Under the pieces are notes generated by a model. That model did no database searches, was not told the origin of the DNA, and saw nothing but the letters and a program-made list of their open reading frames with translations. A stretch of 39,273 nucleotides of DNA from a virus, in IMG/VR virus record IMGVR_UViG_3300042881_004354, positions 1 to 39,273 of that record; one strand, written 5' to 3'. Both the position numbers and the translations under genes were made by a program. How positions within the stretch are numbered: the first letter of the stretch is position 1; each line of letters starts with the position of its first letter. Shown one piece after another: positions 1-39,273 of this stretch.

Positions 1-104
1 GCCATTAGACGCTGACGCCACTCCGCGGGCGTGATGCCTCGGCTCCAACGTGGAACGTAGGCTTTGTCGCTCATTAGAGGACGCTCTCCGCTTGTTTCTG
101 CGCC
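1..104. repeat. Left copy of 104-bp terminal direct repeat
   Basis: Bases 1-104 are identical to 39170-39273. The repeat lies inside coding sequence: the end of the exonuclease gene and the beginning of the 103-aa gene that is complete at the right end. It can be assembly overlap of a circular or circularly permuted genome, or a physical short direct terminal repeat. Sequence alone does not decide. Confidence 0.97.
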
Positions 105-886
105 CACGCCGGAAGCGCGAGCGTAGTAATGTCCTGCGTGAACGACGGCCAGTGGTCTTCGGCCATGCAGTGCTTCACCAGCGCGAGGTCACGCTGATAC
201 TGCTTGCGGCCCCACTCAATGGCTTGCTGGTCGAGCGCGTAGACGGCGACCGCGTAGGGCGGCGTTTTCTCCACGCAAACAAACAGGAACTCCGTCTTGT
301 CGAGTCCCAGCAACGCGCACAGATCGAGGTAGTAGGCGGCTTGAACGTCGTAGCGGTAGTTGACCACTGACTTGGCCATCATGTCCGCGTCTGCGGACTG
401 GCAGGACTTGATGTCCACGATGACGTTGCCGGATTCCGGCAGCGCATCGATGCGGGCCTTGCGGAGAACTCCGTCTTCGCCACTTGCGAACAGCGAAACC
501 TCCGTCTTCGCGTTGGCCAGCACCCGCTTGACCGCGGGATGCGCCCACACTGACTCGCGCATGCCGGTGATGGTGTCGGCCTCTTCCTGCGTAATGATCG
601 GCTTGTCCTGCGCGGCCTTCCATTCCTTGCCCTCTTTAGTGGCAAAGTTCATGCCCGCGGGTTTGATGACCCACGCATTGGCAACCGTCTCCGGCTCCAA
701 GATGGCGCGGTGGATCATGCTGCCCAAGCGCATCGCGGGCGTCTGCTCGTCGGGGATCAGCCCGTCGAGCTTGGCCTTGAAATGCGCGGGCGTTTTAGGC
801 GGCGCAATCCAGTCGAGCAGCGATTTGCTGATGCCTTCGGCGGCGCGATACTGGCCTTCCGGTAACGAGAGGATGCCGCTGTTCAT
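74..886 (-). CDS. RecE-like PD-(D/E)XK exonuclease (phage recombination)
   Basis: A 270-aa protein with the layout of the PD-(D/E)XK exonucleases that partner RecT annealases. By family knowledge it would resect double-stranded ends to give 3' single strands. Visible motifs are LGSMIHRAILEPE (H59), KARID (D147), VIVDIKS (D158, K160, the core D-x-K) and a following NYRYDVQAAYYLDL helix with the usual Q/Y pair. The ATG at 886 overlaps the stop of the RecT-like gene (ATGA), so the two are translationally coupled, as expected for an exonuclease-annealase pair. Its own TAA overlaps the ATG of the next gene across the genome junction. The family assignment is from motif recognition, not a search. 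Confidence 0.85.
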   Translation of the reverse strand: MNSGILSLPEGQYRAAEGISKSLLDWIAPPKTPAHFKAKLDGLIPDEQTPAMRLGSMIHRAILEPETVANAWVIKPAGMNFATKEGKEWKAAQDKPIITQEEADTITGMRESVWAHPAVKRVLANAKTEVSLFASGEDGVLRKARIDALPESGNVIVDIKSCQSADADMMAKSVVNYRYDVQAAYYLDLCALLGLDKTEFLFVCVEKTPPYAVAVYALDQQAIEWGRKQYQRDLALVKHCMAEDHWPSFTQDITTLALPAWAQKQAESVL

Positions 887-1608
887 TTCAGCACCTCCGC
901 AAACAGTTCGCCGGTCGCTTTGTCGTTGAGCGCGGCGCGTTGAGACGGCTCCGCGGCGGTGTCGAAGAACTCCGCGGCGGTTGTCGGCTCCGGCAGCACA
1001 ACGCTGGACGCGACTTCGCGCCCGCGGGCCACCTTGACTTGGTAGTCGGCCACCTCTTCGCGGATGCCCAGCCCGCGCAGCGCGTCGGGGAAGGCATCGC
1101 GCAGCGCCCAGCTACGCGCCCGCATTTGCAACATGCGCGACGGGTATTGCTGCCAAGGCCCACTCTTGCCCCAGAGTTGCGCCTTCTTGGCGTCGGCCTC
1201 GCTGAACGTGCGGACGACCGGCGAGCGGTCGCGGCGCTTGACCACGCATGTGGCGGTGTTGCCCTCGACCTTCTCATCGATGTCGAGGAACGCCGGATGT
1301 GCCGTCGCAATGGCCAGTGCGGTGTCTCCGTAAACCACCGGCTTGCCGTTGACGATGGCGATGGACTGGAGCGCCTGCATAGGCGCGAGGCCCAGTTCCA
1401 AGCCATGCTGGACGGCGACCATGACGGCTTCGGGACTGCTAAAGCCCTTGGGCGCGAGGCCACTGTTGACGACCGCCTTGCAAAAGCGGCCAAGTTCATC
1501 AAAAGAGCGCAACTGCACTCCGTGGGAGTCGAGACTGATCTCGACCGGTTTTTGCTTGGCCAACGTGAGTTGACCACTTTCTGTATGCATTGTATTTTGG
1601 TCTTTCAT
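883..1608 (-). CDS. recT: RecT-like single-strand annealing protein
   Basis: A 241-aa protein resembling the RecT/Redbeta-type single-strand annealing proteins. These coat the 3' strand made by the partner exonuclease and pair it with a complementary strand. The core contains SPEAVMVAVQHGLELGL, a PMQALQSIAIVNGKPVVYGD segment (pattern GLxPxQALQxIxxxxGKPxxxGD) and a basic SRMLQMRARSWALRDAF region, all typical of this family. I chose the ATG at 1608, which removes a proline-rich low-complexity lead. An ATG at 1665, five bases past the upstream stop, is an equally possible start adding 19 residues. It is followed, with a 4-base overlap, by the exonuclease. Confidence 0.83.
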   Translation of the reverse strand: MKDQNTMHTESGQLTLAKQKPVEISLDSHGVQLRSFDELGRFCKAVVNSGLAPKGFSSPEAVMVAVQHGLELGLAPMQALQSIAIVNGKPVVYGDTALAIATAHPAFLDIDEKVEGNTATCVVKRRDRSPVVRTFSEADAKKAQLWGKSGPWQQYPSRMLQMRARSWALRDAFPDALRGLGIREEVADYQVKVARGREVASSVVLPEPTTAAEFFDTAAEPSQRAALNDKATGELFAEVLK

Positions 1609-1667
1609 TGTGTGACCCGTCTCCGCGGCATGCTGCGGGGGCGGGTTTTGTTTTGTGGGTTGCATGC

Positions 1668-1829
1668 CTAAATTCGTGTGCTGCGGTTTTCGATTTTCCG
1701 AAGGAGCCAGCGGTTCCACTTGTGGTCGGCTTGAGACTTGTCCCAGCCAGTCATCCATCCGGCGCTAAACGCGCCGACGACGGTGCAAAGCCACATGGCG
1801 GCAAGCAGTGCGACGAGGAGGTAGTCCAT
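1668..1829 (-). CDS. Small membrane protein, 53 aa
   Basis: A 53-aa protein beginning MDYLLVALLAAMWLCTVVG. Residues 3-27 form one hydrophobic transmembrane helix. The rest is a short hydrophilic tail rich in K, R and W, so it probably sits in the inner membrane with a small cytoplasmic tail. Its ATG overlaps the last base of the previous gene's TAA. It ends just upstream of the RecT-like gene. I do not recognise the family. Small membrane proteins in early phage operons are often host-takeover or exclusion factors, but nothing here shows that. Confidence 0.7.
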   Translation of the reverse strand: MDYLLVALLAAMWLCTVVGAFSAGWMTGWDKSQADHKWNRWLLRKIENRSTRI

Positions 1830-2008
1830 TACGCGACCTCCGATTGCTGGAGTTTGCGGTATGCCGCGATGGCCTCGCGGATGTTGTCGCGCCAGACAGG
1901 GTCTTTGCGCCATTTGGCCCAGCGGCAGATGATCTCCTTGAGGGAAAACCGCATGGTGACGATTTCGCCGTGGGTGAACGGCGGGACTTTGTATTCGTGT
2001 GGGTTCAT
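1829..2008 (-). CDS. Hypothetical early protein, 59 aa
   Basis: A 59-aa soluble basic protein starting MNPHEYKVPPFTHGEIVTM, with a WAKWRKDPVWRDNIREAI stretch that looks like a short amphipathic helix pair. The ATG at 2008 overlaps the stop of the preceding 72-aa gene (ATGA), and the stop overlaps the ATG of the next gene. This coupling is the main argument that it is real. No catalytic or DNA-binding motif is recognised. Confidence 0.7.
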   Translation of the reverse strand: MNPHEYKVPPFTHGEIVTMRFSLKEIICRWAKWRKDPVWRDNIREAIAAYRKLQQSEVA

Positions 2009-2223
2009 TGTGTTTTTGCTTTGTGTTTGAGGCGTTGACTCATGGCCGACGCGAAAGTGACGGGGTCGTGGTGGATGTGTTCGCCCTCCTCCAGCAGCCA
2101 GTAGTGGATGTCCGCGTAGCTCCACCCCTTGCGCCGGAGAATGGCGACCGGCTCGACGAGTTGGTCGTAGTTGTGGCGACCGTTCCGCGGGACGGCGTTG
2201 CGGGCTTTATCGATCAGCGTCAT
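2005..2223 (-). CDS. Hypothetical early protein, 72 aa
   Basis: A 72-aa protein. The segment LVEPVAILRRKGWSYADIHY looks like a helix-turn-helix-type pair, as in small phage proteins in which a short helical domain reads a repeated sequence, but I cannot name the family. The start at 2223 overlaps the end of the upstream RHH gene by 17 bases, and a GGTGTATGACACC operator-like site lies 16 bases before the ATG. It is coupled by ATGA to the 59-aa gene. A DNA-binding role is possible but unproven. Confidence 0.7.
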   Translation of the reverse strand: MTLIDKARNAVPRNGRHNYDQLVEPVAILRRKGWSYADIHYWLLEEGEHIHHDPVTFASAMSQRLKHKAKTQ

Positions 2224-2392
2224 GGGGCGTGGGCGTTAGGTGTATGACACCTGTAGGCGCAAAAAAGTCCGACAAAACCTTCGTCACCTGTTTGGTGAAA
2301 CTCCGGTGTTCGGACTGCGCGTGTTGTTCGATGACCGCGGCGAGATCACGCGGCATCGATATACTTTTTCGGGTGGTGGGTTCAGTGGGCAT
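2207..2392 (-). CDS. Ribbon-helix-helix protein 1 (Arc/CopG-like)
   Basis: A 61-aa protein with a short polar N-terminus, then RKSISMPRDLAAVIEQHA and a second helix SFTKQVTKVLSDFF. The pattern (basic beta strand with alternating S/I, MPRDL turn, two helices) is that of ribbon-helix-helix repressors such as Arc and CopG, which bind operators as dimers of dimers. The ATG at 2392 was chosen because everything upstream in the frame is low-complexity. Its 3' end encodes one copy of the 13-bp palindrome found near the second RHH gene, so the two RHH proteins and that operator family may form one circuit. Which RHH protein binds it is unknown. Confidence 0.75.
   Translation of the reverse strand: MPTEPTTRKSISMPRDLAAVIEQHAQSEHRSFTKQVTKVLSDFFAPTGVIHLTPTPHDADR
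2239..2251. promoter_or_regulatory. Operator-like palindrome, GGTG family, copy 1
   Basis: The sequence is GGTGTATGACACC, and flanking A and T extend it to an AGGTGT-ATG-ACACCT inverted repeat. It lies inside the 3' end of RHH gene 1 and 16 bases upstream of the ATG of the 72-aa gene. It matches the sites at 3170, 3184 and 3458. Confidence 0.6.
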
Positions 2393-2405
2393 GGGCTGGT
2401 TGGGT

Positions 2406-3137
2406 TTAGGCGGCAATATCCATGAGTTTTTCTTCGATGGTTTCGTAGGCGGCGTTGTATGCCTTGCTGTTGCGGCGTCCGCTCCATTTGGCGACGATCT
2501 CAATCAAGATGCGAATAGCGCGGTCGCTGGGTTCGTGGTTGGCCATCAGATCGCGGCAAACGCTACCGGCAAAGCCCTCGTCGTCGGCGCAAGCGCGAAT
2601 GGTGTCCTCGCCAAACGCGGCAATGATGGCTTGGCACTTGCTCACGCGAGCGGCCTTGGTGGCAGCGTGCATGGGCGCGACAAGTTCCTTGCATAGCGCC
2701 TGCGTGCGGAGTCGGCCCTCGTCCTGCACAAAACTATCGGCAAACCAATCGACGTAGCTTGGGTCTTCGACAAAAACATCGCGCACGGCGCGACCTTGGT
2801 ATTTGCCGAACTGAAAAACGCTCCAGTCGGTCGCCTCAAGACGGCGCTTGCGCTCGGCAATCTGCTCGTCGGTCAAGCGGTCGCGGACTTGATCGGCGTC
2901 AAGTCCGACCTTGGCCGCGCAGTCCATGCCGATGTTGCGGACAACGCCGTTCTCATCGCGGATGATAACGTGGTGCATGATGCCGCGTCCGCAGTGCGAG
3001 CAATAGCCCGCGTTGGCGGGAGCGGCGGCAAGCGCAAGCGAGTAGGACGTTGGATTGGCCTCGGCCATGTGCGCGGAGGGCAACGAATAAAAGCCAATGA
3101 TCTTGGCGGTGCGGATAGTGCGTGACTGCGTTTTCAT
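2406..3137 (-). CDS. Zinc-ribbon protein of unknown function, 243 aa
   Basis: A 243-aa protein. After a polar N-terminus (about residues 1-40) comes GYCSHCGRGIMHHVIIRDE and then RNIGMDCAAKVG, giving C-x2-C plus a later single Cys. This layout recurs in phage and plasmid proteins of unknown role and probably binds a metal. The middle part is helical and charged (LTDEQIAERKRRLEATDW), followed by a GKYQGRAVRDVFVEDPSYV segment resembling a short GKhxGxxhxDVhxxDPxYh repeat found in some nuclease-associated proteins. The start is the ATG at 3137. A hairpin and two operator-like palindromes lie in the 85-bp leader, so this gene probably begins a regulated sub-operon. Confidence 0.72.
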   Translation of the reverse strand: MKTQSRTIRTAKIIGFYSLPSAHMAEANPTSYSLALAAAPANAGYCSHCGRGIMHHVIIRDENGVVRNIGMDCAAKVGLDADQVRDRLTDEQIAERKRRLEATDWSVFQFGKYQGRAVRDVFVEDPSYVDWFADSFVQDEGRLRTQALCKELVAPMHAATKAARVSKCQAIIAAFGEDTIRACADDEGFAGSVCRDLMANHEPSDRAIRILIEIVAKWSGRRNSKAYNAAYETIEEKLMDIAA

Positions 3138-3148
3138 TGTGTGTGGAG

Positions 3149-3166
3149 CTTCGACATACATCGAAG
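3149..3166 (-). promoter_or_regulatory. Leader hairpin before the Zn-ribbon gene
   Basis: The sequence reads CTTCGA-cataca-TCGAAG, a perfect 6-bp stem with a 6-base loop. It lies 11 bases upstream of the ATG at 3137, where a Shine-Dalgarno sequence would be expected, and no purine-rich RBS is visible. It could modulate translation or be part of the nearby operator. It has no T-run in the gene direction, so it is not an intrinsic terminator. Confidence 0.45.
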
Positions 3167-3169
3167 TTA

Positions 3170-3196
3170 GGTGCATTACACCATGTGCATGACACC
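3170..3196. promoter_or_regulatory. Paired operator-like palindromes, GGTG family, copies 2 and 3
   Basis: GGTGCATTACACC (3170-3182) is followed one base later by TGTGCATGACACC (3184-3196). Both match the consensus GGTGCATGACACC and have GGTG/CACC-type arms around a 5-base centre. They lie 32-59 bases upstream of the Zn-ribbon gene and just downstream of RHH gene 2. Close pairing is typical of RHH operators, which are bound cooperatively. Confidence 0.65.
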
Positions 3197-3222
3197 TCGC
3201 CAAGAAAAAAATGATGGCCCCG

Positions 3223-3450
3223 CTAAATTTTTTTTCGGCTGAATTTGAAGGTCTGATTTTCGCGCAGGAACTTCTTCGCTTCGGGATAGCGGGTAGCGAG
3301 GATTTCCAAGGTCGCCCTTGTAAAGTCGCCCCCGTATTGCGCGTCGGCCACGCCTTGGATGCGCTCGACCAAGTCACTGGGAAACGACAAGGACTTCACC
3401 ACCCGATCTTTCGACCGGCGGTTGCCGCTTGTGCTGGTTTTCTTTTTCAT
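3223..3450 (-). CDS. Ribbon-helix-helix protein 2
   Basis: A 75-aa protein with a very basic N-terminus (MKKKTSTSGNRRSKDRVVKS), then SLSFPSDLVERIQGVAD and a second helix FTRATLEILATRYPEAKKF. The strand-then-FPSDL-then-two-helices pattern is an RHH fold. Two palindromes of the GGTG family sit directly upstream (3458-3480), which strongly suggests autoregulation. An alternative start at 3465 would add five residues and lie inside the operator. The downstream leader up to the Zn-ribbon gene carries two more copies. By family knowledge it would be a transcriptional repressor, but its target assignment is inference from position. Confidence 0.75.
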   Translation of the reverse strand: MKKKTSTSGNRRSKDRVVKSLSFPSDLVERIQGVADAQYGGDFTRATLEILATRYPEAKKFLRENQTFKFSRKKI

Positions 3451-3586
3451 GTGAGCAAGTGTCATGCACCGTGTGACACCTGTCAACAATCTGACCTATG
3501 GGGAGAACGCCCCATAAAAGTTGCTCCGGTGTAACGCCCTCGCGCTCCGCGAGTTGACGAATGAAGGTGATGATCTGTTGTTCCAT
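3374..3586 (-). CDS. Possible small protein, 70 aa, overlapping RHH gene 2
   Basis: A 70-aa frame starting MEQQIITFIRQLAEREGVTP. The first 30 residues look like a normal amphipathic helical protein. The C-terminal half (HEKENQHKRQPPVERSGG) lies out of frame over the first 77 bases of RHH gene 2 and is low-complexity. It may be a real small gene with a long 3' overlap, or the true product may end earlier through an undetected frameshift. No family is recognised. Confidence 0.45.
   Translation of the reverse strand: MEQQIITFIRQLAEREGVTPEQLLWGVLPIGQIVDRCHTVHDTCSHEKENQHKRQPPVERSGGEVLVVSQ
3458..3480. promoter_or_regulatory. Operator-like palindromes, GGTG family, copies 4 and 5
   Basis: AGTGTCATGCACC (3458-3470, the reverse-strand form of GGTGCATGACACT) abuts CGTGTGACACC (3470-3480), a shortened variant. 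The pair begins 8 bases upstream of the ATG of RHH gene 2, the expected place for an autoregulatory operator. Confidence 0.6.
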
Positions 3587-3651
3587 ATCACCCGCGAAAG
3601 TAACAACAGGGGTCGGACATTTACAGTCCAACCCGTCTCATCTTTTTAATA

Positions 3652-3858
3652 TCACGCGGCCTTGGGCGTCCGCTTGTGAAACGCCTTGCCCCGCCGCTTG
3701 TAGACCCCGCGGATTAGCCTTTCTTTGTAGCTGGGGTTATCCTCGTAGAACGCTGCCTTACGCTTGCGCTCCTTTGCGGCGAACTTCGGGTCAGCGTAGC
3801 GGTCGCGGTAGCGTTGCCGCATGTATTCCTTCTGCCGGTCGGGATCTGCGTATGGCAT
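3652..3858 (-). CDS. Small basic protein, 68 aa, first gene of the leftward transcript
   Basis: A 68-aa, very basic protein beginning MPYADPDRQKEYMRQRYRDR. This MPYxDPxxQxEYxxxxYxxR opening is shared by many short phage proteins and by N-termini of some HNH-type endonucleases, but no HNH or other catalytic motif follows. The high K/R content suggests nucleic-acid binding. The ATG at 3858 was preferred to an upstream one because it matches the family opening. It is the gene closest to the divergent control region, and a copy of the dispersed 15-bp motif begins 5 bases before its ATG. Confidence 0.7.
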   Translation of the reverse strand: MPYADPDRQKEYMRQRYRDRYADPKFAAKERKRKAAFYEDNPSYKERLIRGVYKRRGKAFHKRTPKAA

Positions 3859-4086
3859 GACTGGTATAGTCAAAACCAGTTCTAAAGAGCCTGCAATGTC
3901 TAAAATGAGTGTTAACTCACTGTGCTAACTCCGGCCTTCCGCGAGCATTTAACAGAGTAAAACAGGCCCGATTCACTTGAACCCATAACTGGTCATTTCC
4001 CTTCTGTTACAGAGTAAAGAGTGACAATTTTGCATACATTTTAGGTATTTCATTGCATAACTAATAGTGCTAATTTTCACTTCGTT
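3859..4086. promoter_or_regulatory. Divergent control region between leftward genes and integrase
   Basis: A 228-bp AT-rich gap between the minus-strand early genes and the plus-strand integrase, so promoters for both directions should lie here. It holds a copy of the dispersed motif (3863-3877) inside a CTGGT/ACCAG inverted repeat. A direct repeat ACAGAGTAAA occurs at 3952-3961 and 4009-4018, a direct repeat GTGCTAA near 3922 and 4066, and TTGCATA twice before the integrase (about 4030 and 4053). Paired direct repeats beside an integrase are also what arm-type binding sites of an attP look like. I cannot point to a convincing -35/-10 pair or to the attP core. Confidence 0.6.
3863..3877 (+). 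promoter_or_regulatory. Dispersed 15-bp motif, copy 1
   Basis: GGTATAGTCAAAACC, one mismatch from the consensus GGTTTAGTCAAAACC. It is 5 bases upstream of the ATG at 3858 and in the divergent control region, oriented with the integrase. A repressor bound here could block the main leftward transcript. Confidence 0.6.
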
Positions 4087-5232
4087 ATGGCATCGCTTAC
4101 CACCCTCCCCAAGTCACCTTACTGGATAGCCCGCATGAGAGTGTGGGTTGCTGCGCCGGAAAGCCCGTCTGGCGGCTTTTGGCGACTCACCATGCGTAGC
4201 ACCAAGCTACCGCACAAAACAACCCCTAAACGCACAGCCAAGGCTTTTGCCGACGACATGGAGCGGACGGCGCGGGAGCTACGTTCGGTCAAACCGACGG
4301 CACAATGGTATGCCCATCGCGTCGATAGCCTCATGCGGCTGGCCAACATCGCCAGCCCGCGCAAGGCGGTCACTTGGACAAAGGCCGCGGAAAGTTGGGT
4401 CGAGGCCAAGACGACGGCCAAGCCCAAGACCATCGACAAATACCGCACCGACATCGCCCACTTCGCCCGCTGGCTCGGCGTGCGGGTTAGCCACGATCTG
4501 CGCGACATCACGCCCGACGACATCAGTGCCTTCTTCCGCGACCTCAAGGACAAAGGCTACTCGGATAACACGGGTGCGCTCATCATTGCCACAATCCGGT
4601 CAGTCTTCCGGCGGGCCGTCCTCCTGCGCCAGATCGACGTCAACCCTGCGGAACTACTCACCATTAGCCGTTCGGACGCGGCCAAGCGCCGGTCGTTCAC
4701 GCCCGACGAAATTGGGCGCATCCTCGCCATCGTAGACGAGGAATGGCGGGTCGCCTGCCTATTCGGACTCTATTACGGCATGCGATTGTGGGACGCCTGC
4801 AACCGATGCCACGAAGAGATCGACGGCGGCGTCTTACGCTTTGTCCCGCAAAAGAAGTCTCGCAAGGGCAAGGTAGTTGCCGTCCCCCTTATCGGGGAAC
4901 TGGCCAGCCTGCAAGGCACCGGCCCCATCACGCCGCGCCTGCACAAGCTAACGGTGTCAGTAGCCAGCGGGCAGTTCTCCCGCGTCTTGGACAAGGCTGG
5001 CATCGTCCGGTCGCGTCAGAAGGCTACCGGCAAAGGCCGCGGAGTTGTGGATGCGACCTTCCATAGCTGGCGGCATACAACCAATTCGCTACTGGTAGAC
5101 GCGGGCGTTGACCAGAAGGTGCGGCAAATGATTTGCGACCACGATACAGTCGAGATGTCCAACCGCTACACGCACGCCTCGCTGGCCACGATGAGCAAGG
5201 CGTTGGAGTCGCTGCAACAGCAGATCAAATAG
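4087..5232 (+). CDS. int: Tyrosine site-specific integrase
   Basis: A 381-aa tyrosine recombinase and the only plus-strand gene. It would recombine attP with a bacterial attB to integrate the phage. The N-terminus (KSPYWIARMRVW, then RSTKLPHKTTPKRTAKAF) looks like the arm-binding domain. A core-binding helical domain follows (about 110-200, TIDKYRTDIAHFARWL). In the catalytic domain I see Arg233 in YYGMRLWDAC, a lysine in the QKKSRKGKVVAVPL hairpin, HSWRH (His326, Arg329), His352 in CDHDTVEMS and the nucleophile Tyr361 in SNRYTHAS. All catalytic positions are present and the length is normal. No clear RBS precedes the ATG. The 3' end overlaps the convergent nuclease gene by 8 bases. No separate excisionase was recognised. 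Confidence 0.93.
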   Translation: MASLTTLPKSPYWIARMRVWVAAPESPSGGFWRLTMRSTKLPHKTTPKRTAKAFADDMERTARELRSVKPTAQWYAHRVDSLMRLANIASPRKAVTWTKAAESWVEAKTTAKPKTIDKYRTDIAHFARWLGVRVSHDLRDITPDDISAFFRDLKDKGYSDNTGALIIATIRSVFRRAVLLRQIDVNPAELLTISRSDAAKRRSFTPDEIGRILAIVDEEWRVACLFGLYYGMRLWDACNRCHEEIDGGVLRFVPQKKSRKGKVVAVPLIGELASLQGTGPITPRLHKLTVSVASGQFSRVLDKAGIVRSRQKATGKGRGVVDATFHSWRHTTNSLLVDAGVDQKVRQMICDHDTVEMSNRYTHASLATMSKALESLQQQIK

Positions 5233-5746
5233 GCCGCTCGGCCATTTCGTCAACAACTTGCCAGTTGTTACAGGCGTTGCCCGCATACCAATAAACGCAG
5301 GAAGTCCCGCGCTCGACCAATTCATTAAGCGTCCAAAAAACAAAGCACTCTTTTTCCTGCACCCACATAGCCAGCACATCAAACTCACCGCGCTGGTATC
5401 GAGTATAGCGTTTTCCGTAGTCCTTGGGATTCGCGGCGCAGGATGGCTTGCCAGACCCAGCTATGAATTTCCAACTGCCGCTTCCCTTGTCTTGATACAC
5501 TCCTTTTTTGACTTGCACCGTCACCGGCCTACCGAATGGCCGAAAGACAATGACGTCGGCTTTGGTCGCGTGACCAAACGGAACGTAGCAGTGCCAGCCG
5601 TTGCGCTGCGCCCTCACCAAAAATTCCGCTTCGGCAATGCTGCCGGACTCGCAGTTGCGCGGTGCGTCGTCGTTGACATCCGGCGAGGATTCAAACTCGC
5701 CTACGTCGAACAAGTAAGACGCGGCTCTATCCTCTCCAAGTAGCAT
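5225..5746 (-). CDS. PD-(D/E)XK nuclease-like protein, 173 aa
   Basis: A 173-aa protein. The segment SGSIAEAEFLVRAQRNGW, then KADVIVFRPFGRPVTVQVKK, follows the E...D...(E/Q)xK layout of small PD-(D/E)XK nucleases related to intron-type endonucleases and Holliday-junction resolvases. The usual acidic residue of the last motif is Gln here (QVKK), as in several real members. It is the last gene of the leftward transcript and lies between the endolysin (20-base overlap) and the convergent integrase (8-base overlap). It could act in recombination, host DNA degradation or homing. Nuclease activity is inference. Confidence 0.7.
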   Translation of the reverse strand: MLLGEDRAASYLFDVGEFESSPDVNDDAPRNCESGSIAEAEFLVRAQRNGWHCYVPFGHATKADVIVFRPFGRPVTVQVKKGVYQDKGSGSWKFIAGSGKPSCAANPKDYGKRYTRYQRGEFDVLAMWVQEKECFVFWTLNELVERGTSCVYWYAGNACNNWQVVDEMAERPI

Positions 5747-6155
5747 TATTTCCGCGGGTGTCCAGATGAACGAACGAGCGATACAGCCCCAGCCCGCCCT
5801 TGAACATGCCCTCGCGCCGGAGGTCGAGCAGGACGAGGTAAAGCGAGGCCGGTTGCGCCGTCACCAGATCGGTCGCGTTGAAGCGCACATGCGTCGAGTT
5901 GCTCACGCCGCCGATGCGCTTGTTGTAAGCCGGTGACCGATAGGCGCTGGTGATACGGATCGACGCGCCCAGACGCTTGCGGGCCTCGTCCAGCACCTTG
6001 GCGGTGCGCTCCATGTTTGGCCAGAGTTCCGCCGGAGGGTCGGTGTTAAGGTTGAGTTTCTCGTCGCTGGCTCCGCGGTAGAAGAACTCTTTAGCGGCGA
6101 AATGCTTCACGCCCCAGCGGTCGAGAACCCGCTGGAACTTTTGCTCGTTGCTCAC
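5727..6155 (-). CDS. Endolysin, peptidase M15-type
   Basis: A 142-aa protein of the M15 D,D/L,D-carboxypeptidase type used as endolysin by many phages. It would cut peptidoglycan stem peptides at the end of infection. After an FAAKEFFYRG entry, residues 67-96 give ITSAYRSPAYNKRIGG followed by STHVRFNATD, and residues 129-133 give VHLDT. The zinc ligands are expected to be His89, Asp96 and His130. It has no signal peptide, so it depends on the holin gene directly upstream, with which it shares an ATGA overlap. Its length fits single-domain M15 endolysins. Confidence 0.87.
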   Translation of the reverse strand: MSNEQKFQRVLDRWGVKHFAAKEFFYRGASDEKLNLNTDPPAELWPNMERTAKVLDEARKRLGASIRITSAYRSPAYNKRIGGVSNSTHVRFNATDLVTAQPASLYLVLLDLRREGMFKGGLGLYRSFVHLDTRGNNATWRG

Positions 6156-6322
6156 TTCTTTTCGCGGCGAACAATTTCAATCAGAGCGATGACGGCGATG
6201 CCCGCGGAAGCGATGGCACCCATCAGTTCGGGCGAAAGTTTCCAGCCGACGAGAGCCAGCAAGGTGGCCGCTCCGGCATAGGTGGAAGGTTCTTTGAAAC
6301 GGGCGAGGATGTAGTCGATCAT
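6152..6322 (-). CDS. Holin-like membrane protein, 56 aa
   Basis: A 56-aa protein. A short amphipathic N-terminus (MIDYILARFKEPSTYAG) is followed by two hydrophobic segments, about residues 16-27 and 34-50, and a charged C-terminal tail RREKK. This size and topology, plus translational coupling to the endolysin, are those of small class II-type holins, which would permeabilise the inner membrane. The ATG at 6322 was chosen because frame extension upstream runs into the lipoprotein gene. No lysis timing element such as a dual start is evident. Confidence 0.75.
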   Translation of the reverse strand: MIDYILARFKEPSTYAGAATLLALVGWKLSPELMGAIASAGIAVIALIEIVRREKK

Positions 6323-6323
6323 G

Positions 6324-6461
6324 TTATTTGGACGAGGTTGGTTTTTGAAGAGGCACAGAAACGTGCAAAGTGTTTTTGGCAAAGTCCCACCCGAAGCGGA
6401 CTTCGGAAAGATTCGCGCAGCCTGTCAGCGCAAAGGCGGCGAGGATAAGAAAGAGGCGCAT
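6324..6461 (-). CDS. Small lipoprotein, 45 aa (candidate outer-membrane spanin)
   Basis: A 45-aa protein translated as MRLFLILAAFALTGC (residues 1-15) and then a short polar domain ending VPLQKPTSSK. Residues 2-14 are a signal peptide with the lipobox L-T-G-C, so Cys15 should be lipidated and anchor it in a membrane. It lies one base upstream of the holin in the lysis cassette, the place of Rz1-like outer spanins. It lacks the proline-rich body of classical Rz1, and no clear inner-membrane partner lies next to it (the 111-aa TM/coiled-coil protein at 8684-9019 is a candidate). A variant of the dispersed 15-bp motif abuts its ATG. Confidence 0.7.
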   Translation of the reverse strand: MRLFLILAAFALTGCANLSEVRFGWDFAKNTLHVSVPLQKPTSSK

Positions 6462-6475
6462 GTTTTGACTACACC
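6461..6475 (-). promoter_or_regulatory. Dispersed 15-bp motif, copy 2 (variant)
   Basis: Reads GGTGTAGTCAAAACA in the gene direction, two mismatches from consensus. The last base is the A of the lipoprotein ATG, so a bound protein would cover the start of the lysis cassette. Confidence 0.45.
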
Positions 6476-6492
6476 CGCACGCCGGATGGGGG

Positions 6493-6654
6493 TCAAGGGT
6501 TTGCGGGTTCGGCCTCGGTCAGTTGCTTTTCGATGCTGGTTGCGACGGGCAGTATTTGCGCCGCGGCATTTAAGCCGCCGTGCTTGCAGGCGAGATCAAG
6601 ACATTGCATGACGATCTTGGCCTCTGCCTCGGTAAGCGTGACGGTCTTATTCAT
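6493..6654 (-). CDS. Hypothetical protein, 53 aa, between fibre and lysis genes
   Basis: A 53-aa helical protein starting MNKTVTLTEAEAKIVMQCLD. The pattern of a short strand followed by two helices (LTEAEAKIVMQCLDLACK, AAQILPVATSIEKQL) recurs in many phages as a short protein of unknown role near tail and lysis genes. Its ATG at 6654 lies within the end of the 102-aa gene (8-base overlap). It has no signal peptide or membrane segment. Confidence 0.65.
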   Translation of the reverse strand: MNKTVTLTEAEAKIVMQCLDLACKHGGLNAAAQILPVATSIEKQLTEAEPANP

Positions 6655-6955
6655 TGGGCTGCTCCTGCTGGCTGGCCAAGTAGGCTTGGGTCGCGGGAAT
6701 CGCGGCGAGGACTGCCTCAAACGCGGCGGCGAGTTCGGGAACGGCCTGCATTATTTCGGGCGTCAACGGCGCGGTCATCTTTTGGACGAGTGAACCGTTG
6801 GCGAGTTCGCCGTCTTGCGTCGAGGGCAAGAGTTCGACCGTGATGCTGCCGCTATCAGCGGTCGGCTGGATGGCGGACAGACTGTAAACGTGGAGCCTGT
6901 CGTAGACCTTGGCGGCTACGGCGGGGGTTTCGATGGGTGTTGGATTCGGTATCAT
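6647..6955 (-). CDS. Hypothetical protein, 102 aa, after second fibre
   Basis: A 102-aa acidic protein. The N-terminal half is beta-like (VAAKVYDRLHVYSLSAIQPT), and the C-terminal half is alanine-rich and helical (MQAVPELAAAFEAVLAAIP). It starts three bases after the stop of the 488-aa fibre, and a small partner or chaperone of the fibre would fit, but nothing identifies it. Similar small proteins occur after fibre genes in podovirus genomes. Confidence 0.65.
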   Translation of the reverse strand: MIPNPTPIETPAVAAKVYDRLHVYSLSAIQPTADSGSITVELLPSTQDGELANGSLVQKMTAPLTPEIMQAVPELAAAFEAVLAAIPATQAYLASQQEQPNE

Positions 6956-6958
6956 AAA

Positions 6959-8425
6959 TTAGGTAGCGATGAGGCCCAAGGTGCGGAGGCGGGCAAGCAG
7001 ATCGTTGAGGCGGGCTTGCGTTGAAGCGGCGTCGGTGGCGTCTGCTACGGCGGCTTGTTGGACTACGGGGGTTGCGCCAAAGAAGCCCAGCAGCGAGGAA
7101 GTCGCGCTGCCGATCTTGATGCCGCGCAGGATGCCTGTGCCGCCTGCTTCGGCGTCGAGGATAAACTCGTTGGATGCCCAGCGGAAATTGACGCGGTCAA
7201 AGTTGACGTTGTTCGTTCCGCTGACGGTGTTGTAGATGCGGAGATTTTGCGCGTTTGTTCCTCGACGGAGAGCCATCAAATTGTCGCCATCAGTGTGAAT
7301 TTGGATTGTTCCTCCCGTGCCGCTCGCGCCCATTTGAAATACGCGGCCAGCAAAATCAAAAGTCGCGTTGTATTGGCATCGAAACGCCTCCACACCGTCA
7401 CCATGCTGAACAACTAAAGAACCACTGTTAAAATTTGGCCCAACGCGCAATGCCCCAATAACCCGCACAGCACCTGCATCTGAAATTGAAAACCGCGTCA
7501 CCCCATCCGTCTGAAACTCCAATCCTCTCGCCGCCCCGCCGCCAGAACCCTTCTCCGTGCCGATCTGAAACACGTTGCTGCTCCACTTGAGGAACCCGCG
7601 TTCGTGGTTCGTCGCGGAGGTGAAGGTGTTAAAAATTCTATACTCCTGCGCGTTGGCCGCATTTCTCTGCTCGATGATTCCAGCGCCACCGCGCTCAAGG
7701 ATGGTGTCTAACGTTGATCCGATGGCCAGATTCGTTGCGGCCAGTAGCCCAGCCGTAGAGCCGTGCCATATTGGAGCGGGGCTATAAAAGCCGCTGTTGG
7801 AAAACTCGCTTAAATGCAGCGTTCCACCTCGCGTCATTCTCATTCGGCTGACGCCGCCAACTTGCAAATCAATAAGCGGAGAAGCCGTTGCGCTCGCGGT
7901 ATTTGTCGCATTGAACCGAATGCCAGTGAACGTCACCGCCGCATTATTCCAAGTCTGCGCCAGATCCAGCACAGGCGCGGACGCCGTGAGCGTGCCGTTG
8001 TTGGCGGCGAGCGTGGTGAATGATCCGGCTTGTCCCGAAACCATCATCTGCCCGTTGCCCGCGGGGCCGGTGACGGTGCGAGTTGTTCCGGTGGGCAGGC
8101 CGGACAAATCAAACTTCAATTCTTTTGTGGGGTCAGTCGAGTTGTATAGCTCCCAGTTCCCGTCCGCGTTGACCTCTGGAAACGCGCCAAGGTAAGTCCA
8201 ATCCGCGGCCACGCCATTGTTAGCGACACGCACATACAGTCCCGCGGGCCGTCGAGAAATTAGCCACAGGCCGGAACCCGCCTTGGCAAGGAAAACGGAG
8301 TCGAGGGCTGGTGTTCCAAGGGTGACGGGTAGCAAAGAACTGTCAGCCACTACGCCATCGATGTAGCTCGCGCCGCCTCCAGTGAGGTCAAGCGCGTCCG
8401 TAAATGGATTGTATTTCCAAGCCAT
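6959..8425 (-). CDS. Second tail fibre/appendage protein, 488 aa
   Basis: A 488-aa protein starting MAWKYNPFTDALDLTGGG. A YNPFTxxLDLxG opening is common in phage tail-appendage proteins and probably marks an adaptor or attachment segment. The body is beta-rich, Gly/Ser/Thr/Asn-rich and low in Lys, with repeated patterns like LEFQTDGVTRFSISDAGAVRV and LRIYNTVSGTNNVNF, as expected for a trimeric fibre shaft. It ends in a helical TQARLNDLLARLRTLGL segment, possibly a trimerisation helix. It is separate from the T7-type fibre at 9365-10972, so the virion may carry two host-contact proteins. No enzymatic domain was recognised. Confidence 0.75.
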   Translation of the reverse strand: MAWKYNPFTDALDLTGGGASYIDGVVADSSLLPVTLGTPALDSVFLAKAGSGLWLISRRPAGLYVRVANNGVAADWTYLGAFPEVNADGNWELYNSTDPTKELKFDLSGLPTGTTRTVTGPAGNGQMMVSGQAGSFTTLAANNGTLTASAPVLDLAQTWNNAAVTFTGIRFNATNTASATASPLIDLQVGGVSRMRMTRGGTLHLSEFSNSGFYSPAPIWHGSTAGLLAATNLAIGSTLDTILERGGAGIIEQRNAANAQEYRIFNTFTSATNHERGFLKWSSNVFQIGTEKGSGGGAARGLEFQTDGVTRFSISDAGAVRVIGALRVGPNFNSGSLVVQHGDGVEAFRCQYNATFDFAGRVFQMGASGTGGTIQIHTDGDNLMALRRGTNAQNLRIYNTVSGTNNVNFDRVNFRWASNEFILDAEAGGTGILRGIKIGSATSSLLGFFGATPVVQQAAVADATDAASTQARLNDLLARLRTLGLIAT

Positions 8426-8428
8426 CGC

Positions 8429-8683
8429 TTACGGGTAGACGAGTGTCTGGGTCAGCACATTGCCGTTGCCGTCGTAGGTAAAGTTTTCGGTCAGCACCGT
8501 CGCGCCGGACGCACCGCCTTGTTTATAGACGATCTGCGTGCAGTTAGTGCCAGTCCAAGTGAAGGCGCGGTAGTCGTAGGCAGGCTTGTTCTCCGCGAGC
8601 AGCGCAGGCTTGCCATCCGGCCCCTGTGCAACGAGGACGACGTTGCTGGCAACGCGGTTCCAGTCTTGAATCTTTACGCTCAT
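8429..8683 (-). CDS. Hypothetical tail-associated protein, 84 aa
   Basis: An 84-aa protein with a beta-rich composition (IQDWNRVASNVVLVAQ, ENFTYDGNGNVLTQTLVYP). The YDxxGNVLTxTxVYP ending resembles the short strand repeats of phage fibre-associated proteins. It begins directly after the 111-aa membrane protein and ends three bases before the 488-aa fibre, so a structural or fibre-assembly role is likely by position. No family is known to me. Confidence 0.65.
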   Translation of the reverse strand: MSVKIQDWNRVASNVVLVAQGPDGKPALLAENKPAYDYRAFTWTGTNCTQIVYKQGGASGATVLTENFTYDGNGNVLTQTLVYP

Positions 8684-9019
8684 TTACTTGACCCCTTTCA
8701 AAGTGTGATGCACATCGCGGATCGACTGATCGATCTGGTGCAGCGACTGGTTGAGTTTCTCCGCATTCGCGTGCCGCTGGTCGCGTTCTTGTTTGAGTTC
8801 GACGAGGAAAGAATCACGCGCCTTGTCCAAGTGGTTGATGAACGCCGGAGCGACCTTGACCAGCAGCATGATGGCGCTGAACGCAACCAGTCCAAAGCTG
8901 CCCAGTTCGGCCACAGTGCGAAGCCAGCCGAAGGACTCCATGACCGGCGCGGCAGTAGCAAACACGCCGAAGGTTCCGGCGGTCAGCATCGCGGCGCTGG
9001 TTTTTAGTTCAAGGATCAT
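8684..9019 (-). CDS. Membrane-anchored coiled-coil protein, 111 aa
   Basis: A 111-aa protein. Residues about 9-28 and 36-60 are hydrophobic (LGSFGLVAFSAIMLLVKVAP is the clearer segment). The rest is a long charged helix (FLVELKQERDQRHANAEKLN, then SIRDVHHTLKGVK) with heptad-like spacing. A membrane anchor plus a periplasmic or cytoplasmic coiled coil is the build of an inner-membrane spanin, so it could pair with the lipoprotein at 6324-6461. It could equally be a holin-like or structural protein. The ATG at 9019 overlaps the previous stop (ATGA). Confidence 0.65.
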   Translation of the reverse strand: MILELKTSAAMLTAGTFGVFATAAPVMESFGWLRTVAELGSFGLVAFSAIMLLVKVAPAFINHLDKARDSFLVELKQERDQRHANAEKLNQSLHQIDQSIRDVHHTLKGVK

Positions 9020-9165
9020 GGCGCTTCGTCCTTCTTAATTTCAACAATGTCCACCCCGTTGAGAAACGACTGGAGTTGCGCGACGGAAAACTCCAAGAGC
9101 ATGGCGTTTTGACTACACCGCGCCGCGGCATAGGCTTCGATCAGCTTGGCCAGTTGCTCTTTCAT
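9016..9165 (-). CDS. Small protein, 49 aa, downstream of tail fibre
   Basis: A 49-aa helical protein translated as MKEQLAKLIEAYAAARC and ending VDIVEIKKDEAP. It was read directly from the sequence because it is short. The ATG at 9165 overlaps the stop of the 68-aa gene and its TGA overlaps the ATG of the 111-aa gene, both as ATGA, which is strong support for translation. It has no membrane segment. A variant of the dispersed motif lies inside it. Function unknown. Confidence 0.65.
   Translation of the reverse strand: MKEQLAKLIEAYAAARCSQNAMLLEFSVAQLQSFLNGVDIVEIKKDEAP
9105..9119 (-). promoter_or_regulatory. Dispersed 15-bp motif, copy 3 (variant, in coding sequence)
   Basis: Reads GGTGTAGTCAAAACG, two mismatches from consensus and identical over 14 bases to copy 2 at 6461-6475. 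It lies in the 49-aa gene, encoding R-C-S-Q-N, and so in a different frame from the G-L-V-K copies. Confidence 0.4.
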
Positions 9166-9368
9166 TGCTCCTCGACTCCAAGCCATGCCAGCCAGAGGGT
9201 GTGTTCTGCGGTGGCCATTTCTTCAAAGGTTGGCGCTTCGGCGGGCGCTTCTTCACCTTCGACCGGCTCGTCGTTTTGTTGGCGGTGAAACGTGACAAGG
9301 CGCGTTGCCGTATCGTGGACAAACTCATACGTCGCGCTGGTTTCGTTGCTGTCGATTAGCGTCATCAT
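9162..9368 (-). CDS. Hypothetical acidic protein, 68 aa
   Basis: A 68-aa protein. Residues 1-30 are beta-like (SNETSATYEFVHDTATRLV). Residues 36-52 are strongly acidic (DEPVEGEEAPAEAPTFEEM) and the end is helical (AEHTLWLAWLGVEEQ). It is coupled by ATGA on both sides, between the tail fibre and the 49-aa gene. I recognise no family. Position suggests a fibre-linked or late accessory protein. Confidence 0.65.
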   Translation of the reverse strand: MMTLIDSNETSATYEFVHDTATRLVTFHRQQNDEPVEGEEAPAEAPTFEEMATAEHTLWLAWLGVEEQ

Positions 9369-10972
9369 GTGGCGTAGTAAGGAATCTTGCGACTGGTGCC
9401 GTTGATGGAGACGACAAGGTAACCAGCGGCCAAAGCGGGCAGCGTTGATCCGCCTGCGGTTGTCGAGGCGGTTGTCGCAGTGGTGCCGCTGCTGACGGTC
9501 AAGTCGCCTGCGATGTGGAGGCGGCTGGAGGGGGATCCGGTTCCAATGCCTGTGTTCCCATTGGACGCGATCCGCATGCGTTCGGTGTTGTTTGTCGTGA
9601 ACAGCATTGGATGGTTTGTGCTTGTTCCGGTGTATCCGGCAGCGGCGTCAACAAATGACAAAAGTGAAACCGTCCCGTTGCGAACAACCATGTCCGCTGT
9701 GGTTGTTCCGCTACTAAACACATCCAACTTTTTTGCTGGCGAACTCGTCCCAATCCCCACATTCCCGCTGGCGTCGATCCGCATGGCCTCCGTCCTAATG
9801 CCCGCGCTTGTCGTATACATTAGCGCAAGACCGCCGCTTACATATCCACTTGGCCCAAACCTCAATATATTCGACGGCCCTCCGGCATAGGCAAGGTCGC
9901 CAAAGCCCGCGTTTTGTGCGGAATACAGGAGGTTTCCATTTGTGTCAGCAACATGCAGTCGCGTCGTTGCCGAACTCGTCCCAATCCCCACATTCCCGCT
10001 GGCGTCGATGCGCATGCGTTCGGTGTTGTTTGTTAAAAACGCTACTGGATGGTTGCTATGTGTTCCGAAGTGTTCAACACCACTTATTTTGTATCCCACG
10101 AAAGAGGTGATGGTGCCATCGCTCAAATATAGCTTTGATGTTGTGACAGGGCTGCTTGTGGTTCCAATCAGCACATTCCCGCTGGCGTCGATCCGCATGC
10201 GTTCGGTGTTGTTTGTAGTAATCCGAAAATCGTTTCCAACGACGCCGATTCTATTCCCCTCATTCGTTGATGCGTCGTCTTGTAAAACAATTTCAGCGCC
10301 CGAATCGGTGCTTTCAAATCTTGCCACAAAATCTGTCGTGCCAGAATTTACATGAAGGGTTCGCGTTGGTGATGTCGTCCCGATCCCCACGCTTCCGGTA
10401 GTCACAACATTTTGGCTCCCGAAATTTGGAGCGATCTTTGTTCCGGCAATCGCCGCTGTAGGCGAAATGCTCAAATTGGTGATCGACTCCGGCGCGGCGT
10501 TGACGCCTGCGACCATGACGATGGCTCCGTTGGCATCCGTTCCAAAAAACTGGTTGGCGACGGCTGGGATGGCGGCGGACTCCGGCGCGGCGTCAGTCAG
10601 TCGCACGCATCGCGCCACAGCGCGGCCAAGCTGCTGGACGAGATACGTCAGCTTGTCGAGCGCACGTTCGTGGCTGGCCGCGGGGAAGTCGCCGCCTTCG
10701 GCGTAGGTCGTCGTCTGGGTTGCAGGCACTTCGCGGTAAATGGTGAGCGTGCTGGTCGTTGGGATGGCGACGGAAGTGCGGACAGTGCCGCCGTTGACGT
10801 TACCGGCTCCGGTATGATTGGTCAGCGTGACGACGCTCTCGACGCCCGCGGAGGTGCGGGCGATAGCCTTCAAGTGGCTGTTTTCTTGGAAAACAAACGG
10901 CACAGCATAACTCGTCGTGGTCGAGTTATTGCCTGCGTATTGGATTCGTGAAGTATCGGACTGAACGGCCAT
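9365..10972 (-). CDS. Tail fibre with T7-type N-terminal domain, 535 aa
   Basis: A 535-aa protein. Residues 1-130 match the T7 gp17-type virion-attachment domain: IQYAGNNSTTTSYAVPFVFQ, then LTIYREVPATQTTTYAEGGD and FPAASHERALDKLTYLVQQL. The shaft carries near-identical repeats of the form NNTERMRIDASGNVGIGTSS, separated by unique beta-rich stretches, ending with a small C-terminal part (PALAAGYLVVSINGTSRKIP). It attaches to the tail via the tubular proteins and should be the main receptor-binding fibre. The segments between repeats look more AT-rich than neighbouring structural genes, as often seen in host-range regions. The start at 10972 follows a perfect 12-mer core of the dispersed motif by 5 bases. 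Confidence 0.88.
   Translation of the reverse strand: MAVQSDTSRIQYAGNNSTTTSYAVPFVFQENSHLKAIARTSAGVESVVTLTNHTGAGNVNGGTVRTSVAIPTTSTLTIYREVPATQTTTYAEGGDFPAASHERALDKLTYLVQQLGRAVARCVRLTDAAPESAAIPAVANQFFGTDANGAIVMVAGVNAAPESITNLSISPTAAIAGTKIAPNFGSQNVVTTGSVGIGTTSPTRTLHVNSGTTDFVARFESTDSGAEIVLQDDASTNEGNRIGVVGNDFRITTNNTERMRIDASGNVLIGTTSSPVTTSKLYLSDGTITSFVGYKISGVEHFGTHSNHPVAFLTNNTERMRIDASGNVGIGTSSATTRLHVADTNGNLLYSAQNAGFGDLAYAGGPSNILRFGPSGYVSGGLALMYTTSAGIRTEAMRIDASGNVGIGTSSPAKKLDVFSSGTTTADMVVRNGTVSLLSFVDAAAGYTGTSTNHPMLFTTNNTERMRIASNGNTGIGTGSPSSRLHIAGDLTVSSGTTATTASTTAGGSTLPALAAGYLVVSINGTSRKIPYYAT
9557..10216 (-). repeat. Internal repeats in the tail-fibre shaft
   Basis: About 40-bp stretches encoding NNTERMRIDASGNV recur at roughly 9557-9597, 9995-10033 and 10178-10215. 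A shorter copy without NNTER lies near 9765-9787. The DNA copies are nearly identical, which is unusual for protein repeats and would allow recombination between units. They are in-frame coding repeats, not a CRISPR array. Confidence 0.8.
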
Positions 10973-10977
10973 GTTAG

Positions 10978-10992
10978 TGATTTGACTAAACC
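10978..10992 (-). promoter_or_regulatory. Dispersed 15-bp motif, copy 4
   Basis: Reads GGTTTAGTCAAATCA in the gene direction, with an exact 12-mer core. It lies in the 45-bp gap between the 2,782-aa gene and the tail fibre, 5 bases before the fibre ATG. A 15-bp sequence shared with 33006-33020 (GTGGCGCAATAGTTT) lies next to it at 11005-11019. Confidence 0.7.
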
Positions 10993-11004
10993 TTCGGGTG
11001 CATG

Positions 11005-11019
11005 GTGGCGCAATAGTTT
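11005..11019 (+). repeat. 15-bp repeat GTGGCGCAATAGTTT, copy near tail-fibre motif
   Basis: Second copy of the 15-mer at 33006-33020. It overlaps the stop codon of the giant gene by two bases and lies 12 bases from dispersed-motif copy 4. Confidence 0.5.
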
Positions 11020-14000
11020 ATTGCTCGCCGCTAAAGACGTTGTCGCCTACTTCGACGGTGTCCTTGACCAAGTTGCTGATGGCGGCGGCTCCGGCGATGG
11101 TGTTGTTGAAAAGTCCAGCGGTGGACAGGATGCGGTTGACGTCGCGGACGATGTCGCGGAACTCGGCTTCGCCTTCCAGCACTTGCGCCGGATACTCGGT
11201 CAACATGCGCTTGGCCGCTGGCACCGCGGGCGCGATGTCAAAAAGCGGGCCACTGGGCGTGTAGACTCCGAAGGCGTTGAAGATGGCGCTCTCGACGGCC
11301 TCGCCCACCACGGGGAATCCGTAGAGCGGGTCGCTGATGAGCATCGCGGCCATCCGGTTCCAGCCCCAGTTCTTCTCGTCAAAAGTCTCTTCGTCGTCGT
11401 CATCGCGGAGGTCGCGAAAGGCGTTGCGGATGATGGTGCCGACAAGCCCGTTCAAGACGAGGACGTAGAAGACCGCTTTGCCAAAATCCTTTCCGCTGCC
11501 CTTGGCTCCGGCGTAAAGGCCCAGCCCCAAGTTCTTCCGCGCCTCGCTGCTGAAGGCCCAGACGGCACGCGCCACGGGGTTAGTGCTGTTGATCTCAAAG
11601 ATCGACCGCGCACCGGCTCGCGTCGGCTGGGCGATTTCGTCCACGATGCGCTCGGTGGCCTCGCGGGCGTAGTCCGCGGCCTCCTGCCCGCCCATGCCGT
11701 TCTGGCGGGCTTGGGTCATTTGGTAGTCGTAGACGATGGCGTAGGTGCCTGCGGTAAAAAGTCCGTCAAACCCGCTGATGAGCGACCCGATCCGGCGGGC
11801 GGCTTCGCGGATGGCGTTCGGCTTTTCGGAGCGTAGCCCCTGCATGGCCAAGGCGACCGCGGGCGGCATGTCTTTGATCCGGCGCTGGATGTAGGCGCTG
11901 TCGAGCGCGGTCTTCCATCCCAAGCGACCAGACATGAGTTTGCCAAAGCGCGAGAGGTAAGCGCCCACGGGCATCTTGGCCGACGCCGCGCCAAGCTGGG
12001 TGACTTGCAAGGCCAAGGTCGAGATGCGCCCGAAAAGCGCCATCGTGGCAAAGTTGCCGGTCATCCGGTTGATCATCTGATTGATGGCCAGATGGTTCGC
12101 TGCGTCCTTGTTTCCGCCCTGCTGGAAGTATTGCAGCCAGTTGTTCATCACTGTCGCGGCCTGCTCACCGGCCTTGCCCTTGACCACGTTGCGTGTGTCG
12201 CGGTGGCCCAAGAGCGCGGAGACTTCGCCGTTGAACTCGGCGTAGGCTTTCCAGTGCGCCATCTGAAGCATGTGGCCGAAGTAGGTCTGCACCGCATCGC
12301 GGAAGACTGGCTGGGCGATGGCCCCGCCGCGGGAACGGAGGGCGCTGGGCGAGTTTGCCCCAGCGGCAAAGACGCCGCCGGTCACCGGATCGATGCCCGC
12401 CTGCTGGGGAGCGCGGATGCTTTCGACGACGAGCGGCGAGTAGAACTGGTTCTTCGGGAGGTTCAGCCCGTAGACCTTGCGGTAGACCTTGTTGATGGCC
12501 TCGTATTCCGCGTCGTATTTGTCGAGGAGGTATTGCCGGATGGCTTTGGCTTCACCGCGCAGGAGCTTCTCGGCCTTGTTGACGAAGTCTTGGTTGTAGT
12601 GCCACTTGCCCGCGGGTTGGCCGTCGCTGTCGAAGAATCCCTCCATGTGCTGGCGACCCTTCGGCTGCATCCACATCATGCTGATGGCCATGAGTTGGTT
12701 CTGGCTGTAGGAGACGCCGTCGATCTCCTCGTCCATCCGCGAGAGTTCAAAAAGCAACTGCTGCCCCTGCATCTCGCCGCCGCCCAGTTCGGAAAGAAAC
12801 GCGGCCCACTCGTCGGAAAGCGCGGCAATGTCGTCGCTCTTGGCATTGTCGGCCTTGCGCTGCCGGTCGCTGATCTGGCGGGCGATCTTGCTGTCGTTGC
12901 CAAAGACGTAGCGCAGGACTTGGTCGAAGTTGAGGAGGTTGAGCATGGCGCTCTCCCACTTCGATGGCAGGCTGTTCTCGCGCTTCAGAGCGTCTTGGCG
13001 GGCCTTGTCGTCCTCTGCGGATACTCCGGCATCCTTGGACAAATCGGTGCGGTCGTAGCCCCGCTTGGTGCGCTGGGCGATGATGCGCTGCTGCTCGCCC
13101 TTGTAGGCGCGGTTGAGGACGTCCTTGCCCATCGTGACCGCGGCGGCGCGTTGGCTGCTGTCGGCGTTGGCCCAGTCGGCAAAGAGCGGCACCATCTGCG
13201 CGGCCATCATGGCGTGGGTTTCCTCGTAGGGGTTGAGTTCGCCGTTTTCGATCCGCGCCCACTGGCCGTCGGCATACGCTTGCGCCTCCTCGGCGCTCCA
13301 CTCGGTGGCCTCCTTGAGCTTGTCGAACAGATCGTGGACGTCCGCGCCCAGCTTGCCCTTGGGTTTCTCCCCTGCCCCGCTGCGCTGCGGCTTGGCCCGC
13401 TTGAAGAGCTCGACTGCGGCGGTGTTGTATTCGTCGCGTAGGAACTTTTCCAGCGCCTCGTTGATCCGGTTGATGCGCTGGATAAAGACGTCGGCAATGG
13501 CGCGGTCGGCGCGAGTTGGGTCGAGGTTGCGCTCGGCGCGGTAACCGGCGGGAAGTTCGGTCTTCTTTTGCGCCTCGCCAATGTTCAGACCCTCGCGCAT
13601 CCACGCGGAGATGATGGCACCAGACATGCCGCGGACTTCGCTGACCTTCTGGTCGCCCTTGAATACGTCCATTGGATCGACCTTGGCCAGTTGCGTGTAG
13701 CCGCCGATCTTGCTGCGGACTTCCGGCGGCAGCACCGAAATGATGCCGTCGAGTTCGCCCAGTGCTTGCAGGATTTGCGTGCGGCGCATCTGCGCGAGGT
13801 CGCCGTCCTGCATACCGGCGAGCATGTCGCGGTTGTCGGCCATGACGCGGAGAAACTTCTCCTGCGCCTTCTCGTAGATTTTGACGCGCTCCAGAGGGTC
13901 GCGGTCGAGCCGGTTCAACGCCGCGCCGACGCGGTCGATTTCGGACTGGGTGGAGATGGAGTAACTGCGCGTGACAGATGGCGTTTCGCCATTGGCCCAG

Positions 14001-17000
14001 CGTTCCAAAAATCCATGCACGCGAGTCCACTTACCGGACTCCAACATCATGGCGGTGCCGTTGCCCAAGTCGTCTTCCAAGTCCAGATACGCGCCGTCGG
14101 CAGAAGTGACGAGGTCTTTGAGGACGCGCAACTGCGCTGACGTCGGGCGCAACCGGCTCCGCATGGAAATCGTGCCGCTGTTGCCATCGATGCGGACTGC
14201 GCCCAAGCGGAGGAAATCGGCCATGCTGCCCCACGTTTCGGTGTATTCCGGCATCCCGTCCCATTCGATCTCGCGGTGATCGATGCCGCGGCTGTCGCGT
14301 AAGTAGTCGCCTTGGCCGTCTGTCGGACGAAATGTAGCGCCATCGCGCTTGTAGCCGGACGCCTGTGAGCGGCCAGAGAAGTCGAGCATGGTGCCATCCG
14401 GCAAAACGTAGCCCGCTTCGTAAATGGAATTAGTGATGCCAAAGCGTTTCTTGGCGCTGGCAAAGATGTCTTCGGCGCTGACGCCGTTGATCGACTTGGC
14501 AACCGGCGTGTCCGGCGTGATGGCAACGTCCGCTTTGCGCTGCTCCTGCGCGGCGGCGATGGAGTAGTTAAACGACTCAAGGACAAGAGTTTGCTGTTCT
14601 GCTTTGTCGTTAGATTTGACTTTGTTGACCAGCGCGGCAATGCTGATGGCGGAGTCAAGGTCGAAGGGTGAGCCGTCTTCGGATGGCCTGCTGGCGAAAG
14701 CTGGTGGCAAACCCATGTCCCTTGGCTCCATTTTTTGTCCAAGATTGAATTCGTAAAAAACTCCTACGTTTTCATCAAAATCGTTTGGCTCTCTGACGGT
14801 GAAGTGAGAAGCGTAGATTTCGCCGTCGATAGCCACCGGAATAGCAAACCGGCGAAACTTTCTTGTTCCCTCGTAGGTTTTCTTTTTGGGGTCTGGTTCA
14901 GAAACGTCTACAGGAATTCCGTTCAAAACGATTTGTTCGGCCTCCAGCATAGGCGCAGCTTGTATGGCGGTTCTGGCCTTGGAAACAGACTCGGCTTTGC
15001 TTTCGGCAGTGAACTTAACTTCGGTGCCGGTTCGTTCGATCACCACAGACTTGCCTTGCAATGTCTCGGCAATCATCCGTCGGATGTAGTGCCGTAAGTT
15101 TTTAATGTCTGAAGGAATGTTCTCTTGCGGAAAGGTGATTTGAATCGGAGCGACAGATTTCGATGAAGGCCCGATAGAATAATTCTGCGTTTCCTGTGCC
15201 GCCTGCTCGACGCTGATCTGCTCGCCGTTGCGGGTGAGTATCTTGATCAGACTGTCGTCGAAGATGACGTAGTTGTAGGTTCCTTCTGTGCTGGATTCTG
15301 CCCGTTTTAGGTCAACTTTCAGTTTGGCAATTTTGTCCAATACGGCCTGCTTGCCGGATTCTTGTTGTTCAGCGGACAACCATTTTGCCTTATCCCATCC
15401 CTTTAATAGATTTTTCTGAATGGCAATTTCAGTTCGGATGGCGAGCGGATCTCCATTGACTCGGCTTCCTTGGTCGAGGTAGCGGATTCCCTTAATGCCT
15501 TTTTCATTGAGCATTTTGCTGATTGCGGGCGACCCAGCCTTGATAGCTCCAAAAACTTTTGGGTCTTGTTTGCGGGCATACTCATCTGCTGCAATTTCGT
15601 AAGCCTGCCTTCCTGTGTATTCCAAGGGCGCGTTGACAAACGAAAGAGCATTGCGGACGCGCTTGGACTGTTGGCTCAATGGCAAGTCCCAGTCGATCAA
15701 CTCGTCTGCCTCAACATCCAAAAGCACGTTGTAAATGCTTCCGTCAACTTTGGGATTGTCTGTTATTTCAATTTCCAGCCTGTCGCCTAATTCTTTTTTC
15801 AGCGCATTGCGTCCATCAATTTTGATCGGGCTATCTATGCCGCGAACCACAAGATCGTGTAGCTTTTCCGCGGTAGACCGCTTGAGGCTGTGCCGGATAG
15901 CCAAATCTCCCGCCAGCCAAGTGGAGATGTCGTAGCCATCCAAAAACACACGAGTCATGCGCTGCTGCTTCATAGCAGACACACCCTTGCGATATTCTTC
16001 GGCGGTCTGTATGCGCTCGGCAAAATACAGGCCATATCCGTAAACTTGCGCTCCTTCTCCTGTGCCAACTTTGCCAAGATCAAACTCATCAAACTCCGCG
16101 GGCGATCCATGCCACGCTTTGATTGAATAATTCGCAGGCCCACTAATCGTGACATCCGGCAGTGTGACGAGATTGCGTTCAACGTCGGGCTGGACGCGGG
16201 AACCGATGGAGTAGTTGTCCATCGTCTGCGCCGTCGCTGCCGCCTCGTAGCCGTAGATGGGGCGACCAGTCATAATGCGGCGCTCGACCATGTCGAATAG
16301 ATCAGACGGCGTGGTGATCTGGTTGAATCCCATCGTCTGCAAGTCCTTGATCAGCGCATCAAGGTCGGGCGCGTTTTTGCGGAACAAGTTGAAGACGCCT
16401 TTGACGCCAATGGCATTGCCGCCCTTGGATGCTTCGCGGATACGCTGCAACTCACCGGAGTATTGGTAGACCTTACTGCTGGTTTTGGCTGGCAAACCGC
16501 CCGCATCGCGCACGGCGTCGACAATATCAATGCCGCCCTCGCCTGCGGCCTCCGCGGCATCACGCTCCATCTCGGCTTGCAGTTCCTGCTCCAAGGCGAA
16601 TCGCTCGTCGTCGGTCAATCCGTCAACACCGCGTCCATCCGGCGCAACCTCCTGCGCGGTCTTTTCGCGGGAGCGGTCTACCAGTGCCTGCTGGTCAACG
16701 CCCACCGCCTCGGCCAAGAGTGCCTCAAAGTCGCGGTCGAGTTTCCCCTCGGCGCGTAGGCGGGCGAGGTTGTAGGCGCGGCGGAAGATGTCGCGGGTGA
16801 AGATGGCCAAGCGCCGGATAAAGCCGCGCAGGCCCGCGGGGATTTGCTCGTCGCGGATCTGACCGCGGAAGTAAGCCAAGGCAACGTCGGAGAACGCTTC
16901 GATGACGTCGGTGTCCGTCTCGGTGCGTAGCTGGCGATCCATCCGGTCGCTGTCGATCTGCGGCAGGATGTCGTTGAGTTGCTGACGGACGAAGTCAATG

Positions 17001-19366
17001 GTGACCCGTCCCTCGGCCATAGCCCGCTTGAGGTTGTCTTGGGCGAACTCGCGCATGACGATGGTGCCGTCCGCGCCCTCGTTGATGCGGATGATGGAGC
17101 GCCAGATGCCTTCGCGCAGTGCGCCTTGGTTGCTGCCGGTGACGGGGAAGTTGGCCAGTTCGGCGGGTTCGTTGATGTCCTGCCCGAAGGCGCGGACAGT
17201 CTCAAAGAGTCGGTCGAGGTTTTCCTGCGTCGGGTTGGCCTCGTAGTCGGTGAGCAGCGTGCGGGGTGCTTCCTCGCGGATGACCTTGGCAACGTCCTCG
17301 CCGCGCTGGCGGGCCTCGTTGACCTTCTGGATAAAGGCGACGGCTTCATTGATGCCGGTGTGGACGTCGCGCATCTCGCGCTGCACCGTCTCGCGGCGGG
17401 CGGATACCAGTGCCTGCTCGGCGGCGGTCTGGTCGGTCGTGCGGGCGAGTTCTTTGCCCTCCGGCGAGAGGACAACGTAGTCGGCCCCCTGCTTCTCCAG
17501 ACGCGGCAAGGCGGCGGGATTGGCCCTTTCGCGCAGGGCGATGGATTCGTCCACGATGCGCTGGGCGGCGGCTTTGACCAGCTTCGGGTCGCGCTTGGCG
17601 TGTTCCTCGACCAGTGCGGCTTGGGCGGCTTCGGCGCTCTCGGCTCCGGTGATGCGGTCGATCTGTTCGGGACTGTAGCCCATCTTCTCCAAGTCGGCTT
17701 TACTCTTGAGGTAGTTCTCGCCGCGGCTGATCTCGCGGTAGGACAGTGCGCCCACGCCCATGAGAGAAAGCGGAAGGAGGGCGACAAATTGCACCGCCAA
17801 TTCCCGCGGCATACCGGCGAGGCGCTCCTCCCAGTCGTAGTCGGGCATGTCGGCGTCGAGCGCCGCGGCGATGGTTTGGACAAACGGGAAGGTGGCGTTT
17901 TGCATGATCTCCTGCACGTTTTGCTCGGCCACGATTCCGGCCCCACCGATGGCGATGCGGGTGATGTTTCGCTGGTTGGGGTGTTGCAGGCGTTTGACTA
18001 AACCGCCAAAGACGGGCAGGCGTCCGGTAATCGTGTTGACCTTCATGCGCTCCAGACCGGCTTCGATGGGCGCGGAGATGGCGGCGATGAGCGCGGCCTT
18101 GTCGGGATCGATGCCGCGATATTCCAGCATGATGCGGTCGTAGTTGCTGCTAAACAGCGCGGAGGCCACGGCGGGAACGCCCGCAACCGGCACCGCGGCG
18201 GCGGCGGTGTAAGGGATGCTGCGGGCGGCTCCGTAAAGCCCCTCCTCAATCCATTCCGGCAAGAAGGTGACGGTCTGGATGGGATCGACGACGCGCTCGG
18301 CCAAGTCGCGCAATTCGCGCTCGACCATCAAAACCCCAAGGTCGGCTTGGATCTTGGCTTTGGCTTCCTCGCGTTCCTCCGGCGTGACCGGCGTTTGGCC
18401 TGCGGCGCTGAACTCGGCCCCGCCAATGCCCGCGGCGCGAAAGACCGGCTGGTTGCTTTCCAAAAGGCGAAGCTGACCGCGGAGCGTTTGCTCGCGGAAG
18501 TTGCGCGGAATGGCCTCGGTGAACGCTGCGCCACCGCGGCCAAGGGATTCGGCCAACTGATACCAAAAGCCTTTGTCGGTCTGGTTGAGTTGGGCAAAGC
18601 CTCCGGCCAGTTCGTAGATGGCTTGGCGCTGGGCGTCGGGTAGCTGGGCGAAACGTGCGGCCATTTCGCGCATGTCGGGCGCTCCGAAGCCGGTCTTTTG
18701 TCCGGTGGACTGCTGGAGGGCGTCGAAGATGAAGCGGGCCTCCGGTGCAAATTTGTCCTGCGAGGCGCGGATTTTCATGTCAAGTTCCTCGGCCTTCTCC
18801 CACAGGCGGGACTTTTCCTCGTCGTCGAACATCTCGGAGGCGGCATTGATGTCCTTGCCGACGCTTTCGACAAAAGGCGTGTCGCCGCCGGAGAGCGCGT
18901 CTTCCAAGCTGCGGCGGATGACGCCTTGCAGGATCTGATCGGCGGCGGCTTTCTTTTCGTTGCTGCGCTCAAATTGACCCTTTTGCCAGTCGAACATTTC
19001 GCGGGCGCTGGCCGTCTGCTTGCCCAACACCTTCTGGGCAAAGCCTTCCCTTTCCGCATCGAAGATCGACCGCATGTCGTCGAGCGGCACCTTGCGGGTG
19101 TCGGCCAAGTAGCCGATCATCGCTTGCCGGTAGACGTAGTCGTCGCCGTGCAGGCTGACCTTGGCTCCCTCGGTCATGCCCTTCTGCTTGGCGATGGAGT
19201 CGAAGTAGTTCTGGTCGGTAAAGACTTTGTTCCAGTGGCCCAGATCGACGTAGGGCGCGTTGTAGCCGCTGCGGCGACTCGGAGGCGCTCCGGCGCTGGG
19301 GTCGGTGTAAGTCCGCGCCTGCTGGGCTTCCTTGGACTGCGGGGTGGCGGCGAAGGAAATACTCAT
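11018..19366 (-). CDS. Giant polyvalent virion protein with ADP-ribosyltransferase-like domain, 2782 aa
   Basis: A 2,782-aa protein, likely ejected with the DNA. Approximate layout: 1-330 helical head part. 360-560 has hydrophobic stretches (PYTAAAAVPVAGVPAVASAL; ELAVQFVALLPLSLMGVGAL). About 1080-1370 is an ART-PolyVal-type ADP-ribosyltransferase domain: IKAWHGSPAEFDEFDLGKVG, YGYGLYFAE and the closing YVIFDDSLIKIL. About 1410-1540 resembles the polyvalent-associated LPD3 domain (RFAIPVAIDGEIYASHFTV). About 1640-1800 contains AGYVLPDGTMLDFSGR and RGIDHREIEWD, frequent in phage polyproteins. 1810-2780 is a long helical region with a hydrophobic FYVLVLNGLVGTII near 2640. Five (N/S)YSI motifs separate the middle domains. 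It is coupled by ATGA to the transglycosylase protein. By analogy with DarB/polyvalent proteins it may protect incoming DNA and modify host targets. Confidence 0.8.
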   Translation of the reverse strand: MSISFAATPQSKEAQQARTYTDPSAGAPPSRRSGYNAPYVDLGHWNKVFTDQNYFDSIAKQKGMTEGAKVSLHGDDYVYRQAMIGYLADTRKVPLDDMRSIFDAEREGFAQKVLGKQTASAREMFDWQKGQFERSNEKKAAADQILQGVIRRSLEDALSGGDTPFVESVGKDINAASEMFDDEEKSRLWEKAEELDMKIRASQDKFAPEARFIFDALQQSTGQKTGFGAPDMREMAARFAQLPDAQRQAIYELAGGFAQLNQTDKGFWYQLAESLGRGGAAFTEAIPRNFREQTLRGQLRLLESNQPVFRAAGIGGAEFSAAGQTPVTPEEREEAKAKIQADLGVLMVERELRDLAERVVDPIQTVTFLPEWIEEGLYGAARSIPYTAAAAVPVAGVPAVASALFSSNYDRIMLEYRGIDPDKAALIAAISAPIEAGLERMKVNTITGRLPVFGGLVKRLQHPNQRNITRIAIGGAGIVAEQNVQEIMQNATFPFVQTIAAALDADMPDYDWEERLAGMPRELAVQFVALLPLSLMGVGALSYREISRGENYLKSKADLEKMGYSPEQIDRITGAESAEAAQAALVEEHAKRDPKLVKAAAQRIVDESIALRERANPAALPRLEKQGADYVVLSPEGKELARTTDQTAAEQALVSARRETVQREMRDVHTGINEAVAFIQKVNEARQRGEDVAKVIREEAPRTLLTDYEANPTQENLDRLFETVRAFGQDINEPAELANFPVTGSNQGALREGIWRSIIRINEGADGTIVMREFAQDNLKRAMAEGRVTIDFVRQQLNDILPQIDSDRMDRQLRTETDTDVIEAFSDVALAYFRGQIRDEQIPAGLRGFIRRLAIFTRDIFRRAYNLARLRAEGKLDRDFEALLAEAVGVDQQALVDRSREKTAQEVAPDGRGVDGLTDDERFALEQELQAEMERDAAEAAGEGGIDIVDAVRDAGGLPAKTSSKVYQYSGELQRIREASKGGNAIGVKGVFNLFRKNAPDLDALIKDLQTMGFNQITTPSDLFDMVERRIMTGRPIYGYEAAATAQTMDNYSIGSRVQPDVERNLVTLPDVTISGPANYSIKAWHGSPAEFDEFDLGKVGTGEGAQVYGYGLYFAERIQTAEEYRKGVSAMKQQRMTRVFLDGYDISTWLAGDLAIRHSLKRSTAEKLHDLVVRGIDSPIKIDGRNALKKELGDRLEIEITDNPKVDGSIYNVLLDVEADELIDWDLPLSQQSKRVRNALSFVNAPLEYTGRQAYEIAADEYARKQDPKVFGAIKAGSPAISKMLNEKGIKGIRYLDQGSRVNGDPLAIRTEIAIQKNLLKGWDKAKWLSAEQQESGKQAVLDKIAKLKVDLKRAESSTEGTYNYVIFDDSLIKILTRNGEQISVEQAAQETQNYSIGPSSKSVAPIQITFPQENIPSDIKNLRHYIRRMIAETLQGKSVVIERTGTEVKFTAESKAESVSKARTAIQAAPMLEAEQIVLNGIPVDVSEPDPKKKTYEGTRKFRRFAIPVAIDGEIYASHFTVREPNDFDENVGVFYEFNLGQKMEPRDMGLPPAFASRPSEDGSPFDLDSAISIAALVNKVKSNDKAEQQTLVLESFNYSIAAAQEQRKADVAITPDTPVAKSINGVSAEDIFASAKKRFGITNSIYEAGYVLPDGTMLDFSGRSQASGYKRDGATFRPTDGQGDYLRDSRGIDHREIEWDGMPEYTETWGSMADFLRLGAVRIDGNSGTISMRSRLRPTSAQLRVLKDLVTSADGAYLDLEDDLGNGTAMMLESGKWTRVHGFLERWANGETPSVTRSYSISTQSEIDRVGAALNRLDRDPLERVKIYEKAQEKFLRVMADNRDMLAGMQDGDLAQMRRTQILQALGELDGIISVLPPEVRSKIGGYTQLAKVDPMDVFKGDQKVSEVRGMSGAIISAWMREGLNIGEAQKKTELPAGYRAERNLDPTRADRAIADVFIQRINRINEALEKFLRDEYNTAAVELFKRAKPQRSGAGEKPKGKLGADVHDLFDKLKEATEWSAEEAQAYADGQWARIENGELNPYEETHAMMAAQMVPLFADWANADSSQRAAAVTMGKDVLNRAYKGEQQRIIAQRTKRGYDRTDLSKDAGVSAEDDKARQDALKRENSLPSKWESAMLNLLNFDQVLRYVFGNDSKIARQISDRQRKADNAKSDDIAALSDEWAAFLSELGGGEMQGQQLLFELSRMDEEIDGVSYSQNQLMAISMMWMQPKGRQHMEGFFDSDGQPAGKWHYNQDFVNKAEKLLRGEAKAIRQYLLDKYDAEYEAINKVYRKVYGLNLPKNQFYSPLVVESIRAPQQAGIDPVTGGVFAAGANSPSALRSRGGAIAQPVFRDAVQTYFGHMLQMAHWKAYAEFNGEVSALLGHRDTRNVVKGKAGEQAATVMNNWLQYFQQGGNKDAANHLAINQMINRMTGNFATMALFGRISTLALQVTQLGAASAKMPVGAYLSRFGKLMSGRLGWKTALDSAYIQRRIKDMPPAVALAMQGLRSEKPNAIREAARRIGSLISGFDGLFTAGTYAIVYDYQMTQARQNGMGGQEAADYAREATERIVDEIAQPTRAGARSIFEINSTNPVARAVWAFSSEARKNLGLGLYAGAKGSGKDFGKAVFYVLVLNGLVGTIIRNAFRDLRDDDDEETFDEKNWGWNRMAAMLISDPLYGFPVVGEAVESAIFNAFGVYTPSGPLFDIAPAVPAAKRMLTEYPAQVLEGEAEFRDIVRDVNRILSTAGLFNNTIAGAAAISNLVKDTVEVGDNVFSGEQ
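17990..18004 (-). promoter_or_regulatory. Dispersed 15-bp motif, copy 5 (in coding sequence)
   Basis: Reads GGTTTAGTCAAACGC with an exact 12-mer core. It lies inside the giant gene and encodes G-L-V-K in frame (FGGLVKRLQ). Confidence 0.5.
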
Positions 19367-21618
19367 GCCATGCCAAGGGCCGCGGCTTTCTTGGACAGGC
19401 GCTCGCGCACCCAGTCCATGAAGTCTTGGTTGGTTTGAATATCAGCCAGCCACTTGTTGGCGCGGATCACGCGGGCGGCGTGGCCCTTGCCTCCGGTGGC
19501 GTCGAGCGTCTGGCGGAAGTCACCGTCGGGGTTCTTGAGGATGGCAGGCCCAGCCCCGATGCCTTGGTAATGCACAACATAAAGTTCAAAGGGGTCGGGG
19601 TCGCGGCCAAGGGCGCGGCGGGCGGCGTTGATGTTCTCCTTGGTTTTGGCTAAACCGGCGCGGATCTGGCCGTCGAGACTGCTGTCGCTGCCAAAGCGTT
19701 TGCGGTCGGCGTTGAGTAGCTGGAAGAGTCCGCGGGCCGACGAGGTGCTGATCGTCTGGTCGGGGTTGAAATTGCTTTCCTGCGCGACCAAGAGCATGAG
19801 GTGCGGCGTGTATTGGCCCAAGCCCTCGGCTTCGGCCATGCTGGCAATCTGGCCCGCGATGGGTTGCTTGGCCGGAGGGAGGTTCGACACGCTGAAATTT
19901 TCGGAGGAGGGCGCGGGCGGCATGCCTTGCACCGGAGGAAGCGGTTCGTCGGCGTCTTGCAGTCCGTCCATAGGCGACCCGCCAAAGCCGCGGAAACCCA
20001 GACCGGCGGTCATCACGTTGGGGTTGTTGGCCGTCGGGTTCATGGCGAAGTCGGCCCAAGTGGCGACGTCCATGATGGACTTCCACCATGCGTCCTCTTC
20101 TTCCGGCTTGTTCATAAACGAAGCCGCCGGATCAAGGTATGGCTCGACGATGCCCCTAAAACGATCTTGCGCCTGCTCAATGGTAAGGTCGGGGTTGTCT
20201 TTAACCATGTCGCGGATCTCGTTGATCACTTGCTGGCGCTTGGTCTGCACGTTGAGCCACGCACTGACGTCTTGTGGTTTGGTCACAGTGACATCGCCGC
20301 GCTGCTCTTTCTTCCATTTGCCCGCATCGCCAAACTGGCCCCACTCGGCCAGACTGGTGGTTTGGTTGATGAGGTTTCTGGTGATCTCGTCGGTGCGCGA
20401 TTTCTGACCTTGGTTGGCTTTCGATACCATGCCATCGAGCGTGTCCATGAAAGGCTTGCGCTGGCCCTCCGGCGCGGTCGTGACGATCTCGCTGATGAGG
20501 CGCTGGTATTCACGCTTGTGCGTGTCGGGATCAGCCATGCTGATGTCCTTCTCCGCGTTGTAGGAAAAGATTTTCTGCCAGAGGTCGCTGAACTTCGTGG
20601 CCTGCTCGGCTTGCCCTTCCGGTGTGTCGGCATACTTGAAGCCGCGGTATTCTTTCATCTTGTTGATGAGTTCCCGCGGCGCATCGATGTCGGGACGAGT
20701 GTAAAACTTTTCGATGTCTTCGTTGGTGATGGCGGCGCTCTCGGTTTCCAGACTGGTGAGCATCTGGTTGTTGAGGTCGTCGAGAAGCTGGGCGTGGGTT
20801 CCCTCGGCCATGCGCCGGAATTGCAGGACTTGTTCGGGGCGTAGCTTGTGGGGGTTCTTGCCTTCCTTCTGATACTTGGCCAGTTCGCCGCGCCACTGGG
20901 CGGGGTTTTGCTGAATGGCGCTGGTCATGGTGTTGACCTTCTGCTCCTCCTCAAATTTCAAAATTTTCGCGTCGGCTTCTTCTTTGCTAAACACCCCAGC
21001 CTGCGCCCCGCGCTGGTAATAGGCCATGCCGTCTTCAATGCGTCCTTCGTTAAAGGCGCGCTGCGCGCCGTTTTCAATGCTCTGGCGGTAGTTGTTGACC
21101 CGCTGCACCGCGGCCTTGCCCCGCACCTCGGCAGCGGTCTTGACGCGCAGGGTGTTAATTGACTGCTCCAGCTTGCTGGAAGAAAGCGGGCTGCTCATGC
21201 GGAGACTGGCCCCGCGCTCGGCCAGTTGATTGTCATACTTTTGCCAGACGTTCTCCCACTGGTCGGCGGGCTTGGTCAAAACTTCTTCCTCAAAGCGCGA
21301 GACAACGTCGGTCTTGATGGCGTCGAGTTCGGCCATTTGCGCCTCGTCGTGGGCGCGGCCCAAGCGCACGGCAAAATCGCCCAGCGCGTTGGAGGCCCGC
21401 ATTCCCGCGCCGCCCAGAATTTCCATGCCCGCGCCTGTGCCTCCGGTGTCAAAAGCGGCTTCGGGCAGCGGCTGCGGTTGCAGCATGCTCATGCCTTGGG
21501 CGACAAGTTGACCGGCCCCGCGCAGGCTGGGCGTGCGAATGGACGACGGATCGGTCAGCACCGCGGAGTTGCCGGTCTGCGGAGCGTTGGGAATTTGGGC
21601 TACGGGGATGTTGGCCAT
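19363..21618 (-). CDS. Internal virion protein with C-terminal lytic transglycosylase, 751 aa
   Basis: A 751-aa protein. The first 550 residues are mostly helical and charged, typical of podovirus ejection proteins (T7 gp15/gp16-like in role, not clearly homologous). At about 590-730 is an SLT-type lytic transglycosylase: LMLLVAQESNFNPDQ (catalytic Glu in QES), STSSARGLFQLLNADRKRFG and FELYVVHYQGIGAGPAIL. It would locally cut peptidoglycan as the DNA enters. I chose the ATG at 21618 (MANIPVAQIPN), 4 bases after the previous gene; a longer frame would overlap that gene. The end overlaps the giant gene by ATGA, and the two products probably act together in ejection. Confidence 0.85.
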   Translation of the reverse strand: MANIPVAQIPNAPQTGNSAVLTDPSSIRTPSLRGAGQLVAQGMSMLQPQPLPEAAFDTGGTGAGMEILGGAGMRASNALGDFAVRLGRAHDEAQMAELDAIKTDVVSRFEEEVLTKPADQWENVWQKYDNQLAERGASLRMSSPLSSSKLEQSINTLRVKTAAEVRGKAAVQRVNNYRQSIENGAQRAFNEGRIEDGMAYYQRGAQAGVFSKEEADAKILKFEEEQKVNTMTSAIQQNPAQWRGELAKYQKEGKNPHKLRPEQVLQFRRMAEGTHAQLLDDLNNQMLTSLETESAAITNEDIEKFYTRPDIDAPRELINKMKEYRGFKYADTPEGQAEQATKFSDLWQKIFSYNAEKDISMADPDTHKREYQRLISEIVTTAPEGQRKPFMDTLDGMVSKANQGQKSRTDEITRNLINQTTSLAEWGQFGDAGKWKKEQRGDVTVTKPQDVSAWLNVQTKRQQVINEIRDMVKDNPDLTIEQAQDRFRGIVEPYLDPAASFMNKPEEEDAWWKSIMDVATWADFAMNPTANNPNVMTAGLGFRGFGGSPMDGLQDADEPLPPVQGMPPAPSSENFSVSNLPPAKQPIAGQIASMAEAEGLGQYTPHLMLLVAQESNFNPDQTISTSSARGLFQLLNADRKRFGSDSSLDGQIRAGLAKTKENINAARRALGRDPDPFELYVVHYQGIGAGPAILKNPDGDFRQTLDATGGKGHAARVIRANKWLADIQTNQDFMDWVRERLSKKAAALGMA
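19642..19656 (-). promoter_or_regulatory. Dispersed 15-bp motif, copy 6 (variant, in coding sequence)
   Basis: Reads GGTTTAGCCAAAACC, one mismatch from consensus with both arms intact. It lies in the transglycosylase domain, encoding G-L-A-K-T in frame. Confidence 0.45.
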
Positions 21619-21622
21619 AAAA

Positions 21623-22375
21623 TTATCCGGCGCGGTAGACTCCGTAGTTAAAGCCCATGTTGGCCACGTTGCCCGCGCCTTCCAGAAGCGATCCGTAGGA
21701 TCCCATGCGAAGCGCATTGGCCTTGTTGTATCCGGCCATGCGCTCGCCTGCGGCGGTGTTCATGGCCAAGGAGTAACCCTGCTTGGCCGCGCTTTTCTGG
21801 AAGTTGGCCGCTTCCATTTCGTATTGCGCGGCGGTCTTGTCCAAGATGCTGAATCCGGCTTGAAAGCGTTCCATCGCTCCTTTGCGGAAGTAGGCGGTGC
21901 GCTCCAAGTTGGCTTTGTAAAGTTCGTCGGCTACGCCCAGTTCCAAGAGGCCCGCGGTTTCGGCCATGACGGCCAAGGGCGAACCGGCGCTGGTCACGCC
22001 GCTTTTGGCGTAGCGGGCGCGTTGCGCTCCCATGAGGCGGCTGTTTTCGTCGCGCATGCGGGAGGCGCGTTCCCTCGCCTCCTGCTCCACGCGCAGCGCC
22101 TGCTGCTCGTATTGGGCGGCGTTGGAAAACTGCGCGTCAAACTGCATCTGTGCCGCTTGGGACTGCAACATGGCCTGCCGGTTGGCCAGTTCGGCTTGGT
22201 ATTGCGCGGCTTGAACTTGAATCTGGGCCTGCTGCTGGGCCACGCGGTAGTTGTAGTCCGACATGCGTTGCGCCGCGGCAGCTTGCTGCTGCTGGCCGTA
22301 ATATTGCATGCCCGCGCTGACCGCCGTGGTGGCGATGGCGACTCCGGCCAAAACGGTTGCGGTAACTCCGGCCAT
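21623..22375 (-). CDS. Internal virion protein (gp14-like in role), 250 aa
   Basis: A 250-aa protein. The N-terminus (VTATVLAGVAIATTAVSAG, residues 4-22) is a hydrophobic Ala/Gly-rich helix. A long Q/A-rich helix follows (MSDYNYRVAQQQAQIQVQAA), then RYAKSGVTSAGSPLAVM, a signature of podovirus internal virion/ejection proteins (RARYAxSGVxxxGSPLxVM). The C-terminal part is helical with a Gly-rich end. By position between the tail tubular proteins and the transglycosylase it should be the small ejection protein that forms the first part of the trans-envelope channel. Confidence 0.82.
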   Translation of the reverse strand: MAGVTATVLAGVAIATTAVSAGMQYYGQQQQAAAAQRMSDYNYRVAQQQAQIQVQAAQYQAELANRQAMLQSQAAQMQFDAQFSNAAQYEQQALRVEQEARERASRMRDENSRLMGAQRARYAKSGVTSAGSPLAVMAETAGLLELGVADELYKANLERTAYFRKGAMERFQAGFSILDKTAAQYEMEAANFQKSAAKQGYSLAMNTAAGERMAGYNKANALRMGSYGSLLEGAGNVANMGFNYGVYRAG

Positions 22376-22376
22376 A

Positions 22377-22802
22377 TCAGTTCAAAATTTTGACGAGGTG
22401 GGTGACGTCCTCGTCGGTCTTGGTGAACCCGTTTTTCTGGTGGAACTTGACCAGCGAATCCTGCCTGCATGTGGTCATCATGGCGTGGTAGCCGGTGGCC
22501 TTGGCCTCGCCGGTTAAAAACGAATCCAAGTGCCGGAGGGCTTTGACGGCGCGGCCCGCGTTGGCCTTGGGATTGCTGACCATGTATTCCAGCCAGCAGA
22601 CCGGCGACGAGTTGTCCATGTAGAGCCATGCCGCGGCGGTGTCCTCGGTCTTTTCGCCCTCGGCCCAGTAGGCGACCACGCCCAGCTTGGGCAAAAAAGT
22701 TTGCGGCACCGGATTCCATCCGTGGCCCGTCCACCACGCGCAGACCATGTCATAGTCCCGCGCTGGGTCGAACATGCGAAGTTGGATGGCGGCTTGGCTC
22801 AT
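22377..22802 (-). CDS. GNAT-like acetyltransferase domain protein, 141 aa
   Basis: A 141-aa protein with a GNAT-like course: LRMFDPARDYDMVCAWWTGH at the N-terminus, a central strand pair (LGVVAYWAEGE, TAAAWLYMDN), then RAVKALRHLDSFLTGEAKAT helices and a final HQKNGFTKTDE, matching the FYxKxGFxxxD ending of GNATs. The acetyl-CoA loop (R/QxxGxG/A) is not clear, so catalysis is doubtful. Such proteins sit beside tail tubular proteins in many podoviruses and may be virion components. The ATG at 22802 is next to a dispersed-motif variant. Confidence 0.65.
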   Translation of the reverse strand: MSQAAIQLRMFDPARDYDMVCAWWTGHGWNPVPQTFLPKLGVVAYWAEGEKTEDTAAAWLYMDNSSPVCWLEYMVSNPKANAGRAVKALRHLDSFLTGEAKATGYHAMMTTCRQDSLVKFHQKNGFTKTDEDVTHLVKILN

Positions 22803-22803
22803 G

Positions 22804-22818
22804 GGTTTAGTAAAATCA
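22804..22818 (+). promoter_or_regulatory. Dispersed 15-bp motif, copy 7 (variant, reversed)
   Basis: GGTTTAGTAAAATCA on the plus strand, against the direction of transcription. It lies in the 24-bp gap just upstream of the GNAT-like gene (ATG at 22802). Three mismatches from the 15-mer, all in the right half. Confidence 0.4.
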
Positions 22819-22826
22819 CACTAATG

Positions 22827-25139
22827 TCAATCCCCGAAGGCGTCGAGCTTTGCGACAAGGGCGCGGACGGTCAGCGGATAGGGCAAGGTTTGCCGGAGGT
22901 AGATGTCGGCGTCCTCCGAATAGTTGCCCGCCAAGACAACCTCGGTTTCGCCGGAAAAGGGCGGCGGGCTGGAATCCATTGGGTCGTCAAAGTCGCGGGG
23001 ATACATCCAGAGCCATTCGCTGCCGTCGGTGCTGGCCTGCCCGCCCAAGGACTTGAAAAGACTGATTTCCACGCGGTTGATCCGCTTTTTGCGCCCGCGG
23101 GTCGGGCCGTCCTGCATGTCGTAGTCCAACTTCATGGGCTGGAGCAGGCTGGTAAAGGGCAGTCCCACCAGCACCTTGCTGGCTGGTTTGGCCAAGGTGA
23201 TCTGCCCGCCGGAGACAACCGCATTGGGCTGGACGGCCCCGTCGGCCAAAACGCTGACCGTTTTGCCCTCAAGGTATCCCAGTCCGGTGATGACTTGCGC
23301 TGGTGCGCCTTCGTAGCGTCCGGCGCAGTCCAGATACCACCAGTTCTCCTTGGATTCCGCATCGAACTGGGCGCGGAAGTCGGGTTTGAAGCGTTCGATG
23401 TAGCGTTTGGTCTGCCCGTTGATCGTGCGCCGGACAGCAAACCAGACCTCGTCGTCGTCGCTGCCCAGTCCGTAGACGGTGGCCGCGCTTTCAAAGGCTC
23501 CGTCGGTCAAGTGCCGGTGCCACGCAACAACCTCTTGGTCGCGCTCGTAAGACATCCCCACCAGTTGGCCATCGCCGCGCACCGCCCAAAGGACGGCGTC
23601 TGGCTGTTGCTGGAAGGCCACTTCAACCAATTCCCCTTGGGTGACATGCTCGGCCAGCACCGTCAGATCCGGCGCGACCCATCCGTCCTGTTCAAACTTG
23701 TAAACCAGTTCGCGCACCTTGCGCCCGCGGCGCTGGACAAAGAGCAGGACGTCGTTAAGCAGGACGGCCCGCATATACTTCGATCCGTAGCTGGCTTGGC
23801 GTCGGGCGCTGATGTTGGTCGCGGAAAAAGGCTCGCTGTCGGTCGCCCCGCCCACCGTCCATTCGTCGCCGGAGGTGCCGACAATCAACTGCTTCTGCGA
23901 GAAGATCCAGTTGATGCGGTTGCCTTCGTTAGAGGCAATGGTGAAGGACAGCCCGTCGTCCTCCTTGCCGCCCAGTTGGAAGTTTTCAAAGTCATCCACC
24001 TTGCTACACCAGACGGTGTTGGGTTGGCTGCTGGTGCCGCCGAAACACAAACGCTGTTCGTGGAAGGTGACGGTGCGCGGAAATCCGCGCAGGGTGCTGA
24101 AAGCCGCCTCGCTCCACTGGGTGGTTGCGGTGATGACCGATCCCAGCCACTTGTTGACGGTGGCTCCGGCGCTGGTGCCGCTGGCCACGCTGTTGATGGT
24201 GAAGGTGCCGCCGCTGTTGAAGTCGGTGCTTTCAAGAAAGACGCGGGCGTTGGTGTTGCTGGCGTAGTTAAGGATTTGCAGCTTCAGTCCGACGCGCTCG
24301 GTTTCGGTGCCGGTCGCGGTGAAGTTCCGCGCTGTTCCCAAGGAATTAAACTCACGCACTACCTCGTAGGCGGTAAATCCGCTCCCGCCGTTGGCGTCCA
24401 TTTCCTTCTGCGGGATGCGGAGAATGCGGACAGTGCCGATCCATGTGCCTACCGTGGTGATCGTCCAGTCGCCTTGGATGTCGAGGGTTCCGGTCGAGGT
24501 CTTGTTGGCGTCAATGGTTTCGGTGAGTGATCCGCTGGAGCGCGGCCACTGGATGGCCCACTGGCTTCCGACATGACCGGCGGCGAAGGTCGAGGCGCTG
24601 GCGGTCAGCGTGGTGGTGCCGCTCGACGCGCTGGAGGCAATGGTCACCGCGCTGGTGTTCATGTCGCGCAGCGGCGGGTAATCAAAGGCCACGGTGGCCA
24701 GCGTCCAGTTCGTGTCGCTCACGCGGGAGAGCTTGCGCGGGGCGTGGCTCCCGTGGGCCAGATACATGATGTCGTTCAACTGCGCGTATTGAATTTCGCG
24801 CAGATCGTCCTCGGTGTAGGGCGTGACGATTTCCAAGGGCGCACCGCCGGACTGCACCAAGCTGTTGTTGCCCCAGACGCGCAAGTAGAGGTGGCCAAAC
24901 TCCAAAACAAAACGGGTGGTCGTGGAAAAGTTAAAGGGAATCAGTCGGCAGCGCCGGTTGGAGAGCTTGGCTTCGCCCAAGTATTCGGTGCCGCTGCGGC
25001 GGTAAGCGCCCCCGTAGGGCAGGATGACCATGTTTTCCAAGCGTCGGCACCCACTGCGGTATTTGGCGACGTCGGTGCGGGCGTCCATGTAGGGCGACAG
25101 TTCGCCTCCGTTGAACGCGGTAACGAGCAGATTTGGCAT
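22827..25139 (-). CDS. Tail tubular protein B (nozzle), T7 gp12-like, 770 aa
   Basis: A 770-aa protein. The N-terminus LLVTAFNGGELSPYMDARTD and then ENMVILPYGGAYRRSGTEYL is the characteristic opening of podoviral tail tubular protein B. Further features are TFHEQRLCFGGTSSQPNTVW, WIFSQKQLIVGTSGDEWTVG and VRELVYKFEQDGWVAPDLTV, all of the beta-propeller platform of this family. The length is close to T7 gp12. It would form the nozzle below the tail adaptor (gp11-like product, next gene upstream) and hold the fibres. Confidence 0.92.
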   Translation of the reverse strand: MPNLLVTAFNGGELSPYMDARTDVAKYRSGCRRLENMVILPYGGAYRRSGTEYLGEAKLSNRRCRLIPFNFSTTTRFVLEFGHLYLRVWGNNSLVQSGGAPLEIVTPYTEDDLREIQYAQLNDIMYLAHGSHAPRKLSRVSDTNWTLATVAFDYPPLRDMNTSAVTIASSASSGTTTLTASASTFAAGHVGSQWAIQWPRSSGSLTETIDANKTSTGTLDIQGDWTITTVGTWIGTVRILRIPQKEMDANGGSGFTAYEVVREFNSLGTARNFTATGTETERVGLKLQILNYASNTNARVFLESTDFNSGGTFTINSVASGTSAGATVNKWLGSVITATTQWSEAAFSTLRGFPRTVTFHEQRLCFGGTSSQPNTVWCSKVDDFENFQLGGKEDDGLSFTIASNEGNRINWIFSQKQLIVGTSGDEWTVGGATDSEPFSATNISARRQASYGSKYMRAVLLNDVLLFVQRRGRKVRELVYKFEQDGWVAPDLTVLAEHVTQGELVEVAFQQQPDAVLWAVRGDGQLVGMSYERDQEVVAWHRHLTDGAFESAATVYGLGSDDDEVWFAVRRTINGQTKRYIERFKPDFRAQFDAESKENWWYLDCAGRYEGAPAQVITGLGYLEGKTVSVLADGAVQPNAVVSGGQITLAKPASKVLVGLPFTSLLQPMKLDYDMQDGPTRGRKKRINRVEISLFKSLGGQASTDGSEWLWMYPRDFDDPMDSSPPPFSGETEVVLAGNYSEDADIYLRQTLPYPLTVRALVAKLDAFGD

Positions 25140-25142
25140 GGC

Positions 25143-25748
25143 CTATTGGCTGGACGGAAACTTGGTGTAGCGGGCGGCGACAAGGTCGCTGTTCGTCCAC
25201 GGCATCTTGCGGCGCAAACGCTCCTCAAAGGCGTCGGCCATGCGGGCCTTGGGGCCGGTGATGGCTTCGTATTCTTGCAGCAGTTCCTGCGGCATGTTCC
25301 GGCTTCCGGTCAGCGGGCCTGCCAGACGCGAGGCCAGCATGGTGGCCAGCGCATGGACAAAGAGCGGGTGGTAGAACGATCCGTCCTCCACGCGGGCGAC
25401 ATACCGGATGTTGGCCTCCTCGGCGTTGGTCAGCAACTGGTCGCCTTCGACGCTGAACTCCCCCAGCCTCTCGTTCGGCTCGTAGCCGTTGAGTTGGACG
25501 ACGCGCAGGCAATCGACCGGCAACTGGTAGGCGCTCTCCCACTCGCTCTGCGGGGCGGTGGCCAGCTTGTTGAGCGCGGAGCGTCGCATGGCGAAGTTCC
25601 AGCGATGGGACTGCAAGACCTCGTCGCGGGTTTGAGCGAAGAAACGGTTGCAAAACTGGGCCTGCTTGCTGTCGTCGGTCAGCGCCATGATCGGGCTGAT
25701 GCCCAGCTTGGCCAAAGCCAAGTTGCAGATGGAGGTTTCGTCGGCCAT
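25143..25748 (-). CDS. Tail tubular protein A (adaptor), T7 gp11-like, 201 aa
   Basis: A 201-aa protein. The N-terminus TSICNLALAKLGISPI followed by FCNRFFAQTRDEVLQSHRWN is the conserved signature of podoviral tail tubular protein A, which forms the ring between portal and nozzle. Its size matches the family. It begins 10 bases downstream of a predicted intrinsic terminator that separates it from the head genes, so its expression probably relies on read-through. The nozzle gene follows after 3 bases. Confidence 0.9.
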   Translation of the reverse strand: MADETSICNLALAKLGISPIMALTDDSKQAQFCNRFFAQTRDEVLQSHRWNFAMRRSALNKLATAPQSEWESAYQLPVDCLRVVQLNGYEPNERLGEFSVEGDQLLTNAEEANIRYVARVEDGSFYHPLFVHALATMLASRLAGPLTGSRNMPQELLQEYEAITGPKARMADAFEERLRRKMPWTNSDLVAARYTKFPSSQ

Positions 25749-25757
25749 GAAAGTTAG

Positions 25758-25791
25758 AAAAAGGTGGCAGGCGTTTATTCGCGGCCTGCCA
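25758..25791 (-). terminator. Intrinsic terminator between head and tail genes
   Basis: In the transcript direction: TGGCAGGC, an 11-base loop, GCCTGCCA, then CC and TTTTTC. The 8-bp stem is GC-rich and is followed within two bases by five T. It sits 14 bases after the stop of the 155-aa head protein. A terminator just after the capsid genes recalls the Tphi position in T7 and would give more capsid than tail transcript. Confidence 0.75.
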
Positions 25792-25804
25792 GCGCGTTAA
25801 TCAG

Positions 25805-26272
25805 TTACAGCTTGTAGGCAATGAGGAAGCTGATTTTCTTCCCTGCGGTCACCGCATTGGTGCGGGTGATCGCGGCGACCACACGCTGGGTGGCCTCGGT
25901 GACAGTGTGCCGCGGCAGGACGCTGGCGGTCACGTTAGCCGTGACTGCCGCGGAACCTGCGGTGCTGCTGTTGACACTGATGCTGGTGGCACTGTAGCGG
26001 TCGGCGTCAACGGCATCCCCGATGGTGGGGATGGCGATAACGGAACCGCCCATGCTCGCCTCGTTGGAGACGCGCCAGAGTTCCGGCAACGGCGTTGCGC
26101 CCACGGGCAGAACGGCAACTTCGATGTTGTCGCCGCTCGCGGCTTCGGTGCCGGTGGTGGTGTAGGTCGCTTCCGCGTAGCGGATGTCACCGTGGGTGAG
26201 ATCAGCCGAATTGCGGTTGCGGACGTTGAGCGTCAGATTTTCTGGCGCGATGTCGGTGTAGAAGGTAGCCAT
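25805..26272 (-). CDS. Probable head decoration/minor head protein, 155 aa
   Basis: A 155-aa beta-rich protein starting MATFYTDIAPENLTLNVRNR. It is rich in Ala, Thr, Ser and Val and low in Lys. It follows the capsid gene after 25 bases, with a good AAGGAG RBS 12 bases upstream of its ATG, and precedes the terminator, so it should be made in large amounts. This supports a capsid-decoration or minor head role. I do not recognise a named family. Confidence 0.7.
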   Translation of the reverse strand: MATFYTDIAPENLTLNVRNRNSADLTHGDIRYAEATYTTTGTEAASGDNIEVAVLPVGATPLPELWRVSNEASMGGSVIAIPTIGDAVDADRYSATSISVNSSTAGSAAVTANVTASVLPRHTVTEATQRVVAAITRTNAVTAGKKISFLIAYKL

Positions 26273-26297
26273 GTTGGTTGTTCTCCTTGGTTAGTTG

Positions 26298-27203
26298 TTA
26301 GAGGACTTCGTCACACGGGACTTCGACGACTTTGGCTTCCTGCATGCGCGTTGCGCCCAAAGAGGCGACAGTGCGGATCTGCAAGGCGTGGCTCTTGTCG
26401 GCACGGATATCGACATGCACTTTGCGTCCCGCGTCGGCCAGCTTGATGCCGGACTTGACGTAGGCGAAGCATGTGCGGACGCCGGTTCCACTCGCGTAGG
26501 GCAAGAGGCTGGAAGCAACACGGCGGAAGGTGAATCCCATGAACGTGTTGATCTCGCCGTTGACCAAGGCGCGAACGGTGTTGAAGTCGCCGCTGGTCAC
26601 CTCGGTCGTGCGGAGCAAATCTTGGATTTGCTTGGCGCTGACGACCATGATGCGCGGGTCACTGTCATCAACTTCAGCGTTGGTGAGCAAGAACGCCGCT
26701 TGACGCAGCTTGGCGATGGTGAGGCCACTGTTGGCCGCGGAGCCGGTTTCGACGTAATCGACGCCGATCTTCTGTCCAGAGGGCAGAGCGGTCGGCGTGA
26801 CTCCGGTTTCTCCGGTGTAGGCGGTGCCAAGGGCGGCATCGATGATCACCTTGTCGGCGGTGCGGGCATAGGCGGCGGCGTGATTCGCAACCGTCTCGCT
26901 CTGGGGAAGGCTGACCTCGCCCAGATACTCGCTGTCCCACTCGTCGAACAACGTGGCGTGTTCAAACGGATAGGGGCGAAGCCAGCGTTTGGCCAAGGCC
27001 ACATCGCTGATGTTGGTGTCGGCTGCGCGGCTGGTGATGCGTTGCATCTCCACTGCGCCCATTTGATTGTAGGATTTCTCCTTGCCGCGGACTGTCTCGA
27101 CGGAAACGTATTCGCGCAGCTTGGAAAGTTTCTGCTGAAGCAGATGCTCCCAGTTGCTGGAGAACTCCGTCGTGAAGTATTGCGGAATTTGTGATACGGG
27201 CAT
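26298..27203 (-). CDS. Major capsid protein, 301 aa
   Basis: A 301-aa protein. The N-terminus (ISQ-type start, YFTTEFSSNWEHLLQQKLSK) has the helical arm. The body carries TSRAADTNISDVALAKRWLR, DEWDSEYLGEVSLPQSETV, RIMVVSAKQIQDLLRTTEVT and GFTFRRVASSLLP, the pattern of a small HK97-fold capsid family found in temperate and lytic podoviruses. A Shine-Dalgarno AGGAG lies 6 bases before the ATG, the clearest in the window, in keeping with high expression. A perfect copy of the dispersed 15-bp motif abuts this RBS on its upstream side. Upstream is a 344-bp region packed with repeats. Confidence 0.88.
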   Translation of the reverse strand: MPVSQIPQYFTTEFSSNWEHLLQQKLSKLREYVSVETVRGKEKSYNQMGAVEMQRITSRAADTNISDVALAKRWLRPYPFEHATLFDEWDSEYLGEVSLPQSETVANHAAAYARTADKVIIDAALGTAYTGETGVTPTALPSGQKIGVDYVETGSAANSGLTIAKLRQAAFLLTNAEVDDSDPRIMVVSAKQIQDLLRTTEVTSGDFNTVRALVNGEINTFMGFTFRRVASSLLPYASGTGVRTCFAYVKSGIKLADAGRKVHVDIRADKSHALQIRTVASLGATRMQEAKVVEVPCDEVL

Positions 27204-27216
27204 AACTAACTCCTTT

Positions 27217-27231
27217 GGTTTTGACTAAACC
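27217..27231 (-). promoter_or_regulatory. Dispersed 15-bp motif, copy 8 (perfect)
   Basis: GGTTTAGTCAAAACC in the gene direction, a perfect match, directly upstream of the capsid Shine-Dalgarno sequence. A protein bound here would sit between any capsid promoter and the gene. Confidence 0.75.
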
Positions 27232-27395
27232 GGCGTCGTGCCGATCTCGTCGGGTTGATTGGTTGTGGTGTCCTCGGCGCTACCGATTATCCGCGAACGC
27301 GGGTCGTCGGCCTTGGGCTGCCGTCGGACAGGCTCCACAAGGAGTTGTCTGCCTAACTGTGCGCGAGAATTGCGCTGCGCCGGAAGTGGCGCAAG

Positions 27396-27410
27396 GGTTT
27401 AGTCAAAAAA
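27396..27410 (+). promoter_or_regulatory. Dispersed 15-bp motif, copy 9 (reversed)
   Basis: GGTTTAGTCAAAAAA on the plus strand, with the exact 12-mer core, 164 bp from copy 8 and facing it. The preceding bases are GTGGCGCAA (27386-27394), also found near copies 4 and 11. A facing pair flanking a promoter-sized interval would suit looping by one repressor. Confidence 0.65.
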
Positions 27411-27547
27411 GTTTCGGGCTTTTGTGTATAGCAAAACGCCGTTCGGTATACACAACGTGTCGATGCCTTAAACATAATGCACACAAAGTGTCGAAATCTG
27501 TGCAAACCGTCGGCGCTTTTGCACAAATCATGTCACTTTGTGATAAT

Positions 27548-27700
27548 TCACCGCATGTTTAGAGCGATGTAGAGGAACGCGAAGTTGCTGGCCATGTATC
27601 CGGCAAAAACCGCCGACATGGGGTAGTTGCCTTGCATGTAAAAACCCACCGCCGTCCAGCCGTAGCAGATTGTGCAGATAAGTAGCGGGACAAAGGTCAC
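27548..27700 (-). CDS. Small membrane protein, 50 aa
   Basis: A 50-aa protein read from a GTG start: VTFVPLLICTICYGWTAVGF, then a short NYPM turn and a second hydrophobic segment AGYMASNFAFLYIALNM. Two transmembrane helices fill nearly the whole protein. The GTG overlaps the stop of the metalloprotease-like gene (GTGA), the arrangement used throughout this genome, which supports translation. It could be a second holin or antiholin or a head-gene passenger. The family is unknown. Confidence 0.65.
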   Translation of the reverse strand: MTFVPLLICTICYGWTAVGFYMQGNYPMSAVFAGYMASNFAFLYIALNMR

Positions 27701-27987
27701 CCGATGACTCCGTCGTTGTGCCGCGCCAGCCAGCCACAGACCTCGCTAACCAGACGCCCGATCTCGTCTACGCACTCCTCGTCCAAGTCAAACAGGCGGG
27801 CGTGGATTAGTTCGTGGCAGGCCAATTCGATGCCGCGGTGACTGATAGCGTCGGGATGGATGTAGATCGTGCGGTCGTCCTTCACGCACAACCCGTCGTG
27901 GGTCACGCGGGCCGGTGGGCGCTGAATCTTGATCCGCCACGGTTTGCCGTCGATCGCGACACGCTTTGTGGGGATGCGGCGGCTCAT
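27697..27987 (-). CDS. HExxH-type small metalloprotease-like protein, 96 aa
   Basis: A 96-aa protein. Residues 55-62 read ELACHELIH, giving the zinc-protease motif H58-E59-x2-H62, followed by ARLFDLDEECVDEIG with acidic residues that could supply the third ligand. A preceding strand (TIYIHPDAISHRGI) fits SprT/ImmA-like minimal metallopeptidases. Similar short HExxH proteins occur beside head genes of podoviruses. Head protein maturation or cleavage of a host regulator are both possible. The ATG at 27987 overlaps the previous stop (ATGA). Confidence 0.72.
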   Translation of the reverse strand: MSRRIPTKRVAIDGKPWRIKIQRPPARVTHDGLCVKDDRTIYIHPDAISHRGIELACHELIHARLFDLDEECVDEIGRLVSEVCGWLARHNDGVIG

Positions 27988-28238
27988 TTGAGTCGGTAAT
28001 GAGGGATGGGTCGGGTGACGCTGCCGGAAGTTATCCGGAACGTCTTGCGCTCGCACCGGCCCTCGGCCACGGCGCGGCAGAGCATGGCACCCACCGTGGG
28101 GGTGGCCTTGCCCAGCTTGGCCGCTATTTCCTTGGGGGTGAGCCAGCCCTCCGGCACCTCGTCCACTTGCTTGGGCGTGGCCAAGGCCGCGGCCCACGCG
28201 GCGGCGGCAATTTGCTCGGCGGTCAGCGGCCTTTTCAC
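27984..28238 (-). CDS. Winged-helix DNA-binding protein, 84 aa
   Basis: An 84-aa protein from a GTG start. Residues 1-25 are an Ala-rich helix. Residues 30-60 (PEGWLTPKEIAAKLGKATPT followed by VGAMLCRAVAEGRCERKTF) form a clear helix-turn-helix and the beginning of a wing, as in MarR/phage regulatory winged helices. The GTG overlaps the phosphoesterase stop (GTGA). It sits just upstream of the repeat-rich capsid control region, with only two genes between, so it is a candidate regulator of late genes and one candidate for binding the dispersed motif. That link is inference. Confidence 0.7.
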   Translation of the reverse strand: MKRPLTAEQIAAAAWAAALATPKQVDEVPEGWLTPKEIAAKLGKATPTVGAMLCRAVAEGRCERKTFRITSGSVTRPIPHYRLK

Positions 28239-29050
28239 AGATCTGCAACCTCCGGTGCGGGCGGGTTGAAATGCAGATTGTGGACATTGGGCAGTGCGCC
28301 CTCCGGCTGGTTGCGCCAGTCCAGCACCATCATGCTGGGACGCGGGATCGCATCCGGCACCACCTTGTGGGCGTGCCTTGTCAGAAACTGCCATCCGCCG
28401 GTAATGCCCAGCATGGACGCCCCGTCGCTAAACCATCCGCCGCAATGGCGGTGGGCGCGAAGAAAGACCTTGGCGGGTTCGTGACCGGCACGAAGCGAGT
28501 TGAGGCGGGCGTTGCCCATCGCAATCGACATGGCGGTGGCCTCCAAGTAGGCGCGGCTGGTCACGCCAATGTGGTGGGTGGCGTCTACCAGTGTGCCATG
28601 AATACGGAACAGCCACTTCTCGCGGGCCACACCGTCCTTGGCTCCGATCAAGCGGGCCAGATACGATTCAATCTCGTGGGTGTGGCACTCGGTGCCTTTG
28701 ACCACCAGCGTCTGCGCGGCGGCTTGGGACAAGAGGCGCAGGGATTCCGCGGCCATCTTGCAGTGCAGTTCGATCAAGGTGGCGACGACCTCCGGCGACT
28801 TGTGGTGGATGCCCTCGGTGGCATCGCCGTTGCAAAGCAGCACAAAAGGATCGCTGCCCACAATCTCCGACACTTGGGCCTGTGCCTCCTGCCACTTTTC
28901 CCAGAGCCACGCTTGGTGGAGGTTTTTGCCGAAGCCGATGGTGTTGCCGTTGATGCTTTCGCTATCCGGCGGCATCAACCCTACGCTCGACCCGCAATGC
29001 AGATCGCTGACGACGACCAGCAACTGCGGGCGTGATGGTTTTTTAGACAT
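28235..29050 (-). CDS. Calcineurin-like metallophosphoesterase, 271 aa
   Basis: A 271-aa protein with the metallophosphoesterase motif order: SDLHCGS (Asp16, His18), LLCNGDATEG (NGD), a GNH-like KGTECHTHE where Asn is replaced by Thr, DATHHIG and a final VFLRAHRHCGG. Two metal ions would be held by these residues. The substrate cannot be read. Phage enzymes of this type include nucleases, cyclic-nucleotide or cyclic-oligonucleotide phosphodiesterases and end-processing enzymes. It lies between scaffold and capsid modules, an unusual place, so a counter-defence role is possible but unproven. The changed GNH motif deserves attention. Confidence 0.8.
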   Translation of the reverse strand: MSKKPSRPQLLVVVSDLHCGSSVGLMPPDSESINGNTIGFGKNLHQAWLWEKWQEAQAQVSEIVGSDPFVLLCNGDATEGIHHKSPEVVATLIELHCKMAAESLRLLSQAAAQTLVVKGTECHTHEIESYLARLIGAKDGVAREKWLFRIHGTLVDATHHIGVTSRAYLEATAMSIAMGNARLNSLRAGHEPAKVFLRAHRHCGGWFSDGASMLGITGGWQFLTRHAHKVVPDAIPRPSMMVLDWRNQPEGALPNVHNLHFNPPAPEVADL

Positions 29051-29072
29051 GGTATGTCGATTAGTGAGCCAA

Positions 29073-29942
29073 TTACGCGCTCGTCAGCATCCGGCGCACT
29101 TGGTCAACCACCTCCGCGTCACCCTCTTGGTAGCGACCGTAGAGCGGGTTGGATGCGTTGGTCATAATGTCCCGTGCGCGGGCGCGGGTGCTGCTCGCTC
29201 CGGTCTGGTCACCGGCTACCAGCTTGTCGTCGGAGAGCTTCTCCGCGAGGCTGACGATGGCCTTGACCACTTGCGGATCGACAAACCCTTGGGACGTCGG
29301 ATCGACTCCGGCGGTCACCGCGGCGCGGCGGGCCAGTTCGATCTTCTCCGGCATCTTGTCGCCCCAAACCTTTTGCAGTTCGGCCCGTCCGGTTTCCAGT
29401 TGGGTTTCGATCATCTGGGCGGCGGCTTGGTTCATCAAAGACGCCCGCTCCATGTCGAACTTCATCAGTTCGGTCATCGCGCTGGCGGGGATGTTGTGCT
29501 TGTAGGCGAGTTCCGCGGCGCGTTTGGCCACGCCTTCATCCCAGAAAACTCCCTCCGGCAGTTGCTCCGGCTTGAGGTTGTAGGCTTCGGGCGAATCGGG
29601 AACGCCGATGGCCTTGCGGTAGGCGGCAACTTCCTCCGGCGTGGACTTTTCGCTGGGAGGAACGATGGCGTTGGCCTTCTTGCCCAAGAGTTGCTCCAGC
29701 CCTTGGTAGGACTTGGAAAGGCTTTCAACGTCAGCCTTGTCGTTGCGCCAGAACTTCTCCGGTAGCCATTCGGGCTTTTCGGTTACTGCGGGCGCTGGCG
29801 CGTCGGTAACGCTGGCAGGCGCACTGGAAAGGAGTGTCCCTTCCGTTGTGGTGTTGAGGTTAGCAGCGGGTGCGGTGGACGCGGGAACAGCGGCGCTGTC
29901 CGCGGTGGTGCTGGTTTCGGAGGTGGTGGTTGCATCAGTCAT
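29073..29942 (-). CDS. Scaffolding protein, 289 aa
   Basis: A 289-aa acidic protein. Residues 1-55 are low-complexity Thr/Ala/Ser/Pro, then EKPEWLPEKFWRNDKADVES with SLSKSYQGLEQLLGKKANAI, the typical opening of podoviral and siphoviral scaffold proteins (PExxPEKFxxxDxxxxxxALxxSYxxLE). The remainder is helical, including AQMIETQLETGRAELQKVWG. The location between portal and capsid fits. It would guide capsid assembly inside the prohead and then leave. A copy of the dispersed motif lies 19 bases before the ATG. Confidence 0.88.
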   Translation of the reverse strand: MTDATTTSETSTTADSAAVPASTAPAANLNTTTEGTLLSSAPASVTDAPAPAVTEKPEWLPEKFWRNDKADVESLSKSYQGLEQLLGKKANAIVPPSEKSTPEEVAAYRKAIGVPDSPEAYNLKPEQLPEGVFWDEGVAKRAAELAYKHNIPASAMTELMKFDMERASLMNQAAAQMIETQLETGRAELQKVWGDKMPEKIELARRAAVTAGVDPTSQGFVDPQVVKAIVSLAEKLSDDKLVAGDQTGASSTRARARDIMTNASNPLYGRYQEGDAEVVDQVRRMLTSA

Positions 29943-29961
29943 GGTGGTGTTGGTTGGTTGG

Positions 29962-29976
29962 TGTTTTGACTAAACC
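29962..29976 (-). promoter_or_regulatory. Dispersed 15-bp motif, copy 10
   Basis: GGTTTAGTCAAAACA in the gene direction with the exact 12-mer core, 19 bases upstream of the scaffold ATG and 4 bases after the stop of the 96-aa gene. One mismatch to the 15-mer. Confidence 0.7.
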
Positions 29977-29980
29977 GCGT

Positions 29981-30271
29981 TTAGCGGAGAACTTCGGTGG
30001 AGGGCCGCTCGACGTCGGCATCTCCGACGACAGGCAGCGAAAGTTTGTGTTCGACGAAAAGGATGACCTCGCGCTGGCCGTCACGCACCGCGGCGGCGAT
30101 GGGATCAAACGGACGTCCCAGCGTGCGCTCAAAAGCAGGCCGGTTCATGCGGAAGTAAGCGCGAAGGTTGTCGAGGACAACGCGCCCGTCTTCGTTGTCG
30201 AAGCAGCGGTGGTAAGCGTTGTTAATGCGCTGAAGCGACTTGCTGCGCTCCAGTTCTTTGTCGGTGGTCAT
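29981..30271 (-). CDS. Bbp19-like head-module protein, 96 aa
   Basis: A 96-aa protein: SKSLQRINNAYHRCFDNEDG, then RVVLDNLRAYFRMNRPAF and DPIAAAVRDGQREVILFVEH. This spacing of a helical Y..CF, VL..L, and DP..AA..DGqReVv..I motif is that of the small Bbp19-like protein family found next to the portal gene in many podoviruses and siphoviruses. The function is unknown, presumably head assembly. The ATG at 30271 overlaps the portal stop. Confidence 0.75.
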   Translation of the reverse strand: MTTDKELERSKSLQRINNAYHRCFDNEDGRVVLDNLRAYFRMNRPAFERTLGRPFDPIAAAVRDGQREVILFVEHKLSLPVVGDADVERPSTEVLR

Positions 30272-31956
30272 GCGGTGGCTTGGTTCATCAAACGGCCAAG
30301 GGCGCTGTCTTGCTTCACGCTGCCAGCCTTGCCCGCGGCTTCGGCCATTGTGAGCATCTGCTGTTGTTGCTGCATCTGGGCCTGCGCTTCGGCGCGGGCG
30401 CGTCGGGCATCCTCGACCTCGTTCTCCTCGGACAGCCAGTCGGCGGGTAGTCCGTCGTTGCGGGCCGTTTCGCGGGCGATGACGTCCCATTTGAAGTTGT
30501 CCAGCACTTCGGGGCGCACTTGGGCGATGATCGCGTTGCGCTCCATTGTCCTTGCCAAGGAAAGGTTGTGCATGGCGCGTATGGCGAGCGCCACTTTGGA
30601 CACATAGCTGACTTCCGGTTCCGGCAGCATGGGCTGTCCCATCGCGTCCATTTGGATCGCGTCCTGCGGCGGCGGCGGGAAATGGCCGTTGCGGATGAGG
30701 ATACCGAAGACTCCGCGCAGCATGGGCGAAAGCAGTTCGGTCGTCTTGCGGGTGAACGAAGGCGAAAACTGCACCAGCTTCTCGCTGGCCCGCTCGGCCA
30801 CTTCGGTCGCGGTCATGTTGGTGCGCTCCATCGAGGCGAACATGCGGAACATGTCCACATGCATGGCCACGTTGATCGCGTTGGTCTTACGGTTTTCCCG
30901 CTCCAGTCCGATTTGGTAGTCGCCCGCGGTGGCCCATTCCTGCGGCAAGGCGTTTGGCTGGGTCGGATCGTAGTAGGTGACGCCCCCCGATCTCAAATCG
31001 ACTTCCCCTTCGTGCGTTGCGGGCATGAGGAGACGAGGGAAGGCTTTGATCTCCGCGAGGGCGTCAAGTTGCTTGGCCAAGAAATTAAGTTGGCGGGCTT
31101 CGGGCAAAGCCATCCATGCGGGCGAAATGCCATAAACGCCTTGCTGACTTTTGACATGCCTGCCCGCGAAGAAAGGTTTCTCGTCGTAGCCGGAGTTGCG
31201 GCAGACATGCTTGTTGCTCTGGTCAACGTAGACGCTGGCCCAAGGCTTGTTCGGGCCGTCGGCCTTGTTGCGGTCGCGGTCGTTGTCTTCCCGTTTGTAG
31301 AGGGCATGAACAAAGCGGTGCTTCACTGTGCCGCCCTTGCCGGTGCGCCGGATCTCTTGCAGCTTCTTCTGCATGGCGGGCGCAAGGGCGTCTTCGCCAA
31401 ACTTGTCCGCGGCTTGCAGGACGGTCAGTTCCAGTTCGCGGAAGACGGTGTCGATCAGACCCTCGTCGTTTTCGGCCAGTGAGTAGGTGCCGATGTCGAA
31501 TTTGTGGAAAACAAGCGGGTGCGACATTCCTGCCTCAACGAACATGCAGTAGGTGCCGAAGACGGAGTCGTCGTAATACAACTCATGCACTTCCGTATAA
31601 AGGTTGCTGGTGGCCAAGAGCAACTGGGTCGCCTCGGAACACTTGGCATACCACTGCTTGGCCTTGTCGCTGTTGACGCCCTTCGGAGGCTCGTAAACAA
31701 ACCACCGGCTGTCAGCAGGCGTGATGTAGGCAAGCTGCCCATTGGCCAGCGTGGCCGCGGCTTGCACGGCGCTCGTATCAAAGAGGACATCGTAGCGCGA
31801 AGAATCCGGCACGCTGCGCTTGGCACTAATCTCGGCTTTGCGCGGCAGGAAATACTCGGCCAACTCCTGCCAATGCGTGTCCCATGAGGCACGCTCGGAA
31901 CCCAAGTCTTGGTTGCGGGCAAGAACCCAGTCAGCGAGTTGGACGTTGTCTTTCAT
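30268..31956 (-). CDS. Portal (head-tail connector) protein, T7 gp8-like, 562 aa
   Basis: A 562-aa protein with the head-to-tail connector signature: WQELAEYFLPRKAEISAKRS near residue 30, DSTAVQAAATLANGQL-like segment, TPADSRWFVYEP, and FHKFDIGTYSLAENDEGLID in the middle. PSFTRKTTELLSPMLRGVFG occurs near residue 400, with a Q-rich C-terminal tail (QAQMQQQQQMLTMAEAAG). Length and order are those of podoviral portals of the T7 connector family. It would form the twelve-fold ring through which TerL packages DNA. It starts right at the stop of the 28-aa membrane peptide. Confidence 0.93.
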   Translation of the reverse strand: MKDNVQLADWVLARNQDLGSERASWDTHWQELAEYFLPRKAEISAKRSVPDSSRYDVLFDTSAVQAAATLANGQLAYITPADSRWFVYEPPKGVNSDKAKQWYAKCSEATQLLLATSNLYTEVHELYYDDSVFGTYCMFVEAGMSHPLVFHKFDIGTYSLAENDEGLIDTVFRELELTVLQAADKFGEDALAPAMQKKLQEIRRTGKGGTVKHRFVHALYKREDNDRDRNKADGPNKPWASVYVDQSNKHVCRNSGYDEKPFFAGRHVKSQQGVYGISPAWMALPEARQLNFLAKQLDALAEIKAFPRLLMPATHEGEVDLRSGGVTYYDPTQPNALPQEWATAGDYQIGLERENRKTNAINVAMHVDMFRMFASMERTNMTATEVAERASEKLVQFSPSFTRKTTELLSPMLRGVFGILIRNGHFPPPPQDAIQMDAMGQPMLPEPEVSYVSKVALAIRAMHNLSLARTMERNAIIAQVRPEVLDNFKWDVIARETARNDGLPADWLSEENEVEDARRARAEAQAQMQQQQQMLTMAEAAGKAGSVKQDSALGRLMNQATA

Positions 31957-32043
31957 TTACCAGAGGTCGGGATCGTGGGTTGCGGCAATGAGAAGCATGA
32001 TGCCGGTGGAAACAACGGCGAGGTGGTAGACGAGCGGCTCCAT
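31957..32043 (-). CDS. Possible membrane peptide, 28 aa
   Basis: A 28-aa frame: MEPLVYHLAVVSTGIMLLIA followed by a short polar end. Residues 4-21 form one hydrophobic helix. The TAA is directly followed by the portal ATG, and the frame fills the 89-base gap after the 179-aa gene, which suggests it is translated. Very short frames of this kind can be chance, so confidence is limited. No function is proposed. Confidence 0.45.
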   Translation of the reverse strand: MEPLVYHLAVVSTGIMLLIAATHDPDLW

Positions 32044-32047
32044 GTGG

Positions 32048-32587
32048 TCATCCAAGGAGACTGCGCCCTCCCAGTCGCCCGCCGCCGGTTGCGGGATTGT
32101 AGCCTCCGGTGTTGCCCGCGAGCAGGCTGCGTCGGCTGGAGGAACGCTCGGCCCGTCTTGCCTTCTGCTGTCTTTCGGAGTTGCCAAAAATAGATTCGGC
32201 GTCGGGAGCGGAAACCATGCTGCCCGCACGATCCTCCGCATCGCTCGCAACGCTCGCAACGCTTCGGTTCATTGGAACGGTCGGCACTTCGGCTGGGGTT
32301 GATTCCCGTTGCTTTTTGGCAGCTTCTTCCTGCTGGCGAATCGCCTCCATGCGCTCGGCCAGTTGTCGGTTGTAGGCTTCGACCTGCGCGTTACGGGCGG
32401 CAACTTGTTTTTGGTATTCGGCGGCTTGGGCTTGTTGCGCTGCCTGTTGCGCTGCGGCGGCTTGTTGTTGCTGTCTTGCCGCTGTCGCCGCGTTGATTTG
32501 CGCCCAGTTGGCGTTTGGCCCAAGCCCAACCGCTGCCGCTGCCGCTACGCGCTGCTGCAACTGTGGATTGTTTTTTCCTGCGGCCAT
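32048..32587 (-). CDS. Q/A-rich coiled-coil protein with SLLG ending, 179 aa
   Basis: A 179-aa protein. Residues 10-95 are a Gln/Ala-rich helix (AAQQAQAAEYQKQVAARNAQ, QLAERMEAIRQQEEAAKKQ), very likely a coiled coil. The tail is Gly-rich and ends with SRRSLLAGNTGGYNPATGG and RSLLG. The same kind of ending is found in the neighbouring 109-aa protein. Proteins with an R-SLL-x-G-x-TGGY ending lie between terminase and portal in many podoviruses and are probably minor virion proteins, perhaps at the head-tail joint. Function unproven. Confidence 0.7.
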   Translation of the reverse strand: MAAGKNNPQLQQRVAAAAAVGLGPNANWAQINAATAARQQQQAAAAQQAAQQAQAAEYQKQVAARNAQVEAYNRQLAERMEAIRQQEEAAKKQRESTPAEVPTVPMNRSVASVASDAEDRAGSMVSAPDAESIFGNSERQQKARRAERSSSRRSLLAGNTGGYNPATGGGRLGGRSLLG

Positions 32588-32590
32588 TTG

Positions 32591-32920
32591 TTAACCCAAA
32601 AGACTGTTGCCCGTCACGGGATTGGTGTAGCCGCCGGTTTCACCGGCCAGAACGGACTTTCTCACGCCCTCGCGCCTTCCTGCCGATTGCCGCGCCTGCA
32701 TCTGGGCATCGCTCACCGTTTGATCCACGCGCTCTGGGATGGGTGGCGCTGGCGGCGGTGCCTCCGGCATTTTTGGCATTTCCGGCATCTTGAACTCCGG
32801 CATGGGCGGCATTTGAAACACCGGCATGGCAGGCATGGGAGGCGGTGCGCTTTGCCGTCCACCGCCGCCGAAGTGGCAACGGCACGTTAGGTCAATCTTG
32901 GACGAGTGATAGTTTCGCAT
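32591..32920 (-). CDS. Pro/Met-rich protein with SLLG ending, 109 aa
   Basis: A 109-aa protein. After a short N-terminus with CRCHFGGGG comes a stretch of MP repeats (MPAMPVFQMPPMPEFKMPEM), then KSVLAGETGGYTNPVTG and NSLLG. The ending matches that of the next gene (AGNTGG.., SLLG). The CxC-HFGGGG element is also common at this position in podoviruses. The proline-rich part should be extended. It starts inside the 129-aa gene (29-base overlap). Probably a minor structural protein. Confidence 0.65.
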   Translation of the reverse strand: MRNYHSSKIDLTCRCHFGGGGRQSAPPPMPAMPVFQMPPMPEFKMPEMPKMPEAPPPAPPIPERVDQTVSDAQMQARQSAGRREGVRKSVLAGETGGYTNPVTGNSLLG

Positions 32921-33281
32921 ATTTTTGAGTAAGTTTGTCGGTCGAAAAGAAAGTCAGCGGATGGCCACTCCTCTCCCATGCGATGAGCGGAAGATAAAAC
33001 GGTATGTGGCGCAATAGTTTTTTGACTAAACCCTGCAAGCCTTGATCGTCGGCCAAGGCAAAGGCGTAGACATACCACGCATCCCAGTCCTTGCGCTGGA
33101 AGCCACACCAGACGTCGTTGATTATCTCCTGCGGTGCGGCACTGCAAACCGGACGCGCCATCATCACATACTCCGGCGTGCTAAAAAAACAGCCATGCGA
33201 GAGGTGCGCCAGCATGTCTTCCTCAAACGTCCGCGGGCTGTCCGCGGTGTAGAGCAGTTTGCACTTTTGAATCGGCGTCAT
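32892..33281 (-). CDS. Hypothetical protein downstream of terminase, 129 aa
   Basis: A 129-aa protein: EEDMLAHLSHGCFFSTPEYV and MMARPVCSAAPQEIINDVW, then an aromatic-rich DWDAWYVYAFALADDQGL, and HIPFYLPLIAWERSGHPLTF. The HLSHGCxxSTPEYxxMARPV pattern is shared by a podovirus family next to TerL, of unknown function. It is coupled to TerL by ATGA, suggesting a packaging or virion role. It contains copy 11 of the dispersed motif, encoding G-L-V-K-K. Confidence 0.7.
   Translation of the reverse strand: MTPIQKCKLLYTADSPRTFEEDMLAHLSHGCFFSTPEYVMMARPVCSAAPQEIINDVWCGFQRKDWDAWYVYAFALADDQGLQGLVKKLLRHIPFYLPLIAWERSGHPLTFFSTDKLTQKYAKLSLVQD
33006..33020 (+). repeat. 15-bp repeat GTGGCGCAATAGTTT, copy near 129-aa gene motif
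   Basis: An identical 15-mer occurs at 11005-11019. The first nine bases, GTGGCGCAA, also occur at 27386-27394. All three are within about 15 bases of a copy of the dispersed motif. A single 15-mer pair could be chance in a genome this size. The shared company of the motif is what makes it notable. Confidence 0.5.
33018..33032 (-). promoter_or_regulatory. Dispersed 15-bp motif, copy 11 (in coding sequence)
   Basis: GGTTTAGTCAAAAAA in the gene direction, with the exact 12-mer core. It lies in the 129-aa gene, encoding G-L-V-K-K in frame (LQGLVKKLL). Confidence 0.55.
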
Positions 33282-34816
33282 CGTCTCACGATTGTCCTGC
33301 GGGTGAAGTCCAGTTCGCGGATGCCGGTTGTCACCACAGTCGGGCGCGGCTTGGCAAAGCCGGTCTTGAGCATGCCCGCCATCTCGGCCTCGGCTATCAT
33401 GCGGAGCGCGTCGGCAGCGTGACTGGCCCAGTTGTGGACAGGCTCGTTGACCACAATGCCAGTGGCGCTCGACCGCTTGTAGGCGTAGTTGGCCAAGGCA
33501 TCCAACCCACGCTCGCAGGCAGGCAGGCGGAAGCTGAACCGCGGGAACATTTGAAGGCAGGCATTAATCCCGATCCAGATGTCATGCGTCCTTGGCAGCA
33601 CGCGCACATTGGCCAGACCGGCCTCGGTATACACTTGGGCGTCAGCCTTGCCGCTGGTGCGAGTCGCCGCGGCATCGTGAGGCAGGAAATGCGCCCCGTA
33701 GCTATATCCCTTTGCCAGCATGTGGCCGACGCGCTGGACAGGCGTCATGTCCAGATCCATGTCGCAGTCGATCACGCGCACCTCGTTGCCGCCGATCACT
33801 TGAAAATACCAGACGACGGTGTTGACCGGTGACCCCAGATCCCACGCGGTGTGGACGAGCGTGCTGTTGTCGGTCTTAAAGGCGCTGATCGCCCCGCTGG
33901 CGCGGAGCTTGTCCAGTTCGCCCGCATAGATCGCGCCCTCGACCGGCGATTTGAAGCACTCGTCCAAGGTGGTGGGAAATTCTCTAAAAATAAACAGACC
34001 CAAGTCGCGGGACTGCCGGTCATACCACAGGCGCTGCTGCGGGCTGAACGTGTGGCCGGTCGTCTGCTCCATGTTGTCCAAGTATTGACTGATCGCTGGA
34101 CTGATTGTGGACACATCCCCTTCGACCACATAGGTCGGATCTTTCCACCAAGGAAAGAAGACCACGCGCCAGTCCTTGTCCGTCTTGGCCGCTTCCGGCG
34201 TCTCCAAGGCACCCTTGACGATGTCCCACAAGTGGCCCCCTCGCCCGCCTTTCCAAGTGGTTTCTATGATGATCCGGCCATGCTCCGCGGACGGGATCGC
34301 GCCGGTCAGAATCTCCTCACTGCGCCGCGGGTCGTCCGCTTGGATAACTCCCCACTCGGAGAGGTGAAGCCAGTTGTTGGTGCCGCCACGGGCGCGGAGG
34401 CCCGCAAAAAACGACGACGCGGCCTCACCGGCCACGCTGACCTCAAGGATCGAGCCAGAGTCGCGCACCTTCTCAATGCACTGCAAGGCGACCGGAGGGA
34501 GGTTGTCCAAGGCAACCTTGGCAATTGTCGCTAACTTGCGCTCGGCATCTGCCGCGGTCTGATCGACAAGGCTGCACTGGGTGCCAGCGTTCCAAAGCAT
34601 CTGGTCGGTGAGAAGGACATCGAGCGCGGTGGACATGCCAAGTCGCCGCGCCTTCAAGATGATGAGGCGCTTGACGCCCTCCTTGAACAGCATGTCGTAG
34701 ACCCGCTGCTGCTCCGGCCTCGGCGCAAACTTGATGATGCGCCCGTCGTCGGCCCGCTTGATATGGTAGAGGTTGCGAAGCCGCCAGAGCGGGTTGGCCA
34801 AGTCGTCGGTCGTCAC
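33278..34816 (-). CDS. terL: Terminase large subunit, 512 aa
   Basis: A 512-aa packaging motor. The ATPase part has a Walker A-type LIILKARRLGMST (K55-T63, in the variant order seen in many terminases) and a Walker B-type WLHLSEWG (Glu154). The nuclease part has VHTAWDLGSPVN (first Asp, about residue 326), VIDCDMDLDM and a closing WASHAADALRM (last Asp). It would cut concatemers or circular genomes and pump DNA through the portal. It is coupled by ATGA to TerS upstream and to the 129-aa gene downstream. Whether it makes fixed ends or headful ends is not evident from the sequence. Confidence 0.93.
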   Translation of the reverse strand: MTTDDLANPLWRLRNLYHIKRADDGRIIKFAPRPEQQRVYDMLFKEGVKRLIILKARRLGMSTALDVLLTDQMLWNAGTQCSLVDQTAADAERKLATIAKVALDNLPPVALQCIEKVRDSGSILEVSVAGEAASSFFAGLRARGGTNNWLHLSEWGVIQADDPRRSEEILTGAIPSAEHGRIIIETTWKGGRGGHLWDIVKGALETPEAAKTDKDWRVVFFPWWKDPTYVVEGDVSTISPAISQYLDNMEQTTGHTFSPQQRLWYDRQSRDLGLFIFREFPTTLDECFKSPVEGAIYAGELDKLRASGAISAFKTDNSTLVHTAWDLGSPVNTVVWYFQVIGGNEVRVIDCDMDLDMTPVQRVGHMLAKGYSYGAHFLPHDAAATRTSGKADAQVYTEAGLANVRVLPRTHDIWIGINACLQMFPRFSFRLPACERGLDALANYAYKRSSATGIVVNEPVHNWASHAADALRMIAEAEMAGMLKTGFAKPRPTVVTTGIRELDFTRRTIVRR

Positions 34817-35217
34817 GCCGGTTTGTCGCTGGCTTTCACGATTCCGCGGAAGACGCCAACAAACTCGTCGGTGAGGTCATGCTTAACCTCCTGCTTCTCG
34901 GCCTCGGCCAGACCCAGCAGCTTGACCAGTTCGCGCACGGCTCCGGTGGCGGCGCTGCAATCCTCGCGGGCGTAGGCTTTGTCGTGGATCTTCTCCAGCT
35001 TGTCCGCGGCGCGGGCAATCATGGTTTCCTTCTGCTTCATGCGCGTCTCGCGGGCGATGGGATTGGCTCGGTCGATGTAGTTGGCCGCGGTGCGCTTGCA
35101 GACCTTGAACTCGCTGCAAATAGAGGAAACAAGATCAGTGAAGCGGCGACCTTCCAAAATCCAATCGGTCACCACGCTCACGCGGTGTTCCATTTCGCTG
35201 TCGGAAGTGATTGGCAT
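34813..35217 (-). CDS. terS: Terminase small subunit, 134 aa
   Basis: A 134-aa protein directly upstream of TerL with an ATGA overlap. Residues 10-50 (HRVSVVTDWILEGRRFTDLV followed by CKRTAANYIDRANPIARE) form a helix-turn-helix that should recognise the packaging site. The middle (MKQKETMIARAADKLEKIHD, then TGAVRELVKLLGLAEAEKQE) is the helical oligomerisation core with the conserved RELxKLLGL pattern of small terminases. The end is a short TerL- or portal-interacting tail. Start at 35217. Confidence 0.88.
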   Translation of the reverse strand: MPITSDSEMEHRVSVVTDWILEGRRFTDLVSSICSEFKVCKRTAANYIDRANPIARETRMKQKETMIARAADKLEKIHDKAYAREDCSAATGAVRELVKLLGLAEAEKQEVKHDLTDEFVGVFRGIVKASDKPA

Positions 35218-35238
35218 GCGTCTTTTCTACTCTGATGG

Positions 35239-35901
35239 TCAAATTAAAACATTGACCGCTTGGTCGTTTGGTTTCCTTAAATATCCTTCCTTACTTGGTT
35301 TCGCTCCTGCCTGTGCGCTATTGAGTCGTGCGTAGTCCTCCGGTTTGGCCTTGTGGCACGCGATGAAAGTCTCGGTCGCATCTTCCGCTGGCGCATTGCA
35401 TGTAAATCGGGAGTCGTTCTCCGGTATTACGCGGATCAGATGCAAATTGATCGCTACCGTCGCATCGCTGCTCCGGTGGTGCCGCACCAGTTCTCCATGC
35501 CAGTGTCGCTGTTGCAACGCCAGCGCGGTCGCCCGCGAGAGCGCGTAGCCGCACCCGCCATGAATGGATGGAAATTTGTGGGTGTCGTTGGATAGCACGC
35601 CCTGCACGCATCCAATGGCGTGATGCTCGTCGGGATTGAGGTCGATCAGTCGCAGTTCCAAGCGCCTTGGAACGACGTAGCCGTCGTCGTCCACGATGTA
35701 GAGCCAGTCGTAGTGCGGCTGGAACGTGTCGAGCGCGTAAATCGTCTTGTCTATCGCGCTCAAGTAGTCCCCTCGCCCCACATGCTCGTCGCTGACAAAG
35801 CGGACGGTGCTGGGTTTTTGAACGTGTCGCGTCCAGTTTTCGCACAGCGTGCGCCGGTCGCGGGTGCGCTCGCTCGTTTGGATGGCGTAGTCGATCTTCA
35901 T
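35239..35901 (-). CDS. Fringe/GT31-like glycosyltransferase, 220 aa
   Basis: A 220-aa protein with the GT-A pattern of the Fringe/GT31 family. It has TSERTRDRRTLCENW near residue 9, DWLYIVDDDGYVVPRRL with a DDD metal-binding motif at 71-73, IHGGCGYALSRATALAL (compare GGAGxxxS) at 114-130, SSDATVAINLHLIRV at 144-158 (compare DDxTxGxxL) and FIACHKAKPEDY at 179-190. It would transfer a sugar from a nucleotide donor to a protein, glycan or DNA acceptor. This family is mainly eukaryotic, and phage members are few. No signal peptide, so it is cytoplasmic. It lies upstream of terminase in the main transcript. The start at 35901 overlaps the previous stop. Activity is inference. Confidence 0.72.
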   Translation of the reverse strand: MKIDYAIQTSERTRDRRTLCENWTRHVQKPSTVRFVSDEHVGRGDYLSAIDKTIYALDTFQPHYDWLYIVDDDGYVVPRRLELRLIDLNPDEHHAIGCVQGVLSNDTHKFPSIHGGCGYALSRATALALQQRHWHGELVRHHRSSDATVAINLHLIRVIPENDSRFTCNAPAEDATETFIACHKAKPEDYARLNSAQAGAKPSKEGYLRKPNDQAVNVLI

Positions 35902-36107
35902 GGGTTTTGCCATCCTTCGTCCGGTTTGTTGCGCCAACCCCAGTGCGTGTAGTCTTCGTAAAAGCGCGGCTCGTAGCGTTGTGTCCACGACGCCATTTCC
36001 AGCCAGCGCCACTCCCCGCGCATTTCTTTGGGAAAAATAAGAAAGCGCCTAACAATGCGCCGGTCGCCGCTGTTGGGCTGCGGCTTGTTGTTTTCGTGCC
36101 ATCTCAT
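35898..36107 (-). CDS. Hypothetical protein, 69 aa, W/R-rich
   Basis: A 69-aa protein: RRFLIFPKEMRGEWRWLEMA, then WTQRYEPRFYEDYTHWGWRN. The FLxFPKxxxGExRWLExxxxxQxY pattern is a recurring small phage protein family of unknown function. It is very aromatic and basic. Its stop overlaps the glycosyltransferase start, so the two may be a functional pair, but this is only position. Confidence 0.7.
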   Translation of the reverse strand: MRWHENNKPQPNSGDRRIVRRFLIFPKEMRGEWRWLEMASWTQRYEPRFYEDYTHWGWRNKPDEGWQNP

Positions 36108-36114
36108 AGTTTGG

Positions 36115-36561
36115 TCACCATGAGTATTCCCTCGGCGCGATCAGCTTGAACTCGCTCACCGGAATGTGAACGACGGGTTCCTTGTCTGGTTCCCACCGCA
36201 CCTTGTTCGGAATCATGTAGCCCACCGGATACGGTTTGCGCTGGATCATCATGTAGTGGATGCCCTCCAGCCATTCGACGCAAAAGGCGACCGGCAAAAG
36301 GTCGGTCATCTGCATGGCGTGGACGTATTTTTGCGCGCTCCATGTCAGCGTGTTGTATTTGTTAATCGACAGCAGTTCGCCGTCCTTGTCCTTGCGCTGA
36401 CGGGCCTCGGCAAACGCCACAGCCCGCCCGTTCCGAAACAGCACAGCATCCACGCAATAGGCTTTAGAGCATGGCGCGGCCTCGCACTTAAACGCCTCGG
36501 CGGCGGTGCGGATGATCCGCTCCTCCGCCTCGCGGTGCTGTGCTGTTTCAAAAAGCGGCAT
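36115..36561 (-). CDS. Hypothetical protein with nuclease-like core, 148 aa
   Basis: A 148-aa protein. Residues 5-30 are a charged helix (HREAEERIIRTAAEAFKCEA). Then come CVDAVLFRNGRAVAFAEARQ and YNTLTWSAQKYVHAMQMTDL. Spacing of Asp in VDAVLF, Glu-x-Arg in FAEAR and a following Ser-Lys helix recalls PD-(D/E)XK cores, as in phage proteins with D...EVKxR, but here the Lys is Arg. The C-terminal part is beta-rich (EPVVHIPVSEFKLI). A nuclease that lost or changed its lysine, or a non-catalytic relative, is possible. The start overlaps the SSB-like stop by one base. Confidence 0.65.
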   Translation of the reverse strand: MPLFETAQHREAEERIIRTAAEAFKCEAAPCSKAYCVDAVLFRNGRAVAFAEARQRKDKDGELLSINKYNTLTWSAQKYVHAMQMTDLLPVAFCVEWLEGIHYMMIQRKPYPVGYMIPNKVRWEPDKEPVVHIPVSEFKLIAPREYSW

Positions 36562-36833
36562 CAGAACGGAATATCGTCGTCAGTCGCCGGTTCGTCCGTC
36601 ACCCGCGGTGCCGCCGGTTTCGGCGCATTGTAGTCGGTCTTCTCCTTGGGTTTCCAAGGCGGGCCAACCTTGATCGACAAGAACTCGTTGCCCGCTTTGG
36701 ACGTCTTGTTCCAAATCGAGATTTCCAGTTCCTTGCCTTCGATGTTTAGCGGGCCGGAGTAGTCCGGCGCGTTGGGGTTTTTCTTTTCCCGCGGGAACGC
36801 TGCCCCGCGGTTGTTGTCGTCGTATGATTGCAT
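36561..36833 (-). CDS. SSB-like protein with acidic DDDIPF tail, 90 aa
   Basis: A 90-aa protein. The middle PDYSGPLNIEGKELEISIWN and SKAGNEFLSIKVGPPW resembles a minimal OB-type strand set (compare DUF736-like proteins), then a disordered Pro/Ala linker and the end TDDDIPF. An acidic D-D-D-x-P-F tip is the hallmark of bacterial SSB proteins, by which they recruit repair and replication enzymes. It would cover single-stranded DNA made by the RecE-like enzyme. The family call is moderately supported; the tail is directly visible. Confidence 0.7.
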   Translation of the reverse strand: MQSYDDNNRGAAFPREKKNPNAPDYSGPLNIEGKELEISIWNKTSKAGNEFLSIKVGPPWKPKEKTDYNAPKPAAPRVTDEPATDDDIPF

Positions 36834-37036
36834 GTTGTGTTTATGTTTGTGATATCCAGCGTGCCGTTGGGCAGTGCTGAAATTTGATCGCTGCGGAAAT
36901 GGCAGATCGCGCCGTCGCGCTCCATCGCGCATGTCCAGATGTCGTTGGCGAGATTGCTCTCGCGGCTGACGATGATGGCCCAGCCATAGCCAATGGGCGT
37001 CGAGACGGGGAACGGGCGTTGCAGTTCCAGCATCAT
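36746..37036 (-). CDS. Hypothetical protein, 96 aa, overlapping the SSB-like gene
   Basis: A 96-aa frame starting MMLELQRPFPVSTPIGYGWA. The first 60 residues look like a normal small beta-rich protein (WAIIVSRESNLANDIWTCAM, then FRSDQISALPNGT). The last 35 residues, rich in Thr and Arg, lie out of frame over the first 88 bases of the SSB-like gene. The ATG overlaps the upstream stop (ATGATG). The similar opening PIGYGWAIIV with S..NDxW is found in small phage proteins of unknown role. The C-terminal overlap is unusual for this compact genome. Confidence 0.6.
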   Translation of the reverse strand: MMLELQRPFPVSTPIGYGWAIIVSRESNLANDIWTCAMERDGAICHFRSDQISALPNGTLDITNINTTCNHTTTTTAGQRSRGKRKTPTRRTTPAR

Positions 37037-37149
37037 GGGAAAAGGTTCCGGCGGGTCGCGGTTAGCGTCATACCGCGACGGCCCCCACACACATATCGGG
37101 CGATTGCCACATGCACGTTGACACAGCCTTTGCCGCCGGAAAGTTTCAT
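37033..37149 (-). CDS. Small basic protein, 38 aa
   Basis: A 38-aa basic frame translated as MKLSGGKGCVNVHVAIARYV and ending TLTATRRNLFP. The ATG overlaps the stop of the 68-aa gene and the stop overlaps the next ATG, both as ATGA, which is the best evidence for it. No function is seen. Confidence 0.5.
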   Translation of the reverse strand: MKLSGGKGCVNVHVAIARYVCGGRRGMTLTATRRNLFP

Positions 37150-37352
37150 CGTCTTTTGGTTTTGACTAAACCGCGCCGAAAGTATTGCGGATTGCGTTCC
37201 ATCCACGCGACCACTTCGCCGGTATTGCCGACGTCCGCGGCGCGAAAGGCGTTGTCGGAAACGAGGTAGCAACGCTCTGCGAGAATGTTCATCACCGTAA
37301 TCTCGTCATCGTGCAGGACGTTCTGGATGTAGGACTCCAGCGTGTTGGGCAT
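37146..37352 (-). CDS. Hypothetical protein, 68 aa
   Basis: A 68-aa protein: LESYIQNVLHDDEITVMNIL, then CYLVSDNAFRAADVGNTGEV and a closing WMERNPQYFRRGLVKTKRR. The ...VAWMERNPQYFRRGLVK end is directly encoded by a perfect copy of the dispersed motif. It starts inside the end of the 133-aa gene (46-base overlap). No recognised family; possibly a small regulator. Confidence 0.65.
   Translation of the reverse strand: MPNTLESYIQNVLHDDEITVMNILAERCYLVSDNAFRAADVGNTGEVVAWMERNPQYFRRGLVKTKRR
37158..37172 (-). promoter_or_regulatory. Dispersed 15-bp motif, copy 12 (perfect, in coding sequence)
   Basis: GGTTTAGTCAAAACC in the gene direction, a perfect match. It encodes G-L-V-K-T at the end of the 68-aa protein and is 8 bases upstream of the ATG of the 38-aa gene. 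Confidence 0.65.
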
Positions 37353-37707
37353 GCGTGGATTTTATGGGTGTGGTCAAATGCCGCTGCTCAAAATTGGCGG
37401 CATAATTTCCACGCTCAACCTCCAGCTTGTAGTAAGCAAAAGAAACCATGCCCAATATGTGAGCGTCTGTTGGGACAAAATATTTCCATCCAGCAGACAT
37501 TCCTTTGCTTATGTAATAACAAAAAAACGCTGCTTTTTTTCCGGTGTCTTTTTTTAAAATAAGTGTCGCTGTCGCGTCTGACATTGGAATGATTTCGCTT
37601 ACTTCAAAGGTTTCTTTGTTGAAGTTCCCTTCGCGGTCTTGGCGCGAAAACCGTCGCGCCAACTCGTCGGCAAATCTTTGTAGTTCGTGAGCTAAATGCT
37701 TGTTCAC
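37306..37707 (-). CDS. Hypothetical protein, 133 aa, early operon
   Basis: A 133-aa protein from a GTG start: NKHLAHELQRFADELARRFS, a beta-rich middle (SEIIPMSDATATLILKKDTG, KKAAFFCYYISKGMSAG) and an end SFAYYKLEVERGNYAANFE. The core looks like a small single-domain protein, and no motif is recognised. The DNA of this gene is noticeably more AT-rich than its neighbours (poly-A and poly-T runs around 37420-37560), which may reflect recent acquisition. The GTG overlaps the previous stop (GTGA). Confidence 0.6.
   Translation of the reverse strand: MNKHLAHELQRFADELARRFSRQDREGNFNKETFEVSEIIPMSDATATLILKKDTGKKAAFFCYYISKGMSAGWKYFVPTDAHILGMVSFAYYKLEVERGNYAANFEQRHLTTPIKSTHAQHAGVLHPERPAR
37367..37381 (+). 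promoter_or_regulatory. Dispersed 15-bp motif, copy 14 (weak variant)
   Basis: GGTGTGGTCAAATGC, with several mismatches but the GGT...GTCAAA frame intact. It is 14 bases upstream of the ATG of the 68-aa gene, oriented against transcription. Included as a low-confidence member. Confidence 0.25.
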
Positions 37708-38543
37708 GCTGCCACCACCCCTTCTAACTCGCGGATCTTCTCGCGGATGCGGGCGACCTCGGCCTTGGCCTCCGGCTTCCACTCGGTTTCCCAAGGTGTC
37801 TGCGCTTTATGCTGTCGCAAACGGGGGTCGCCCTTCATTCGCTCCAGCTTCGCTTTTAAGGCGTCGATGCCCTGTTTGGCATCCCAGACGCCGCGGGGTT
37901 TAGTCAAAGCCGTGGCGGGGCGTTTACGCTCGTTCTCGGCCCAATGTGATGCAAAGCGTGATAGGTCATGCGGCATGGACTTGATCGGGATCGCATTTCG
38001 ATCCACCCAACCTACCGCTTCGCGGGCGTCGTAATACGCCTTGCACACTTCCGGCGTTACGCTGGCCATCTGACCGGCTGCGACAACCTCCTCCAAAGTC
38101 CACCCGCGGCGGATAGATAGATCCATAGAAGATGAAGATGAAGAAGAAGGGGTTGGTTTTTGCTTGCCGGTTTGCTTAACCAAATTCCCAAGCAAAAGCG
38201 GGTTGCCCCCCTTGCTTCCGGCCTCGGCCCGAATCTGTCTAATCTCCTCATCACGAACCATTCGCCGCGAAAAGATCGCGCCATTTTCGTCGCGGGAGAA
38301 CACTTTATTCTCCTCCAGTTCTTTCAATAATTTGAGGCAGGTTTGCGGCGACAAACCCACAAGTTTTGCGAGGGTTTTGTGCGAGAAACCCCTGCCGTTT
38401 TGCGTGAGTTTGCCGTATTCGTCGCACTCATGGGCGATGCACATCATCTCGACCCACAGCCCTCGCGCCGCCAGCGAGCAGAGCCGGAGGCCGGAGTCGT
38501 TGCGCCAGTCCGACGGATAGAATTGAAAGGATGGGCGCTTCAC
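37704..38543 (-). CDS. Phage replisome-organiser/DnaT-like protein, 279 aa
   Basis: A 279-aa protein from a GTG start that overlaps the RusA stop (GTGA). The N-terminus RPSFQFYPSDWRNDSGLRLC and SLAARGLWVEMMCIAHECDE is typical of phage replication proteins with a YPxDWxxDxxxxxxSxxARGLWxxM entry. Then comes a winged-helix segment SHKTLAKLVGLSPQTCLKLL (about 53-75), a Ser-rich linker PTPSSSSSSSMD and a C-terminal domain (ITPEV-like, then FASHWAENERKRPATAL) as in DnaT-like or primosomal proteins. It should bind the replication origin and recruit the host helicase. No polymerase or helicase is encoded, in keeping with dependence on the host. Confidence 0.75.
   Translation of the reverse strand: MKRPSFQFYPSDWRNDSGLRLCSLAARGLWVEMMCIAHECDEYGKLTQNGRGFSHKTLAKLVGLSPQTCLKLLKELEENKVFSRDENGAIFSRRMVRDEEIRQIRAEAGSKGGNPLLLGNLVKQTGKQKPTPSSSSSSSMDLSIRRGWTLEEVVAAGQMASVTPEVCKAYYDAREAVGWVDRNAIPIKSMPHDLSRFASHWAENERKRPATALTKPRGVWDAKQGIDALKAKLERMKGDPRLRQHKAQTPWETEWKPEAKAEVARIREKIRELEGVVAA
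37897..37911 (+). promoter_or_regulatory. Dispersed 15-bp motif, copy 13 (reversed, in coding sequence)
   Basis: GGTTTAGTCAAAGCC on the plus strand with the exact 12-mer core, inside the replication gene. The gene strand encodes A-L-T-K-P there, so the G-L-V-K reading does not apply to this copy. Confidence 0.5.
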
Positions 38544-38935
38544 AGCCTCTCCTTCATCGTGATTTCCAAATACGGATCTCCCACGCGGCACTTCTCCGCG
38601 ACCAGTTGATCCACCAGCGCGTCGTCCGCGATCCATCCGGCAGGCACCAGCGCGTCCAAAACGCCCTTGCACAAGTTGTCGAGGTCGGGTCGCACCGCGT
38701 GGATGCGCTCGTTTGGCCGCGCCTTGGTCACGCGGAACGCAAACTTGATCTTGATCAAGACTGGAAATTCCACCGGTTGCCGCGGCTTGAATTGCCGAAG
38801 CTGCAAGACCAGCGCGTCCTGCGCGTCCTTGACCTTTTTCTTTGTGAAGAACATGGGGCGACCGGCGCGAACCATCACGCCCTTCTGCTGGGCGGTGACG
38901 GTTGGTGGGTCGCCGTTAATAATTGCGGTAATCAT
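38540..38935 (-). CDS. rusA: RusA-like Holliday junction resolvase, 131 aa
   Basis: A 131-aa protein of the RusA family, which cuts four-way junctions formed during recombination. The signature RPDLDNLCKGVLDALVPAGW (Asp84, Asp86 and Lys90) followed by IADDALVDQL (Asp pair about 104-105) is directly visible, with a preceding strand PVLIKIKFAFRV. The length fits RusA. It is coupled to both neighbours by ATGA or GTGA. It resolves junctions made by the RecE/RecT-like pair before packaging. Confidence 0.88.
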   Translation of the reverse strand: MITAIINGDPPTVTAQQKGVMVRAGRPMFFTKKKVKDAQDALVLQLRQFKPRQPVEFPVLIKIKFAFRVTKARPNERIHAVRPDLDNLCKGVLDALVPAGWIADDALVDQLVAEKCRVGDPYLEITMKERL

Positions 38936-39243
38936 TGTGTGGGCTTTTTTCTGCGCGGTGGGCGCGGTTTGGGCGTGGTGATCCGGCGGCGAACAAATCC
39001 CTCCGGCAGACCGATTTCGATGAGAGCGGCTTGAAGGTCGCTGTCGGGAACCTCCGCGCCGTGCTTGAGCATGTCATCGAGCGCATCGCTGCGGTCGGGA
39101 ACCATGCGGAGGGACAGCGTCTCCCACCACACGATCCGCGCCGCTGCGTGCCTCACGGGCAGCGCCAGCGCCATTAGACGCTGACGCCACTCCGCGGGCG
39201 TGATGCCTCGGCTCCAACGTGGAACGTAGGCTTTGTCGCTCAT
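38932..39243 (-). CDS. Hypothetical protein across the genome junction, 103 aa
   Basis: A 103-aa protein: SRGITPAEWRQRLMALALPV and RHAAARIVWWETLSLRMVPD, then an acidic middle and a basic tail RRRITTPKPRPPRRKKPTQ. The gene is complete at the right end, and its first 74 bases are repeated at the left end (start at 74). In the circle its ATG overlaps the exonuclease TAA. An ITPxxWRxRLxxL start is found in small phage proteins between recombination genes. The basic tail suggests DNA binding. Confidence 0.72.
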   Translation of the reverse strand: MSDKAYVPRWSRGITPAEWRQRLMALALPVRHAAARIVWWETLSLRMVPDRSDALDDMLKHGAEVPDSDLQAALIEIGLPEGFVRRRITTPKPRPPRRKKPTQ

Positions 39244-39273
39244 TAGAGGACGCTCTCCGCTTGTTTCTGCGCC
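39170..39273. repeat. Right copy of 104-bp terminal direct repeat
   Basis: Exact copy of bases 1-104. Joining the copies gives a 39,169-bp circle in which the gene starting at 39243 (position 74 of the left copy) overlaps the exonuclease stop in a TAATG junction. The same coupled arrangement is seen elsewhere in the genome, so the closed form makes biological sense. Confidence 0.97.

Follow-up and report, generated by a model that had tools for sequence, protein, structure and literature searches.

Stoperator immunity is documented in actinobacterial phages. The Cluster A actinobacteriophages (L5 gp71, Bxb1 gp69, the TipsytheTRex repressor) are siphoviruses in which about 20-30 asymmetric sites of 13 bp are spread across a temperate phage genome, and their repressor consists of an HTH and a stoperator domain. 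Between subgroups, the consensus of these sites varies in parallel with the relatedness of the genomes (PMC3029335, PMC6550527), and repression is abolished when the L5 sites are reversed (PMC9283540). In Streptomyces phage R4, the repressor sites are situated at many intergenic places and are thought to block RNA polymerase (PMC10276819). The start-associated sequences of Cluster K are 13-bp words found 3-7 bp before start codons, mostly in one orientation; they have a Shine-Dalgarno core and occur mainly in the non-structural half of the genome, suggesting a function in translation (PMC3203893). Dispersed asymmetric intergenic motifs, which their authors compare with stoperators, are also present in Nostoc cyanophages and in T1/TLS-like coliphages (PMC4916379, PMC11447400). 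The parts of these two reports considered here deal with single genomes or small sets, and do not demonstrate concerted change at homologous places.

The window, the whole 39,273-nucleotide stretch of DNA analysed here, is a complete ~39-kb phage genome. Its virion genes are T7-like, unlike those of the Cluster A siphoviruses, and it has a tyrosine integrase gene (4087..5232, + strand) divergent from the leftward operon, in agreement with the earlier note on this DNA, which described an integrase-bearing podovirus type unrelated to Cluster A. No DNA relatives of the window were found in the phage collection searched. The note had listed eight exact copies of GGTTTAGTCAAA and six variants. All eight are present at the positions given, the minus-strand positions being offset by 3 bases because the low end of the 15-mer was quoted. 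All six variants are also present, five with one mismatch and that at 37367 with two. Upon comparison with 100 dinucleotide shuffles, a check that the note had proposed, GGTTTAGTCAAA at no more than two mismatches was found 17 times in the window against a shuffled mean of 1.67 and maximum of 5. Redefined as matches to the 14-mer GGTTTAGTCAAAAC with at most two mismatches, the window sites number 14.

Related IMG/VR genomes have sites at homologous places, in seven group-specific versions of the motif (GGTTTAGTCAAAAC, GGTCTAGTCAAAAC, GGTTTAGTCAAAAA, GGATTAGTCGAAAA, GGTTTCAGTCAAAA, GGTATCAGTCAAAAC and GGTGTCAGTCAAGAC) that are mostly exclusive to their own group. Scanning 36 genomes or long contigs, each with the word of its own group, gave 308 sites; the reversed pattern gave 0. 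The word has a near-palindromic GGTTT-N5-AAACC architecture and an asymmetric core logo, the right end of which is weaker in group A. The (near-)complete ~39-kb genomes have 7-14 sites each, with a length of 14-15 bp; L5 has more sites, but the kind is the same. Many short copies across a temperate phage genome are thus common to these phages and Cluster A and, on the site side, so is the variation of the consensus. The capsid, scaffold, GNAT-like, fibre and 37146 sites are homologous in several groups, so that conservation in related phages, which the earlier note had named as a check, is borne out.

The concerted change of the motif between groups suggests a co-evolving DNA-binding factor, which is most likely phage-encoded. 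That the sites belong to a host regulator and their seven versions mirror different hosts is improbable. The groups could infect different hosts, but in the only metagenome bin that contains a group F genome, albeit a messy bin, sites at no more than one mismatch are found only on its two phage contigs. Moreover, the motif-less relatives are without the early genes as well: the integrase, RecT and the first leftward gene, o3652, have no match in these relatives (one near-complete, the others partial), which have the same kind of late genes as the motif phages. The motif is associated with integrase-bearing genomes; together with the conserved places and the concerted change, this strongly supports a genome-wide network of binding sites.

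Seven of the 14 window sites are intergenic, although intergenic DNA makes up 4.2% of the genome (binomial P = 6e-7). As the earlier note had observed, non-coding copies are situated at the starts of the first leftward, capsid, scaffold, tail-fibre and GNAT-like genes and in the lysis region; many sites at gene borders are also a property of Cluster A. Site 1 (3863-3876, - strand, within a feature at 3860..3880) reads GGTATAGTCAAAAC on the + strand and lies inside the dyad ACTGGTTTTGACTATACCAGT. This element stops 1 base short of the start codon (3858) with which the first leftward gene begins. It is a candidate early operator, which would be comparable to the Cluster A operator at the early promoter. 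Its homologues in groups A-D overlap or adjoin the start codon. The near-palindromic word and the dyad contrast with the asymmetric Cluster A site, but the core logo is itself asymmetric. Within the lysis region, site 2 (6462..6475, -; GGTGTAGTCAAAAC) directly precedes the ATG (6461) of an ORF for an o-spanin-like lipoprotein. Site 4 (10979..10992, -; GGTTTAGTCAAATC) is upstream of the tail-fibre gene (9365-10972), 6 bases from its ATG, and has the opposite orientation at the homologous place in groups B, C, D and E. Site 7 (22804..22817, +; GGTTTAGTAAAATC) lies 1 base before the GNAT-like ATG and is reversed relative to that gene, as it is throughout groups A-D, and site 10 (29963..29976, -; GGTTTAGTCAAAAC) is 20 bases before the scaffold ATG.

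Cluster A sites lie mainly in short intergenic gaps; of the window sites only half are intergenic, a strong enrichment nonetheless, and there are conserved intragenic copies too. Site 3 (9106..9119, -; GGTGTAGTCAAAAC) is within a small ORF (9016-9186), 3 bases before an internal ATG. Site 5 (17991..18004, -; GGTTTAGTCAAACG) is within the gene for a 2782-aa virion protein, and site 6 (19643..19656, -; GGTTTAGCCAAAAC) within gene 19363-21621, which also contains a weak site with two mismatches (21269..21282, +) that is probably background. Site 11 (33019..33032, -) encodes GLVKK at codon 84 of gene 32892-33281. It is kept near codon 84 in all seven groups, each with its own version of the motif, and in group D the encoded peptide changes from GLVK to GLVE. 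Site 12 (37159..37172, -; GGTTTAGTCAAAAC(C)) is at the 3' end of gene 37146-37352, and site 13 (37897..37910, +; GGTTTAGTCAAAGC) is reversed within the replisome-organiser gene, as well as being present in groups B and D. The coding copies force rare TTA codons into genes: the window has 26 TTA codons among 965 Leu codons, and four of the 26 are inside coding copies of the motif. Recombination boundary sequences that aid module exchange would account for the many copies at gene or module borders, but they are an exceedingly improbable explanation of copies at fixed codons within gene 32892 and other genes, in group-specific versions, and concerted change is unexpected of linkers.

Nine of the 14 window sites point with transcription and five against it. 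The statement in the earlier note that most copies point with transcription is correct as a count, but the orientation is mixed and flips between groups at the homologous fibre, capsid and scaffold sites, unlike in Cluster A. In group F alone, nearly all sites point in one direction. The flips at homologous places indicate that the constraint acts on double-stranded DNA, not on RNA. It is thus very improbable that the motif is an RNA-level element, such as a translation enhancer or start-associated sequence, even though several copies end 0-20 bases before an ATG and nine of the 14 point with the gene. The word lacks the Shine-Dalgarno core (AGGAG), a separate GGAG following the site at the capsid gene; there are fixed intragenic copies, and homologous starts are reversed between groups. 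The absence of this core, the prominence of structural genes, the intragenic copies and the DNA-level evidence also distinguish these sites from those of Cluster K.

Two sites are upstream of the major capsid gene. Site 8 (27218..27231, -; GGTTTAGTCAAAAC(C)) is 14 bases before the ATG, and site 9 (27396..27409, +), which is reversed, is 192 bases before it and has a counterpart in all seven groups. Between them, the leader has a predicted conserved structured RNA (27267..27354, -) that has no match in Rfam 15 and appears to be new. In the groups other than A, the far-upstream site contributes a TTGACT that is followed, 16-18 bases on, by a -10-like hexamer (P = 1e-5 versus other sites), and the site covers the -35 of the predicted capsid promoter. 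No -10-like element was found when it was looked for at this site in group A. Apart from these capsid sites overlapping the -35, the copies do not fit a set of phage or sigma-70 promoters, as they overlap start codons, lie within genes and flip. The many sites at late genes (capsid, scaffold, portal, terminase, fibre, lysis) would be explained if the phage-encoded protein were an activator or timing factor that turned these genes on, not a repressor. This is nevertheless rather unlikely: most sites are intragenic or else adjoin or overlap start codons, rather than being upstream of a promoter, the capsid promoter site outside group A covers the -35, and the same kind of late genes is found in relatives without the motif.

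The winged-helix and RHH proteins, suggested as binders in the earlier note, do not track the motif. Groups C, E and F lack a homologue of the winged-helix protein (27984-28394). The RHH pair, an Arc-like protein with a weak match (2207..2419, -) and an RHH-like protein assigned by eye and without a Pfam match (3223..3450, -), is disfavoured because it is swapped without motif change: a single pair type accompanies motifs A, E and F alike, and motif F is found together with four pair types. The integrase was rejected, as three integrase types have the same motif. A recognition-helix-like segment of o2005 (2005..2223, -), a 72-aa helix-turn-helix-like protein and the second candidate, covaries with the motif in groups A-E. 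However, no homologue was found in group F or H contigs, and o2005 was rejected as it is missing from group F. Its slot in group F is occupied by an HTH_17 protein, the type of which follows the integrase, suggesting that this protein is an excisionase.

The best-fitting, though unproven, candidate for the site-binding factor is o3652 (3652..3858, -), a 68-aa basic helical protein; one of the sites is at the start codon of its gene. It is present in every motif genome covering the region, the only such non-virion family besides the integrase and RecT. When loci were collected by means of o3652 alone, the group F motif was present in 62 of 65, even though the integrase, HTH_17 and RHH genes are freely swapped. 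The o3652 types have no clean match to motif groups A-D, and the protein is not HTH-like by sequence. A PDB sequence search with the two candidates gave no convincing match, and a PDB fold search with models of both gave none. In these searches, no homologue of the Cluster A repressor was identified. o3652 also occurs in phage G425, whose virion genes are different and which has no motif and no dispersed repeat. A different repeat is present in L082.

In a Verrucomicrobiota-phylum genome, o3652 has a chromosomal relative whose tail is lysine-rich and histone-H1-like. This shared domain and the genome-wide spread of the sites might indicate that a nucleoid-like phage protein organises or segregates the genome and hardly affects single genes. 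Such a function is quite improbable, given the marked enrichment of sites in intergenic DNA and at gene starts and the sites at the early gene and the capsid promoter. Tentatively, the network may be read by o3652, in which case a new ~65-aa basic helical family, akin to the N-terminal domain of a chromosomal protein of histone-H1-like type, would have turned, in a T7-like temperate lineage, from a nucleoid-type protein into a sequence-specific immunity repressor and roadblock.

The copies are probably double-stranded DNA sites for one sequence-specific, phage-encoded protein, forming a genome-wide repressor network that works in the manner of Cluster A operators and stoperators. A stoperator-like network is the best reading because the sites are conserved and change in concert, are positioned at early and late gene starts, and the motif-less relatives have no integrase match. 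The stoperator-type network proposed in the earlier note is thus retained as regards the genome-wide predicted binding sites, their conserved places, concerted change and integrase association, although it lacks the single orientation seen in Cluster A. Its repressor role, for which stoperators are the best functional analogy, is one that we infer. Of the 13 positions of the L5 consensus GGTGGMTGTCAAG, the group H word GGTGTCAGTCAAG shares 11 (chance ~0.005 after allowing for all comparisons), whereas the match of groups A-D is at chance level; membership in the Cluster A system is not established. The resemblance to R4, a phage of an actinobacterial host, lies in the sites at many intergenic places and the proposed block to RNA polymerase.

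In the prophage state, and possibly also during early infection, the protein would occupy the sites at the first leftward gene and the capsid promoter, blocking initiation. At other gene starts and at the fixed intragenic places, the bound protein would be a roadblock to RNA polymerase. Of the proteins considered, o3652 would best fill this role, with a predicted site at its own start codon. If this is true, the silencing of prophages through numerous scattered sites has arisen, or has spread, in a wider range of phages, with at least seven versions of the site at homologous places in T7-like temperate phages unrelated to Cluster A. The motif versions, together with naturally reassorted early regions, would constitute a specificity series for finding the binder, and the same series could be used to test superinfection immunity groups in uncultured phages.

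The repeated motif, a candidate protein-binding site, is present in the window as the earlier note described it, and its count is far above chance. Fourteen copies were found (14-mer, at most two mismatches). Intergenic DNA makes up 4.2% of the window, yet holds half of them. TTA codons number 26 among the 12,484 codons of the window, and four of these fall in coding motif copies. The copy at the start of the first leftward gene, o3652, is part of a longer dyad, ACTGGTTTTGACTATACCAGT.

The 39,273-base window has a 104-base terminal direct repeat and is therefore a complete genome of about 39.2 kb, circular or circularly permuted, from a viral collection. Its capsid and portal match phage head and connector families. 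The tyrosine integrase is essentially the only gene that does not read leftward. Small DNA-binding-like genes open the leftward series at about 3.87 kb and are followed by RecT- and PDDEXK-type recombination genes and, beyond the genome ends, by a RusA resolvase, a replisome organiser, an SSB-like gene, and terminase, virion and lysis genes. A Fringe-like glycosyltransferase gene (35239-36012, minus strand) adjoins the terminase genes. The 2782-aa virion protein (11018-19366, minus strand) has a large-polyvalent-protein domain LPD3 and a weak ADP-ribosyltransferase match, and is probably an injected multi-domain protein.

A terminase search collected 79 related IMG/VR loci. Close relatives retain the window's word, and no copy of it occurs in the group with 65% terminase identity, where de novo word counting found GGATTAGTCGAAAA at comparable positions. 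Three further lineages have one word each by the same counting: GGTCTAGTCAAAAC, GGTTTAGTCAAAAA and GGTTTCAGTCAA. A portal search seeded with a distant relative added two more groups, one again large, with GGTATCAGTCAAAAC, and one smaller, with GGTGTCAGTCAAGAC. The versions are labelled A (window), B (GGTCT), C (AAAAA), D (GGATT), E (GGTTTC), F (GGTATC) and H (GGTGTC). When genomes or long contigs (36 in all) are scanned for the word of their own group, allowing at most one mismatch, 308 sites appear; the reversed pattern gives none. Versions D and H are exclusive to their own groups; A, B and C, whose words are one or two bases apart, overlap for that reason, and so do E and F. The core in the logos is 14-15 bases long and its flanks are not conserved.

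The sites are conserved at homologous places in the related phages, in group-specific words. All seven groups have a site near codon 84 of gene 32892-33281 and another about 145-200 bases upstream of the capsid gene. Sites recur in several groups just upstream of capsid, scaffold, GNAT-like, tail-fibre, portal or terminase genes, at the end of gene 37146 and within the replication gene. A dozen unlinked sites have thus changed their word together, which is the mark of a binder that co-evolves with them. The site at the tail-fibre start lies along the gene direction in group A and opposite to it in B-E; the capsid and scaffold sites lie along it in A, B and D and opposite in F. The sites therefore need no fixed orientation, and what is recognised is double-stranded DNA.

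Site number and placement, the joint change of the word, the strand reversals and the co-occurrence with integrase are observed; we infer that the binder is phage-encoded and would act both as a repressor and as a roadblock. The common early-operon order is o3652 (3652..3858, minus strand, encoding a 68-aa basic helical protein), small RHH proteins, an HTH protein and RecT. The RHH pair and winged-helix gene formerly proposed as binders are swapped or missing while the motif persists. Three phages with a different RHH pair (G015, L055:2811-3356 and L057) also have an HNH endonuclease gene in their early operon. The only universal non-virion families in motif genomes covering the region are o3652, integrase and RecT. 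A search with o3652 alone returned 65 viral loci of F type, 62 of which have the F motif; two of the other three are shorter than 5 kb. Three integrase, two HTH_17 and four RHH types are freely combined in these loci. The HTH_17 types mostly track integrase type (F-group early regions, e.g. L264, L296) and are likely cognate excisionases. A second repeated word, GGTTACTAAAAC, has three copies per locus in the o3652 loci L250, L257, L261, L264, L266, L279 and L286; these are perhaps integrase arm sites. In group F, o3652 starts directly after the integrase stop codon. The exception to the pairing of o3652 with the motif is G425, a genome that has the integrase-o3652 pair with different virion genes and no dispersed word, so that o3652 alone does not suffice to give the network. 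The predicted o3652 structure has three helices (mean pLDDT 81) and no match in the PDB. A chromosomal relative (L241:1501-1968, plus strand) combines an o3652-like N-terminus with a long lysine/alanine-rich, histone-H1-like tail, and adjoins a gene that by eye is topoisomerase-like. We rank o3652 first, as a tentative candidate for the binder. Ranked second, and rather unlikely, is o2005 (2005..2223, minus strand, a 72-aa helix-turn-helix-like protein) or its slot. A recognition-helix-like segment of o2005 tracks the motif in groups A-E, being TFASAM in nearly all group A members and spelled otherwise in B-E; the gene is missing in group F.

Integrase and o3652 occur in every motif-bearing genome covering that region. 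Motif-less relatives yielded no match to integrase, o3652 or RecT; because all but one of these relatives fall well short of full length, this result supports a link to the temperate lifestyle but does not prove it. The sole motif-bearing match in the genome collection is a metagenome bin from Verrucomicrobia, the phylum to which the L241 genome also belongs; in this bin, sites (at most one mismatch) are confined to its two phage contigs. In one of these contigs (G023 contig C79, 1-36 kb; L315 and L170), read by eye, the F-group phage is joined to another, siphovirus-like phage that has an integrase of its own, either by an assembly join or as adjacent elements. The assignment of a Verrucomicrobia host is tentative for that reason.

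A conserved structured RNA leader of about 90 bases (27267-27354, minus strand) lies between the two capsid sites, with counterparts in the capsid leaders of groups A-H. Most genomes folded individually give the same or nearly the same nested long hairpin, whose arms include TGTCC/GGACA, TGCTCCC/GGGAGCA and CTGCCC/GGG-ACAG and which shows compensatory changes. For single sequences the z-scores lie between -0.3 and -1.5, which is modest. RNAalifold recovers just 10 pairs, four of them changed on both sides, because the automatic alignment puts the 3' arm in the wrong place. The leader matches no family in Rfam 15. It is also present in the motif-less G018 and is therefore a feature separate from the motif. 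A tRNA-Met (CAT) gene, absent from the window, lies just upstream of the leader in F and H phages (L223, L233, L234, L139 and others).

Outside group A, the upstream capsid site supplies TTGACT, followed at 16-18 bases by a -10-like hexamer. This arrangement is commoner there than at other sites (P = 1e-5, an optimistic value because the genomes are related), suggesting that the binder would overlie the -35 of a putative capsid promoter. The group A site has no clear -10.

Like the operators and stoperators of Cluster A phages, these sites are short and numerous, lie at gene borders with one near an early gene, and have a group-specific consensus (PMC3029335, PMC6550527). The group H word GGTGTCAGTCAAG shares 11 of 13 positions with the L5 consensus GGTGGMTGTCAAG, for which the chance is about 0.005 once every comparison is counted; groups A-D match it at just 7-8. 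However, single orientation defines the Cluster A sites, and L5 sites lose repression when reversed (PMC9283540), whereas homologous sites here occur in both orientations. The stoperator-type reading of the earlier note holds for the kind of site network, which is closely similar, but not for orientation. The network is not assigned to the Cluster A stoperator system, and the likeness is a functional analogy: in all likelihood, the network functions like stoperators.

What the first reader, a model, noticed from the sequence alone, without database searches (positions are those of the whole stretch)
11018..19366. 2,782-residue virion polyvalent protein with ADP-ribosyltransferase-like domain
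The protein is over 8 kb of the genome. It has an ART-PolyVal-type domain (AWHGSPxxFDxFD, then YGYGLYFAE), an LPD3-like domain, a recurrent GYVLPDGTMLDFSGR domain and long helical parts. Polyvalent proteins are known from phages and conjugative elements as carriers of anti-defence and host-modifying domains delivered with the DNA. In this phage it directly follows a transglycosylase ejection protein. An ejected ADP-ribosyltransferase could act before any phage gene is expressed.
Basis: partly seen in the sequence, partly recalled or inferred. Interest (0 to 1): 0.6.

Follow-up and report, generated by a model that had tools for sequence, protein, structure and literature searches.

The report
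Ejected phage protein with swappable cargo
A huge phage protein, probably injected into bacteria together with the viral DNA, carries an ADP-ribosyltransferase-type enzyme as one of several interchangeable 'cargo' pieces, and related phages swap these pieces exactly at a recurring four-amino-acid joint (NYSI).

Summary
The ORF is real: 2,782 codons at 11018-19366, on the minus strand. It belongs to a temperate-type T7-like podovirus and lies directly behind an SLT ejection-protein gene. The ART domain (residues 1079-1394) is supported. It has invariant H1086 and Y1114, a mostly conserved D1370, a confident alignment-based model and matches to predicted ART-PolyVal phage proteins. LPD3 is firm. 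Activity and virion presence are untested.

In about 37 related contigs the N-terminal (1-909) and C-terminal (1801-2782) parts are homologous scaffolds, while residues ~910-1800 are a cargo slot. The slot holds different modules (at least 22 families) in different combinations: three ART types, PBECR/MuF-C RNases, GNAT, ParB-like, LPD3 and unknowns. Nearly every cargo joint is (N/S)YSI. In 23 proteins the motif occurs 84 times in 18,051 cargo residues and never in 43,080 scaffold residues. Homology between phages switches on or off exactly at it. Codons vary synonymously, so selection acts on the peptide. A distant sister lineage does the same with xFSIS (20 versus 0).

This is a new variant of polyvalent proteins: a multi-slot, tetrapeptide-delimited cargo cassette. 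What reads the tetrapeptide is unknown; no protease was found. I found no description in the papers searched.

The parts
11018..19366 (-). Giant polyvalent (probable third ejection) protein, 2,782 aa; residue r is encoded at 19366-3(r-1) downwards
16640..19366 (-). N-terminal scaffold, residues 1-909, homologous in all relatives (24-98% identity); ends at ..QEVAP
16217..16639 (-). Pre-cargo piece, residues 910-1050, shared with only some relatives (L004, L005, L018, L063, L065)
16205..16216 (-). Joint 1: NYSI, residues 1051-1054 (AAC TAC TCC ATC)
16133..16216 (-). Short piece between joints 1 and 2, residues 1051-1078
16121..16132 (-). Joint 2: NYSI, residues 1079-1082 (AAT TAT TCA ATC)
15185..16132 (-). 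ART module, residues 1079-1394; in this family a close copy was found only in L002/L032, with more distant ones in L053, L046 and L065
16109..16111 (-). H1086, predicted catalytic His (invariant 49/49)
16025..16027 (-). Y1114, predicted catalytic Tyr (invariant 49/49)
15257..15259 (-). D1370, candidate third residue of the H-Y-D set (D in 34/49; next residue D/E in 41/49)
   Evidence: HYD configuration from PMC5512222
15173..15184 (-). Joint 3: NYSI, residues 1395-1398 (AAT TAT TCT ATC)
14570..15184 (-). LPD3 module, residues 1395-1599 (Pfam LPD3 at 1420-1527, E 4e-15); also in L163 in another context
14558..14569 (-). Joint 4: NYSI, residues 1600-1603 (AAC TAC TCC ATC)
13967..14569 (-). 'GYVLPDGTMLDFSG' module (M2), residues 1600-1800, no Pfam family; the last module before the C scaffold in all six family members that have it; also in other phages flanked by xFSI
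13955..13966 (-). Joint 5: SYSI, residues 1801-1804 (AGT TAC TCC ATC)
11021..13966 (-). C-terminal scaffold, residues 1801-2782, homologous in relatives (27-100% identity)
19363..21717 (-). Upstream SLT transglycosylase ejection-type protein, 784 aa, conserved next to the giant gene in relatives
21623..22375 (-). T7 gp14-like internal virion protein (phrog_418)
9365..10972 (-). Downstream tail fibre gene

Best explanation
The ORF encodes the largest ejection (internal virion) protein of a temperate-type T7-like podovirus. It has two fixed scaffold halves, residues 1-909 and 1801-2782. Between them is a cargo slot of roughly 600-900 residues, filled with one to four effector modules (usually two or three) strung like beads. 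In this phage the modules are ART (1079-1394), LPD3 (1395-1599) and a GYVLPDG module (1600-1800). The modules are exchanged between related phages by recombination, and the exchange points coincide with a selected linker tetrapeptide, (N/S)YSI, that sits at each cargo joint. The joint lets modules be joined in frame to one another and to the scaffolds. Presumably the whole chain is packaged, enters the host with the DNA, and the ART modifies host (or defence) proteins before phage genes are expressed, as T4 Alt does. SHOWN here: ORF, gene order, scaffold homology, combinatorial module exchange, coincidence of exchange points with the tetrapeptide, peptide-level constraint, and ART family membership with its conserved residues. 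INFERRED: packaging and ejection, enzymatic activity, target, and any role of YSI beyond being a tolerated linker.
For: Relatives with 80-98% identical scaffolds can have no cargo match at all, e.g. L006, L007 and L011. Sixty-four modules fall into 22 families in many orders, e.g. M8-M1-M2, M12-M1-M2, M8-M1-M11, M0-M1-M11, M0-M1-M13, M18-M1-M13, M0-M10, M0-M4. In 23 complete proteins [NSD][YF]S[IV] occurs 84 times in 18,051 cargo residues and 0 times in 43,080 scaffold residues. Not counting the C-scaffold joint there are 61 in cargo against 1.5 in shuffles (maximum 6). NYSI has 32 distinct contexts against 6 for the next 4-mer that does not overlap it. In 152 and 188 pairwise comparisons identity drops from ~1.0 to ~0.1 directly after the motif, or rises directly at it. 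Breakpoints found without reference to the motif lie within 3 aa of it in 33% of cases, against 2.6% at random. Sixteen different 12-mers encode it, with both TCN and AGC serine codons. The divergent contig L163 has NYSI at all five joints. A distant sister lineage uses xFSIS: 20 in cargo, 0 in 20,331 scaffold residues. Module domains are effector types: ART-PolyVal, PBECR1, PBECR5, MuF_C, GNAT, ParB-like. Gene order gp14-like, SLT, giant, fibre resembles phage vir555.
Against: No proteomics: presence in the virion is unproven. The ART Pfam hit for the single sequence is below the gathering score, and the model matches no solved ART. Some relatives have few or no NYSI joints (L018/L064 have a different cargo joint style; L063, L065 and L046 use NYSV/NFSI/HYSV variants). 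All data are metagenomic contigs; no cultured relative of the scaffolds was found among 50,697 phage records, and a genome-contig scan with the C scaffold found none.
Confidence: 0.75

Rival explanations
1. The tetrapeptide is a processing site: the giant protein is a polyprotein cut at each YSI by a protease, in the virion or in the host, releasing separate effectors.
For: Peptide-level conservation with free codons; occurrence only at cargo joints and the C-scaffold joint. All joints of a lineage tend to share one variant (NYSI or xFSIS), which suggests something that reads them in trans. In the ART model the joints fall in or next to low-confidence, probably flexible ends. Proteolysis of polyvalent proteins is established for phage P1 DdrB (PMC5512222).
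Against: No protease was recognised in the window. The 29073-29942 product carries a weak phrog_458 'protease' label but reads as a scaffold-like protein with no PDB relative. This protein has no HExxH zincin motif. The motif does not resemble known prohead protease sites (from general knowledge).
Confidence: 0.3
2. The tetrapeptide is only a recombination relic: microhomology of the 12-base sequence, used by a RecT-type annealing system, makes swaps happen there, and the peptide has no function.
For: AACTACTCCATC is the commonest 12-mer (23 of 67 distinct contexts). The phage has RecT and PDDEXK (RecE-like) genes at 883-1758 and 74-886.
Against: Sixteen different 12-mers occur, including both serine codon families. 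P0001's own five joints use four different 12-mers. The N-scaffold joint stays AATTATTCGATT while partners carry AACTACTCCATC, so homology is imperfect. The sister lineage keeps FSIS instead.
Confidence: 0.25
3. The joint is a structural or mechanical element, e.g. a folding or unfolding boundary or a docking tag that lets each module be threaded through the tail and refold.
For: Present once per module, at its N-terminal edge; low model confidence around joints. A related NFSV stands just before the SLT domain of the neighbouring ejection protein.
Against: No direct evidence; a four-residue signal is short for this.
Confidence: 0.3
4. Ordinary polyvalent protein: nothing special beyond known domain mosaicism, and the ART is a standard ART-PolyVal domain.
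For: Polyvalent proteins with ART, LPD and PBECR domains near virion genes are described (PMC5512222).
Against: The strict tetrapeptide at the joints and its match to the exchange points are not explained by generic mosaicism. They are not mentioned in that paper: its text has no 'linker', 'interdomain' or 'shuffl'.
Confidence: 0.15

Closest known systems
Polyvalent proteins (Iyer et al. 2017, PMC5512222)
   Same: Very large multidomain phage protein with ART, LPD and PBECR-type domains, encoded among late virion genes, predicted to enter with the DNA
   Different: Cargo confined between two conserved scaffolds; recurring tetrapeptide at the joints; no zincin peptidase in this protein; combinatorial exchange between close relatives shown at residue resolution
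ART-PolyVal (PF18760), Tox-ART-HYD2 clade
   Same: H in strand 1 motif (WHGS), Y in GLYF, D/E after NYVIF; model matches predicted members
   Different: Single-sequence score below the Pfam cutoff; long inserts; exchangeable module
Bacteriophage T4 Alt
   Same: Works-like model: an ART that enters with the DNA and modifies host proteins at once (PMC5512222)
   Different: Different ART clade (R-S-E) and a dedicated protein, not a module; no homology claimed
Polymorphic toxins, including MuF toxins of temperate phages (PMC5576092, PMC3482391; abstracts only)
   Same: Fixed delivery part plus exchangeable toxin-type domains; MuF_C/PBECR modules also occur here
   Different: Exchange is internal and in several slots, not one C-terminal toxin; no MuF delivery part recognised; no immunity gene noticed next to it (not searched for)
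T7-like ejection proteins (gp14/15/16) and N4 virion RNA polymerase
   Same: Position after gp14-like and lytic transglycosylase genes; giant protein of ejection type
   Different: No sequence match to gp15/gp16 or vRNAP found; carries effector cargo
vir555 (BK063671) and Rhodobacteraceae phage LS06-2018-MD07 (OP947163)
   Same: vir555: same gene order with a giant ART-carrying protein between ejection genes and fibre. LS06: giant protein with ART and GYVLPDG domains
   Different: Scaffolds not recognisably related by tblastn; other joints (LFQ-like in LS06); both keep HExxH

Membership tests
Polyvalent proteins | Two or more domains of disparate activity in one polypeptide | tested here: met
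   ART + LPD3; in relatives GNAT, PBECR, MuF_C, ParB-like
Polyvalent proteins | Encoded among late/virion genes | tested here: met
   Between SLT ejection gene and tail fibre
Polyvalent proteins | Delivered into the host with the DNA | not testable with these tools
   Needs virion proteomics or an injection assay
ART-PolyVal / HYD ARTs | Pfam gathering score reached | tested here: not met
   19.8 bits against 31.2 for the window protein; a relative's ART module reaches 69 bits
ART-PolyVal / HYD ARTs | H-Y-D active-site residues | tested here: met
   H1086 49/49, Y1114 49/49, D1370 34/49
ART-PolyVal / HYD ARTs | ART fold | tested here: inconclusive
   Model pLDDT 78.6; 24 viral models at E<1e-3, several named ART-PolyVal; no solved structure at E<1e-3
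ART-PolyVal / HYD ARTs | NAD-dependent ADP-ribosyl transfer | not testable with these tools
   Biochemical assay needed
LPD3 (PF18798) | Pfam gathering score | tested here: met
   56.3 bits against 27
Polymorphic toxins (MuF type) | Variable toxin at the extreme C terminus behind a conserved N-terminal delivery part | tested here: not met
   Variable part is internal; C-terminal 982 residues conserved
Polymorphic toxins (MuF type) | Cognate immunity gene next to it | not tested
   Tail fibre follows directly; immunity genes were not specifically searched for
T7-like ejection proteins | Present inside the virion and ejected | not testable with these tools
   Gene order only
T4 Alt family | R-S-E catalytic set | tested here: not met
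   H-Y-D type residues instead

The most novel reading that the evidence does not exclude
(N/S)YSI, and xFSIS in the sister lineage, is a signal read in trans, most likely a cleavage or assembly signal. It turns the ejection protein into a modular delivery polyprotein in which effectors lying between two such tetrapeptides are packaged, injected and released, and phages diversify by shuffling effectors at it.
Probability: 0.3. Interest if true: 0.85.

Novelty: new variant of a known kind. Interest (0 to 1): 0.64.

Why it matters
It shows where and how phages exchange the effectors they probably inject: an internal slot with standard four-residue joints, at residue resolution. That makes an old question directly testable, namely which host functions are attacked in the first minutes of infection: each inter-joint module is a delimited unit that can be cloned and assayed. 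If the joint is a delivery or release signal, the system would be a natural bead-on-string carrier of phage proteins into bacteria. The catalogue of about 22 modules includes several with no known domain, which are candidates for new counter-defence or host-takeover activities.

Tried and rejected
1) Single-sequence AlphaFold of the ART: useless (pLDDT 43); replaced by a 49-sequence alignment. 2) Alignment of the whole cargo 1079-1800 for one model: rows from genome ARTs were misplaced onto the last module, so it was not folded; LPD3 and the GYVLPDG module therefore have no model. 3) General rule that all polyvalent proteins carry a recurring joint peptide: tested on 74 ORFs (72 of them from the 80 ART loci in bacterial genomes); enrichment of xFQ or FSI was no better than a control tripeptide (1.48 against 1.46), so not claimed. 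Only close FSI-type relatives showed it, and the sister lineage clearly. 4) Phage protease: the only candidate (29073-29942) looks like a scaffold protein. 5) Zincin autoprocessing: no HExxH in the window protein. 6) Relatives in bacterial genomes through the C scaffold: none. 7) PADLOC and NCBIfam: nothing usable. 8) Literature for the motif: no phage paper with NYSI or with joint peptides of polyvalent proteins in the held library. The sister lineage is not independent: its scaffolds are distant homologues.
Full report
WHAT WAS CHECKED. The window is a 39,273-base virus record from IMG/VR. All quoted motifs are present. LPD3 is a firm Pfam hit (4e-15). ART-PolyVal is a weak one for the single sequence (0.0015, below the gathering score).

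SURROUNDINGS. The late genes run on the minus strand in T7-like order: terminase (phrog_2), portal/head-tail adaptor (phrog_332), major head protein (phrog_3437), tail proteins (phrog_394, phrog_376), a gp14-like internal virion protein (phrog_418), an SLT transglycosylase protein, the giant protein, and a tail fibre. The SLT gene overlaps the giant gene by four bases. The same order (internal virion protein, middle-sized protein, giant ART-carrying protein, fibre) is annotated in vir555. This is the basis for calling it an ejection protein; virion presence was not tested. An integrase gene (4087-5232, plus strand), RecT and a PDDEXK (DUF3799) protein are present, so the phage is of temperate type.

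THE ART DOMAIN. Aligning the domain with IMG/VR relatives and ART loci from bacterial genomes gives H1086 and Y1114 in 49/49 sequences, and D at 1370 in 34/49 with D/E at 1371 in 41/49. Iyer et al. describe an H-Y-D set for polyvalent-protein ARTs (PMC5512222). The alignment-based AlphaFold model of 1044-1410 is good (pLDDT 78.6, pTM 0.68). It matches 24 predicted viral structures at E<1e-3, several named ART-PolyVal, but no solved structure at E<1e-3. So family membership is well supported, the ART fold is likely, and activity is untested.

THE MAIN FINDING: A CARGO SLOT WITH STANDARD JOINTS. Scans of IMG/VR with the whole protein and with its two ends gave about 37 non-redundant sequences, some of them partial. 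Close relatives keep residues 1-909 and 1801-2782 (often 80-98% identical), while the middle may have no detectable match at all, e.g. L006, L007, L011 and L012; L010 and L016 combine a close N scaffold with a 44-45% identical C scaffold. Their neighbouring SLT gene stays 59-84% identical. The N scaffold ends sharply at QEVAP. Within this protein the tetrapeptide NYSI stands at 1051, 1079, 1395 and 1600, and SYSI at 1801. In most relatives the cargo pieces are likewise bounded by it. Cutting at the motif gives 64 modules that cluster into 22 families and appear in many orders. Pfam names for modules: ART-PolyVal (M0, M19; M5 is the window's ART), LPD3 (M9), PBECR1-like, PBECR5, MuF_C, GNAT, ParB-like, DUF7178; several have none.

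STATISTICS. In 23 proteins with both scaffolds, [NSD][YF]S[IV] occurs 84 times in 18,051 cargo residues and never in 43,080 scaffold residues. Not counting the C-scaffold joint, 61 remain in cargo, against 1.5 (maximum 6) in shuffles. NYSI is the top tetrapeptide with 32 distinct contexts; the next 4-mer that does not overlap it has 6. Comparing joints pairwise, with the same module upstream and different ones downstream (152 pairs), identity is about 1.0 up to the I of the motif, 0.47 at the next residue and about 0.1 after. In the mirror case (188 pairs) it rises at the Y. These pairs share ancestry and are not independent events. Because those comparisons start from the motif, breakpoints were also taken from local alignments without using it: 33% lie within 3 residues of a motif against 2.6% at random. 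A new divergent contig, L163, found with the LPD3 module, has NYSI at all five joints.

PEPTIDE OR DNA? The 67 distinct joint contexts use 16 different 12-base sequences, with both TCN and AGC serine codons. The window's own five joints use four different 12-mers. The amino acids are therefore what is kept. One 12-mer (AACTACTCCATC) is still the commonest, so some homogenisation by recombination is likely too, and the phage has its own RecT.

SISTER LINEAGE. The GYVLPDG module also occurs in other phages, flanked there by xFSI instead of NYSI. Scans with the ends of one of these (L256) gave a second family whose scaffolds are distant homologues of the first (hhalign E 3e-88 and 9e-37, 19-23% identity). 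There FSIS marks most joints: 20 in 3,577 cargo residues, 0 in 20,331 scaffold residues, and the homology breaks again coincide with it. That a lineage tends to share one variant at its joints, and that the same module type bears the variant of its own lineage, suggests that something reads the joint in trans. This is inference.

WHAT IT DOES. Best reading: an ejection protein with interchangeable injected effectors. The ART is this phage's protein-modifying effector and would act like T4 Alt at the very start of infection. For the joint, three options remain open: processing site, structural/folding boundary, or recombination relic under weak constraint. No protease was identified, and this protein lacks the HExxH motif seen in vir555 and LS06, which counts against simple self-processing.

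NOVELTY. Polyvalent proteins, ART-PolyVal domains, MuF toxins and phage mosaicism are known. I found no description of a tetrapeptide-delimited multi-slot cargo in the library searched; most subscription-journal papers and bioRxiv preprints are not covered. I rate it a new variant of a known kind.

Noticed in passing
window 19888-19899 (-), residues 607-610 of the SLT protein: NFSV, a variant of the joint motif, stands about 30 residues before the SLT catalytic domain; kept in relatives that share this SLT variant.
   Followed up: partly
L031 (OP947163), giant protein of phage LS06: A different short string, [LM]FQ, recurs at domain edges (PLFQ, ILFQ before the ART, MFQ, ILFQ, LLFQ); by eye only, it was not the top tripeptide in the automatic test.
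   Followed up: partly
L079 (Helicobacter prophage BK070148) giant protein: PNSTT[KN]-like strings recur between its domains, another possible lineage-specific joint.
   Followed up: no
all family members: Modules seem to prefer slots: the GYVLPDG module is always last before the C scaffold, M1 second, M8/M12/M18 first; total cargo stays within about 580-920 residues.
   Followed up: no
window 28235-29050 (-): 271-aa ORF in the head gene block with SDLHCG and NGD motifs that look like a metallophosphoesterase (by eye; no Pfam hit at E<0.01).
   Followed up: no
window 35239-36012 (-): 257-aa ORF with a Fringe-like glycosyltransferase Pfam hit (1.4e-6) next to the terminase genes.
   Followed up: no
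window 4087-5232 (+), 883-1758 (-), 74-886 (-): Integrase on the opposite strand, RecT and a PDDEXK (DUF3799) protein: temperate-type phage with a RecE/RecT-like pair.
   Followed up: no
window 29073-29942 (-): Protein labelled protease by weak phrog_458 similarity and present in vir555 (phrog_3742) looks like a scaffolding protein; the label may mislead.
   Followed up: partly

What the first reader, a model, noticed from the sequence alone, without database searches (positions are those of the whole stretch)
27204..27547. Dense repeat region before the capsid gene, flanked by facing copies of the dispersed motif
Within 344 bp there are two facing dispersed motifs, two larger inverted repeats (TTGTGTATA/TATACACAA and TGTGCAAA/TTTGCACA), a 14-bp direct repeat at a 31-bp step, and small ACAC-N3-GTGT and TCAC-N3-GTGA palindromes. 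A 31-bp step is about three helical turns, so bound proteins would lie on the same face. This looks like a complex late-gene switch with more than one regulator. No gene explains the conservation pressure.
Basis: seen in the sequence. Interest (0 to 1): 0.55.

Follow-up and report, generated by a model that had tools for sequence, protein, structure and literature searches.

The report
Paired-hairpin RNA leader before capsid gene
The gap in front of this phage's shell-protein gene holds a folded RNA leader with two similar hairpins, shared by distant relatives, which looks like an undescribed way of controlling how much shell protein is made.

Summary
But those in the distal part (27409-27547) are poorly conserved: in 38 distinct upstream regions of leader-bearing relatives (window's own included, exact letters) both TTGTGTATA arms are in 7, the TGTGCAAA pair in 2, the 31-bp pair in 2. 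The conserved part is nearer the capsid gene: a structured RNA at 27357-27270, minus strand, behind a predicted promoter. A covariance model found five loci outside its training set (three lineages), each just before a capsid gene; 14 of 24 pairs show two-sided changes. Rfam: no match in 28 sources.

In wider HTVC010P-like phages the leader reduces to two hairpins, each with a 4-nt/1-nt internal loop, often with the same last two letters in both. In 28 new leader clusters the hairpins score above shuffles. Letter agreement was 7 of 28 with the scan fixed beforehand (permutation 2774/20000, not significant) and 11 of 28 with a tightened scan (22/20000). Best reading: a 5' RNA element controlling capsid mRNA through two jointly recognised sites. 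Partner and effect are not shown.

The parts
26298..27203 (-). major capsid gene (HTVC010P-like)
   Evidence: phrog_3437, E 9.9e-63; Pelagibacter HTVC-type capsids at 41-47% in the best rows
27210..27215 (-). AAGGAG, predicted ribosome site of the capsid gene
   Evidence: read; complementary to 27339-27346 (pair I11, 8 nt, 100%)
27219..27230 (-). dispersed motif GTTTAGTCAAAA, capsid-proximal copy (possible operator)
   Evidence: the motif stands before the ribosome site in most leaders printed, not in L170 or L036-L040
27231..27243 (-). P4 hairpin CGGC-acgac-GCCG, in the window's clade only
   Evidence: by eye, with compensating letters (CGGC/GCCG, CCGC/GCGG, CCGAC/GUCGG); not counted by a tool
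27270..27357 (-). structured RNA leader core (P1, P2, P3)
   Evidence: covariance model match, 99.1 bits (the window is in the training set); pair counts; fold z -3.86 for 27204-27412
27327..27353 (-). hairpin A (P1): GGCAG-ACAA-CTCC-TTGT-GGAG-C-CTGTC
   Evidence: helices 1 and 2: 100% and 94% of cells paired; 6 of 9 pairs with two-sided changes
27339..27346 (-). AACTCCTT inside hairpin A, complementary to the ribosome site
27282..27311 (-). hairpin B (P3): GCCGA-CGAC-CCGCG-TT-CGCGG-ATAA-TCGGT; 3' loop ATAA
   Evidence: helices 4 and 5: 93% and 95% of cells paired; 4 of 10 pairs with two-sided changes
27366..27394 (-). predicted promoter TTGCGC-N17-AATTCT; start expected near 27358
   Evidence: aligned by eye over the leaders (TTGACC-N17-AATTCT or AAATCT in some); weak consensus; no transcript data
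27397..27408 (+). dispersed motif GTTTAGTCAAAA, upstream facing copy
27422..27455 (.). inverted repeat TTGTGTATA / TATACACAA, variable part
   Evidence: both arms in 7 of 38 regions
27450..27494 (.). 31-bp-step direct repeat ACACAA(C/A)GTGTCGA, variable part
   Evidence: pair in 2 of 38 regions
27482..27542 (.). imperfect inverted repeat with 25-nt arms containing TGTGCAAA/TTTGCACA, variable part
   Evidence: (I1, 80% complementary): 2 of 38 regions

Best explanation
The conserved part of the gap is the 5' untranslated leader of the capsid mRNA. Transcription probably starts near 27358, so hairpin A is made first, then hairpin B. In the wider family each hairpin holds a similar small internal loop (four letters facing one letter, the first of the four usually A facing C or G facing U), turned in opposite directions in the two hairpins. 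The two loops are most likely read as a pair, by one partner (protein or RNA) or by docking on each other, and this controls capsid mRNA. In the window's clade and some relatives hairpin A also carries a sequence complementary to the capsid ribosome site, so stabilising hairpin A would free that site and losing it would hide it. The facing GTTTAGTCAAAA motifs may be operators that keep the promoter quiet in a lysogen. Supported by computation: the conserved fold, its place before capsid genes, the paired-loop geometry; the letter agreement less firmly. Inferred: start site, partner, sign of the effect, operator role.
For: Model R1 (15 leaders) found L114 (E 4e-7), L115 and L116 (5e-5), L068 (0.004) and L069 (0.005) outside its training set, on the capsid strand and within about 55 nt of the capsid match; these are three lineages (L116 repeats L115, L069 nearly repeats L068); E-values are rough. 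Pair counts on 26 distinct rows: 89.0% of cells paired against 27-45% for slid controls; 14 of 24 pairs with two-sided changes against 6.0 +/- 1.4 shuffled (0/500); covariation score 0.199 against 0.110 +/- 0.009 (0/500). Leader present in 29 of 31 relatives read. Twin-hairpin score, scan written before the new leaders were fetched: 38.9 against 35.0 +/- 0.66 shuffled in 28 new clusters, 39.9 against 35.0 +/- 0.64 in 41 earlier ones; last two letters agree in 7 of 28 and 13 of 41, a number no shuffle reached (0/150, 0/100). Tightened scan: 11 of 28 (permutation 22/20000) and 19 of 41 (0/20000); excess largest for a 4-letter loop among lengths 2-6. Rewarding the A/C or G/U opposition: 38 of 69 have both oppositions and agreement, against 1.4 in shuffles and 0.83 in other segments of the same records, maximum 4 in each. 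Ribosome-site pairing at least 0.61 in 11 of 13 folded leaders.
Against: With the scan fixed beforehand, letter agreement in the 28 new clusters is not significant against permuted labels (7, permutation mean 4.8, 2774/20000); the tightened scan and the A/C-G/U rule were settled after I had read those leaders. Clusters share ancestry. Agreement fails in L038/L111 (ACAA/ACAC), L302, L305, L460, and other leaders gave no twin pair. The strict genome scan puts the capsid leader first in 3 of 6 leader-bearing genomes and misses it in ZP6, HTVC010P and Vibrio 1.182.O; it lists 5-28 sites per genome, so such sites also arise by chance. Folding alone does not form hairpin A in any of 13 leaders (probability at most 0.03). 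P2 is weak (65% of cells), and 'further pair types' exceeds shuffles only modestly (12/500). Ribosome-site hiding is not general (36 leaders, 0.33 against 0.37 shuffled). Promoters are modest (13 of 38 with at least 9 of 12). Some HTVC010P-like phages have no gap before the capsid gene (L220, L222, L226, L227).
Confidence: 0.5

Rival explanations
1. A cis-acting antiterminator RNA that works like HK022 put: the nascent twin hairpins bind host RNA polymerase at the start of the late transcript and let it read through terminators in the structural operon.
For: Two stem-loops near the predicted start of a transcript, as in put (PMC9378689, section 7 read). Hairpin A lies 5-35 nt behind the -10 box in the 13 leaders with the better promoters, median 9.
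Against: Loop letters vary between lineages, which a host-polymerase contact does not predict. Nothing here tests read-through. No Rfam match. The element was found just before capsid genes; the model search of the whole window gave that one site.
Confidence: 0.17
2. A plain 5' stabiliser: hairpins at the mRNA end slow decay and raise capsid yield, with no dedicated partner; the loop similarity is structural, for instance the two loops docking on each other.
For: Position near the predicted 5' end; conserved stems. No RNA-binding gene shared between the window and leader-bearing phages was recognised. Docking alone could couple the letters.
Against: Stability alone does not need a 4-nt loop of fixed size with recurring letters.
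Confidence: 0.15
3. Autogenous control: capsid protein binds the two loops and represses its own translation.
For: Location directly before the capsid gene; two sites would suit an oligomer (inference).
Against: L010 encodes a capsid 100% identical over residues 1-301 but has TATA/AATA where the window has ACAA/ATAA.
Confidence: 0.08
4. One reading: the gap is a DNA switch bound by several regulators, and the repeats at 27409-27547 are its sites.
For: Repeats above chance; the facing motif is conserved and belongs to a dispersed set; GACACGTTG recurs in 21 of 38 regions. It can coexist with the RNA leader.
Against: The 31-bp pair and large inverted repeats are in 2, 7 and 2 of 38 regions. No CI-like repressor recognised among the ORFs scanned (30 with PHROGs; 20 with Pfam).
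Confidence: 0.1

Closest known systems
HK022 put antiterminator RNA
   Same: Two stem-loops near the start of a phage transcript, acting (if at all) in cis
   Different: put is about 73 nt, with an RNA triplex and a V shape, bound to the polymerase zinc-binding domain (PMC9378689, passages, section 7). Nothing shows such features here, and this leader stands before a late structural gene, not early genes
Mu-gpT-DE RNA motif (recalled; Weinberg and colleagues 2017)
   Same: As recalled, a candidate structured RNA upstream of a phage major head protein gene
   Different: Known to me from memory only: the paper is not held and one search listed only another paper naming it. I did not check whether Rfam holds this family; Rfam gave no match here
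Anti-Shine-Dalgarno translational switches (riboswitch expression platforms)
   Same: Hairpin A contains AACUCCUU, which can pair with the capsid ribosome site
   Different: No ligand domain known; not general in the wider family
Stoperators of cluster A mycobacteriophages
   Same: Short sites scattered over a temperate phage genome with a strand bias: 58 of 81 sites on the capsid strand in seven related genomes (my tally)
   Different: No repressor identified, and the motif is nearly palindromic (my reading). Stoperators known from abstracts in the listing and from memory

Membership tests
Any described RNA family (Rfam 15) | match at the family's gathering score | tested here: not met
   0 matches in the window, 7 loci and 20 loci; in the gap at E up to 10 four weak matches, far below gathering scores and from eukaryotic or plant-virus families
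HK022 put RNA | two stem-loops close to the transcript start | tested here: inconclusive
   stem-loops supported; the start site is only predicted
HK022 put RNA | binding to RNA polymerase and suppression of termination | not testable with these tools
   needs transcription assays
HK022 put RNA | put sequence or tertiary features (triplex, A-G platform) | not tested
   features read; no put sequence was compared
Mu-gpT-DE RNA motif | its own covariance model | not tested
   presence of the family in the Rfam copy was not checked; paper not held
Anti-Shine-Dalgarno switch | leader segment complementary to the ribosome site and in competition with a conserved hairpin | tested here: met
   window's clade and some relatives only: pairing at least 0.61 in 11 of 13 folded leaders, 0.34 in L036, 0.00 in L038; conserved competing hairpin; not met in the wider family
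Anti-Shine-Dalgarno switch | change of translation with state | not testable with these tools
   needs a reporter
Stoperator system | dispersed sites with a strand bias | tested here: met
   11-13 sites at up to 1 mismatch in seven related genomes, 0 for the reversed pattern; 0 sites in two distant genomes; 58 of 81 on the capsid strand
Stoperator system | a repressor that binds the sites and stops transcription | tested here: inconclusive
   no CI-like repressor recognised; a winged-helix protein at 37704-38672 (PF13412, 22.7 bits, cut-off 21.9) looks more like a replisome organiser; not all ORFs were scanned

The most novel reading that the evidence does not exclude
HTVC010P-like phages share a two-site RNA element at the start of the capsid message in which a small loop code (A or U, then A, C or G) is written twice and switched in both places at once, as in immunity specificities: a lineage-specific regulator, or an internal docking, that licenses capsid production and limits cross-talk between co-infecting relatives.
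Probability: 0.22. Interest if true: 0.82.

Novelty: new variant of a known kind. Interest (0 to 1): 0.57.

Why it matters
The capsid protein is needed in large amounts, and I found no description of how HTVC010P-like phages set its level. If the leader works as proposed, it is a new RNA control element in a widespread phage group. By eye it is also present in named phages such as HTVC010P, Alteromonas phage ZP6, Vibrio phage K300 and Vibrio phage 1.182.O, so it can be tested at the bench. Two loops that may change together invite a clean double-swap experiment that separates recognition by a partner from internal docking.

Tried and rejected
Facing motifs as the closing helix of the RNA: they are fully complementary, but the upstream copy lies before the predicted start and is turned round in L025, L026, L029 and L057. 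Rejected.

Ribosome-site hiding as the family-wide function: 36 leaders with a clear site, unpaired 0.33 against 0.37 shuffled, 19 of 36 below their own shuffle mean. Rejected as general.

Capsid protein as the partner: set aside because of L010.

A genome segment tracking the loop type: by eye on the DNA comparison of the window with six relatives (L017 and L021 are TATA type, L021 a partial genome) I saw none specific to either type; alleles were not compared. A shared RNA-binding gene: window ORFs against five leader-bearing and two leaderless phages gave virion, packaging, lysis and DNA-metabolism genes and a few short overlapping frames. The 289-aa protein at 29073-29942 was matched in HTVC010P, Vibrio 1.182.O and MW202510 only: a weak lead.

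Host: one distant capsid in a Phycisphaerales MAG contig; the host stays unknown.

An earlier idea that J letters pair with the P1 loop UUGU or with a third strand was tried by eye and did not fit the TATA and ACAC types. Scans with 4-letter loops miss other geometries (ZP6 reads as two hairpins of type A; L133 and L140 did not fit). No structure prediction was run.

Papers: for PMC9378689 I saw found passages and section 7. All other papers were seen only as search listings with the start of the abstract. The library is limited to open licences.

Full report
Setting. The window is a whole virus record (39,273 bases) with a 104-bp end repeat. It encodes an HTVC010P-type capsid (26298-27203, minus) and an integrase (4087-5232, plus).

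Two halves of the gap. Relatives came from capsid searches (71 loci; 40 loci) and from one 16-base pattern (66 contigs; by my reading, 49 are leaders, two of them cut before the capsid start, and 17 are unrelated hits). I read the upstream region of 31 of the 71 capsid relatives: 29 carry the capsid-proximal leader, and L042 and L044 did not match its pattern. In 38 distinct 200-nt regions upstream of leaders (chosen because they carry the leader; the window's own included; exact letters) both TTGTGTATA arms occur in 7, the left arm alone in 4 more, the TGTGCAAA pair in 2, the 31-bp pair in 2, GACACGTTG in 21, the facing motif in 28 and a turned copy in 5. The distal half is variable; the proximal half is conserved.

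The conserved half is RNA. The strand read toward the capsid gene folds better than its shuffles (z -3.86). Model R1, built from 15 leaders, was run over 61 sources and gave 15 matches. Outside the training set were L204 (a close relative) and L114, L115/L116 and L068/L069 (three lineages), each just before a capsid gene. On 26 distinct rows 89.0% of cells pair; 14 of 24 pairs have two-sided changes (shuffled 6.0 +/- 1.4, 0/500) and further pair types are 23 against 19.0 +/- 1.7 (12/500); slid controls give 27-45%. The alignment was fitted to the structure, which favours it. P2 is the weakest helix (65%). Rfam gives nothing in 28 sources.

The wider family. Leaders of more distant relatives suggested a core of two hairpins. 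Hairpin A: stem, four loop letters, stem, hairpin loop, stem, one letter, stem. Hairpin B: the one letter comes first and the four letters follow the hairpin loop. So the local motif is similar but faces the other way. I noted that the last two of the four letters tend to agree between hairpins and wrote a scan that scores stems only. I then fetched 233 usable new leaders (some from the same contigs) and kept 28 clusters unlike the 41 earlier ones.

Fixed test. With the scan, hairpin scores are 38.9 against 35.0 +/- 0.66 (28 new clusters) and 39.9 against 35.0 +/- 0.64 (41 earlier). Letters agree in 7 of 28 (shuffles: mean 2.1, max 6, 0/150) and 13 of 41 (mean 3.0, max 8, 0/100). Against permuted labels, which keeps the common letters, the new set is not significant (mean 4.8, 2774/20000); the earlier set is (19/20000).

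Tightened test. After reading the new leaders I fixed the opposing strand to one letter and saw that A tends to face C and G to face U. With that scan, agreement is 11 of 28 (permutation 22/20000) and 19 of 41 (0/20000). The A/C or G/U opposition is in 34 of 56 and 54 of 82 hairpins (shuffled 7.2 and 11.0). The excess score is largest for loops of four letters, though lengths 2, 3, 5 and 6 also exceed shuffles by about 2-3. With the opposition rewarded, 53 of 69 leaders have it in both hairpins (shuffled 17) and 38 of these agree (1.4 in shuffles, 0.83 in other segments of the same records, maximum 4 in each). These figures are strong but not held out. Among the scan's picks are AA, AC, AG, UA, UC and UG.

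Limits. Letters differ in L038/L111, L302, L305 and L460. A strict scan of whole genomes puts the capsid leader first in the window, K300 and MW202510, misses it in ZP6, HTVC010P and Vibrio 1.182.O, where I saw it by eye only, and finds none before the capsid gene of Piluca or TPWB-05; it lists 5-28 sites per genome. Four named phages have the capsid gene directly after the previous gene.

How it may work. In 38 leaders the best promoter upstream of hairpin A matches 8.18 of 12 letters on average (7.33 shuffled, 6.76 inside the capsid gene); 13 reach 9, with hairpin A 5-35 nt behind (median 9). Hairpin B mostly ends 26-98 nt before the start codon. In the window's clade and some relatives hairpin A contains CUCCUU, complementary to the ribosome site. 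Of 13 leaders folded, the site is paired in all (unpaired at most 0.18), with hairpin A's segment in 11, and hairpin A itself hardly forms in any (at most 0.03), although covariation supports it. I read this as a two-state leader; it could also mean that folding alone is misleading. It does not extend to the wider family, whose common feature is the two loops. One partner, or docking, would explain loops that change together. Capsid protein is unlikely to set the letters: L010 has an identical capsid and different letters.

Dispersed motif. GTTTAGTCAAAA has 11-13 sites at up to one mismatch in each of seven related genomes (one partial), none in two distant ones, none for the reversed pattern; 58 of 81 lie on the capsid strand (my tally). 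No repressor was recognised.

Verdict. The main conserved signal is an RNA leader of capsid messages that no search here found described. Its two-loop geometry is well supported, its letter coupling moderately, its mechanism only inferred.

Noticed in passing
L012, L014, L033, L035, L129, L206, upstream of the leader: In place of the window's distal repeats some relatives carry an element that looks like a tRNA: a T-arm-like GCGGG-UGCAAGU-CCCGC and an acceptor-like GGCGGUG/CACCGCC with a long extra arm. ARAGORN reports no tRNA in L012, L014, L033 and L035; present within 200 nt in 4 of 38 regions.
   Followed up: partly
window 3864-3875 (+), 10980-10991, 29964-29975, 33020-33031, 37160-37171 (-): The dispersed motif also stands before the integrase gene and other genes; some copies lie inside genes (for example 17992, 19644). 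A repressor system of stoperator type is possible.
   Followed up: partly
L057, L084, L154, L188, L204, about 60-110 nt upstream of the promoter: A CAT followed by CTCCTTT on the capsid strand, that is a start codon and ribosome site of a gene reading the other way, stands where the window has repeats.
   Followed up: no
window 27420-27525: TTTTGCACA (27517-27525) fits the DnaA-box consensus as I recall it and CTATACACA/GTATACACA differ by one letter; an origin function of the variable part was not tested.
   Followed up: no
window 11018-19366 (-): A 2782-codon open frame, very large for a 39-kb phage.
   Followed up: no
window 35239-36012 (-): A Fringe-like glycosyltransferase match (PF02434, 28.3 bits, cut-off 21).
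   Followed up: no
L068 4025-4109 and L069 3577-3661: In these distant leaders the ribosome site and start codon themselves appear to lie in the P2/P3 helices (by eye).
   Followed up: no
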